A stretch of DNA of 64,000 nucleotides from Cymodocea nodosa. Taxonomy: Eukaryota; Streptophyta; Magnoliopsida; Alismatales; Cymodoceaceae. Position 1 is the first letter of the stretch, and each line of letters starts with the position of its first letter. Positions 1-64,000 of this stretch are shown here, piece after piece. Position numbers and translations under genes: made by a program. The notes below the pieces were generated by a model that saw nothing but the letters and a program-made list of their open reading frames with translations, did not search any database and was not told where the DNA came from. The stretch is from positions 1,118,501 to 1,182,500 of the forward strand of contig CM072347.1 of assembly GCA_036874045.1 (NCBI GenBank), given 5' to 3'.

Positions 1-116
1 TGGTATAGATACTCAATATTAATTCTAAGATGAACCCTTGCCGTTATCACTTCCATTGGTGTCGCGTTAACTTTAATGTTGTTTGAATTTCATGGGTACG
101 TACGTACATGTAAAAG

Positions 117-482
117 GACCCCCTTACAGGGGACTGGTGGTTCGCCGTGGGGAAGCGCCGGACGCCCGTAGGGTACTGGCCGAAGGTGCTCTTCAACAAC
201 ATGTTCAACTACGTGGGAAGGATAGAGTACGGGGGGTTCGTCTCCTGCGCGCCCCACAAGAGGTGCCCTCCCATGTGCAACGGCGTCAACCCCGGCGCCA
301 AGCGCAACGGGTTCGACTGCGCATGCTTCGTCGAGGAGGTCCAGTACTACAACAAGATTGGCGATTTTTTTAACTTCACCAAAGCTGACATGAACAAAAT
401 CGTGACCGATACCGCATTCGCTACCGTCGGCAATTTCCAGAACGACAGACATGGCTTCACCTTTGGAGGACCTGGTTTTTGA
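117..482 (+). CDS. Neprosin-like gene A, last exon only (5' part outside window)
   Basis: This is the terminal exon (121 codons plus TGA) of a secreted neprosin-domain protein. It starts after the acceptor TAAAAG at 111-116 and opens with Asp-Pro-Leu-Thr-Gly-Asp-Trp-Trp-Phe, matching the neprosin-family 'KDP.tGNWW' segment, followed by VGYWPK. The position of the second catalytic Glu (family motif GGE) reads YGGFVSCAP, so Glu is replaced by Phe. A Cys-rich stretch follows (RCPPMCNG, then CACF), and the protein ends FTFGGPGF, the equivalent of the family's terminal YYGGPG. Length and frame equal the last exons of genes B to E. The sequence upstream to base 1 is intron, alike to intron 6 of C and D. 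Exons 1-6 must lie left of the window. Gene identity is firm; that it is a complete gene is assumed. Confidence 0.88.
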   Translation, partial: DPLTGDWWFAVGKRRTPVGYWPKVLFNNMFNYVGRIEYGGFVSCAPHKRCPPMCNGVNPGAKRNGFDCACFVEEVQYYNKIGDFFNFTKADMNKIVTDTAFATVGNFQNDRHGFTFGGPGF

Positions 483-880
483 TCCATCATTAATTAGCTA
501 CAACTTTATTTCTTATGGTTATTTGCTTTTTCAACTACTATTACTTAGCTATCGTAAGATTTTTCTTCCGTATGTGTTTCTTGAAAGGTAGCCAAGGTTT
601 CACCTTTGGATGATCTAGTTTCAAAATTTTTAGCTACGTACCATTTTCCATTTCCTATATGTATACCTTCTTCCAACATCTGAATAATATATATATAAGA
701 AGACGTTGCCATCATATATATATATATAGAATAATGGAGCTGCTGGCAGGGGAAGAGATCGATCCCATCGTCCGTCCTCGATCCCTCATCATTCGTCGTC
801 GTCTCCTATGTCGTCGATCCATCGTTGTCCCCCCGCATCGTTGATCCGTCGAAGACCCCTCACGTAAGTCTATACGATGC
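483..880 (+). other. 3' flank of gene A with echo of the last codons
   Basis: This non-coding 3' flank is closely alike to the 3' flanks of D (34720-35000) and E (55678-55920) and more distantly to B (12408-12620). At 591-621 it contains a degenerate copy of the gene's own final codons (GCCAAGGTTTCACCTTTGG against coding GGCTTCACCTTTGG). A TA-rich stretch lies near 690-730. Homology to the other flanks fades after about 770, and from about 880 the sequence is Copia-derived. Confidence 0.6.
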
Positions 881-3800
881 CTTCCTTAGTTGATAGACAC
901 TTGATGTAGCTTTAGAAACCTCAAAATCGGTGGGCTATTCAACATAGACTTCCTTTATTAAATCACCATTCAGGAATGTGGATTTAACATCTAAGTGAAG
1001 TATTTTCTACTTGAACTGAGTTGCCAATGCAAACAACAATTTGATTGTGTCAAGCCGTGCTACAGGTGCAAACATGTTCAAGTAATCCATGCTATAAACT
1101 TGTGCATAACCTTTGATGATTAAACAGACTTTGTACTTGTGTATGGATCCATCCAGGTTAAGCTTTAATCGAAAGACCCATTTAACCCTGATAGCCTTTT
1201 TATTTGGGGATCGATCAATCAATTGCTAAGTCTCGCTCTTTTGAATCATTGAGAATTCTTCTTCCATTGTAGATTTCCACTAAGGATGTTGTAATGCATG
1301 TTGGATGCTAAGTGGCTCTACATATGCAACGTTGGATGTAGCATATATTTCTCCAAGCATCCTTGTGCCATGTACCAGATGATCTTTAGATTTATCATTG
1401 GATTCATTATCTAAATCAGATGCATTATTGACTATTGAAATTGGTTCAAATCATGGTAGTTGCATCAGAGATGGTGACTCATGTATTTCCCATTGCCATT
1501 CCTCATTTTGAAAGAATTTAACATCTATAGAGATAACCATTTTATCACTGTTTAGATGGTAAACTCTATAAGCTTTTGAAGTCTCACTGTAGCCAATGGA
1601 AATGCCTAGAGCTACTCTCAGAGCCAACTTGTCGTGCTAAATGCTGGGTACCTAAGTATAACAAAGACACCTGGATATGTGCAGGTGGTTACATTTCGAC
1701 CTACATCCAAACCGCAACTTGAATGGTGTGGCATTCTTGAGATTTTTTTTTGGTAGCCTATTTTGAAGGTAAATCGTCGTGAAAGCTGCTTCTACCCAAA
1801 ACTTCTTGGGCAAATTCTTCTCATGTAATAAGCAACAAGCCATGTTTAGAATTGAGTGGTTCTTCCTTTCACTCACACTATTTTGTTAAGGTGTGTATGG
1901 TGTGTTGAGTTGATGTAAAATTCCAACATCCGTGCAAATATTATTGAACTCTATAGAAGCGTACTCGCCACTTTGATTTTCAAAAAAAATTCTTTAAGTG
2001 ACAAAAGATTTGTGGTACTTTTGGTTTGCATTTCATGAAATAAATCCAACACATGCACTAGCAGTCATCAATAAGTTCAACGTAATGGAAATTACTGTTG
2101 AGAGAAGGTACACTCATTGGTCCAGCCACATTTGAATGAACTAGTCGAAGCTTTGTATTCGCTCTACAAGTGGAAGGTGAAAAAGTCCTGCGACAGAGCT
2201 TACTGAGTTGACATGACTTATAGTCAGAAAAATCATCACTGAAACCTTGATCATAACATACATTCTTCAATTGTTGAAGACGATCAACGCTATAACGTCG
2301 TAGCCGCTTGTGCCACCTATCCATCGTCTGAAGTTGTCCAAAAAACACAATCACAAAATCCTTCTCTACATTCAGTGGAAAACTACGACTCCTCGTTTGT
2401 ACTTCGAATAAATTTCGACATAGGTGATCAAAGATATGGTAGAAGTGACCTTGGAACAGGACTTTGAAGTTTTTCTCTGGTAGTTGCCCCATGTTAAGTA
2501 AATTTTGATCAATGCTTGGCACATACAACACATCGAATAGATACCTAATATCTACCCCAATTGATACTGCCACTATGCCTTTACCATGTGTAGGTAAATC
2601 TTCACCATTGCCAATCTTGACTTGAACAAGATCTGTAGGCTCCAACTTTGTCAACAAATTCTTGTCATACGACATGTGGTTTTTATGCACCCTGAATTGA
2701 TCAACCAATTATCGGTTATTGTAGCATTGACGGTTGTTGTCATGAAAAGTTATTCTTCTTCGCGATTAGATTCATTTTTCTATTGTGCATTGGTGTATTT
2801 TTGTGCTTGTGCCTTATTTTTCTTGTAGATGATGGCTTCATGGCCATCTTGATTGCACTTCGTGTACTTCACATTAGGGAACCTCCAACACTTGTAAGGA
2901 GGGTAGCCCTTCTTGCCACAATGCTTACATGGGGGACAACTTTTCTTTTAGGAAGATTATTTGGAACTCAACGTCCCTTCCTTCTCTGTTGAATCTGCAT
3001 GATTCTTACGACTCATCTTCTTTCCTTCCTTGTTGTAGGTGTTCTTGGCAAGTAGAGCACCTTCGAACGAACTTTCTTGCCCCATCATCTGACTTTGTTC
3101 TTGTCCTTGTAGTGCATTCACAAATTCAGCCAATGTGATTTAGGACAAGTCTCTTGTGTTTTCAAGAGTAGTGATGGAACCTTCATATTTCTCAAACATT
3201 GTAACAAGAATTTTCTTGACGATATGTGAATTAGGAAATGTTGTTCCCAAGAGACACACCATGTTCATGATTGCAATCGATTTATTGGTTTAGTCTTTGA
3301 ACATATTTGCATCTTTCATTTGTAGCAACTCAAACTTGTGAACTAGGTTGAGAGCCTTTATTCCCTTGATTTGATCATCACCAGCAAACTATTCCTTCAA
3401 GTAATGCCAGATTTCCTTGGTAGACTTCAGAGACATTATTCGGGAGACAATAGTAGGAGAAATGATAGACAGCAAAGCCGACTTGGCTTTCGATTTTCGA
3501 ATGTGCATCTCCTTTTGATTCTTTATTTGGGCCACAGTTGGATTTGCAGGAAGTGTTGGAATATGATAATCATACTCCATTGCTTCTCAAAGATCTAAGC
3601 CCTCAAGATAGGCTTGGATCCTAATTACCAATTGTTGATAGTTGTTGCCATTGAAGAGTGGTGATGAGAGTTGGTTGAAGGTTCAGTTTGGCATCCATTG
3701 TTGATCACTGATTATAATTATTTGAAAAGCTCTGATACTAGTTTGTTGGATTGCAACACAAGTATGATGAGGAGAGGAAGAAGGTAGAAGAAGTTGAGAG

Positions 3801-3990
3801 AATGCAAGTTGCAGCAATACAACAAAGATAAAATCTTGCATTCATCGAAAAGTTGATACAACACCTACATAAGTATGGTACATATACCATAATTGTTACA
3901 AGACCAATTCAAACAAAACAATTTAAATAAAAACATGTCAACAACAATATAGGCGTGATAAAGGAGGAAGAAGAGGTAAATGTGGATAGA
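880..3990 (-). mobile_element. Truncated Ty1/Copia retrotransposon
   Basis: Decayed Copia element read right to left. A 5' LTR begins at about 3744 (TGTTGGATTGC on the + strand); its outer end is uncertain, near 3990. A tRNA-Met-type primer site lies at 3729-3741 (TAGTATCAGAGC on the - strand). Gag starts at 3698 (Met-Asp-Ala-Lys-Leu-Asn) and includes the UBN2-type segment at 3389-3580 with EIWHYL. A zinc-knuckle-like cluster sits at about 2850-2945 (CKHCGKKGY). GAG-pre-integrase and integrase pieces follow at 2058-2708 and 1652-1876 (ERKNHSILNMA, KFWVEA). The start of reverse transcriptase is at 1007-1222 (KWVFRLKLNLDGSI, FAPVARLDT). Many stops break the reading frame. The rest of RT, RNase H and the 3' LTR are missing, so it cannot be autonomous. 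Confidence 0.85.
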
Positions 3991-4059
3991 AAATGGGTAA
4001 GGTGGTTATAACCCACATATTGACATGTAATACACTACATGCACTACTAAATCCACTTT

Positions 4060-4190
4060 CAATGTCCAACCCTATCTTATTGATTATAGCCTTGAGCTAC
4101 TATTTGTGCCTTGTAATAACCTATGTGACCATCTGGATGTCTTTTAATTTTGAACACCCAATGATTACCAATTACATTGAGAGTAGAGGA
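4060..4190 (-). mobile_element. Copia reverse transcriptase fragment
   Basis: On the - strand this short stretch reads WVFKIKRHPDGHIGYYKAQ followed by IVAQGYN, which is the N-terminal part of a Copia reverse transcriptase (family form KWVF.vK...dGsi.rYKArLVAkG). It lies just outside the 5' LTR of the neighbouring element and belongs to a different, strongly decayed copy. No other parts of that copy are recognisable nearby. Confidence 0.6.
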
Positions 4191-4389
4191 GGGAGGAACG
4201 AGTGTTTAGGTATCATTGCGCAATAAGGTTACGAGAGATTTATGTACACGAGAAGTGAGGAAAAGTTTTGAAAACGAAAGTAATAAAAAATATATAATAA
4301 ATTTTAAGTATTTATGCAAAAAGTGACAAAAAGAATTTATCACTTTTTATCTATAAATATCGAAAACTTTTCCCTCGAGGAAATTGACT

Positions 4390-6960
4390 GCTCTCTTGTG
4401 AAAATGTCCTTCCTCTAAAAGCCTACAAATTTTGCGTATAAAAAACTCAGTTAGGTTTGAATTGACATCAAATTTATCTTTTTGTTCTTTTGCACTCAAC
4501 ATAAAATATTTGCATCTAAACACTTTAAAATATACAACATTAGGAGTTTTTCCAAACTATAACTTAAATGGTGTTTTGTTCAAAATTGGTCTAATATAAG
4601 TTTTGTTACTTGTATGACATGTAATTCTAACTACTTCAACTCATAGAAATTTAGGTAGATCTGATGCATTGAGTAATGTCCTAACTATCTCTTGTAGAAT
4701 TTTAGTTTTCCTTTCCACTATTCTATTTTGAATTGGAGTTCTTAGATAAGAAAATTCATACATTATTTCAAATAAATTACATAGATTTTTAAATTTAGCA
4801 TTCTCAAATTCTCTTTTGTAATCACTTCTTATTTTCTTTACTTTTTCATTTTGCACTCTAATGTAAAAAATTTTAAATTTAGTATAAATTTCACTTTTAT
4901 GAGTCAAAAATATTTCTCATGTGAATCTAGTGAAGTTATCAACAATCATTAGGATGTATTTTCTTCCTTCTAGACTTAAAGTTTATGTTGAACCAAATAA
5001 ATCTAGGTGTAGCAGCTCTAATGATTGTTTGATAGCAATGTCATTTGTACTCTAATGAGATGATCTTTTCTATTTTCCAATTGTGCATTCATTACACACT
5101 TTATCTTTCTTAAACTTTAATTTAGACACACCTCTAATAAAATCATGTTTGGACAATTTTTTAAGTATTTTTATATTAACATGTCTAAGTATTTTGTGTC
5201 ATAATCAATCATCTTCATTAAAGGCTACTAAGCATGCATTATTTACAAAAATCTCATATGGAAAACTTAATGCATTATTTACAATATTCTAAAATTTAAG
5301 CTTATAGTCTATCAAAGTTTGTTGCATCTATAGAATCTGAGTACAACATAGTTTAATTGCAATGTATTTTACTTTAGTAGCAGATAATGTAATGTAATTT
5401 TGCTTTCTATTGAACTAAGAGATTAGTGAGTAATTAAGTAGTTGGCAAGTCCCATTAGTGCTCTTTCTATTTGATCTACAATCTACATAGTCTACATCAT
5501 TATATCTTATTAGAATTAAACTACTTTAAGTTAAATAAAATAGTCCAAAATCTTTGATGCACTGTAAATACTTGAAAATTCTTTTGACTGATTTAAGGAG
5601 TGATTCTTTTAGTGATGATTGAAATCTAGCGCATACATACACATTGAACATTATATCTAGCGAGCTAGTTGATAGATATAGAAGAGATTCAATCATTTCT
5701 CTATATTTCTTTTGATTTATTGCATTACTAGTGATATCATTGTCAATTTTTGCATTTGAACTCATGAGAGTGCTTGTAGATTTTGCATTATTTAGCTCAA
5801 ATTTCTTTAGAATCTCCTTGCAGAATTTTTCTTAATTGATGAAAATGTCATTTTTTAACTAATGGATTTATAATCCTAAGAAAAATTTTAGTTCCCCTAT
5901 TAGCCTCATTTCAAACTCATTTTTCTTAAGTTCTTAAAATTCATAGCATAAGTTTTCATGAGTGGCTTTGAAAATTATATCATCTATATATATATTTGGA
6001 CAAGCAACATATGTGAATTTACTAACTTTATAAATAATGTGTTGTCACTTTACTAATATAGAAATTATTTTGAAGTAGAAATTTTTTCAGTCGATCATGG
6101 CATGCCTTGGGTGTTTATTTCAATCTATAAAGAGATTTGTTTAATCTATACATATGATTTGGATTTTCTTATTCTTCAAAACCTATTGGTTGTTTCACAA
6201 ATATTTCTTCTTATAAAATTTCATTTTAAAATGCATTTTTAACATCCATTTGAAACAACTTGTTTTTCATGCTATTAGTAAAAGCAAGTAATATTCTAAT
6301 GGTCTAGCTATTAGCGTAAATGTTTCTTCATAATTAATTCCTTCTTGCTAATTGTAGTCTTGGGCAACTAGTTTAGCTTTGTTTTTGATTATATTTCCTA
6401 CATCATTAAGTTTGTTTTTGAACACTCAGTTTTAATAATTTTTTTTTAACAGGTTTCTCAACCAATTCCTAGACGTTATTCTTCTGAAATTGATTTAATT
6501 CCTCCTACATAGTCATAATCTAGAAATCATCATTGTAGGTTTCTTCAATATTCTTAGGTTCAATTTTAAATACAAATACACAAAAATTTCATATGTTCTA
6601 AGTCTTGGTCCTTATCTACATCCTTTGATTTATATTCCTAATTATTTATTTTATTGGATGATCAAACCTAACTTTTCATGTTTGTTCACTTGAGTTGGAT
6701 TCTTGAGAATTGAGCTTTTTCTTTGGTTGATCTTTTTGATTTTGATTTTCTTCTTTTTTACTATTACTGTCAATTTTGAATTTCTCTATTTTGCACACCT
6801 AGTTTTCATCAAAATATATATTAATAATTTTTTCTACTTTTCTTTCTTTTTCAAAATAAACCCTGTAAACTTTACTTTTAGAAGAGTAACCAACAAGTAT
6901 AGCTTGATCTGATTTAGTGTCGAATTTATCTTTCTAATCCCTTGTCCTAATTCACAAATC
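4390..6960 (-). mobile_element. Rearranged, decayed Copia polyprotein fragments
   Basis: Two blocks of Copia pol lie head to tail in the wrong order. Reading leftwards, 6960-5290 runs from the integrase C-terminus (SDQAILVGYSSKSKVYRVYF near 6900) through a broken RT to RNase H (NQKKYREMIESLLYLSTSS at 5526-5765, then NRKQNYITLSATKVKYIA near 5390). At about 5290 the RNase H sequence stops and runs straight into a GAG-pre-integrase region (LWHKILRHVN, then CNECTIGK near 5080) and an integrase core to about 4390 (YEFSYLRTPIQNRIVERK near 4700). Integrase should precede RT in Copia, so two truncated elements or a rearrangement are joined here. Stops and frameshifts are frequent. Confidence 0.75.
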
Positions 6961-7840
6961 ACAAAATGATGGCAACTAATGTGTCTTATTTTGCTCAAGC
7001 CCATTTGACAATTCATCTGATGACCTAAAAAAGGATTAAAACAACTAGGTAAGCCACAATGAAGTAAGTAAATTTACTACAAGTCTATAAAAAATAGAAA
7101 TATGAAATACATGACATAGAAAGACAAACAAGTCAAAATACTTGTATGGAAAAAGAGAGAGAAATGTAATAAATAACCAATAAATGTATACCATGCATGT
7201 CATGTTACAATTTTAGTTATAATTATTTCGTACCTTTTTAATGATCATAGTATCTAGTTACGATCGCATTTAACCCTTACGATTAGGTCCAAAAGTTACA
7301 CTTAACTTTATGACGAGATTTAAAAGTTACTTTAACGTTGAGATAAGATTTAAAGTAATTAGTTTCAATCGTGTACATAATATCATAATTTAACCCTTTG
7401 TAGCTGGATTTTGGATGTAATCATACCATAATTATGTAATTATGTATAAATTATAATTACGTGTCTCATGTCAATTAGTAATGCATAACCTCCATATATG
7501 CATTCAGTCACATGCACAACAAACAATAATAAAGCTTTTCCAATGATTTAGACATTTACACAAATGTAAAACATCTCTGATATGAATGTAATATATAAGA
7601 TATATCTAAATAGTGGCAAGCCCATAATCAACAAATGCATTTTTAAACACTAATATATTGAAAATGCAAAAACCTCTATTTATCACACAATCATATCATG
7701 TTTGACGTTAATCAATGATAACATGGCACACTTAACAATGATAATACGCAAATCTGTCATTCAACAATATTATGCAATAATCATCGGTAAATGAGATAAT
7801 GATCAATAGACATGATATGATCGATAAAGATATTATTTTT
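6960..7840. other. AT-rich spacer, nothing recognised
   Basis: AT-rich DNA with no credible ORF and no recognisable transposon coding. It is probably retroelement or spacer remnant. No long direct or inverted repeat stood out by eye. Confidence 0.4.
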
Positions 7841-8330
7841 AGACTAGACGGTAGGAAAATTTGCTGTGATTCTTTTCAAAGACCCCAAAATCCCTTCTTT
7901 TCCCTCCTTCGCCAAAACCCAACACCTCCTCGATCCCTTACTGCAACCCACCAACGATCGACGGATGATACGCCGGAAAATCGTCTCCGATTCGTACAGG
8001 CGACATCCCTTCTTCCTCTCCACGCGTGTATCGACGGATGATACGCCGGAAAATCGTCTCCGATTCGCACAGGCAACATCCCTTCCTCTCCACGCGTGTT
8101 TCCTCCACCATCAGTGCACAGACGCCCGTGGCCCAACACCTTCTCCTCGCACGCAGACAATACTGCCACCTCGTCGATCGACGTCTTCTTCCTTGGACCT
8201 GCGTGCCTCCTGCAACGAACGGCCGGATCCCACGCACTCGCAGCCGACGTTCGTCGGACGAGGTCCTCCTCCCCCACACGATCGACTGTGGGAAAACTAA
8301 GATATTTAATAAAAATACCTCTCATAACTG
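7840..8330. other. GC-rich segment with overlapping ORFs, no recognised protein
   Basis: A GC-rich island within AT-rich DNA. ORFs of 80-150 codons are open in several frames of both strands, which is typical of CG/TC-rich non-coding sequence and does not by itself show a gene. It contains a 73-bp tandem duplication (separate entry). It resembles in texture the segment at 59740-60120, which also carries an internal tandem duplication. It could be the GC-rich 5' end of a retroelement or a decayed gene start. I recognise no domain. Confidence 0.35.
7957..8101. repeat. 73-bp direct tandem duplication
   Basis: Unit 1 starts at 7957 and unit 2 at 8030. Both begin ATCGACGGATGATACGCCGG and run through CGTCTCCGATTCG and CAGGC(G/A)ACATCCCTTC to CACGCGTGT. 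The copies differ by a few substitutions and a 3-base length change. Confidence 0.85.
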
Positions 8331-8459
8331 TTTTTCCTTATCTTCATTTTCCTCGTTTTTGGTCTTTTCCTTTTTCCAATTTCGTTGTTTCTGTCTTTTT
8401 CTTCCATTATTCTTATTCTTATTATTGTAATACGTATTTATTTTATTATTATTGTTTCT

Positions 8460-9451
8460 ATATCCTCACATATACACTTGCTTGGATCAGAAAATTGAGA
8501 GTAGCTTCTGCTTTAAGTTTTTTTCGTAATAGCAGAATTTATCCTTAGACACACCAGAGGCACTCTACTAAGTTCGAAATTTTTAATTTTCACTGAATTA
8601 AAAAGAATTTTTTAATGCAAACTTGTAGGTTTTATACAAGTAGTTATTTTGTAAATATAAATCTCTCCCAATTCCATAATTCTTCCCTCACATTAATTTT
8701 AAATTAAAAGGAATATAAATATCAATAGTATTTGAGAAATTCTGTTTTCGATGTGCATTTTGACATGGGTTTCACTTGCATTCGTAACTCAACAATTAAG
8801 TTTACATATCAATAATTTTTGTTTGCTTAATTGAACATGATGCACATAATTGCATATGTGAAATGTATATTTCTTCCACAACTGCATTCCAATTTCATAG
8901 GCAATTACATTTTCTATTTACATTTAATTTAAATAACTTTAAAAAATTAAGATATTTTCGATTTTGCAATTAAAGAATGTGAAATACTAGTTGTATAGGC
9001 AAGTCCTGATCATGACAAAAGGGTTTTGTTGGCGATATTCAAACATATTTGTAGCAAATATTGCCAACTCAAAAAGAAGTTGAGAATATTATGCATGTAA
9101 TTCCATATCATCAATATTTTTAAAATAGAAATACATGTTTTTCTACTCATTCCAAAAAAGAAAGAAAGCCAATGGAGATATTTGCGGGGATGTAAAGTTT
9201 GCAATGCATTTATGGGTTCTTTGAATTATCAAATGTATACAATAAAAGACAGCAAGGCTAATATTCTGTAAATATATATTGAGAGAAGCAATTTGTTTTA
9301 CTTGTTCAAACTAAATCATAAATGATTGTCGAGAAACTTGTGGGATTGTAAGAAATTTTGGTTCCTATAAAATATAAGGAAAGTGAAGACTAGGGCATCA
9401 TACTAAAGTTGGGTGACTCATTCATGAGTGCATTGTGTTGGAGGTTGTAGG
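8460..9451 (+). promoter_or_regulatory. Conserved upstream and core promoter region of gene B
   Basis: From about 8460 the sequence matches the DNA upstream of C (from about 13630) and D (from about 29990), and from about 8740 also that of E and F. A shared block near 8750-8785 reads GATGTGCATTTTGACATGGG. The TATA box is TATAAAATA at 9366-9374, preceded by TTTTGGTTCC. The leader carries a TGACTCA palindrome at 9414-9420, and the ATG is at 9452. The conserved TATA-to-ATG distance (about 80 bp) across five copies supports this as the core promoter. The transcription start is not determined. Confidence 0.7.
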
Positions 9452-12407
9452 ATGAGTGCGATCGGAAAGGTACTCCCATTGCTCATCTGTGTTGCCCTTC
9501 TCTTGGCCAACAATGCAAGTGGTAGGCATCGTCACCTTGCAATAGAAAAAGAGGTATTAGATCTGAAGACCCAACTCGAATCCACAAGGAAGAATAGCAT
9601 CAAGACAATCAAGGTATTGTTTTCCTATTGTCCTTTTTTTTTTTTTTTTTTTTTAATTCCTGTGATGTTTTTATTTTGATATTTTTTTTAAGAAAATCCC
9701 CGACTTTTTAATTTATGGGGTGGAGGTATAAATATCAAAAGGAATACAAGTGGAGAGGACTAAACTAAAGTAGATTAGCTGCATTACATTTGGATTTAGT
9801 TCCAAGTTTTTCTTAATTTCTTAAAGATTCACATAATATGAAAGAATACTAAATATATATATGCTGTTGGTGTATTTGTTCTAGATATTGCTTTGGATGG
9901 GTACTTGATTAATCTGTGATGTTCTTTTGATGGATATTTAATTTTTGTGTCGTCATTAGAAGTTTTACCACTATTAAATGTTTTCTTTTACCGTTAGATC
10001 ACCTCACATCCATGCATGGAATTTTGTCATGTACAAGGGGTAAAACTCATAATGTGAGAGAATGATGGGAAATATTATTCTTGATGATGACATAAAAGAC
10101 ATTTTTACGATTTCGTTTTGCTTACACTTATTACATTTATATCCTCTTCGAAGAATGCTTTTGAAATCATTATTTTTTGAGATGTAATGCATGGATTCAT
10201 TCTACAGACTGCTAGCGGAGATGTGTACGACTGTGTTGACATCTACAAGCAACCGGCCTTTCTTCATCCAGAACTCAAGGACCATAAAGTGCAGGTTTAA
10301 GTTCACAAACAACTTCTTAATCAATTTTCTGGAGAAGTATCAGACGCATCATTAATTTATCACAACCATAGTTATATATACACGACATGCGTATTGATGA
10401 TCATGGTTGATTAATTGGTGAAGTATATATATCTCTATTGTTGTGATGCAGATGAAGCCGACGATCTTCCCAACAGGTCTGTCGACGGCCAATGATGGCA
10501 TCGAAGACGAGGTACAGTTCTCGTCGGAAGAGGTATGCCCTCAAGGGTCGGTGCCCATCCAAAGGCTCGACCTAGACATGTTGGCTAGAGACAAATTTGT
10601 GTTGGGCTCGAAGGCGATTAGCCCCCAAAAGGTCTACGAAGATGACTTCAGCAGATTCGTAAGTCTTCTCTAGCAATGGACATTGATTGTTGTAGTATAT
10701 ATACATTACAATTTTATTATATATGTGCATTTAGGAACATGGGGTTATAGACATTTAGGGTTAAACATGTTACGTGTTTATCGTACATTTAAAATGTTTT
10801 AAGTTAAAATATATTAATGATGAAGATTGTATATAAAATAAATAGATTTTTTTTTTTGTAAATGTTTATTTCAAATATGATTTTCATAGTTAACAGATTT
10901 TAAATTAATATACTAAACTATAAGATAAATTTGCATAGTATTTTTAATATGTAGTGAGTGTCTCCAACACAAATCTTCTAAATATATCTGTATATATGGG
11001 CACTTACAGACAAAAATTCTAAAATTACTTATATTATGGTTTGAATACATCAATTTAAAATCAATCAATGATAAGGATTGTATTTAAAACAAACAGATAT
11101 ATATATATAATTTCTTTGTAAATATTTATTTCTTTGAATTTAGAAGAGTTTCAACTCCAATGTGACATATTTCAGTGGGCGATAAGTACGACACATTCTT
11201 CCCAAGATGATGCATTCTACGGAGGTGGAGCAGCCATCAACTGTTATGCCATACCTAACGTTGGACCTCACGATAACAGCGCAGGCTTAATATGGATCAT
11301 GAACACTGACGTCGGCGCCGTTCTTAGGGCTGGCTGGCAGGTGGTTCTTCTTTACTCCATCAATCATGCATGCAACCTTGGATTAATCAATGTTGAAACC
11401 AGGAGAAATCTGCAAAGTGATGATATATATATGTATGTCTGTATGTGTGTATGATCCTGGTAATGTATGATTGTAGGTGAGACCTGGGTATTACAACGAC
11501 AACAAGACAAGGCTGTTCATTGAGTGGATAGTGAGCTCTTCTTTTCCAAACCATACTATTCAACAAAATGCGTGCATGATATATATATATATATATGTTT
11601 TACTGATTGATTAATTTGGTCTCTTGTATGTATTGATTATTGTTTCATGTATGATTGATCAGACAGGCAATGATAATACAGTGTGTGTGAACGATCAGTG
11701 TCCGGGATTTGTGGTGACGAATCCCACACCTATGCTAGGCTGGGCACTCACCCCTCTTTCAGTCTACCTGGGGCAACAATTTGTCACTAGGGTTTACATA
11801 TACATGGTTTGATTCTTCCTCAACCTGGCCTCCTTTACTTTTCGCTATCACGCACCTATTATTATTATTATATTGAAGAAATGAGACTGCATGTATGTAG
11901 TTAGAGTTGGAAATGATATAGAAACACATTAATTTAAGATTTATTAATTGATGAACTCTTGCTTTTATAACTACCGTTTTTGGCTCCTTAACTTTAATGC
12001 TGTTTTAATTTCATGCGTGGGTACGTACGTACGTGTAAAAGGACCCTGAAACAGGGAACTGGTGGTTCGCCGTGGGGAAGCGCCGGACGCCGGTAGGATA
12101 TTGGCCGAAGGCCATCTTCGACAACAAGTTCAACTACGCGAATCGGATAGACTGCGGCGGGTTCGTCTCCTGCGCTCCCAACAAGAGGTGCCCTCCCATG
12201 TGCAATGGCGTCTTCCCCGGCGCCAAGCGTGGAGGGTTCGACTGCGCATGCTTCGTCGAGGAGGTCCAGTTCTTCAACATGCGTGGCGTTGCTTTTAACA
12301 TCAGCAAAGTTGAGATGATGAGTCACGTCACCGATGCTGCCTTCTCCACCGTCGGCAATTTCCAGGACGACAGCCATGGCTTCACCTTTGGAGGACCTGG
12401 CTTTTGA
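9452..12407 (+). CDS. Neprosin-like secreted protein, gene B (7 exons)
   Basis: Exons: 9452-9613, 10208-10294, 10452-10658, 11176-11340, 11477-11530, 11663-11806, 12042-12407. All junctions are GT-AG and all introns phase 0; the protein is 394 aa. Residues 1-24 are a hydrophobic signal peptide (VLPLLICVALLLANNASG). Exon 2 (55-83) is the neprosin activation peptide (YDCVDIYKQPAFLHP). Exon 3 has CPQGSVPIQR, matching the family CP.GTVPIRR. The neprosin domain runs from about 153 to the C-terminal FTFGGPGF. Known neprosins are glutamic peptidases with one Glu in an 'IEVGW' motif and one in 'GGE'. Here these read VLRAGWQ (Arg203) and CGGFVSC (Phe314), so proteolysis is unlikely. The ATG was chosen because it opens the conserved signal peptide; further upstream in-frame sequence is poorly conserved. 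A secreted non-catalytic role is inferred. Confidence 0.9.
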
Positions 12408-12783
12408 TCCGTCATTAGTTAATTAGCTAGGACTTTCTTATGGACATTGGCTTTTTAACTAACTACTTAGCTAGAGTAAAAATTCTCTTCTGTATATGTT
12501 TCCTGGAAGGCAGCCAAGTTTTCAACTTTGAATGACTTGCTTATTAATTTTTAGCCACGTACCATTTTTCATTTCCTATATATATACCTTCTTCCAACGT
12601 CTGTGAGTAATCTAAACAAGAAGATGTTGCTCTTTGTTAGGGGTAGATTAAGTTTTATTAATTTTGTTTCATCCTTGATTCCTATCTTCCACCTCTCATT
12701 CTTGCATCTAACTTTCAGGCTTCCAAAGGCCATTGATAAAATAAGAAAAAAAAAGAAAGGTTTCATCACAATGGTCGACCTAT
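12408..12783 (+). other. 3' flank of gene B
   Basis: Non-coding flank that diverges moderately from those of A, D and E. At 12510-12540 it keeps a weaker version of the terminal-codon echo (CAGCCAAGTTTTCAACTTTG). From about 12583 (ACCTTCTTCCAACGTCTG) it matches 29430 onward. This shows that the duplication carrying C and D includes the end of the preceding gene's flank. Confidence 0.6.
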
Positions 12784-13271
12784 ATATTATTTATTTATTT
12801 ATTATTATTTTTTTCCTCGTACATGTTAAATACTAGGAGTATCCATAAAAATAATAACATGTGAGTTTTAATGGACACTCAAACAGCTTGATATACACTA
12901 AGAATATCTAAGAAGTTGAAATCTTATAAGAGGCCTTGTTAGGCCTTAATATAGTAGATTTTTCCAAGTATCACATACTTTGTTTTGCATAGATTTCCAA
13001 CTAGTAAGGGGTATCCTAAGTGGCCTTATCCACCAACTTGGTTTGAGATTACTGACTAAGACAAAACTTGCAATATTGACATGTGGGTTGGGTAAGTGGT
13101 GCACATACTTATAGCTTGCTAATGTTTGAGAAGAACCAGCACTACTGTCCATAGGCACTACACAAGAACTTCTTAGGTGGTCATCCATCCTGGTTCTACT
13201 CCTGCTCAAACACAATTAACTCCAAAATTCTTACAGGAGTGATTACTTGATAGTAAGTGTAAATGCACCTT
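12784..13271 (-). mobile_element. 5S-rRNA-derived insertion (Cassandra-type TRIM or 5S-SINE relic)
   Basis: This segment of about 488 bp is absent from the otherwise collinear DNA upstream of D (29631), where GACCTATATATCATTTAATTG is continuous. Short TATATAT stretches flank it. On the - strand, 13135-13225 reads GGAGTTAATTGTGTTTGAGC, then AGGATGGATGACC, then GAAGTTCTTGTG. This follows the 3' two thirds of plant 5S rRNA (GGAGTTAAGCGTGCTTGGGC, AGGATGGGTGACC, GAAGTCCTCGTG), including the internal Pol III promoter region. The left end (12784-12815) is TTATTTATTTATT-like, which would be an A-rich tail if the element is a - strand SINE. Cassandra elements, which carry 5S sequence in their LTRs, are the main alternative. 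No intact 5S gene is present. Confidence 0.65.
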
Positions 13272-15361
13272 ATATATCATTTAATTGATTGAAGCACCCT
13301 TTGCTGACCTAAAAGATGTGGAGCCCTTAGACGTTATCAATATCAAAACTTTTCCTTGGCACTTAAAAGAAAACTAATTTGGCATTTTTTTTGTAATGGC
13401 ATCAAACCCCTTTGGTGTGATATTATTCTTGGAAATAGTGGCATTAGCCCCATCTTAAACAAAAAAATGCAAAAGCTTTCTCAAATTGGAGTATTATTAC
13501 TAACGTCTTTCTTAGCATTCTAACTTTTCTGCCTTTTAAGTGGTCAATGGCAATTCTACTTTATTTTAGGATTGTGTTTGATATCAAAGACTTAAGTTGA
13601 ATTATTTATTTTGATGTCTATTACATGCATTTGCTTGGAACAGAAAAATGAGAGTAACTTCGGCCTTGAATGTTTTTTTCGTAATAGTAGAAGCTTGTCT
13701 GTCTCCCTTACAGAACAAACCCACAATTCTTTTCTCAATTATGTCAGCTTCTATTTTCAGATGAAAATTACTTGAGATTCATTATAATGGAACTAATAAA
13801 TATTTCTCAATACTAAAAATATCGAAGAAAGGCTTCCATTTTGGTAGATCAAAATTTATACATTTGTCAGATACTCCTTAATTTGTTGGATTCCAAATAG
13901 ACACAGCAGAGACACTCTACTAAGTTCGAAATTTTTGATTTTCATTAAAAAAGAATTTTTGATACAAACTTTTAAATTTTATTCAAGTAATATAAAACTA
14001 TTTTGTAAATATAAAAAGCGTTGGCCACGAAAGGACAATGAATCGACCTTAAAATAGTCATCACGAGCTTGATTTTCCCCTAATTCACAACACACTGCAC
14101 TCCTCTTTCACCTCTCACATCTTCAATGGACAGTTGAAACTCATCATCTGAAGCCACAAATTGTTGCCCATGTCCCAATTCCATAATTCTTCCTTCACAT
14201 TTAAAATTAAAAGTAACATAAAAAGTCAATAGTATTTGACAAATCCTGTTGTTGATGTGCATTTTGGCATGGGTTTCACTTGCATTAATTCTTAATTCAA
14301 CAATTAAATTTTCCAATCAATAGCGTTTTTTTTCGTAATTGAACATGATGCACATAATTGTATATGCGAAATATATTTTACATCCATAAATACTTTCTAA
14401 TTCCATTGGCAACTAAAATTTCTATTTAAATTTAATTTATATAATGTTGAAAGACTAAAATATTTTAAATTGTTCAAATCATGTGAAATACTAGTAGTAT
14501 AGACAAGTGTTGGCCATGACAAAAGGGTTTTGTTGGAGATATTCAAGCACATTTGTAACAAATTAATTAATATTGCCAAGTCAAAAAGAAGTTGAGACTA
14601 TTATTCATGTAATTATGTCCATATCATCAATATTTTTAATAACAAAGTACATGTTTTTCTACTCATTCAGAAAGAAAATTGGTAATGGAGATATTTGTGG
14701 TGATGAAAACTTTGCAACGCATTCATGGGTGTTTTGAATTATCAAAGGTAGACAATAAATGACAGCATGGCTAACATTTTGTAAATATACATTGAGAGAA
14801 ACAAATTATTTTACTTGTTCCAACTAAATCATAATAGATTATGGAGAAACTTGTGCGATTGTACAAATTTTGGTTCCTATAAAATATGAGAAGGAGAAGA
14901 CTAGGGCATCATTCTAACGTTGGTTGACTAATTCAAGCATATCTGTAACAAATTAATATTGCCAAGTAAAAAAGAAGTTAAGAATATTATGCATGTAATT
15001 CCATATCATCAATATTTTTAATATAATAATGCATGTTGTTCTACTCATTGGAAAAGAAAATTGCTAATTAATGGAGATATTTGTGGAGATGTAAAATTTG
15101 CAACTCATTTATGGGTTTTTTGAATTATCAAATGTATTATGTATACAAGAAATGACAACAAAGCCAATATGTTTTAAATATATACTGAGAGCAATGAATC
15201 GTTGTACCTGGTCAAACTAAATCATAAAAGATTGGTGGAGAAACTTTTGGGATATTAATAAATTTTGGTTCCTATAAAATATGAGGAAGGGCAAGCCGGA
15301 AAATGCATCATTCTAAAGTTTGGTGAGTCAGTCATCTGTGGATTGTGTTGGAGATTCTAGG
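13272..15361 (+). promoter_or_regulatory. Upstream region of gene C with duplicated core promoter
   Basis: Collinear with 29632-31719 upstream of D. It includes a 154-bp segment (14017-14170) missing upstream of B and a 390-bp tandem repeat of the promoter. A first TATA box lies at 14878-14886 and is no longer followed by a coding exon. The functional one is TATAAAAT at 15273-15280, with TGAGTCA at 15324-15330 and the ATG at 15362. No protein-coding gene is credible within it. Confidence 0.65.
14541..15320 (+). repeat. 390-bp tandem duplication of the core promoter (gene C)
   Basis: Unit 1 begins at 14541 and unit 2 at 14931, both with ATTCAAGCA. Both contain AATATTGCCAAGT.AAAAAGAAG, TCCATATCATCAATATTTTT, GGAGATATTTGTGG and TTTTGGTTCCTATAAAAT. 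The first unit ends inside the leader (GACTAATTCA). The same structure with the same 390-bp period is found upstream of D (30900 and 31290), so it predates the C/D duplication. Confidence 0.8.
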
Positions 15362-18273
15362 ATGGGTGTGATCCGAAAGGTACTCCCATTGCTCATCTGT
15401 GTTGCCCTTCTCTTAGCCAACAGTGCGAGTGGAAGGCATCATCGCCTTGCAATCGAAAAAGAGGTAGTAGATCTGAAGATCCAACTCGAATCCATAAGGA
15501 AGAATAGCATCAAGACAATCCAGGTATCGTTTGCTATTGTCCTAGTTCTTTTCGATGTTGGTATTGTTTTTACTTAGATGTTATTAAGAAAATCTCTGAT
15601 CTATTTATGCAATGGAGGTGTTAAGTATTAAAAGGAACACAAGTGAGGAAGTCTTTCTTTCTTAAAGATTCACATAATATGAAAGAAGACTAACTACACT
15701 ATATTTATATACACTTCTGTTAGCGCATTTGTTTTAGATGATTGCCTTGGATGAGTAATTGATGTTCTATATGTTATTTTGATGCATATTTTTTGGTGTC
15801 AACATCGGAAAATTTGAATGTTTTCTACTATTTTTTCTCCTTGCATTCCTGAAATTTTTTGTCTTAATTGTGTACAAGGTGTAAAATTCATATATATGAA
15901 GGAATAAAAGGAAATATTCTCGATGATGACTTCAAAAACAAACATTTTTGTGATTTCATTTTCTTCGCACCTATTAGATTTATATCCTCTTTGAAGATAG
16001 CTTTTGAAATTAAGCATTATTTTTGAGATGTATTTTATGGATTCATTCTACAGACTGCTGGTGGAGATGTGTACGACTGTGTTGACATCTACAAGCAACC
16101 AGCCTTTCTTCATCCAAAACTCAAGGACCATAAAGTGCAGGTTTAAGTTCACAGAGAACTGCTTAATCAATTGCTAGAGTAGTATCAGACACATCATTAA
16201 TTTATTAGAACCATATATATATATAGATGACATGCATATTGATGATCATGGTTGATTAATTAGTGAAGTATATATATCTCTATTGTTGTGATGCAGATGA
16301 AGCCGACGATCTTCCCAACAGGTCTGTCGACGACCGATGATGGCGTCGAAGACGAGGTACAATTCTCGTCGGAAGAGGTATGCCCTCAAGGGACGGTGCC
16401 CATCCAAAGGCTCGACCTAGACATGTTGGCTAGAGACAAATTTGTGTTGGGATCAAAAGCGACGAGTTCGCAAAAGGTCTTGCAAGATGACGTCAATGAA
16501 TTCGTATGTGTTCTCTCTAGCAATGAACACAGATTGTTGCAGTAGATATACATTAAATTTTTAGTATTTAAATATGTATTCGGGAACTTGTGGTTGTAGA
16601 CATCTTCAGTTAAAAATATTATATTTTTTCATTTTCAACTTAAAATCTATCAATAATAAAAATTGTATTTAAAATAAATTGAAATTATTTCTTTATATGC
16701 ATTTGTTTCAAATGTAATCTTCACAGTTAATAAAATTTTAATTAATATATTTAAACTATAAGATAAACATGCACACCATTTTTAGCTATGAAAGAGAGAG
16801 ACATTTGAAGTATTCATGTCATAGTTTAAATATATCAATTTAAAATTTATTAACGATGAAGATGACAATTTATTATGGTAAAAGCAGATGTAATTTCTTT
16901 GGAAATATTTATTTCAGATATAATATTCACCGTAAATAGACTTTAATTACAGTGATATATCTAAATTGTCTGATAACTCGGAGATATTCAACCGTATGTT
17001 GCAATCTGATATTTTAGTGGGCGGCAAGTATGACAGCACCTAAAAAAGATTTGAGGTTCTACGGAGGTGGTGTAGGCATCAACATTTATGCCATACCTGA
17101 TGTTGAGCCTGGCGGTAACAGCGCAGGGTTGATATGGCTCACCAAAGATGACGCCGGCGTGAATATTAGGGCTGGCTGGCAGGTGATTGATCTTATATTA
17201 CTCCATCAATCCGAATGCAACGTTGTATTAATCAATATTGAAGACAGAAGAAATCTGCATGGTGGTGTGTGTATATAGTATGTATTTATATGTGATCCTG
17301 GTGATGTGTTATCGTAGGTGAGACCTGGGTATTACAACGACACCAAGACAAGGCTTTTCATCCAGTGGTCGGTGAGCCCTTGCTTTCTTCTTCTTCTTCT
17401 CCAAACCATACTTTAACTTTTCAATTACGAAATACATGCATGATATATATATATATATATATATATGCTTTTTTGATTGATTGATTGGTTTGTTCTTGTA
17501 TATGTAATGATCATTTCATGCATGATCGATTAGGTGGACGACGATAATACAGTATGTTCGAACGCCGAGTGTCCGGGGTTTGTGTTGGTCAATCCTTCAC
17601 CTGTTCTTGGTTTGGCCATCATCCCCCTTTCAACCTACTTGGGGATACAATACGTTGCTAGGTTTTACATATACATGGTTTGATTCGTCCTCCATCTGAT
17701 CAGTAGCTTTACATTTCACTGCCACGCACCTATCATTATTGTTATTATTATCTTGGAGAAATGGAACTGCATGTATGTACTTAAACGGTTAGAAATGGTA
17801 CAGATAATATTAATTCTAAGATGAACCCTTGCTGTTATGACTACCATTGGTGTCGCCTTAACTTTAATGTTGTTTTAATTTCATGGGTACGTACGTACAT
17901 GTAAAAGGACCCCCATACAGGGGACTGGTGGTTCGCCGTGGGTAATCGTCGGCTTCTGGTGGGGTATTGGCCGAAGGAGATCTTCAACAACATGTTCAAC
18001 TACGCGAGAAAGATACAGTATGGGGGGTTCGTCTCCTGCGCGCCCGCCAAGAGGTGCCCTCCCATGTGCAACGGCGTCATCCCCGGCGCTATCCGCGACG
18101 GGATCAGCTGCTCATGCTTCGTCAGGGAGGTCCAGTACTACAACGAGATTGGCGATTTTTTTAACCACACCGGAGGTGACATGAACACAGTCGTGACCAA
18201 TCCCGCATTCGCTTCCGTCGGCAATTTCCGGGAAGGCATTCATGGCTTCAACTTTGGAGGACCTGGTTTTTGA
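15362..18273 (+). CDS. Neprosin-like secreted protein, gene C (7 exons)
   Basis: Exons: 15362-15523, 16054-16140, 16297-16503, 17018-17182, 17318-17371, 17534-17677, 17908-18273. All introns are phase 0 and the protein is 394 aa. A signal peptide (VLPLLICVALLLANSASG) is followed by the activation peptide in exon 2 (VYDCVDIYKQPAFLHPK) and the neprosin domain in exons 4-7. The first catalytic position reads VNIRAGWQ (Arg203) and the second YGGFVSCAPAKRCPP (Phe314), so neither expected Glu is present. The frame is intact and the splice sites are preserved. C is the closest relative of D. Relative to B and D, intron 1 lacks about 48 bp (a region equivalent to 32010-32058). The 3' flank is cut after about 43 bp by the nested retroelements starting at 18317, which may affect polyadenylation. 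A non-catalytic secreted role is inferred. Confidence 0.9.
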
Positions 18274-21116
18274 TCCATCGTTAATTAGCTAGAACTTTAT
18301 TTCTTACGGTTATTTGAACATTATACAAATTTATGTTTTTGTTTTTATTTTCAAATGTTATACTTTTGTTTTTTGACATTTGTAAAATTTTCTATTAAAG
18401 TTTATTGTTCGATCATGTGACTTGATATTTCACCGTACAAAATATATTTTAATGTTGTTTTTTCTTGTAAAATAAATTAAGAAGAAATGTCTATTGATAC
18501 CAAATGTCTTCGAGGACTAAATTTAATAAAAACATATTTCTTGTTATTTAAGAATAGTCTAACATTATTATTTATAATCTTATTATATGTAAGTACTATT
18601 AATTTATCATTAATTTCATACTTACTTTACTATTATTTATATTTATTTTATTTTAAGATGTATTATAACCAAGACCAAATCAATATTTATTAGATATGAA
18701 TTCATTTTGGTCATGTTCATATATTTTAGTAAGATTATACCAAGATTTTGTACTTAGTATTTAAATTTTTATTACATACAAAATCTTTTTCTTCGCAAGA
18801 ATTTTTAGATAAAGAACATGTAGAAATAACAATCGAACTATTTTCCTTATATTGAATTTCATGCTCAATTTTTTAAATTTCCTAATTACTACAAGTATTT
18901 GAGATTTTAGAAATATTAGTAATTGAATTTCCAAAATAAGAAACAAGATTTTAGAAACATTAATAATTGTGTCAAAAGTACAATTAGACAAATCACATTG
19001 AATTATATTATTAATGCATCATTCATCCCATGAAATTCCTACTTCTACATAGTTATTACATTGTTTTATAATAAAAGGAATTTTAGTATTTGATTTGCTT
19101 GAACTACAACTAATAAATCTTTTGTTGACTTGAGATTCAAGATATTTAGGATAATCAAATCTTAAGCCAAATTTATATAACACCCTAGGAGTACTAGTTA
19201 GTTTATCTAACTTAGTTTGACTCTTGTTTTCTTAGTTTTAGTTTTTCAACTTCTAACTCAATATCATTTATATTAATTCTTAGTTGTTCATTTTTAGATT
19301 CTATTTTTAATTTCTCAGCATTTATATTCTGTATTTGTTTATGTAAAACAGATTCATTAAATCTAAATTTATGCAAATTAGTAGCATGTTTTTCATTATA
19401 ATATTTAATTTTTTCTAAAGTTGTAGATAGGAAACAATTTTTTTCTTCCACAATGGACAAAGAATTTCTGATATTCTTATTTTCCAGTTTACAAAATTTA
19501 AGTTTATGCAATAATGCATTATAAGCATATAATAATTCAGCAAAGTCAAAATTTAAATGATTTTCAAAATCAGAAATTACCTCAAACTCATTTTCCATGA
19601 AGCACATGTTGGCAATATTTTCTAATGCTTGTTTTTCTTCTAAATGAGAGGATTTTGATGATGATTCCTCAGATTTAAACTCTTATGACGTACCATCCTA
19701 AGTGACTTTCAAAGCATTTTTCTTACAAAGTTTTTTTTTACTTTTTCGAAGCATTCTTCTTCTAATTTGTTTTACTTTGTTTTTCATTTTTCCTTATAGG
19801 CTAATCTGGAGAAAGATGTCTAGATTTTTTACAATTATAACATACATACTTTCTAGATGAAAAATCTTTTTCATTCAAAGATTTTGATATTGAGGGCTTT
19901 TCCTTTTTGTTCCTTTGTTGTCTCCTAGCTTTCCATGCTTTATTGAATTTTCTAGTCAATAAAATCAAGTCCTCATCAAATCAGTTCAAATATTAGAATT
20001 TGAATTAATTTCAAAGGTAATCTTTTTCTTCAATTTTAATTTATTATGACTTAGGAAATCCTTTAATTGAACTTCATAAGTAGTTAAATTTTTTATAAGT
20101 TTATTTATAGTATAAATATTTAAGTCCCGTGATTCCTCAATTGAAGTCACTTTCTGAGACCATTTAGAACTTATGGATTTGAGAATTTTTGTCACCAAGT
20201 CCTTCTGTTCAAAATTTTTTCCTAGGAATTTTAAAGAATTTATTTTATCTAGTAATCTAGAAAACATCTTAGAAATACTTTCATTATCATGCATCTTAAA
20301 GAGTTCATATTTATGAATTAACATATTAATCTTAGTTTCTTTAACTTGAGAATTACCTTCATAAGAAACTTCTAATGCATATCACACCTTATAAGTAGAT
20401 TTATATATTGACACTTTATTGAATTGTGAAAGGACCTTTGAATTTTGATAATATAAAAAACCTATGTGAGGAGCTTATGTGTTTCAACAGATACAGATGA
20501 AGAGTTAAAACAAATAGTAGTCAAACAGACTAGATGATTGCTACACAAGAAATCTAGAAGAAATCATTAAGTTGTAGGACAATCGGAAGGTTTCGCACCT
20601 AATCCAAGCATATCGAAAGGTTTTAGGTGAAATAGTCTGAAAGAAAAGGAATTTCGGAAGGTTTTAGGTGAAACAGTTGAAAGACAGAAAAAATGTTTCA
20701 TAAGGTTTCAAGTGAAATAATCTGAAGGGAAAAGAATTTCGGAAGGTTTCAAATAGTAAACTAAAACTAAGAAAATCTCACATGTAGAACTTAAAGTTTC
20801 ACGTGACAAGCAAAAAGGTAATTGTTCAAGAAGTTGGACACTTTCAGAAGGTTTTTCGGAAGGTTTCAAGTGAAACTATCCAAAAGACAAGTGTGTTTGG
20901 AAGGTTTCAAGTTAAATTGTCTAAAAGTTGAATTAAAACAATTGAATGACAAAAAGGAAGGTTTCAGGTGAAACTATTTGAAAGACAATTTTGCTTGGAA
21001 GATTTTCAAAAGATTTCAAATGAAACTATCCAAAAATGAAGTACTTTCGGAAGGTTTCATTTTAAGTAGTTTGGATTTAAAGAAACTTCATGTGATGAAT
21101 TTAAATATTTACGTGA

Positions 21117-23341
21117 TGTTTGGGTTTTTCCAGCACTACACTAGAAAAACTTGGATTTGTTACTTCTGTTTTTACTTAGTTTATTTATCTTTATGCCTAT
21201 TCTTTCTTTTAGAAGTAAACAAACAACCTTTAATACAATTTAGATATTAATTCCAATTTGTACTTTAACTGCAAGTGCATAGTGTCTATTGTTTCAGTGT
21301 GCAAGTATAGGTCGATCCCATAGGGAATTGCTGACGAACTTGAGAACTGTTTGCTTGTTAAAAATCAAATTTATATATTCAATAAGCACTCCGTTGAATT
21401 ATAGCTAACTCAACAGACTAAGTTCGTTGAGTTATGACTAACTCAACGGACTAACCTCGTGGACTTATGTTAACTCCACGAGCTTGACTTTTCTTTTTAA
21501 TACTGCTATTTACAGAGGAATTCAGACAACCATTGGGCGATTCCACAGATTGTAAATAACATCAATTAAGCTCTTTAATGTTAGTTAACATTGGATTTAT
21601 CATTAAGCAATACTAACATTCAAATAATTCAAACAGTAACCATTAAAATCTTTAAGTCTTTTGAACGAACCAATTTCAGTAAACTGTAATACTAAAATAA
21701 ACATAAAACAATCACAACACTGACAAAGATAACAGTAATCACGATACAACACAAACAATACAACACTCAAATACAACATACAAACATAGATAAATTGTTT
21801 TTGGTATTTTTGTTTTAATATGAACATGGAAATGGGCAAAAGGTGAAATGTAAATTAATCTCACTTGACAGTAAATACTTCCAACACTAATTGCAACGCG
21901 ATTACACCACTGAAAATTAAACCACTTACAATTCTGTCTCCTCTCCCTATAGAATTGCAAGTCCAGAATTGTAAGATGATCTCCTCTTCAGCATACAGGC
22001 ATCAACCTGAAGCCAAGGCTAAAAGCTTTATGATCTCCTGAAATATGAGTCAGTGCTTGGTGAAAATGGCTTCCCTTCCCGCGACACAATCACTCCTCAC
22101 AGTGGTTGTTAGGCACTGTGTTTGGCTCGGAATCGACCCGACATCAGGCAAGTATCCTCACAGACCTCCGATGGTTGGTGATGGTGATGATGATGGTTGG
22201 TGTGGTACTTCAGAGAATTGCGTCGCCGATCCTCCTCTGCACACACTGTCCATCCATCGATCACACACTTCTTCTTTTTTTCTTCTTTTCTTTTATATTT
22301 CTTCAGTAGTAACTGCTTCTGCTTGAATGGTTGGTTGGATTTCCTTCATTCATATCAATGGTGATGCTTTCTTCTCTCTACGTGATTGAATTCCTACGTG
22401 ATACGTGCAAACGTGATTTTTCTCTTCCAACTGTCTGTTTCTGCAACTGCTACAGTGGCATATTAGAAAATATAAAGAAATAAGCTGCTAACATAACACG
22501 TTACCCTAGTGTAATATTCATGTAACTCAACGCGTACAGTTATGCTAACTTAACAAGTTAAACATGTGCATCTCACGTGATATTCTAAAACATTTAAATT
22601 CAACACATGCATAAATTTAACTATCCGATGCTCAGGTGCATTTCAGATATTTATAAACTTAACTATCCGATGCTCAGATGCATTTCGGATAGTTACTAAT
22701 AACTCACCGATATATAACTTAAGTAAATCTACTAGATCTCAACACGTGTCAGCAGCAGTTTAATCATAAAATAATATTTCATAGAGTTACAGGTCTAACT
22801 CACCGAAAATCCACTTAAGTCACTTTCCCAGAACATGACACGTGTCCTTAGCTATTTTATACATAAAAAGAGATTTCGGAGAGTTACAGAGATAACTATC
22901 CGATGCCCAACTGCAATTTCAGATAGTTATAGATAACTCACCGAAAGTTCACTTAAGTCATTCATTATGGTTTCGACATGTGTACTTCAGGAAATAATAA
23001 AATATTCTCTCAAAACATAACTGTTTGACAATTTAAACATAACTATCCGATACATGTTCGGTCTGTTAAACATAACTGTCCGAATATGTTCGGTATGTTA
23101 AACATAACTGTCCAAAATATCAGAAAATTCAGATACTTAAGAATTTCACACCTTGCAACTTACCGACAGTTCATAAATGTACTAAATTAACATTAATTCC
23201 CCGAAATTAAGCAGATTCTTCAATTAAAGTGTATAACAGTGCAATTATAACATAATGGCTTAATTCTTATATGATAAGCTAAATATTATGTAATTAACCA
23301 TCATTTAACTGTTAATAATATGCACTTTTTCATTCTAAACA
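21117..23341. mobile_element. Solo-LTR-like element 1 (2225 bp)
   Basis: Begins TGTTTGGG and ends TTCTAAACA. It is flanked by CGTGA (21112-21116) and TGTGA (23342-23346), a 5-bp target duplication with one transition. It shares near-collinear sequence with the element at 23361-25315, for example GCACTACACTAGAAAAACTT and CAGTGTGCAAGTA.AGGTCGA. ORFs near 22045-22326 shift frame between the two copies and are not taken as genes. No primer site or retroelement coding is seen. Confidence 0.7.
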
Positions 23342-23360
23342 TGTGACAAGGATAGAAAGA

Positions 23361-25315
23361 TGTTTGTGTTTTCCCAGCACTACACTAGAAAAACTTGGAT
23401 TTGTTACTTCTATTTTTACTTAGTTAATTTATCTTTATGCCTATTCTTTCTTTTAGAAGTAAACAAACAACCTTTAATACAATTTAGATATTAATTCCAA
23501 TTTGTACTTTAACTGCAAGTGCACAGTGTCTATTGTATCAGTGTGCAAGTACAGGTCGATCCCATAGGGAATTGCTGACGAATTTAATAAATGTTTGATT
23601 GTGAATAATTCAAATTTATATTCCATAAGCACTCTGTTGAGTTACAGTTAACTCAACGGACAAAGTTCGTTGAGTTATGGCTAACTCAACGGACTATCCT
23701 CGTGGACTTAAGTTAACTCCACGAGCCTGTCTCTTCTTTATAATACTGCTATTTACAGAGGAATTCGGCCAACCATTGGACGATTCCACAGATTTTAAAT
23801 AACATCAATTAAGCTTTTTAATGCTAGTTAACATTGGATTTATCATTAAGCAATACTAACATTCAGATGATTCAAACAGTAACCATTAAAATCTTTAAGT
23901 TTTTTGTACGAACCAATTTCAGTAAACTGTAAAATTAAAACTAACATAAAACAATCATAAAACTGATACAAATAACATTAATCACGATACAACACAAACA
24001 ATACAACACTCAAATACAACATACAAATAAAGATAAATTATTTTTGGTATTTTTGTTTTGATGTGAACATGGAAATGGGCGAAAGGTGAAATGTAAAGTA
24101 ATCTCACTTGACAGTAAATACTTTCGACACTACTTGCAATGCGATTACACCATTGAAAATTAAACCACTTACAATTCTATCTCCTCTCCCTATAGAATCG
24201 CGAGTCCAGAATTGCAAGATGATCTCCTCTTTAGCATACAGGCATCAACCCGAAGCCAAGGCTAAAAGCTTTACGATCTACTGAAATATGAGTCGGCGCT
24301 TGGTGAAAATGTCTTCCCTTCCCGCGACGCGATCACTCCTCACAATGGTTGTCAGGCACTATGTTTGGCTCAGAATCGACCCGACATCAGGCAAGTATCC
24401 TCACAGACCTCCGATGATTGGTGATTATGGTGGTGATACGATGGTTGGTGTGATACTTCAGAGAATCGTCGATACTGTCTGCAGAAAGCTCGGTGCTCCT
24501 CCTCTGTATACACTGCCATCCATTGATCACTCCTTTTTTTCTTCTTTTCTTTTATATTTCTTCAGTAGTAACTGCTTCTGCTTGAATGGTCGGTTGGATT
24601 TCCTTCCTTCAGATCAACGGCGATGCTTCCTTCTTCATGTGCGATTGCATTCCTGCGTGATACGTGAAAACGTGGGTTTTCCTTCCAACCATATGTTCCT
24701 ACAAACGCTACAGTGGCATTTTAGAAAATAACTATAAAATACATGCAATAAAGAAATAAGCCGCTAACCTAACTCGTTACCTTAGTGTATATTCATGTAA
24801 CTCAACACGTGCAGTTATACTAACTTAACGAGTTAAACATGTGCATCTCATGTGATATTCTAAAGCATTTAAATTCAACACGTGCATAAAATACATGTAA
24901 TAAAGAAATAAGCTGCTAACCTAACGTGTTACCTTAGTGTATATTCATGTAACTCAACGTGTACAATTATGCTAACTTAACGAGTTATAACTTAAGTAAA
25001 TCTACCAGCTCTCGACACGTGTACATCTGGAAATAATAAAATATTCTCTTTAAACATAACTGTTTGGCAATTTAAATATAACTATTCGAAATATCAGGAA
25101 ATTCGGATACTTAAGAATTTCACAGCCTACAACTTACCGACAGTTCATAAATGTACTAAATTAACATTAATTCCCCAAAATTAAGCAGATTCTTCAATTA
25201 AAGCATATAACAGTGCAATTATAACATAATGGCTTAATTCTCATATGATAAGCTAAATATTATGCAATTAACCATCATTTAACCATTAATAATATGCACT
25301 TTTTCATTCTAAACA
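23361..25315. mobile_element. Solo-LTR-like element 2 (1955 bp)
   Basis: Begins TGTTTGTG and ends TTCTAAACA, with a perfect 5-bp target duplication AAAGA at 23356-23360 and 25316-25320. It has the same family and orientation as the element at 21117-23341 but is shorter, mainly from missing DNA in its right third. It carries the same repeated TAACTCAACG/TAACTTAACG motifs. Confidence 0.75.
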
Positions 25316-26589
25316 AAAGACTTCTCAAATACTTAGAAACTTCTAATAGAATTTTCGAAAGGTTTCAAATGAAACATTCTAGAAGATAGAAGAAATCGAA
25401 AGGTTTTAAATGAAACATTCTAAAAGACAGAAGAAATCGGAAGGTTTCAGATTAAACTATATGAAAATCAAATAGAATTGAAAGGTTACACAAAGGTAGT
25501 ATATTGAACAATAACTTCCTATTTTTAGGACTGTCAAGAATTACAGTATAGTAGAATTAATACCGTTGAAGAAAAATATGAACATTGGATTTATAGATAT
25601 AAATTCAACTAGATCATTCAACGAAAATAAACAAAGAGATAGAAATATTATAGATCATCTATCATTACAAAAGAAAGCATATTTTAGATTTAATACAGTA
25701 GAGAACAAGTTGAAAGCTTAAAATACAAGACGATTCTCAAAGTTCTCCATGTGTCAAAAGTTTGATCCAAGAAAGATCATTGGCTCGTGGCTTCAACCAA
25801 AAAACTACACACTACATTGGTTTGAGTTTCAATTTGAAAACTTAAAGAGGTTGGTTTACTGAAGTTTCAACCTAAAAACTTCTAGGAGATGTTGGTTAGA
25901 GCTACGACTAGAAAGCTTAAATGAATGGTTGGTTCTTACTTCAACTTGAAAGCAAGTGTATGTAAGTGCTTGAACACTTAGTGAAGCCTAAGTAATCCTT
26001 AGGGGTGGATTAGCCAAGTTGGTGAACCACATAAAATTTCCTTGTGTTTTTATTTATCTTTTCTGTTGTGTATGTTTATTTATCAGTTTAATACTTGTGC
26101 TCATTGATAAGTCAAATTAGTTAGAAATAAGTTCAAATTATATATAGTTCACCATTCACCCCCCTCTTTGGTAAGTCATTTGGTCATAACTCAATGTACA
26201 AAATAAGATATTTAAGCCTTTTGTATTTAGAGTTTCTTTTTCTTTTTCAATAACTGTCCACATATTATGAAGAGTAGTTAATGGAGTATATGGTTTAGAA
26301 ATTATAAACCATAACTTATGATCTATACTTTGAAGAAAGACTATCATCTTGTAATTTCAATATTCAAAATGTATTCCATTAAGTAAAGAATAGTTAAAAT
26401 TCTAGTATTTATATAAATAAAAGTTACCATTTCTAATAGCCATCTAACCTTAGATTTTTCAACCTAAAAGATTTTAAACAACTTAAACTTTCGATATCAT
26501 TTGAGCCTAAAATCAATAAAGTTCAACCTATGCTCTAATATTAATTTGTGTTTAAAATTAAGGAAATTAAAATAAGCTCTAATACTAAT

Positions 26590-28125
26590 TGTGGGATCGA
26601 AAGACTACACAAGTGAGGGGGGGGGGTGAATTGTGTTTTTCAACATTTTCATTCATAATCGAAACTTCAAAATTAAAACAATTTGAAACACTATTTTATT
26701 CAATTCTTTTCATTCAAGGTTTCAATTACAATATATAATTCAACTTTCCTTAGCAATGGCAAATGTAATGATATAACGATATAATACTTCATCTAATCAA
26801 TTTTATAATAATAAATAGGAAAAACTAAATTGCAGAATTAAAAACATTTCTCTCTATTTGAACTTTTCCTTTTCTTCTTCTTTTGTAAATCTTTATGACA
26901 AATATGACATTCTTCTCTTCACTGAAGTTGCTTCTTTCTAAGAGTTTTTCTTTTGAGAGGTGTGTCACTGTAAGGATATTTCTTTAGGTATGTAAGGAAG
27001 CTTTGATCAATGAGAATTCTATGCTTTTTATCATCGATTTCCATCTCATGCATATCCTTCACATTCATCCATGATCAATTCTACTCTTCACGTCTTCTAT
27101 TTTAATTTCAAATTCAGATTTCGAAATACACATGTTCTGGTCCACGTTTTCCTTTTGAATTTACTTGAATCATCAAACCTAGATCCTTTGAAAAATTTCC
27201 TACAAAATAATCTTTTTCGTCCAAATTTTTTTATCAAATGTAATAACAAGACGTGTTAATACTAACTAAACGCATAGACTTATAACTCAACGAGTTCAAC
27301 ATATGCCATACACGTGACATGCTTTATTGGGTAAGTTGCTAACTCAACGAACTAACTCCGTGGTGTTACAAATAACTTAATGAAACAACTTCATTGTGTT
27401 ATTGATAACTCAACAAACCAACTTTATTATGTTATTGATAACTCAACGAACCAACTTTATTGTATTACTAATAACTCAATGAACTAGTATATATAAATGT
27501 TTAAACAACAATGTATTTATCATGTGCAAGAATAATAACTTTATAAGTTTATGATGCTAACCTAATGCGTTACCTTAGTATTTAATTTAGCAACTTAATA
27601 CATGCAGTTACGTTAACTTAATAGTTAAACATGTGTAACTCATGTGATACAATATGACATTCGTAAACTTTAAATTCAATACGTGCATAAAGCTAACTTA
27701 ACTAGTTCGTCCATAAAACTTAATGTTTTGTTCACTAACTCAACGAGTTCTCACGTGACCTCTTTTTAACCTTTAAACCTATAACTCAACGAGTTCTCAC
27801 GTGATCTTTTTACAAAAAGAACGTTAACTTAATGAGTTGCTTAACATGCACTATACATGATACATAAATATGAAATAACAAACATATCATACTATACAAT
27901 AAAAACACATGTTAACTTAACATTTAGTTATATGAAAAGTTAGTATAACTTAACAATTAGTTATTTAACTTAGCATAATTCTAGATCTATTATAGACAAG
28001 TATATAACATTAAAATTTTTTTGTATTAATTGATGTTCTTAGTTTACTTTTACAAACAACAAACTTAATTGATTAATATAATTATTTAACATTTTACACA
28101 CATCATCAAAACATAATACTCAATA
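26590..28125 (-). repeat. 5' LTR of the truncated SIRE-like Copia
   Basis: A 1536-bp LTR, TG at the left. The right end AATACTCAATA corresponds to AATACTCAACA of the LTR at 45743-47493, so the terminal CA has mutated to TA. It shares the G-rich GGGGGTGAATTGTGT stretch near its left end and arrays of TAACTYAACGA motifs with the LTRs at 36570 and 45743. Confidence 0.7.
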
Positions 28126-29427
28126 GTAGCTTTATGTGTGAGCATCTGATAGTGAGTTTTGGTGATGCCCATGCATGGAAGGTTAAAGGTTGATTTTCAT
28201 GAGAGTGGAGGGAGAGAATTCAACCGTTGCAGTCGATCAAGGAGTTTGGTGAGCTTTGTTGGTTGGGTTTGTCGATCGACTTGTGAAGAAAAAGAAGAGG
28301 AGAAGAACAAGAAAAAAAAGGGGGATAAAGGTCTCTCTTATGTTGTTAACTTCTGTTTCGTAGGAACCAAGACTCAATTAGAGAGTTAGAAAGAAAGCCT
28401 TAAGAGGGAAGATTTGGTTAAGTTGAGGTTAAAATCATAAAAATTATGGTAAGCATATCATTGATCATCTTAATGCATGCAATATTAGTATAATTTCCCT
28501 ATTGCAATTATTATTACTTGAAGGATGATTAAATTACTTGAAATTGGTTCAAGTATAAAGATTAAAAATTATGAATTTTAACACATGCTAGTTTTGATGT
28601 GATTTTTTGATTAATATGTCATTTCATTAATTGGTGTCATGATATGTTTATTGTCATGTGTTATTAAATTGAGCTACATGTTGATTTGGCCACAAGGAGT
28701 TGTACTATGGTATTATGTACATAATGAGACATGCTGCTTAACCTTGTCTCAAGGTTTAGGTAGCTAATGAGCCTTGTCATCAGGTTATAAGTGACATAGT
28801 ATCATGTCGTAGGGGTTAAATATGGTCATAGCAAATTTATTAATGACAATGTTATTTTGAGATTGATGGCCTTGTTGATGAGCATGCATATGATTCTTGT
28901 TGGCTTGATTATGAAATTGGCAATTTTGGGCATTCTTTCTTATACTAGCGTTGTATTGAGTTTAATTGTTTCTTGTTGCCATTGTTGTTATATTTAAATC
29001 GAGAATGTATTATATTGAGATTGATACGATATATTTACTAAGCTTTGCTCATGAAATGTTCACCCCCTCTTTTAGGCTCCCAAGAAGACTAAGTGGTGAG
29101 CTAGGGCCAAAGGTAGAGTTTCCAGTTTCTCTGAAGTTGCGATGGTAGATGAAAGTGATAGAGACCTGGGATTTGGGTACTGCCTTAATGGGGATGAGTG
29201 TGATTGGGAATAAGGTTTCCTAACTTGTAACTATAAGATGAAATTAGAAACCCATATTGTATATCTTAGTGATTATTTTGGGTGTAATTATTAGACTTGT
29301 TGGAAATCTTACTTTACCAAGTACCAAGTCTTACATGAATAATTCAAGAAAGATTCTGTCCAAAATTTCTAGTACTTTCCCTTGGATGTTCATGTGGTAG
29401 TTGTGACGTCCTACGTAGGGCATGGCA
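28126..29427. other. Unassigned repeat-like DNA, possible LTR
   Basis: No credible ORF. The sequence after 28126 (ATGCCCATGCATGGAAGG) through TTCACCCCCTCTTTTAGGCTCC near 29060 to TGTGACGTCCTACGTAGGGC at 29401-29421 has the look of a plant LTR, perhaps Gypsy type, but I found no matching second LTR or primer site. It ends where the C/D duplication block starts at about 29430. Confidence 0.35.
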
Positions 29428-30899
29428 TATGTACCTTCTTCTAACGTTTGTAAGTAATCTAAACAAGAAGATGTTATTCTCTATTACGGGTAGATTAACT
29501 TTTATTAATTTTGCTTCATCCTCGATTCCTGTCTTCCACCTCTCATTCTTGCATCTACCTATCAGGCTTCCAAGGCCATTGATGAAATAAGAAAAAAAAT
29601 AAATTAGGGTTTCATCACAATGGTAGACCTATATATCATTTAATTGATTGAAGCACCCTTTGCTAACCTAAAAGATGTGGAGGCCTTGACGTTATCAATA
29701 TTAAAACTTTTCCTTGGCACTTAAAAGAAAACTAATTTGGCATTTTTTTTGCTAATGACATCAAACTCCTTTGGTGTGATATTATTATTGGAAATAGTGG
29801 CATTAGCCTCATGTTAAACAAAAAAAATGCCCAAGCTTTCTCAAATTGGAGTATTATTACTAACGTCTTGCTTATTTTTTCTAACTTTTGTACCTTTTAA
29901 GTGGGCAATGGTAATTCTACTTTATTTTAGGATTGTGTTTGGTATCAAAGACTTAAGTTGAATTATTTATTTTGATATCTATACATGCATTTGCTTGGAA
30001 CAGAAAAATGAGAGTAACTTCTGCTTTGAATTTTTTTTCGTAATAATAGAAGCTTGTCTGTCTCCCTTACAGAACAAACCCACAATTCTTTTCTCGATTA
30101 TGTCAGCTTCTATTTTCAGATGAAAATTACTTGTGATTCATTATAATGGAACTAATAAATATTTCTCAATACTAAAAATATCGAAGAAAGGCTTCCATTT
30201 CGGTAGATCAAAATTTATACATTTGTCAGATACTCCTTAATTTGTTGGATTCCAAATAGACACAGCAGAGACACTCTACTAAGTTCGAAATTTTTGATTT
30301 TCATTAAAAAAGAATTTTTGATACAAACTTTTAAATTTTATTCAAGTAATATAAAACTATTTTGTAAATATAAAAAGCGTTGGCCACGAAAGGACAATGA
30401 ATCGACCTTAAAATAGTCATCACGAGCTTGATTTTCCCCTAATTCACAACACACTGCACTCCTCCTTCACCTCTCACATCTTCAATGGACAGTTGAAACT
30501 CATCATCTGAAGCCACAAATTGTTGCCCATGTCCCAATTCCATAATTCTTCCTTCACATTTAAAATTAAAAGTAACATAAAAAGTCAATAGTATTTGACA
30601 AATTCTGTTGTTGATGTGCATTTCGACATGGGTTCCACTTGCATTAATTCTTAATTCAACAATTAAATTTACCAATCAATAGCTTTTGTTTGCTTAATTG
30701 AACATGATGCACATAATTGCATATGTGAAATATATTTTACATCCATAACTGCTTTCTAATTCCATTGGCAACTAAAATTTCTATTTAAATTTAATTTATA
30801 TAATGTTCAACTACTAAAATATTTTAAATTGTTCAAATCATGTGGAATACTAGTAGTATAGGCAGGTATTGGTCATGGCAAAAGGGTTTTGTTGGAGAT

Positions 30900-31680
30900 G
30901 TTCAAGCACATTTGTAACAAATTAATTAATATTGCCAAGTCAAAAAGAAGTTGAGAGTATTATTCATGTAATTATTTCCATATCATCAATATTTTTAATA
31001 TCAAAGTACATGCTTTTCTACTCATTCAGAAAGAAAATTGGTAATGGAGATATTTGTGGTGATGAAAACTTTGCAACGCATTCATGGGAGTTTTGAATTA
31101 TCAAAGGTAGACAATAAATGACAGCATGGGTAATATTTTGTAAATATAAATTGAGAGAAACAAATTATTCTACTTGTTCCAACTAAATCATAATAGATTA
31201 TGGAGAAACTTGAGCGATTGTACAAATTTTGGTTCCTATAAAATATGAGAAGGAGAAGACTAGGGCATCATTCTAACGTTGGTTGACTAATTCAAGCATA
31301 TCTGTAACAAATTAATATTGCCAAATAAAAAGGAAGTTAATAATATTATGCATGTAATTCCATATCATCAATATTTTTAATATAAAAATACATGTTGTTC
31401 TACTCATTGGAAAAGAAAATTGCTAATTAATGGAGATATTTGTGGAGATGTAAAATTTGCTACGCATTTATGGGTTTTTTGAATTATCAAATGTATTATG
31501 TATACAAGAAATGACAACAAAGCCAATATTTTTTAAATATATACTGAGAGCAATGAATCGTTGTACCTGTTCAAACTAAATCATAAAAGATTGTGGAGAA
31601 ACTTGTGGGATATTAATAAATTTTGGTTCCTATAAAATATGAGGAAGGGAAAGCCGAAAAAGGCATCATTCTCATGTTTG
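30900..31680 (+). promoter_or_regulatory. Duplicated core promoter of gene D
   Basis: Two 390-bp units start at about 30900 and 31290. TATA boxes lie at 31237-31245 (orphan, upstream unit) and 31631-31639 (TATAAAATA, functional position). A TGAGTCA palindrome lies at 31682-31688 and the ATG at 31720. It corresponds base for base to the arrangement in front of gene C. Confidence 0.75.
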
Positions 31681-31719
31681 GTGAGTCAGTCATCTGCGGA
31701 TTGTGTTGGAGATTCTAGG

Positions 31720-34719
31720 ATGGGTGTGATCCGAAAGGTACTCCCATTGCTCATCTGTGTTGCCCTTCTCTTAGCCAACAATGCGAGTGGAAGGCATCAT
31801 CGCCTTGCAATCGAAAAAGAGGTAGTAGATCTGAAGATCCAACTCGAATCCATAAGGAAGAATAGCATCAAGACAATCCAGGTATCGTTTGCTATTGTCC
31901 TAGTTTTTTTCGATGTTGGTATTGTTTTTACTTAGATGTTATTAAGAAAATCTCTGATCTATTTATGCAATGGAGGTGTTAAGTATTAAAAGGAACACAA
32001 GTGAGGAAGACTATACCAAAGAAGACTAGCTGCATTCCATTTGGATTTAATTCCAAGTCTTTCTTTCCTAAAGATTCACATAATATGAAAGAAGACTAAC
32101 TACACTATATTTATATACACTTCTGTTAGTGCATTTGTTTTAGATGATTGCCTTGGATGAGTAATTGATGTTCTATATGTTATTTTGATGCATATTTTTT
32201 GGTGTCACCATCGGAAAATTTGAATGTTTTCTACTATTTTTTGTCCTTGCATTCCTGAAATTTTTTTTCTTAATTGTGTACAAGATGTAAAATTCATATA
32301 TATGAAGGAATAAAAGGAAATATTCTCGATGATGACTTCAAAAACAAACATTTTTGTGATTTCATTTTCTTCGCACCTATAAGATTTATATCCTCTTTGA
32401 AGATAGCTTTTGAAATTAAGCATTATTTTTTGAGATGTATTTTATGGATTCATTCTACAGACTGCTGGTGGAGATATGTACGACTGTGTTGACATCTACA
32501 AGCAACCAGCCTTTCTTCATCCAAAACTCAAGGACCATAAAGTGCAGGTTTAAGTTCACAGAGAACTGCTTAATCAATTGCTAGAGTAGTATCAGACCCA
32601 TTATTAATTTATTAGAACCATATATATATATATAGATGACATGCATATTGATGATCATGGTTGATTAATTAGTGAAGTATATATATCTCTATTATTGTGA
32701 TGCAGATGAAGCCGACGATCTTCCCAACAGGTCTGTCGACGACCGATGATGGCATCGAAGACGAGGTACAATTCTCCTCGGAAGAGGTGTGTCCTCAAGG
32801 GTCGGTGCCCATCCAAAGGCTCGACCTAGACATGTTGGCTAGAGACAAATTTGTGTTGGGATCAAAAGCGAGGAGTTCGCAAAAGGTCTTGCGAGATGAC
32901 GTCAATGAATTCGTATGTGTTCTCTCTAGCAATGAACACAGATTGTTGCAGTAGATATACATTAAATTTTTACTATTTAAATGTGCATTCGGGAACTTGT
33001 GGTTGTAGACATCTTCAGTTAAAAATATTATATTTTTTCATTTTCAACTTAAAATCTATCAATAATAAAAATTGTATTTAAAATAAATTGAAATTATTTC
33101 TTTATATGCATTTGTTTCAAATGTAATCTTCACAGTTAATAAAATTTTAATTAGTATATTTAAACTATAAGATAAACATTCACACCATTTTTAGCTATGA
33201 GTCTATAACCCTATTTTTTGGAATGTATATATATATATAGAGAGAGACATTTGAAGTATTCATGTCATAGTTTAAATATATCAATTTAAAATTTTTTAAC
33301 GATGAAGATGACAATTTGTTAATGGTAAAAGCAGCTGTAATTTCTTTGTAAATATTTATTTCAGATATAATATTCACCGTAAATAAACTTTAATTACAGT
33401 GATATATCTAAATTGTATGATAACTCGGAGAAATTCAACTGTATGTTGCAATCTGATATTTTAGTGGGCGGCAAGTATGACAGCACCTAAAAAGGATTTG
33501 AGGTTCTACGGCGGTGGTGTAGCCATCAACATTTATGCCATACCTGATGTTGAGCCTGACGGTCGCAGCGCTGGCCTGATGTGGCTCGCCAAAGATGACG
33601 CCGGCGTGAATGTTAGGGCTGGCTGGCAGGTGACTGATCTTATATTACTCCATCAATCCGAATGCAACGTTGGATTAATCAATATTGAAGACAGAAGAAA
33701 TCTGCAGAGTGGTGTGTGTGTATAGTATGTAGTATGTATGCATATATGATCCTGGTGATGTGTGATCGTAGGTGAGACCTGGGTATTACAACGACACCGA
33801 GGCAAGGATGTTCATCGAGTGGTCGGTGAGCTCTTGCTTTCTTCTTCTTCTTCTCGAAACCATACTTTAAGTTTTCAATTACGAAATACATGCATGATAT
33901 ATATATATATATATTGCTTTGCTGATTGATTAATTGGTTTGTTCTTGTATATGTAATGATCATTTCATGCATGATCGATTAGGCGGACGATGATAATACA
34001 GTATGTTCGAACGCCGAGTGTCCGGGATTTGTGGTGGTCAATCCTACACCTATTCTTGGTTTGGCCCTCACACCCCTTTCGACCTACTTGGGGCGACAAT
34101 ACGTCGCTAGGGTTTACATATACATGGTTTGATTCTTCCTCCTTCTGATCAGTACCTTTACATTTCACTGCCACGCACCTATCATTATTATTATTATCTT
34201 GGAGAAATGAAACTGCATGTCTGTACTTAAACGGTTAGAAATGGTATAGATAATATTAATTCTAAGATGAAGCCTTGCTGTTATGACTACCATTGGTGTC
34301 GCCTTAACTTTAATGTTGTTTGAATTCCATGGGTACGTACGTACGTGTAAAAGGACCATCATACAGGGGACTGGTGGTTCGCCGTGGGTAGTGACCGGCT
34401 TCCGGTGGGGTATTGGCCGAAGGTGATCTTCAACAACATGTTCAACTACGCGAGAAAGATACAGTACGGGGGGTTTGTCTCCTGCGCGCCCGCCAAGAGG
34501 TGCCCTCACATGTGCAACGGCGTCAACCCCGGCGCCAGGCGCGACGGGATCGAATGCTCATGCTTCGTCCTGGAGGTCCAGTACTACAACGAGATTGGAG
34601 ATTTTTTTAACCTCACCAAATCTGACATGAACTCAGTCGTTACCGATGACGCATTCGCTACCGTCGGCAATTTCGAGGACGTCCGCCATGGCTTCACCTT
34701 TGGAGGACCTGGTTTTTGA
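31720..34719 (+). CDS. Neprosin-like secreted protein, gene D (7 exons)
   Basis: Exons: 31720-31881, 32461-32547, 32706-32912, 33465-33629, 33772-33825, 33983-34126, 34354-34719. All introns are phase 0 and the protein is 394 aa. The signal peptide is VLPLLICVALLLANNASG. The activation peptide in exon 2 has a Val-to-Met change (GGDMYDCVDIY). CPQGSVPIQR is in exon 3, and GWQ plus VRPGYYND span exons 4 and 5. The two catalytic positions read VNVRAGWQ (Arg203) and YGGFVSCAPAKRCPH (Phe314). The last exon has RCPHMCNG where C has RCPPMCNG. D is a recent duplicate of C, and its ORF, splice sites and promoter are intact. An in-frame upstream extension to 31639 exists but is not conserved in B, E or F, so the signal-peptide ATG is preferred. 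Function is inferred to be non-proteolytic and secreted. Confidence 0.9.
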
Positions 34720-35108
34720 TCCATCATTGATTAGCTGCAACTTCATTTCTTTTGGTTATTTGCCTTTTCAACTACTACTACTTAGCTATCGTAAGATTTT
34801 TCTTCCGTATGTGTTTCTTGAAAGGCAGCCAAGGTTTCACCTTTGGATGATCTAGTTTTAAATTTTTAGCTACGTGCCATTTTTCATTTCCTATATTTAT
34901 ACCTTCTTCCAACATCTGAATAATATATATATAAGAAGTCGTTACCGTCATATATATATGTATGTAGAATAATGGGACTGCTGGCAGGTGAAGAAATTGA
35001 TCCGATTGTTATATATATATCTATACGTGCCCCATCTCTTCTGCCCCCCATCATCATCTTCTTCTTCCTCTGTTTTTCGCCTACATCTCGTCCGACGTAT
35101 ATAAACTA

Positions 35109-35148
<40 letters not shown>

Positions 35149-35560
35149 ATATATATATATATATATGAATGATGACTTTTAAGCTTCGATCGGATCAAAG
35201 CACAACTTCGGTATAACCGAAGTTTTTAAATTTTATTTTAAGCTTCGAAGTTGAAGTTATTTATTTATTTATTTTATATTAAAATAAAAATAAATATACA
35301 ACATTACTTATGATTTATCATATTATTTTATTTATAAATACATGAACATCAAACATAAGACATCATTCATGATTCATCATATTAACATCTATATCAAGAC
35401 ATCAACTCATCATTTATGATCCATCAACACATTAAAACACAAGTTATAAAGTTAAAATAATTATTTTATTTCTAAATTAAAATTAAAAATATATTTTTTT
35501 ACATCAAATGTTTTTACATTTAATGAACATAATTACATTTAAATATTTAAATTTGTAAAT
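34720..35560 (+). other. 3' flank of gene D, then microsatellites
   Basis: 34720-35000 matches the flank of gene A, including the terminal-codon echo at 34826-34858. A (CT)n run lies at 35111-35145 and an (AT)n run at 35147-35166. A 9-bp inverted repeat with a 3-bp loop (AACTTCGGT ATA ACCGAAGTT) lies at 35204-35224. No gene is seen. Confidence 0.65.
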
Positions 35561-35569
35561 TCATTGGTG

Positions 35570-36569
35570 AAGTGATTTTGTTGTTGTTGTCCAAGAACAT
35601 AAGCAAGCTCCTTGTCTTTAACACACATAAATATTTTTAAAATATCATCTTTTAATATTGATTTTCTGTCCTCTAATATATTAACACTAATACTAAATAT
35701 TTATTCATATGCTACAGAAGAAGTTGAAATTGTTAGTAAATCTGTAGTTGGTAATGATAAAATAGAAAATGTCTTTTTGTGTTTTTACCAATGTATTATA
35801 TCAAAATCTAGAAAATTAGCATTATCTCTTATTAAATAACTATGATTAGTATTATTAAAATTAATTAATTCTTGCTTATTTGTTATGCTAAAATCACTAT
35901 AATCTTCAATAAATACACTATAATCAAATGGTGTTGATGATGATGATGGTTGTGTAAAATAGGATGTACTTTGTGTTTATTTTGCTCCATACTTTGTGTT
36001 ATTTAAATTATTTCTACATTTTCAATTGTTACATTAAGTTATACGTTTAAATAATTTTTTATTACATTTATTACTTTTTTAACAACTTTTATTTTAGTCC
36101 TAGGATCTAAACAAGCACTTAATGTATATAAGAGAGATATCATATTCCAATATTTTAAAAAATTTTCTTTCATTTTTAAAACTATAGGTGTAAAAAATAG
36201 ATAATTACCCTAATTATTAAAAACTTTTACAATATTATATAAATGATGGATTGTATAAACAGATGAATAATAATATATTCTTGATAAATGCTCTGTTGCA
36301 TTATAAAATAATTTAAAAAATTTAATAAAATAATTTACTATTGCAAAATCATTTTCATCTAGTGGTGTTGTACTATCATCTTTTCCACCATTATAATAAG
36401 TTTTTATAGCTTATTTATAAGGTAAACAATTATTTAACATTAAATATAATGAATTCCACCTATGAGGGACATTCATTGTAAATGTTTTATATGGTAAATC
36501 AAATGAATCACATACATCATTAAATTTTTGTTGTCGTCTATCACTAGCTAAAATGTAAGCTAATGTAGT
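35570..36569 (-). pseudogene. hAT transposase, C-terminal half (broken)
   Basis: On the - strand, 36569-36400 reads LAYILASDRRQQKF and then VPHRWNSLYLML, the conserved plant hAT 'RWNSTYLML' segment. 35940-35580 gives the dimerisation region: a WWK motif (IIHWWKHKKTF), SILSLPTTDLLTISTSS, SVNILEDRKS and a run of Gln at the end. In-frame stops interrupt it. It continues the N-terminal half at 47494-48489 once the Copia element is removed. Confidence 0.75.
36565..36569. repeat. Target site duplication GTAGT (left)
   Basis: GTAGT directly before the TGTAGG LTR start. It is identical to 47494-47498 after the ACTCAACA LTR end, which fixes both ends of the Copia element. Confidence 0.9.
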
Positions 36570-38320
36570 TGTAGGTTCGTATGGCTATACAACAGGGGGG
36601 TGAATTGTGTATTTTTAATATTTTTTGAAATATAATTGAAACTTTAAAACTCAAAAACAAGTCGAGACATTGTTTTCATAAAATCATTTTTATTCAAGGT
36701 TTCAATTACAATATACAATTCAATTCTCCTAAAAAATTGTACATGCAATTATATTTCGATACCATGTATCATCTAAACAATTTCATAACTACAAACATAG
36801 AAAACTAATTTGCGAAATTTAAAACATTTCTCCCTGTTTGAGATCTTTCTTCTTCTTTTTCTTTCTTCTTCAGCAATTCTTCAGTGATGAATATCTTGTC
36901 TTTCTCTGCTTCACCGAATTTGCTTTTACTTGATACTTCAAATCTTCAGCGACATAAATTTAACCTTTTCTACTTCACTGAATTTTCTTCCACTTGAGAG
37001 ATTTTGCCCAAAGAGGTGTTTTTGATCTCTGAAAAAGATTTTTCTTTTGGTGTGCAGGGATAGTTTGATCCTTGAAAAGATTTTCGTTTTGTGTGCAAGG
37101 ATAGTTTGATCAATGAGAATTCTATGCCTTTTATATTGTATGTTAACTTCATGCATATCCTCCACGTTTAATCACTACCAGTTTTCCACTTCTTCATGTC
37201 TTTGCTTTTTCCTTCATCGAAACACACACGTTCTAACCCACGTTTATATTTCGAATTTTCTTTAATCATCAGTCTTGGATCTCTGAAAAATTTCCTACAA
37301 AATAAACTTTTTCATCCAAAAGTTTTTCATTAGTGTAATAAGAAGTCGTTACTTTAATATTAACTAAACGAGTAACACAAGTATATATATATAACTTAAC
37401 ATTTCTAACTTAACGAGTTCCTCATGTGCCATTTCATGTGACAAGTACTGTAGCTAACTCAACAAACTAAGTTCGTGGTGTTATACTAACTCAACGAACC
37501 AGCTTAACCTTTATTTCGGAAGGTTAAATGATAACTCACCGAAAATAGTTTAAGTTTCAGATAGTTACGGATGTAAGTCATCAAAAAACTCTTTATATTA
37601 TAAAACTAGTGAGACACGTGTCAAGACCTGAAAACATGACTTAAGTTACCTTTCGGATAGTTACGATTGTAAGTCTCCAAAAAACTTTAACTCACCGATT
37701 CAGTAATAAACAAATGTTTTTATAATAAAAATTTTACCACATGTAAAAATAACAACTTAAGTTTATAACGCTAACCTAACGCATTGCCTTAGTATTCAAT
37801 ATAGCAACTCAACGCATTTAGTTATGTTAACTTAACGAGTTAAACATGTGCACCTCACGTGATACAATACAACATTTGGAACTTATAATTTCACCACGTG
37901 TATAACACTAACTTAACGAGTTCGTCTCTTCTTTTACTCACTAACTTAATGAGTTATTACGTGACCTATTTTAACCTTTAAGCCTCTAACTTAACGAGTT
38001 CTCACGTGACCTCTAAACAAACAAAACTCTAATTTAACGAGTTGTCTAAACGTGCACTGTTCATGATACATAAGATATAACTTTAAAACATATCATGTTT
38101 TTCAATAAAAACACACGTTAACTTAACGTTTAGCTAAATGAGAAATTAATGCAACGAAACGACTAGTTATTAGTTTCAGATCCAATAGAGACAAGTATTT
38201 ATATCAGTAAGCTTTTTATGTATAAATTGATGATTTTAATTTCTTTTCACAAGCAATAGTAATTGAGCAAATATGATTATTTTCATTCAGCACACATCAT
38301 CAAAACAAAAATACTCAACA
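36570..38320 (-). repeat. 3' LTR of the Copia element
   Basis: 1751 bp, TGTAGGTTCG to AATACTCAACA on the + strand. Near-identical in layout to 45743-47493. It contains many TAACTYAACGA and ACTCACCGAAA motifs. Confidence 0.9.
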
Positions 38321-38819
38321 ATCTCCCCCTTTTTGATGATGACAAAACCATATTAAATTAAGTATGAAATATATTTAACTCAACAAAGCACATTCGTTGG
38401 GTTAACTTTTCATTCAACAAACTTGTTTGTTGACTTAAGTTCACTTAAGCTTATTTCTATTGTTTGTGTAAATATCACCTCTCAGAACTAAAACTCTCAG
38501 ATGTCAATAATTATATAAGTATCAGTTTTCTAATTATCATCTGTCAGATTACAATAACCATTTAAATATCATCTACTTTTATAATATATATATGCAATTA
38601 AGATCATAATCATGTTTTTATAATATTTCTCCCCCTTTTTGTCATTAATCAAAAACATAATTACAGAGAATATATATATATATAAGAGAATTACAACAAC
38701 TCTTTCTGTAAACAAGAATAATAATTGAACACATTTACATAAAAAAATGTATTGTTCAATGAATCAAACAAGTAATACAAACATTACATTTTGTATTCAG
38801 AAACAAACAAAATCAGTTA

Positions 38820-41107
38820 TCAACCCCTCCTAAGTATATCACTTATAGCATTACATATTTTATCTCTTAGATGCCTAATATCATTTCTAATGTCGTTAAA
38901 CACTGCATCTAAGTCAGGAGGTAGCTGGGTTTGCTGTTCTGCTTGAACTGAATAACTTTGTTATTGTTGTTGTTGTATATGGTCTGTATCAGGTTGTTGT
39001 TGTTATCGTTGAGGTTTATGCATGGCTTGGAATTTTTGCAAATCTTTAACACTAAATGCTCTCATGCCTTTAGTTTTAGAGGGCCAATCGGATAAAGTCA
39101 ATTGGCTTGCAAGGATTCTACATACAGCATCACCATAAAATAACTTTGAACTCATATGCTGTAGTTGAGACATAAAAACATCAAACCAATTTATTTGAAT
39201 TCTATTCAGCAGACCACAAGTTGCATATAAACAGCTTCTACTGATTTCCAAATTGTGTCCAACTCTTTGAAATAAATTTGCATGCAATATATTTGTAATA
39301 AACCTTGCCTCTGCATTTAGATTTTCCATTAATCTCATTTCAGAATATACATCTGAAATTTTTGATAAAGACTAAATGTTCCATTCCAGTTGTCTTATCA
39401 TGTCAAATCAGTTTGTAACAACAATACCTTCATTCTTTAATCCTAAAACTTCAAAAATTAACTCAGGAGACAATATAAACTCTTGTTGATTTATTTGAGT
39501 TTTCAGAAAATTTCCATTTTTGACTAGATTGCTATAAAAAGGTGCAATAAGCTCTATGTATTGCTTCCATTTTGTTTCTACTAGCAAGAATTGAATGAGG
39601 CATTGAAACTCAAATAGATCTCTCATTTCCATCAAATTTCTGAACTTTATTAGACAAGCATGCAGAATCTGACATGTAATCAGATTATTGTATATCTACA
39701 ATGCTTCTTCAGATCTAAAATGAATTGCATTACCTTGAATTTTTAATATTGTACACAAAGAAGGTGATACCTAAAGTTGTGATTAAGATTTTAATTCATC
39801 TTTAGGAACCTCTTCTCCAAAATGAATGTCATGTTGTTCCTTTTCCAAAATATTATCTTGAAGCTACTTAGGTAAGCTTGATTCTTCAGCTTCAACAGTG
39901 TTAGAAACATTGTCAATATGCTCAACATTCATCTATTCAGTCTCTATAGAATGTTCAGAGTTCAATTTTTCCACAAATTCTACAGTTGATGTATCTATCT
40001 GTAATTGTTCATTTTGTTCAACAGATAATTCCATTGATTCATGTTGTGAATTTTCAGACTCTGCTTCTATAGATTCTGTAGAAGGCTGGTTAACTTTTAG
40101 CTCTTCTGGAGTCTTAACATTTTCAATATATACTACTCTAGACAATTCAGCCTGTGAACTAGTTACTACTTCAATATTGTCAATTATATATGCAATAACT
40201 TGTTCAATGTCAGGTGCTTGATGCTTTGATTTGTCAATTTCTACATCATCAGGACTTGTACTAATAGAAAAATTGAGCTCATATTTGACTTGTATTTCTT
40301 CTCAAGCTTTCTAGCAAGGGAAAATAAAGTCTCATTATCTTCATCAGCTTCAATGTGTTTGGAACTGATAAGTTTATCAGATGCACAATAAGGTACAATG
40401 TCTAGACATACATTGTCCTTTGGAAATAAATTTTCATCTGATTGTCCTTTTTCAATAGACTTTGTTTCCTTAGACATAATTTTTCTGAATTTCCTTCTTC
40501 TATAACATTTCTGTTTCTCTTTTTCAAGTATTATTGTTTTCTTTTCAAATTGCTCCATAAAAGTTTTATGCTTTAATTCTTCTAAGGTACTTTCTTTTGC
40601 AATGGCTTTTCGAAGACTGTCAATTTTTGTTTTGTCTACAGCAATATCTGATTCTACTTGTTTTGAATATAAAGGAGTAGTGATTGTTGATTCATGCACT
40701 TCCTCAAATGCATGTAGTCTTGTACCGTTTATAGGAGTTTGAGGAGTTCTATTTGATGAACATACACCTTTTTCCAAATATTTTGCATATTGTTCCAAAA
40801 ATGCAATTTCAGCACACTTCATTCTATATTCTCTATCAAATTTACTACGAATACCCATGTATGTAATATTTGCATCAGTATTTTGAAGTTCTTGTCTAAC
40901 TTCATTCAGTATACCTTTAGGAAAGAAATATTCACTATAAATTTCTGCCAACCTTTTGTACACTCGAAATATTTTCTTGAACCAAGTACGTGGAACTTCA
41001 TCATTCTCTATTTCTTTTCCTTTTGCATCTCTTCTACTTTTGCCTTTTCCTTTGCCACGACCTTTGTAGAACTTGGTGACCATCGTCGCAGGTTGTAACA
41101 GCAACAA
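38820..41107 (-). pseudogene. Extra ORF after pol in the Copia element (broken)
   Basis: Sense-oriented with pol and lying between RNase H and the 3' LTR. The first part (41107-40241, 288 codons; likely start Met at 41083) begins with a basic stretch (KGRGKGKGKSRRDAKGK) and has a charged, coiled-coil-like middle. Reading on in shifted frames gives an acidic Glu/Gln-rich stretch (40145-39933), a segment at 39635-39408 (PFYSNLVKNGNF, FILSPELIFEVLGL) and another at 39338-39003, ending SDILRRG at 38820. The 39.5-kb segment resembles the 'putative plant transposon protein' type domain of some large retroelements, but this is from memory of the pattern. SIRE-type Copias carry an ORF here that has been called envelope-like; I see no convincing membrane span. 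Confidence 0.55.
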
Positions 41108-42727
41108 GCGGGAAAGATTTTCTTGACAAAGTTTACAAATAACCTAAGTGTCCGTGTAATAAGTGTTTAAATAGGGTTTTTGGGCGTATAACTCTACGTG
41201 AAGAGAAGTTGGGTTTAGAAATTAAATAAATATTGAATAAAGTTTATTCAATCAAGGTACCTGAAATATTCAAGTATAACTTGTTAAGATAGCTAACCTA
41301 ACGAGTAAAACGTTGTTTAGAGGCAGTTTTACACGTTACCTTATCTAACATAATGTCTAGTTAGTACACAACAATTTTCGAATGCTTCCAATTGAAACGT
41401 TCTGAAAACAACACACATGCTAAACTTAACATTATCTTGAGAACATTGTAAACTATTTGAACATTTTGTCCTTTGAATCTAAAATAGTTTATTTGTCTTT
41501 TTAAATTATTTCATCAAGATTTTGAGAGGACATTAATTCAGATTAACTAAGATTTGTATTCTAAATTATATTAATCTGTTTTTGACATTGTTAATCCTCC
41601 CCCTACAAATATACTTCAAATATATTTAATCAAAATACAAAATATACTTGTAGTAACAATAGATGTTAAGTATAACTATACTTTTAAATTTTCTTTTTAG
41701 AGACTTCCGTTATCCTGACATCAACAAAAATGATTTCCAAAATCAATTCCTACTGTATATGAATCAAAACACAACTTTGAACTCAATGTGATTAATTCAA
41801 GGAGAATAAAAGAATGTATCTCAAGTAAACATTTTCAAAAGTACTAATGTTGATTCAATATTAGTAGTCATATTGGTAGAAACTATATGTGATTCAAAGA
41901 TATCTGTAATTAATGAAACAACTTTTTCTTTTCAAAACAGTAAATATTGATAATTTTCTTTAAAAGTTAGTTTGAAAAGCTTGAATCATACAAGAGATTT
42001 CTAATGTACCCATGTAATGAGCTTTCAATCAACAATCCTAGATCTGATCGGGACCTTAGGTTACCAGATTTAAAGAATCATTTTTGAGGACAACAATCCT
42101 TACATACCTATCTGCTCAAGTACAAAAGGCTTGTGATCAAACTGATCAATAAACTCTCAAAGATTTTCACTTTGTAAGCACTTTTCATTTTAAGCACAGT
42201 ATATAAGTATTACATTAATACAGATGCAATAAAACACAAATCTCATATAATTTTTACTTCTATGATTGTACTGAGAATATGAATCAGTTTCAATAAGCTT
42301 ATACTTTTGATTAACAGTTTAAGATGAGTTACATATAACTTATTCTACAAGTTTAATCAATTAAGTCAAATTTATGCATGATCATATGCATTTTCCTTGA
42401 TTCAAAGAAAACATTTAATCAAAATTTCAGAATGTCAGAAGTATTTAATGTTTTTCATTTACACTTCCACTTAAAATTGTAAAAACCATTAAAATTGATA
42501 AACTACTTAAAATCAATAAGATACTACTATGATTTTACAATAAATACATAGTATCTTAAGCAGCAGTTTAGATATTACTTTAGATATTTATAATAAGTAT
42601 ATAATATCTATGAGGTGAACAACATCATCAATAATATTTATCTTTTTATGTGAAGTTTAAGCATTTTACACATCACATAGCCTACAAATACCTAAATTTA
42701 ATCTAATGTTGTAGAATGTATTTTCGT

Positions 42728-44160
42728 CTAGAAGTTTTGTAATATATTAGCTAATTGATTTTTACTAGACACAAATTCTAATTTAATTTTTCCTTTAATT
42801 ACGTTATCTCTTAGAAAATGATGTCTAACCTCTATATGCTTTGCTCTTGAATGTAACACAGGATTTTTGGAAAGATTTATTGCAGAACTACTATCACAAT
42901 AAATCTCAGTTGTATCAAAAGATAATCCAAAATCTTCTAAAGTTTGCTTTATCCACAAAATCTGAGTGCAACACAATGCAGCAGCAACATATTTAGCTTC
43001 TGTAGTATAAAATGCTACACAGTTTTGCTTTTTACTAAACCATGTCACCAAATTATTTTCCAATAATTGACATGTGCCACTGGTACTCTTTCTATCAGAT
43101 TTAGATCCTGCATAATCAGCATCAGTATATCCTATAAGATCTATTGAACTATCCTTAGAATAATACAATCTGAAATTTTTAGTTCCTTGTATATATCTAA
43201 ATATTCTTTTAACTGCAATTAAATGTGATTCTTTAGGATTAGATTGAAATCTAGCACAAACACACACATCAAACATAATATCAGGTCTACTAGTAGTCAA
43301 ATAAAGTAAAGAACCAATCATACTTCTGTATTTTCTTTGATCTATAGATTTTCCTATGTCATCAATATCTAACTTTAAAGTAGTACTCATAGGACTTTCT
43401 CGAATCCTTGTATCATTAAAATTAAATTTCTTAAGCATTTCATCTGCATATTTTTCCTGATTTAAAAATATACCTTTATCCATTTGCTTAATTTGAAGTC
43501 CTAGAAAATATGAAAGTTCTCCTAACATACTCATTTCAAACTGATTAGTCATCTCTTCAGAGAATATTTCTATCAACTTATTAGAGGTTGCTCCAAAGAT
43601 TATATCATCCACGTATATTTGAACAACAATCTGATCTTTACCATCTCTCTTAATAAATAGAGTATGATCCACTTTTCCCATGATATAGCCTTTTTCTATT
43701 AAAAAAGTAGACAATCTTTCATACCATGATCAATGTGATTGCTTCAAATCATATAACGCTTTCTTCAATTTTTATACACAAAGTCAGGATTTTTAATATC
43801 TTTAAATCCAGGTGGTTGTTTTACATAGACTTCTTCATTAATTAAGCCATTTAGAAATGCACTATTTACTTCCATTTGATATAATTTAAAATCCATATAA
43901 CAAGCATAAGCCAATAATATTCTAATACTTTCTAACCTAGCCATAGGAGCAAATGTTTCATCATAATCTAGTCCTTCTTCCTATGTATACCCTTGTGCAA
44001 CTAATCTAACTTTGTTCATTATAACTTGACTAGTTTCGTTAGTTTTGTTTCTAAAGATCCACTTTGTACCTATTATGGACTGATTTTCTAGTGGAGAGAC
44101 TAATTCTCAAACATCATTTTTGATGAATTGATTTAGTTCTTCTTGCATTGCCACTATCTA
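42728..44160 (-). pseudogene. Copia reverse transcriptase and RNase H
   Basis: The longest open stretch is 43714-42728 (328 codons). It contains the RT active site VVQIYVDDIIFG, then LSYFLGLQI and YRSMIGSLLYLTTSRPDI. RNase H keeps its acidic residues in YTDADYAG, TTEAKYVA and YCDSSSAI, and the family HH motif in HIEVRHHFLRD. The N-terminal RT part (44160-43714) is broken by stops and shifts, for example near 43725. The C-terminus ends SKNQLANIL just before a stop at 42728. Confidence 0.85.
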
Positions 44161-44619
44161 ATTTTCATCAGATAATGCTTCTTGTATATTCCTTGATTCC
44201 ACCATAGAAACAAACATACATATACTATTTAAATTTACTGAAGCTCTAGTTTTAACTCCCTCATTAATATTACTAATGACTTGAATAATGAGATGTGATG
44301 AAGAATAACGCCAATTTCTTTGATTGTCCTCAATATTCTCATCAACATCTGAAGGTACATCACTTTCATCATTAGTTTGATCATTTAAGTTCATATTTTT
44401 TATTTTCTCAGATAAATCATTAATCTCTCTATTGATCTCTAACTCTTTTGGAAGATTGATCAAATCATCATTATCAACTTTAGATTGAGATTCTCTAAGA
44501 GAATTTTCATTGAAGCTTACATGGAGGGTTTCTTCAATAGTCCTAGAAGTCTTGTTATATACTCTATAGGCTTTACTTCTAGTAGAGTAACCTACAAAAA
44601 TTCCTTTATCTGATTTGGC

Positions 44620-45543
44620 TTAAAATTTATCCCTTTTATTTTTCCTCATAGGACAATCTAGAGAAAGATGTCTAGGTTTCTTACAATTGTAACATACATA
44701 CTTTTTGGATGAAGAATTCTTGTCATTTAGTGATTTTGACATTGAGGGTTTATCATTTTTGTTCCTTTGCTGTTTCCTAGCTTTCCATGCTTTCTTGAAT
44801 TTCCTAGTCAGTAAAATTAAATCCTCGTTAGAATCAGTAGATATATCATAATCTGAATTAATTTTAAAGGCTATTTCTTTCTTCATTTTTAGTTTGTTGT
44901 GACTCAGTGATTCATTTAATTGAACTTCATAAGCTGTTAAATTTCATATAAGTTCATTCATAGTATAAACATTTAAATCTCGTGATTCCTCAATTGATGT
45001 TGCTTTCTGAGACCATTTAGAACTTAGGGATTTGAGAATTTTCCTCATCAAATCCTTTTGTTCAAAATTCTTTCCTAAACATTTTAAAGAGTTTATGATA
45101 TCAAGAAATCTGGAAAACATCTCAGAAACATTTTCGTCTTCATGCATCTTAAAGAGTTCATACTTATGAATCAACATGTTTATTTTAGTCTCTTTAACTT
45201 GAGAAGTACCTTCATGTGAAACTTCTAATGCATGCCATACCTCATAAGCAGATTTATATGTCGACACTTTACTGAACTGTTCATAACTCAATGCACAAAA
45301 TAAAATATTTAAGCCCTTAGCATTCAGAGTTTCATTTTCTTTTTTAGTAATTGTCCAAGTATTATAAGGAGTAGTTAACAGAGTATATGGTTTAGAAATC
45401 ATGAACCACAACTTATGATCTATACTTTGAAGAAAAATAGTCATCCTATATTTCCAATATTCAAAATGTATTCCATCAAATAAAGGAGGACGATTAAGAT
45501 TTTGGCCTTCATATAAAGAAAAATTACCATTTCTAGTATCCAT
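44620..45543 (-). pseudogene. Copia gag fused to the integrase C-terminus
   Basis: Gag starts at Met 45543 (MDTRNGNFSLYEGQN) with a UBN2-type core (HFEYWKYRMTIFLQSIDHKL, MLIHKYELFKMHEDEN). A break near 44940 precedes a zinc knuckle at about 44690-44650 (CYNCKKPRHLSLDC). After RKNKRDKF a stop codon (44620) stands where family members have Asp. In the same frame the sequence continues AKSDKGIFVGYSTRSKAYRV, which is the integrase C-terminal region. Protease and the integrase core are thus deleted in frame. Confidence 0.8.
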
Positions 45544-45742
45544 CTTACCTTAGATTTTTCAATCTATTTGATTTTAAACAGTCTAAAACTTTAAAACAAC
45601 TTGAGCCTTAAATCAAGAAAGTTAAACGTATGCTCAGATATTAATGTCTGTTTAAAAACAGGGAAGACAGAATAAGCAATGATATTAAATAAGTTGGTAT
45701 CGATTTTATATCAAAGATTATTAACAAAGCTTTGATACCACT

Positions 45743-47493
45743 TGTAGGATCGTATGGCTACACAAGAGCGGGGTGAATTGTGTATTTTTAATATTTTCTG
45801 AAATATAATTGAAACTTTAAAACTCAAAAACAAGTCGAGACATTGTTTTCATAAAATCATTTTTATTCAAGGTTTCAATTACAATATACAATTCAATTCT
45901 CCTCAGAAATTGTAGATGCAATTATATTTCGATACCATGTATCATCTAAACAATTTCATAACTACAAACAGATAAAACTAATTTACGGAATTTAAAACAT
46001 TTCTCCCTGTTTGAGATCTTTCTTCTTCTTCTTCTTTCTTCTTTAGCAATTCTTCAGTGACGAATATCTTGTCTTTCTCTGCTTCACCGAATTTGCTTTC
46101 ACTTGATACTTCAAATCTTCAACGACATAAATTTAACCTTTTCTACTTCACTAAATTTTCTTCCACTTGAGAGATTTTGCTCGAAGAGGTGTTTTTGATC
46201 CTTGAAAAAGATTTTTCTTTTGGTGTGCAGGGATAGTTTGATCCTTGAAAAGATTTTCATTTTATGTGCAAGGATAGTTTGATCAACGAGAATTCTATGC
46301 CTTTTATATTGTATGTTAACTTCATGCATATCCTCCACGTTTAATTATTACCAGTTTTCCACTTCTTCACGTCTTTGCTTTTTCCTTCATCGAAACACAC
46401 ACGTTCTAACCCATGTTTATATTTTGAATTTTCTTTAATCATCAATCCTGGATCTCTGAAAAATTTCCTGCAAAATAAACTTTCTCGTCCAAAAATTTTT
46501 CATCAGTGTAATAAGAAGTCGTTACTTTAATATTAACTAAACGAGTAACACAAGTATATATATATAACTTAACGTTTCTAACTTGACGAGTTCCTCATAT
46601 GCCATTTCACGTGACAAGTACTGTAGCTAACTCAACGAACTAAGTCTGTGGTGTTATGCTAACTCAACGAACCAGCTTAACCTTTCTTTCAGAAGGTTAA
46701 ACGATAACTCACCGAAAACAGTTTAAGTTTCGGATAGTTACGGATGTAAGTCACCGAAAAACTCTTTATATTATAAAATTAGTGAGACACGTGTCAAGAC
46801 CTGAAAACATGACTTAAGTTACCTTTTAGATAGTTACGACTGTAAGTCTCCGAAAAACTTTAACTCATCGATTCAGTAATAAACAAATGTTTTTATAATA
46901 AGAATTTTACCACGTGCAAAAATAACAACTTAAGTTTATAACGCTAACCTAACGTGTTGCCTTAGTGTTCAATATAGCAACTCAATATGTTTGGTTATGT
47001 TAACTTAACGAGTTAAACATGTGCACCTCACGTGATACAATACAACATTCGTAACTTATAATTTCACCACGTGTATAACACTAACTTAACGAGTTCGTCT
47101 CTTCTTTTACTCACTAACTTAACGAGTTATCATGTGACCTATTTTAACCTTTGAGCCTCTAAATTAACGAGTTCTCACGTGACCTCTAAACAAACAAAAC
47201 TCTAATTTAACGAGTTGTCTAAACGTGCAATGTTCATGATACATAAGATATAACTTTAAAACATATCATACTTTTCAATAAAAACACACGTTAACTTAAC
47301 GTTTAGCTAAATGAGAAATTAATGCAACGAAATGACTAGTTATTAGCTTTAGATCCAATACAGACAAGTATTTATATCAGTAAGCTTTTTATGTATAAAT
47401 TGATGATTTTAATTTCTTTTCACAAGCAATAGTAATTGAGCAAATATGATTATTTTCATTCAGCACACATCATCAAAACAAAAATACTCAACA
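45743..47493 (-). repeat. 5' LTR of the Copia element
   Basis: 1751 bp, TGTAGGATCG to ACTCAACA, same length as the 3' LTR at 36570-38320. By eye the two differ at scattered positions, mostly transitions, so the insertion is not very recent. The outer flank is GTAGT. Confidence 0.9.
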
Positions 47494-48489
47494 GTAGTTC
47501 TAATATTTTCTATAAAGGTTTTAATTCTTCAATACCTACTTGAATTATAAGATTAATTATATGACATATAAATTTTTGGTGAAATAAATCAAAAACATTT
47601 GGTGGAGTTAATCTATTTTTAAACATAGGGATATTTGCATTATTACCAGATGTATTATAAAATGTAATACTACCTATTTTTTCTTTAATTCCATAAAATT
47701 CAAAAATTTCCATAATAGTTAAAAAATTATTTTGAGCATTATGTGGATGATTTATTATTCTAAATCTTATTAATTTTTTTGTAAAACCTAATTATTATGA
47801 ATAAAAAGTGTAGTAATAGTAATATATCTTATTTTAGTTCTACCCTTTGAAATATCAGATGTACATAGTTCTACCCTCCCAAATATTAGATGTACATACA
47901 ATAGATGTGTTAATAGAACCTATTATATTAATTAATTTCATTCTAAGTTTATTATAAAGTTCAATAATATCTTGTCTAGTTGTATTTCTAGAAACTTTTT
48001 TAAATTGTGGATAATAAGCTTGTGAAATATATTCTTGAAAATGTTGACTATCACTAAAATTAATAAGTAAATTTAAATAGCAATAAATTTAGCATGTAAT
48101 TCTTTAGTATTCCTAGGATCATAATGCTATTTTGTTATATTACATTCAGTGTTAAAATTAGTTTGTGTTTGAATCATTTTATTTTTTTCAAAATTTTTAG
48201 ATGAACAATTAGTTAAATGTCTAGATAAATAACTTGTGCAGCCTAATATTTTGCATGAGAAGTTTACATTATAATTGTAGTAGGATCTCTCCATCATAGT
48301 GTCATCTCCTAGGTCTTTCATCTTTATTGTAAACTTCAACCTTAAATTTGATATTCTTCTTAATTTAGCAATAGTAGTTAAAGTTGATGCTCTACTTTCT
48401 ATAGTTTTAGCCTAAGAGTGTTGTTGTTTCTACTTAAAATCATCATCTATAGTGCTATTAAAGATGAAGTCATTGAAGTTGTGTGTCAT
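47494..48489 (-). pseudogene. hAT transposase, N-terminal half (broken)
   Basis: A start codon at 48489 opens MTHNFNDFIFN. A degenerate BED-type zinc finger region follows at 48127-48339 (LGCTSYLSRHLTNC). Further on, 47510-47713 contains MFKNRLTPPNVFDLFHQK and CHIINLIIQVGIEEL, the family's 'CHilNLivqdgl' segment. Several stops and frameshifts are present. It is cut at 47498 by the Copia insertion. Confidence 0.7.
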
Positions 48490-48902
48490 TTTTGTAAAGA
48501 ATTTGATTTGAGAGTTGAACTATTGAAGAAAGTTGAAGTCTGAAAGATAAACTTGTGTTTTGTGAAAGAAAAAGAGAAAATTGAGTATGAATTGTGAAAA
48601 AAACTTTAACATTATTCTCTATTTATAGATTTTTCCATTACCTTCCTCTCTTCCTTCTCTTCTTTTTTTTTTTCCTACAATCCTATTGTGAAATCCAACG
48701 GTAGGGTTCAATGTTCGTAAAAAGCAAACATTGAAACAAATGTTTGTAAAAGAATGTTATGACTTACGAACATTCATTTTTATGAACATTCGCTTAGCCT
48801 ACAAGTTGGTTTTTCAAAATATGGTAGTTCAACCTGACCAAATTTTTTAAATCGTATCGAGCTAGGCTGGCCTATGGTGGCTCAACCCATTTGACACCTC
48901 TA

Positions 48903-49820
48903 GTTGCAATATCCTTCTCTCTTTTCCTTTATGGGTCCACTTAGATGGGTGGAGCCACCATTCTGGTGGAAGGTAATTAACCTCGCCAAAACCTAGCTTT
49001 TTATGCATCACTCTAGCTTGTTCGACTATTTCTTTTCAATAGTATTGGTGATTCTACATATTTTGATATCAATATCAAGTTGAGTAGCTTTGTTTTTCAT
49101 CAAAATCAAGAGAAATTAGTCATTGGTGATCTTGGTCTCTAAACGTACTTTGGCATGTGAATTGAACCAAACAATGCACTATACTTGCTTTGATTCATCT
49201 TCTTATGTATCATCAACTAACTCTCCAATGTTGTTTTAGTTGATTGCTTCAATTTGAACCATGGGCTATTCACCAAAGTATGTTGGAGTGAGTTGTTGTT
49301 GCCTAGATGAATTAAAAGAGTATTTGAGGGTTATGTAGATGATTTGGTGGTGAGTATTTTGCTAACATAATATTTGTACTTACAAGGCAGAGGGAATTGC
49401 AAATGATAGAAAATGTCAAAGAAGACAATGAACTACAATCGATGACAATAGACCATACTAGTTGATGTTGAATTGTGTTGACTATTGATAGATCATCTCT
49501 ATTAAGGTTCATATTAAAATCAATTGGTTGTAAAAGAATAGGTCCAATATTATATAGATGTAATGTTTGCCCACCCTCTTTTAGATATAAGACTTTTTGC
49601 CTAACACTCTTATACTTGGCATAAACTCTTTTAGTCTAAATTAAAGTGTTTTATAAGTGATGTGTGTGAAATCATTCTGATATCATGCTAAAGTTCATCT
49701 TTTCATCAATTGATTTTGAGATAAAATTTTATGATTTTGATGCTAAGGTGGAGTTTATACCACCAAGAAAGCTAGAAAATGAAAACTTTAGAAAATTTTC
49801 CAAACTTTCTAGTGTATGTG
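48903..49820. other. Spacer without recognised features
   Basis: No credible gene. It lies outside the hAT right end. A few scattered short ORFs have no recognisable domain. Confidence 0.4.
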
Positions 49821-49823
49821 TAA

Positions 49824-50331
49824 TTAAATTTCCAACTTTTCTAGGTATAAAAGCATCCTCTTTCCTAACATTTGGATTGGGTGAGGTTTGAAAGTGAAAC
49901 CACGTGAAGCCCTTCGTTCTCTCGTGACAGAATCTCGAGCCATTCGTTCTCTGCTAGTAGACGTCGATTCTTTGAGACGATCCCTTCGTGCACAAGAATC
50001 TTGTGACGTCAATTCTCCTCCGTTGAAAAGTTCTTGTGCGATGTCGATTCTCCTTCGCCTCCAAGTTCTCCTTTGGCGTCGATGCTCCTCTGCCCAATCT
50101 TCAACTTTGCATAGGAATCTCCAATCTTCTGCCCTGCTACCCATAGGAATCTCACGACATGACACTCAACCAAAGATTTTAAGGAATCTGTGCTTGTTCC
50201 AAGGTTCTACACTATCGAGTTCTTACGTTTGCTTGCTAGATATTCATAAACCCAATTTTATTCCACTTGTATCCAATTTTTTGCATTTTCATGGCATTTT
50301 TGTTCCACTTGTATTTGTTCAAAATTCATAA
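49824..50331. other. GC-richer segment with overlapping ORFs, unrecognised
   Basis: ORFs of 113 codons (- strand, 49824-50165) and 147 codons (+ strand, 49888-50331) overlap. The composition (CGTTCTC, CGATTCTCC repeats) resembles the GC-rich segments at 7840 and 59740. I recognise no domain and no splice context. It could be a decayed gene fragment or an LTR leader. Confidence 0.3.
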
Positions 50332-52240
50332 GCCCAATTTTGTTTGAAGCTTGGTATATGAACCCAATTTCATAGCAATTTTGTTAGCATAAAAGAAAAC
50401 AACATGTCTAGAAATATTAGTAAATTGCTAACAAAATGGAGAGGCTGTTTCCAAAGATTCACTTGTGACTTCCAACTCACAATGGAACAACCTCAACATA
50501 GTATAAAGGTTCATACTCTTAAAAACTCTAGCAAACGAAAAAAATATTGCACCCCATGCTAATTAAATGTGTTTCAGAATGGTCAAGTAAAGAATCAATT
50601 AGGAAAAATCACTTGTTAATTAAATGTAAATGAAAAAAATCTTGGACCCCATGCTATTTAAATGTGTTTTAGGGGGGAAAGTGGTAGAAAGGAAAGTGAG
50701 GGAAAGTGGTGAAAAAATATGATGTGTTTGTGCTTAGTAGAATGTGATGAAAAATGTATATTACTTTTCATCGTCACTTTCTAGAGAAAGTTTTACAAGA
50801 AGTAGAGTTGTCCTTTTTTTTGAGCTAGAGAGTTCAAAAATGATAGAAAGTGAGGGAAAAAAGGAAGAAAAAGGAAAAAAAAGGAAATGTAATTTTTTAA
50901 ATTCATATGTTAAAAAAAAGGATGAAATAATAATTAATGAATAATTATAATAATAATAAATTTTTATAATATTATAAATTTAACCTCGTAATGTATAATG
51001 TACGATTATGAAGAGTGTAAATATTTTTAATTTTTCTGTAAACTTGAGATGTCTACAAATATTTTTATGTTATACATTCATATGGTGTACAAATAGACCT
51101 TTAGAATGATGAAGTAAAGAATCAATTAATAAAAGTCACTTGTTAATTAAATGTAAACGAAAAAAATCTTGCACCCCATGCTGATTAAAGAATGTATCAA
51201 TTAGGAAAGGATAATCAAGCAATACCAAAGAAATAAAGAAGGTAGAAGTAGGTTTAAAATTACTTAGGAATTGTACAAAGAGATTTAAATTTATATTATT
51301 TGACAATAAATAGAATTATTTGGAAGAAAAAGATTTATGTGGAAGAAAAGGATTTGGAAGAAAAAGGTCTTCTCCCATGTTTATATTACATGGTTAATCT
51401 TCAAACTTGAAATCCATGTTTCCCACAACAGCTTCTACACTTTGAAAACAACCTTCCATCCACATTGGTACATTGTCATCATTGAACATTGCTTGTGTTA
51501 TATATATTTTTTTTATAAAAAAAGACACTCGTCGTAATGTTAAAAAGAAAATTTACATTAAATTTAAAATAGAATATAAAAAACTTTCTCTTCTAATATT
51601 ATTTGTTGAAAGAGATTTAATGTCTAATAATTTCGAAAGTGAACTAAATTTCTTGGCGATGATGGTTGTGCCTTACCTTGTAGTGCTTTTAAGTCTTCAA
51701 GAGTTTTTGATGAATGGTTGAATGAAGTTTTTGGATGCTCCGCAAAGTATCCTACTTGTCTAACTTCATTGTCCTCCTTGAATATAGACACCTTGCTTTA
51801 AGCATTTATGGGTTAGTTTCGTTTAATTTTTCTCAAATCTTTTCAAAATTATACTTAAAATCATTTTCTAATGTTATCTAAATTCATCCTTTGATTTGAA
51901 AAAATCCTCAAAAAGTTTAAAAATTATTTTCCCTCATGGAAATGGTGTGGATGCATGCCACGTCATCACTAGGCCACCTAAGTCATCATCACCATTTTCC
52001 CAACCGGTCTTCTAGAACTTTCTTTGCTCATTTAATGGTGAACGACAGTCACCTTTAATTTGTGTGATAGGCAATTTTTTCAGAAGAATTTGTACTTGGT
52101 GGAATGTTAAAAAAGAAAACTCTAAACTAGCTGTCGCTTACATTGTCAATAAGGAGGACATGTGTGCATCTTATGTTGGGTCTTGACCCATAATACCGTC
52201 CCTGTGCTAGAGGCGAAAACAAAGCAAGGTGACAACTATA
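50332..52240. other. AT-rich spacer with a diverged repeat pair
   Basis: No credible gene. Segments at 50575-50665 and 51098-51195 are diverged direct repeats (AAAGAATCAATTA, CACTTGTTAATTAAATGTAAA, CACCCCATGCT). A third partial copy lies at 50538-50575. The 430 bp between the two main copies starts with a run of GGAAAGTG-like motifs and may be an insertion. Confidence 0.45.
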
Positions 52241-52244
52241 AAAC

Positions 52245-53026
52245 GACCAATTCTATAATTCGTCCATTACATTTAAAATGGAGAGGAATATAAATATCAA
52301 TGGCACTTGAGCAATTCTATTTTTGATGTGCATTTTGACATGGGTTTCACTTGCATTCCTAAGTCAGCAATTAAATTTGCATATTAATAATTTTTATTTG
52401 CTTAAACGTGCATGAAGCACATAAACATTTCATATGTGAAATATACATTTCATCTACAACTGCTTTCCAATTTCATAGGCAATTGAAATATCTATTTAAA
52501 TTTAATTTATATAGTATTAAAATAATAAAATATTTTAAATTGTGCAAAGCATGTGAAATACTATTTGTATAGATAAGTATTGGTGACGACAAAGCGTTTT
52601 GTTGGAGCTACTCAAGAATATTTGTAACAAATATTACCAAGTCAAAAAGAAGTTGAGAAGATTATGCATGTAATTCAATATGATCAATATTTTTAATATC
52701 AGAATACATATGTTGTTCGACTCATTCAAAATACCAAGGGAGATATTTGTGGATCGGGGATGTAAAATTTTCCACCCATTTATGGGTTTTTTGAACTATC
52801 AAAAGTATTATGTATACAATAAATGAAAACAAGGCTAATATTTTGTAAATATATATTGAGAGAAACAAATTGTTTTACTTGTTCAAACAAAATCATAAAA
52901 GATTGTGGAGAAACTTGTGGGATTGTAATAAATTTTGGTTCCTATAAAATACGATGAGGAAGGGAACGGGCATCATTGTAAAGTTGGGTGACTCATTCAT
53001 CCATGCATTGTGTTGGAGGTTCTAGG
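52245..53026 (+). promoter_or_regulatory. Upstream region of gene E
   Basis: Homology to the other copies begins near 52250 (CCATTACATTTAAAAT), much like F at 61255. It includes GATGTGCATTTTGACATGGG at about 52325, a TATA box TATAAAAT at 52943-52950, TGACTCA at 52989-52995 and the ATG at 53027. The core promoter is single, without the 390-bp duplication of C and D. Confidence 0.7.
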
Positions 53027-55677
53027 ATGGGTGTGATACGAAAGGTACTCCCATTGCTCATCTGTTTTGCCCTCCTCTTAGCCAACAATGCGAGTGGAAG
53101 GCATCATCGTCTTGCAATCGAAAAAGAGGTATCAGATCTGAAGACCCAACTCGAATCCATAAGGAAGAATAGCATCAAGACAATCCAGGTATTGTACTAT
53201 TGTCCTATTTTTTTGACGTCTGTAATGTTTTTATTTAGATTTTTTAAGGAAATCGCTGGTCTATTTACGTGATGGAGGTCTAAATATCAAAAGGAGTACA
53301 AGTGGGAGAACCAAACGAAAGAAGACCAACTGCACTAACCTTGCATTTAATTCCAAGTCTTACTTTCTTAAAGACTCACATATATAACATGAAAGAAGAC
53401 TAACTACACTACATATATATACATCTCTGTTGGTGTATTTGTTTTAGATGATATCCTTGGATGGGTAATTGATGTTCTATATGTTATTTTGATGCATATT
53501 TTTTGGTGTCATCATCGGAAAATTTGAAAATTTTCTACTATTTTTCTCCTTACATGCATGGAAATTTTTGTCTTAATTGTGTACAAGGTGTAAAATTCAT
53601 ACATACGAGGGAATAATAGGAAATATTGTTGATGATGACCTCAAAAACAGACATTTTTAAAATTTCATTTTTCTTGCACTTATTAGATTTATATCCTCCT
53701 GGAAGATTGCTTTTGAAAGTAAGCAGTAATTTTGAGATGTAATGCATGGATTCATTCTTCAGATTGCTGGTGGAGATGTGTATGACTGTGTTGACATCTA
53801 CAAGCAACCGGCCTTTCTTCATCCAAATCTCAAGGACCATGAAGTGCAGGTTTAAGTTCACGAACAACTGCTTAATCAATTGCCAGAGAAGTATCAGACA
53901 CGTCGTTTATTAATTCTCACAATACACAACAAATAATATTTTCCTTTTACCATGTATACATGACGTACATATTGACGATAATGGTTGATTTGTGAACCAT
54001 GTCTATTATTTTTGTGATGTAGATGAAGCCAACGATCTTCCCAACAGATCTATCGACGACCGATGATGGCATCGAAGACGAGGTACAATTCTCGTCGGAA
54101 GAGGAATGCCCTCAAGGGTCGGTGCCCATCCAAAGGCTCGACCTAGACAAGTTGGCTAGAGACAAATTTGTGTTGGGATCAAAAGTGATGAGTTCGCAAA
54201 AGCTCTTGGAAGATGGCGTCAATGAATTCGTAAGTGTTCTCTAGCCATGAAAATTGATTGTTGCAGTAGATATACAATACATTTCTACTATATATATATA
54301 TATATATATATAAACGAATTCGGAATGAAAATGAGGTTGCAGACATTTAAAGTTATATATATTATAGGTATTCATTTTACAGCTTAGATGTGTGAGCTTG
54401 TAAAATCTATTAATGGTAAAGATTATACTTAAAATAAATTGATATTACCTTTTTTAAAATATTTATTTTAAATATAATCTTTACATCGACCAATTTTAAT
54501 TATAATGATGCCGTGTTATATCTAACGCGTAAGATATTTTCAGTGGGCGATACATTCGGGAGAATGTTATGACCATGGTGCGTTGCTCTACGCCGGCGGC
54601 GGAGCAGCCATCAACACTTATGCCATACCTGACGTTGGGCCTCACGATAACACCGGAGCCATGATGTGCGTCACCAACCGCGAAATCGGCGCCATTCTTA
54701 AGGCTGGCTGGCGGGTGATTCGTCATAACTCCTTCAATTATCATGCAACCTTGGATTAATCATTATTGAAACCAGAAGAAATGTGCAAAGTGGTGATACA
54801 TATATATATGTATATATGATCCTGGTGATGTGTGATCGTAGGTGAGACCCGAGCATGCCGAGGATACCAAGACAAGGCTGTTCATCGAGTGGTCGGTGAG
54901 CCCTTACTTCTCAATTACGAATTACATGCATGATTTATATATGCTTTACTGATTGATTGGTTTGTTGTTATATACGTATTGATCATTATTTCCTGCGTGA
55001 TTGTTGATTAGAACGACAGCGATGTTACAATGTGTGCGGACGCCCAGTGTCCGGGATTTGTGTTGACCAATCCCAAACCTACCCTTGGCATGGCCCTCGC
55101 ACCCCTTTCTACCTACATGGGTCCACAATACGTTCTTAGGGTTTACATATACATGGTTTGGTTCTTCCTCTCACCTTTACTTTTCACTAGCACCATCGTT
55201 ATTATTATAGAAATAACGTTGAACTCTTGCTGTTATATATCACTACCATTTGTGGCTTAACTTAATGTTGTTTAATTTCATGCATGGGTACGTACGTACG
55301 TGTAAATAAAGGACCCCAAAACAGGGAACTGGTGGTTCGGCTTCGGGAAGCGCCAGACGCCGGTAGGGTATTGGCCGAAGGCCATCTTCAACGACACGTT
55401 CACCTACTCGAACCGGATAGATTACGGGGGATTAGTCTCCTGCCCGTCCCACGAGAGGTGCCCTCGGATGTGCAACGGTGTCCTGGCCGGCACCTTCCGC
55501 GGCGGGCTTTTCCGCTCATGCTTCGTCAGGGATGTCCAGTATTACAACAAGCGTGGCCAAGCTTTTTACTTCACCAAAGCTGAAACGATGAGTTACGTGA
55601 CCGATACCAACTTCTCTACCGTCAGCGAATTCAAGGACGACATTCATGGCTTCAACTTTGGAGGGCCTGGTTATTGA
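53027..55677 (+). CDS. Neprosin-like secreted protein, gene E (7 exons, most diverged)
   Basis: Exons: 53027-53188, 53763-53849, 54023-54229, 54544-54714, 54842-54895, 55012-55155, 55312-55677. All introns are phase 0 and the protein is 396 aa. The signal peptide is VLPLLICFALLLANNASG. Exon 2 gives IAGGDVYDCVDIYKQPAFLHP. Exon 4 is two codons longer than in other copies and rich in Gly (LYAGGGAAIN). The catalytic sites read AILKAGWR (Lys205) and YGGLVSCPSHERCPR (Leu316), so both Glu are absent but the substitutes differ from those in B to D. The last exon starts DPKTGNWWFGFGKRQTP and ends FNFGGPGY. Its sequence and introns (intron 3 only 314 bp) are the most diverged of the full copies, while the frame stays open. 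A distinct non-catalytic paralogue is inferred. Confidence 0.9.
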
Positions 55678-56560
55678 TTGATCATTAATTAGCTACAACT
55701 TTATTTCTCATTGATTTTGGCTTTTTCAACTACTACCACTTTGGTAGAGTATGATTTTTCTTCCGTATGTGTTTCTTGAAAGGCAGCCAAGGTTTCACCT
55801 TTGGATGATCTAGTTTTTGAGTTTTAGCTACGCACCATTTTTCATTTCCTATATGTATACCTTCTTCCAACATCTGTGAATAATATATATAACTATAAGA
55901 AGATGTTGCCATCATACATGCATAGAAATATATATTCCTATCAAACCGATCGCCACCCCCCTCCCTTTCTCATTTCTTTAAAATACTCGTGGAACGTCCG
56001 ATTTTCATCGGATGTCTCACGATATTTTCATAAAAAAAGTGAAACCTGACGTCAGCAACCTCAATTTTTTTTCTTCTCTCTCTCTATATAGAGGCTTATT
56101 CAACATCACATATTATTCTTATTATTATTGCATAAATACTTACGTATATTATAAGAAGTTATCATATATATGCACACGTTGTTGTTGTTATTATTATTAT
56201 TAGTGTTGTATGTACACATACTTACATATATAAGAAGATGGAAGATGTTATCATATATAATAATTAATTCATGGTTGCATTCACAAGACAATGGCATTGC
56301 TTTCCACGAGAGAATTCTTCTGCAGAATAATGACTAAATTAAGACGTAGGAAGAAGCAATAGCTACAGCTTGAGATTGATTCTGGGAACCAAAGAACAAT
56401 TCGACTGAAGAGGGAGAACATGAACGGCTGCGGCCGCTGACATCTGTCTTTCTCCTCCTCCTCCTCCTTCCAGTTGTTTCTTGAGTGATTTAGATAAGGA
56501 GAGAATGAAATGGTGAAGAAGGAGAAGACAAGATGTAGCAGCAAAGTTACGCTATTATGA
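55678..56560 (+). other. 3' flank of gene E and spacer
   Basis: 55678-55920 matches the flanks of A and D, with the terminal-codon echo at 55784-55820. Beyond it, CGTCCGAT TTTC ATCGGATG at about 55995-56014 forms a short inverted repeat. A pyrimidine-rich run followed by TATATAGA lies near 56078-56097 and looks like a plant core promoter, but no gene follows. No credible ORF is seen. Confidence 0.5.
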
Positions 56561-57030
56561 TTTTTTTTTCATAAGCAATCACAACACAAGCATTTAAAAA
56601 CATTAGAACTCACAACCAACTACTACTACACGTTTCACACATGCTACAGACATGGACAATCATACCCTACACACGTGGGCATAACTAACACACGTAACAT
56701 GCAGTTCCTAAGGCACTATCATAACACTCCTCCTTGCCTTAGACACTCCAATCTTTTCTCACAGAAGCTCAAACCTACTTGCTAGGAGTGATTTAGTAAA
56801 TATGTTTGCTAACTGGTCTTCAGTCCCACAATAAGACAAATGGATCTTGCTATCGCTTTACATCTCTCTTGTTGCATACAACTTAATGTTGAAATGCCTT
56901 ATCTTTCTGTGAAAAATCGAATTATGAGAGATGATTATTGTACTGTGATTATCAGCAAACATTTCTGAAGCATTCGATTGACACAAACATAAGTCAATTA
57001 CGACCTTTCTTAGCCATATAATTTGATTTG
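56560..57030 (-). mobile_element. Copia RNase H relic with 3' LTR start
   Basis: On the - strand 57030-56760 reads SNASEMFADNHSTIIISHN, then FHRKIRHFNIKLYATREM, HLSYCGTEDQLANIFTKSLL and RFELL: the end of a Copia RNase H (family 'cDNksAi.l..NP.fHgR.KHf.ik', 'dQlADifTKaL'). A purine tract (CTAAGGCAAGGAGGAG) near 56730-56750 precedes a TGTTATGATAG LTR start at about 56727. The far LTR end is not clear. The element is cut at about 57030 by the next one. Confidence 0.7.
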
Positions 57031-57039
57031 TCTTGTAAA

Positions 57040-59565
57040 CGCAGATCAACAATCGTCGGAAGAATGGAAGGAGATGTGGGTGTACGCGCAAGAGGAGCGG
57101 GCGCAAGTCAATTTGGGAATTTTTCTATTCATCTGGAAAAATAACATGATCCATTTTACATACTTAAAAGGTAAGGTAAATACCGGTAGGAGTAACCAGG
57201 TAAACGGGTGAATGGGGTCCGATAATATTTCCCCTCAAGCTAGAGCAAATAAGTTCACAATGCCCAGCTTGTTGAGGAACCAGTTGAATATTTTCTTGCC
57301 CAAAGGCTTTGTGAGGATGTCAGCGACCTGATGGTTGGCCTTGATGTATTTCAAGCAAATAGTTCCAGTGAGTAAATGGTCCCGAACAAACTGGCAATCA
57401 ATCTCAATGTGTCGAGTCCTTTCTTGGAATACGGGATTTTTTGCAATGTGTAGGGTGGCTTGATTATCACAGAATAATTCAACAGGATGTTCTTGGATGA
57501 TTCTGATGTCTAAGAATAACCTCTTTAACCAAATTACCTCAGTAACGGTTTGGCTTATGGCACGCAATTCAGCATTTGCAATTGATGTTGCTATGGTGCT
57601 CTGCTTCTTAGCTTTCCACGCGATCAAGGAATTCCCAAGGAAAATGCTAATGCCAGAAACAGATTTTTTACTGATGGGGCTACGCGCCCAATTGGCGTCA
57701 TAGAAGGCTTTAAGTTGAAGATTGTTGTCGGACCTTAAGAAAACCCCTTTACCTGAAGAACCCCTCAAATAGTGAAGGATTTGCATGAGACCGTCCATGT
57801 GTAATTGGGTAGGATGTTGCATGAATTGGCTGAAAAAGTGCACACCATAGGCTATGTCCGGCCTGCTGATAGTGGTGTATATAAGTTTCCCAATTAATCT
57901 CTAGTATTGACTGGGGTCTTTAAGGTGTGGACTGATGATATCCATCTTATAGTTTTCATCCATTGGAGTGCTTCTAGGAGTGCAACCCAACATGTTGGCT
58001 TATTGCAATAGATCTAAGATGTATTTTTGTTGTGAAATGACAATGTCGTCTTTTGCTCGAGCGACTTCCATCCCAAGGAAAAATTTAATGTCTCCAAGAT
58101 CTTTCAATTTGAACTGCCATTTGAGTTTGTACTTGAGCTCTTCAATTTCATTTTTGTTAGTACCTGCAACAAGAATATCGTCCACGTACACAAGTATAAC
58201 AAGAAATGAATCAGTGCCTTGCCAGATAAATAAGCTATTGTCAGCGTTGGAATGGTGGAAAGCCATGTTGATGAGAGCCTGGTTGAGCTAAAAGAACCAA
58301 TTACGGGATGATTGTTTCAATCCGTAGATTGATTTTTTGAGGAGACATATGTTATTCTCCCCCTTAGGTGCAACCCCCGGTGGTAGCTGCATGAAGACTT
58401 CTTCTTCAAGGTCGCCATGGAGAAATGCATTATTACATCAAGTTGATGTAAATACCATACTTTGGTGGCGATAATGGATAACAATGTACAAACTGTCGTC
58501 ATCTTTGCAACGGAAGCGAAGGTGTCGTTGTAATCTAGTCTTTCTTATTGGATGAATCCTTTGGCGACAAGACAAGCATGATACCTTTCAATGGTACCAT
58601 CTACTCTATATTTGACTTTGTAAACCCACTTACGCCTAACAGGATTTTTACTGGGGGGAAGTGGAATAAGTCTCCAAGTATCTGTCTCTTGCATTGCCTG
58701 AATCTCTTCAACCATAACTACCCTCCAATGAGCATGTTGTTGGGCTTCTTTAAAACTTTGTGGTTCATGAGATGACAACAAGGAAGAAGTAAAAGCACGA
58801 TGAGAGGAGGTAAGATGGTCCAAAGAAATAAAGTTGGATAATGGATGTTTCGTGCTCGAATGAACACTAGGGCAAACATAATCCTTTAAGTAAGATGGGG
58901 GTTGTTTGGACCTCTGTGACCTTCTAAGAGATGGATTAGAAGATTCATCATTCTCAGAAGATTGATCAACGTCGTCGAAGCTATTAGATGGCGCTGTTAC
59001 TTCTGCACTCAGAGGTGGATGATCTCTATTCAGGATCACCAAGTTCTAGAGTGAGGTCAGTTTACAAGGGCTCCTCTTGCTCCGGCAAGTCATCCCCTTC
59101 ATCTAGATTGGGATTGCATTCATGACTATGATGAAACTAATAAGTGGTATCCTGAATAATGTCAAATAGTGGCATCGAAAAATGCTCTTTAGCGACTTTA
59201 GTATGTGTTTCAATCTTCTTGAATGGATAGACATCTTCTTGAAAGATAACGTCCCAACTAATGATGAATTTCTGGTGTTCAATGTCATAAAGTTTATAAC
59301 CACGATGACCCCATGAAGATGCACTTCAAACCTCTCTGATCAAACTTGTGTTTGGTGTGGTTGTGAGCATACGCCAACCATCCAAAAATCCTCAAAAATG
59401 AATAATCAGGAGCTTTATGATAGAGGGCCTCAAATGAAGTAATACCCTGGAGAATTTTGGTTGGCATTCTATTTATAAGAAATGTGGTAGTAAATAAACA
59501 CTCACCCTAGAATTGAATGGTAATGGATCCTTGAAATCAAAACGCTCTAGCAGTTTCAAGTAATG
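57040..59565 (-). mobile_element. 5'-truncated Copia element (integrase end, RT, RNase H)
   Basis: Reading leftwards from 59565: integrase C-terminal region (NRMPTKILQGITSFEALY, FGWLAYAHNHTKHKFDQRG), a linker at 59042 onward (RRSQRSKQPPSYLKDYVC), and RT (WRLIPLPPSKNPVRRKWVYK, VKYRVDGTIERYHACLVAKG). A frame break precedes LHQLDV, and the active site FLVILVYVDDILVAGTN is at about 58170. RNase H lies at 57843-57235 (AFYDANWARSP, ANAELRAISQ, LFCDNQATLHIAKNPVF, RHIEIDCQFVRDH, ADILTKPLGK). A purine tract (TTGAGGGGAAAT) lies at 57225-57240. The adjoining 3' LTR is short and unclear (about 57040-57225). Gag, protease and most of integrase are lost at the G-tract junction. Confidence 0.85.
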
Positions 59566-59566
59566 G

Positions 59567-59584
59567 GGGGGGGGGGGGGGGGGG
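59567..59584. repeat. Poly-G tract at the Copia truncation point
   Basis: An uninterrupted run of about 18 G marks the switch from Copia integrase to unrelated DNA. Its length in the assembly should be treated with caution. Confidence 0.8.
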
Positions 59585-59749
59585 TTTGTGCAAATGGAGA
59601 TGGAAATCTTAGGAAATGAAATCGTGGGAAATCTTTTCCCATGGATTTAAGTTGCTTGTGCAAATAGAAAATCATGAGAAAAAATTTCCAATGATTTTCG
59701 AAGACTGGACAAATGTGTTTCCGTCTATGTCACACATCATCCACTCCAA

Positions 59750-60110
59750 AACCCACGCGGATACCTTCACGCCCCCAAACTCCACCCGGCCAAGAAGCTC
59801 GAAACTCCAATGCTTCTCACATCGTCGTCACCGTCTTCGTCGCTCCTCATTGAAATCGACCGAAATCGCCAACATTCCAGCCGAAATCATCTGACATCGT
59901 CTATTTCACATGTTGTCCCCTTTGAAAGCTCGGGAGAGAGACGGAAACCCATGCAGAGACCTTCATGCCCCCAAAACTCTGCCCGACCGGGATTGCTCGA
60001 AACTCTGGTGTGTCTTGCATCATCCTCATTGTCTTCATCGCTCCTCATCGAAATCGACCAAAAAATCGCCAACATTCCACTGGCCGAAATCATCCAACAT
60101 CTTCAGACAA
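59750..60110. repeat. Diverged tandem duplication of about 195 bp in a GC-rich segment
   Basis: Unit 1 (about 59751-59905) and unit 2 (about 59946-60104) share AAACCCA, ACCTTCA.GCCCCCAAA, TCTTCATCGCTCCTCAT, GAAATCGACC and AATCGCCAACATTCCA. Overlapping ORFs of 80-110 codons in two frames reflect composition; no domain is recognised. Confidence 0.7.
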
Positions 60111-61245
60111 GGGCGTGATTGCTTCTACCTTGCCGAAATCTCTGGAAAATCTCCCAAGTGTGTTTGTCTGGTTGATTTTTTTTTTTCGACCACGGGTGTT
60201 TGTCTAGTCGTTGTTTGGATCATCGACCAGGTCTGAGCTTCCCAAGCTCTGCAAATTTCTACAATTCGGGACACAACAAATTTCTGATCTCTGTGTGCAA
60301 ATCATTGTTTTGTTCTTAACATTATCTAAAAGGTTTTATACTTCATTTCTTGTGGGTCTGTTAAATGTTTACCCTGCAATTTTTGTATAACCACGATCTG
60401 AAGCGTCATGCGGTTTATTTGCTATCGTTGCTTTTAAGTTTTTACCACCAAATGCAACCGACTTCCGATTTCACCTTCTTTTGTAGTATCATAAGATATG
60501 ATGTTGATGGATCGTTGGGGTGTTCTTGTACTGGTGTGGAGTCATCTTCTTTGTGTGGTTCATATAAAACAGCAACTAAGGGTGTTCTTATGAAGAGCAT
60601 GAGTATGGAGAGTTTTGCATGGAGATTGATCACCTTCTAAGTTAGATCCATATAATCAAAATTTCCGGTTGTGCTTAATGGAGTCATCACAGATTCATTT
60701 CATTCCCCGTGTTTATGTTTTGATTGCCAATGTGACAAAGTTCATGTTTGTACTTTTATTGTTAGGAAGTAAGTTATCATCTAAAAAAATTGATTATATA
60801 CAAAATGAAAAATAACAGTTATTGGTTGATTTAATATAGGATTAAAGTAGAATAATAGCTGAAGTAGAAAAATGCCTGTGAAGTTATATTGATACATTTA
60901 TGATTATGCTTACAAATTTATTCTGTAATGAACCAAGTTCCCCCCTTCCAGTTGGAATTAGGATGGATGATCTTGAACTTGCCTAGGATATATTGATAAT
61001 GACCATCTCAGAAAGTTTTCATCAAGGTATACCTTGAAGATTTGAATCGTGTACTTCAATGGTAATTCAAATGGACAAATGAAATACTTGTTACTACCAT
61101 AGGTTGCCAGCAGTCTTGTAAAAAATTATGTTAATGGGGCTTGAAGCAAAAAGCAAGAGTGCAGAATAGATCATACAATTTTTGCTCTTCGAGGGCTGTG
61201 ACTTGCATTTTTAAATTAGCAATGATACGACATTAAAATGCCGTA
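60110..61245. other. Spacer with an unrecognised ORF
   Basis: A 91-codon + strand ORF at 60365-60640 has no recognised domain and no supporting conservation in the window. Otherwise AT-rich spacer up to the start of the conserved upstream block of gene F. Confidence 0.35.
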
Positions 61246-61249
61246 TTCC

Positions 61250-61981
61250 ATAATTCGTCCATTACATTTAAAATTAAAAGGAATGTACATATCAACATTA
61301 TTTGAGAAATTCTATTTTTGATGTGCATTTTGACATGGGTTTCATTTGAATTCTTAATTCAGCAATTAAATTTACATGTCTATAATTTTCGTTTATTTAA
61401 ATATATAATTTCTTCCACAACTGCTTTCCAATTTCACAGGCAATTAAAATATCTATTTAAATTCAATTTATATACTATTAAAATATTTTAAATTGTGCAA
61501 AGCGTGTGAAATACTAGTTGTGTAGATAAGTATTGGTGATGGCAAAGGGTTTTGTTGGAGATACTCAAGAATATATGTAACCAATATTGCCAAGTCAAAA
61601 AGAAGTTGAGGATATTACGCATATAATTCCATATGATCAATATTTTCAATATCAAAATACATGTTTCTCGACTCATTGAAAAAGAAAATTGCTAAGGGAG
61701 ATATTTGTGGAACGGGGATGTCAAAATTTTCCACGCATTTATGGGTTTTTTGAACTATCAAATGTATTATATATACAATAAATGAAAACAAGACTAATAT
61801 TTTGTAAATATATATTGGGAGAAACAAATTGTTTTACTTGTTCAAACAAAATTATAAAAGATTGTGGAGAAACTTGTGGGATTGTAATAAATTTTGGTTC
61901 CTATAAAATACGGTAAGGGAACGGGCATCATTGTAAAGTTGGGTGACTCATTCATCCGTGGATTGTGTTGGAGATTCTAGG
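61250..61981 (+). promoter_or_regulatory. Upstream region of gene F
   Basis: Collinear with the block upstream of E. TATA box TATAAAATA at 61902-61910, TGACTCA at 61944-61950, ATG at 61982. Single core promoter. Confidence 0.7.
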
Positions 61982-63160
61982 ATGGGTGTGATACGAAAGG
62001 TACTCCCATTGCTCGTCTGTGTTGCCCTTCTCTTATTCAACAATGCGAGTGGAAGGCATCGTCAACTTCCCATCGAAAAAGAGGTATTGGATCTGAAGAC
62101 CCATCTCGAATCCATAAGGAAGAATAGCATCAAGACAATCCAGGTATTGTAATTTCCTATTGTCCTAGCCTGTTTTTTTATGTTGCTAATGCTTTTATTT
62201 ATATTTTCTTTAATAAAATCTCTGATCTATTTATGTGATGGAGGTCTAAATATCAAAGGAGTACAAGTGGGAGAACTAAACGAAAGAAGACCAACTTTAC
62301 TATATTTGAATTTATTCCAAGTCTTTCAAGATTCACATAACATGAAAGAAGACTAACTACATTATATATGTGTGTGTGTGTGTGTGTGTTGTTGTGTATT
62401 TGTTTTAGATGATTGCTTTGGATAGGTGTTTGATGTTCTATATGTTATTTTGATGCATATTTTTTGGTGTCATCATCAGAAAATCTGAATGTTTTCTACC
62501 TTTTTTTGTCGTCACATCCATCAAAATTTTTGTCTTGTGTACAAGGTGAAAAACTCATACATATGAGGGAATAAGAGGAAATATTGTTGATGATGACATC
62601 AAAAACATTTTTGCGATTTCATTTATATCCTATTTGAAGATTGCTTTTGAAAGAATTAATGTTTGAGATGCAATGCATGCATTCATTCCACAGATTGCTG
62701 GTGGAGATGTGTACGACTGTGTTGACATCTACAACCAACCGGCCTTTCTTCATCCAAATCTCAAGGACCATAAAGTGCAGGTTTAAGTTCACAAACAACT
62801 GCTTAATCAATTGCCAGAGAAGTATCAGTCACATAATTTATTAATTCTCACAATATACAACAATTAATATTTTCCTCTTACCATGTATACATGACACATT
62901 GACGATAATTGTTGATTTGCATGTGAACTATATCTATTATTTTTGTGATGCAGATGATACCGACGAACTTCCCAGCAGGTCTGTCGACGACCAATGATGG
63001 CATCGAAGGCGAGGTACAATTCTCCTCGGAAGAGGAATGCCCACAAGGGTCGGTGCCTATCCAAAGAATCGACCTCGACACCATGGCCAGAGACAAATTT
63101 GTGTTGGGATCAAAAGCGATGAGTTCCCGAAAGGTCTTCGAAGATGACGTCAGTCAATTT
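61982..63160 (+). CDS. Neprosin-like gene F, exons 1-3, interrupted in intron 3
   Basis: Exons: 61982-62143, 62694-62780, 62954-63160, with canonical splice sites and phase-0 introns like B to E. The signal peptide is VLPLLVCVALLLFNNASG. Exon 2 carries the activation peptide with a Lys-to-Asn change (DIYNQPAFLHP). Exon 3 has CPQGSVPIQR and starts MIPTNFPAG where paralogues have MKPTIFPTG. Intron 3 opens with GTAAGTGTTC, but after about 90 bp a Copia element begins (about 63250) and continues to the window edge. Exons 4-7, which hold the neprosin domain, are therefore either beyond the element or lost. The open exons suggest recent interruption or tolerance of a large intron. Whether the catalytic positions are also changed here cannot be seen. 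Confidence 0.8.
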
Positions 63161-63249
63161 GTAAGTGTTCTCTAGCCATGAATACTGATTGTTGCAGTAG
63201 ATATACATTAAATTTTATATTATATATGTATTCATGATGAACATGGAGT

Positions 63250-64000
63250 TACAAGATAAAAACACGACAAGATCTCTTGAGCACCTTTGACAGAGCTTGT
63301 GGGAAGAACACCCTAAGGAGAGAGTGGGCAAGGGAAGAGACACTGACAGAGAACCCTAGTTTACAAAAAGGTGCGAGCGAAAAACTTGCTCTTAGCCCTC
63401 AATGTATTAGTATTTATATGATAATTACAACAACATAATCTTAGACAGTTAAAACAACCTAAACATTACTCTAACAATCAAACTAGACGCAAATAACAAT
63501 AACTAATAATACAATGCAGGCAAGAAAGATAGAAATACCCTTGGCTAAGTGCCCTCAGATCCATGTTTTTCTCTCACTCGCCCGCAAGCTCAACTTGGGG
63601 TTTTCCACAAATGTTGAGCTTGGATTGGATGTATTCTAGACGTCATGGACAAAGACCTTTCGTGAAACATGCTTCATTCTAGCATGGAACACAGGATTGT
63701 ATGTTAGAGCTATTGTGGACAGATTGTTACAAAAATATTTGGGATACTAAATAAGGGTATGTTTAACTCCCTAAATAACGATGCTAGTCAACAGAGTTCA
63801 GTGGTTGTTGATGCTAAGCATCTATACTCAGCTTCCATTGATGATTTGGACACTGTTGCTTAATTCTTGGCACACTAAGATACTGGATTGCACCCAAGAA
63901 AATGCAAAAGCTGCCAAATGATCTCTTACAGTAAGACTCCCTCATTCTTGTTCAATTTTAATACACCTGTAGGAGACTTTATTGGCTTACAATCTTCAAT
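63250..64000 (-). mobile_element. Copia element in intron 3 of gene F (continues past window)
   Basis: 63250-63475 is probably the 3' LTR (TGTTAGAGTAATG at its start on the - strand, near 63475). To the right, on the - strand, RNase H pieces read AEYRCLASTT and DNLSTIALTYNPVFHARMKH, the family 'eAEYralA' and 'D..sa..la.NPvfHaR.KH'. Stops are present, so this copy is decayed. The left boundary is set by loss of similarity to intron 3 of E and B after GGAGTTAC. Confidence 0.75.

Follow-up and report, generated by a model that had tools for sequence, protein, structure and literature searches.

A tandem array of neprosin-fold genes without the catalytic glutamates in Cymodocea nodosa, with diversifying selection that includes the former substrate cleft

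Introduction

What becomes of a family of secreted peptidases once its catalytic residues are gone? This question is raised by a stretch of 64,000 nucleotides of Cymodocea nodosa DNA (C21:1118501-1182500, within the 374.6-Mb genome; hereafter the window, to which plain positions refer), which carries tandem relatives of the Nepenthes glutamic prolyl endopeptidase neprosin (PDB 7zu8/7zva/7zvb). According to the available part of PMC9343461, E188 and E297 form the catalytic pair of neprosin, and Q173 and W175 are also essential. A sequence-only reading of the window had claimed that its copies lack both glutamates in open frames, had called a tandem family of this kind that keeps its pro-peptide unusual, had suggested reuse of the fold, and had proposed alignment to neprosin and a dN/dS comparison across copies. 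Here we describe the whole array, its relatives and its codon-level evolution.

Results

Profile searches with PF03080 and PF14365 located a tandem row of eight neprosin genes, all on the plus strand, at C21:1106577-1201913, named Z, A, B, C, D, E, F and G; the array extends beyond the interval of the earlier reading. Splice-aware alignment, together with a comparison among the copies, gave seven exons per copy, with near-identical lengths across copies. The window holds the last exon of copy A (117..479; exons 1-6 lie to its left at C21:1112498-1118385), the whole of copies B to E and the start of copy F. Copy B (9452..12404) consists of exons 9452-9613, 10208-10294, 10452-10658, 11176-11340, 11477-11530, 11663-11806 and 12042-12404, followed by TGA, and encodes Neprosin_AP and Neprosin domains. 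The exons of copy C (15362..18270) are 15362-15523, 16054-16140, 16297-16503, 17018-17182, 17318-17371, 17534-17677 and 17908-18270, and those of copy D (31720..34716) are 31720-31881, 32461-32547, 32706-32912, 33465-33629, 33772-33825, 33983-34126 and 34354-34716. Copy E (53027..55674) has exons 53027-53188, 53763-53849, 54023-54229, 54544-54714, 54842-54895, 55012-55155 and 55312-55674, and exons 1-3 of copy F (61982..63160) are 61982-62143, 62694-62780 and 62954-63160, with exons 4-7 to the right of the window, up to C21:1186283. All 8 copies were matched exon by exon by PF03080 and PF14365 in genome scans; for copy B, scores of 162 bits for Neprosin (cut-off 22) and 72.6 bits for Neprosin_AP (39.2) were obtained from a draft model with a wrong exon 3/4 junction. 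A signal-like N-terminus, judged by eye, suggests that the proteins are secreted.

The open frames reported for the window were borne out, with copies B to E intact; array-wide, the ATG-to-TGA frame is open in 7/8 copies, and all 48 introns (8 copies x 6) are GT-AG. This bears on the possibility that constraint was relaxed when catalysis was lost and that the copies are drifting into pseudogenes, their variation being decay. Copy G does contain an internal stop, one relative in the C13 cluster has a frameshift, and the DUF239 entry among Arabidopsis pseudogene loci by domain reads 34, 48 and a ratio of 0.708, with column meanings unlabelled in the available part of PMC3521719. However, neutral simulation left a mean of only 0.115 of 8 copies free of stops, with a maximum of 3 in 2000 runs, indicating that the open frames are not due to chance.

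Array residues were placed at neprosin sites by two separate alignments, numbered by PDB chain 7zu8, in which E188 lies within IEAGW and E297 within EWGGE, in agreement with the earlier assignment of the pair to IE(V/A)GW and GGE segments. Site 188 is Arg in Z, A, B, C and D and Lys in E, F and G, and site 297 is Phe in A to D, Tyr in Z, F and G and Leu in E, so that no acid stands at either site in any of the 8 copies. The codons for sites 188 and 297 are at 11326..11328 and 12162..12164 in copy B, 17168-17170 and 18028-18030 in C, 33615-33617 and 34474-34476 in D, and 54700-54702 and 55432-55434 in E; in copy A the site 297 codon is at 237-239, and that of site 188 lies left of the window. 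Codons and alignments alike uphold the residues first read for these copies. The array resembles neprosin in its two domains, in NWWF/VGYWP/GGPG-type motifs and in W175, kept in 7/8 copies and replaced by Cys in E. In contrast to neprosin, Q173 is replaced by Val, Leu or Met in 8/8 copies, the Y208 position holds Glu in six copies and Gln in two (A and C), and Y214 is aligned to a gap; neither the E188-E297 pair nor the Q173-W175 combination is present. The Gln-Glu dyad of the Eqolysins (family G1; scytalidoglutamic peptidase, 2ifw/1s2b; available part of PMC9343461) is likewise absent. These residues suggest that the array proteins are catalytically dead. Four cysteine columns (300, 310, 314 and 327) have no counterpart in neprosin and are present in 7/7 intact copies.

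The proteins might still be enzymes with another catalytic set or a carbohydrate specificity, given that the jelly-roll is common to GH16 glucanases and lectins. We regard this as highly unlikely: the mature-domain acids common to all 7 intact copies (182, 200, 215, 259, 331 and 348) include none at the cleft positions named in the available part of PMC9343461, the Glu at 208 is Gln in A and C, and the glucanase matches reach the level of the common fold only.

The loss of the pair proved far from unusual among homologues. With two dyad-less queries, 58 of 128 length-filtered plant homologues among the matches listed have neither Glu and 44 have lost one (34 retain just E188, 10 just E297); both are present in 24, and 2 have a gap. 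At least one catalytic Glu is thus lost in 102/128, fractions that depend on the queries and are not a plant-wide census. One dyad-less search listed 120 of 561 matches and the canonical query 120 of 2881, and 33/281 database proteins were removed by length before the Glu counts. Both E188 and E297 are kept in 120/120 matches listed for the canonical query, which argues that the loss in the array is not chance. Moreover, Q173 is kept in 142/144 listed sequences with both Glu but in 10/58 with neither, suggesting that catalysis is genuinely lost. Outside this genome, few of the homologues listed have a basic residue at 188 (3/128). Dyad-less proteins with close locus tags, our measure of nearness, occur in Dioscorea, Asparagus, Zingiber and Shorea. 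As judged from these sequences, loss of the neprosin dyad is not rare in plants; among the titles and abstracts that our searches of the open-licence PMC library listed, none dealt with dyad-less neprosins.

Among the matches listed, the nearest database relatives are three Dioscorea zingiberensis proteins with close locus tags, J5N97_027820 (P0057), J5N97_027821 (P0002) and J5N97_027823 (P0001; 37% identity). In the motifs examined, they resemble the array in lacking Glu at both 188 and 297, and P0001 and P0002 share the loss of Q173 (Leu in both). They differ from the array in having Ser at 188 (Thr in both GW motifs of P0057) and Leu, Thr or Val at 297.

Of 24 gene models examined in the C. 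nodosa genome, 10 keep both Glu. The three copies of the C13 cluster are dyad-less like the 8 C21 copies, and Arg or Lys occupies site 188 in 11/11 copies of the two clusters. C4_5132 retains E188 together with Y297 and L173, in C2_22750 only E188 remains, and one of the C9 gene models is interrupted at the first site. In a quick tree of 123 of 162 rows, with active-site columns excluded and the root not fixed, the C21 and C13 copies group together (SH-aLRT 100), joined by C4 (97) and then by Dioscorea P0001 (92). The tree omits C9_5963, P0020, P0021, P0048 and database rows more than 72% identical to a kept row, and retains only 13, hand-picked, of 120 canonical matches. On it, the label 'neither Glu' requires at least 10 changes, 7 of them forced by starred branches, indicating that dyad loss recurred or was partly reversed. 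Under the simplest history, the first losses would have been those of E297 and the oxyanion residue Q173, as in the present C4 gene, which has kept E188; E188 would later have become basic in the C21/C13 clusters and, in a separate change, Ser in the relatives from Dioscorea. Since P0001 has Ser188 while C4 keeps Glu188, E188 was either lost twice or regained.

The dN/dS comparison yielded a clear difference between the two halves of the protein. Across the 28 pairs of the 8 copies, dividing mean dN by mean dS gives 0.44 in exons 1-3 against 0.92 in exons 4-7. The main selection tests exclude copy G. For exons 4-7 of the 7 intact copies, M0 gave an omega of 0.948; this value close to 1 is what decay would give. 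However, M2a placed 24% of sites at omega 3.7 (2dl 59.6 against M1a), and M8 was favored over M7 (2dl 69.6) and over M8a (60.0), the last result rejecting omega = 1 for the extra site class. These tests point to diversifying selection in the mature domain. The pro-peptide half is constrained (omega 0.53-0.57), which also speaks against decay, and the M2a test for exons 1-3 was non-significant (2dl 5.4, p 0.07 with 7 copies; 3.5, p 0.17 with 8). As a check on our own codon-model code, 25 data sets simulated under M1a gave 2dl values of at most 10.1. Copies C and D are 96-98% identical in the 5' half and 91.8% in the 3' half; gene conversion in the 5' half is likely. Gene conversion can disturb site tests, and 25 simulations with blocks on conflicting trees reached a maximum 2dl of 13.0, below the observed value. 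Nonsynonymous divergence in exons 4-7 exceeds the divergence of introns 4-6 in 19/21 pairs; on average, silent sites in the exons have diverged more than the introns as well (mean dS 0.264 against 0.179), which makes introns an imperfect yardstick.

Four canonical paralogue sets from the same genome gave mature-domain omegas of 0.081, 0.332, 0.134 and 0.085, and M2a was not significant in the mature domain of any of the four, which share genes; a significant M2a result came from the pro-part of one set, the C9 genes (2dl 23.9). The dyad-less C13 pair gave an omega of 1.26 in the mature domain and 0.92 in the pro-part.

Selection is enriched at positions of the old cleft. The 13 cleft residues named in the neprosin paper and mapped to the tested domain have a mean posterior of 0.442 versus 0.243 (232 mapped sites; permutation p 0.027). 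Between 167 and 177, variation falls on the odd positions other than 167 and 175, with the even ones steady (p 0.004); the odd residues 169-175 are named as cleft residues in the available part of that paper. Likewise, 291, 293 and 297 vary, their even neighbors being steady except 290. Strands are predicted at the 167-177 and 291-297 regions in the Dioscorea model, and cleft-facing residues were assigned by homology and strand parity, not from coordinates. R/K188 is constrained (posterior 0.02). Together with the cysteines and back-facing residues, it is conserved while cleft-facing residues change, a pattern contrary to decay. In all, 30 sites have a posterior above 0.9. Many of the strongest, however, fall in runs (139-147 and 338-369) outside the set of cleft residues that the paper names, and the cleft therefore accounts for only some of the pattern.

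On residues and codon models, the array combines an apparently dead active site with positive selection on cleft or exposed sites. The disrupted frames and missing constraint of a pseudogene array were not found, given the intact frames and splice sites and the constrained pro-half, and we consider decay quite improbable.

Discussion

We propose that the array is a lineage-specific set of secreted, dead neprosin-fold proteins that probably bind an evolving extracellular ligand in the old cleft. Signal peptide, activation-peptide domain and beta-sandwich would be retained, with diversifying selection on former substrate-cleft residues and other stretches. The computed basis comprises residue losses, open frames, the selection pattern and the fold of a relative: a zymogen fold with an all-beta pro-domain is predicted with high confidence for the dyad-less Dioscorea P0001, rather than for a window copy. 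Taken together, the lost catalytic residues, open frames, predicted fold, constrained basic residue and diversifying cleft walls lead us to infer binding without cutting, most likely of a varied or evolving ligand, which may belong to defence, as a target, or to pollen-ovule signalling, as a partner. The suggested reuse of the fold therefore gains support from the open frames, the relative's predicted fold and the diversifying cleft, but the rarity claimed for such a family falls away.

Retention of the pro-peptide, part of what had been called unusual, has a precedent in Arabidopsis. According to the available part of PMC8794472, LOTR1 and 42 other HOLO proteins have the same two domains as the array, and eight homologues stand at consecutive loci on chromosome 4, comparable to the tandem arrangement here. 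LOTR1 was found only full-length and apoplastic with its AP domain attached, so retention of the pro-domain in the array is no paradox. In that part, LOTR1 is treated as a putative protease without discussion of the glutamate pair.

Two more specific roles can be weighed. Dead copies might act in defence as inhibitors or decoys, binding proline-rich substrates or attacker peptides and shielding or trapping them. Diversifying selection in the old substrate cleft and the predicted retention of a zymogen-like fold are consistent with this; on the other hand, an Arabidopsis DUF239 T-DNA line, in which the 3' transcript was still amplified, showed no nematode phenotype in the available part of PMC6430479. 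We rate this role as unlikely, and no more highly the idea that the proteins are secreted female-gametophyte or pollen-tube signals or ligands, diversified by mating or conflict with the cleft incidental. For such a reproductive role, the available part of PMC3266888 reports DUF239 enriched in Arabidopsis central-cell RNA-seq along with DEFL and S1-self-incompatibility-like families (at family level, the Glu state aside), and tandem growth, the four extra cysteine columns and fast evolution fit DEFL/S1-type company; the enrichment of selection at cleft positions argues against the cleft being incidental.

Binding in the old cleft, as proposed for the array, may extend further. Tentatively, plants might repeatedly make neprosin into non-cutting, cleft-diversifying secreted binding families, represented in this array by a fixed basic anchor (R/K188) in place of a catalytic acid, walls under positive selection, extra cysteines close to the rim and conservation of the pro-domain; if so, a dead protease would have given rise to a repertoire of extracellular proteins for peptide recognition. 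Database names for this domain, such as 'protein neprosin-like' and 'carboxyl-terminal peptidase', can mislead, given how many of the homologues listed for the dyad-less queries lack one or both Glu. Dyad loss is already common in plants, and it is the cleft diversification in a dead lineage that specifically strengthens the functional inference. At least one dead lineage shows strong diversifying selection in its old cleft, whereas canonical paralogues in the same genome do not, and the array therein offers a testable case of a secreted protease turned into a recognition protein.

Repeats around the array copies

The positions 13267-18316, which hold copy C, and 29627-34762, which hold copy D, constitute a duplicated block, and this block duplication is the origin of the two copies. 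The upstream regions and exons 1-3 of the two blocks share 96-98% identity, whereas their 3' halves share just 91.8%, which suggests that the 5' half of copies C and D has been homogenised. A direct duplication (21115-22615 and 23359-24890, 88.7% identity) is located between these copies. Between copies D and E, a pair of direct repeats of 1752 bp each (36569-38320 and 45742-47493, 95.3% identity) encloses copia-type gag and reverse-transcriptase fragments on the minus strand, and the whole looks like an LTR retrotransposon.

Neprosin relatives outside the array

Elsewhere in the Cymodocea nodosa genome, the C4 gene L028 (G000:C4:5130057-5132898) retains E188 but carries Y297 and L173; it is a single-loss relative of the C21 array. 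The C2 neprosin gene L027 (G000:C2:22750542-22752400) has E188 but no Glu at 297 and lacks W175; it is strongly divergent, with a very long branch in the tree. The loci L017-L019 on C9 (G000:C9:5941145-5963282) make up a tandem group in which three neprosin genes retain both catalytic glutamates and one member is broken, and the site-selection signal was significant in the pro-part of the three genes. Among the database proteins, the neprosin-like P0013, P0016, P0035, P0042 and P0118 pair a Gln at position 188 with a Glu at position 297, the residue pair of eqolysin-type dyads.
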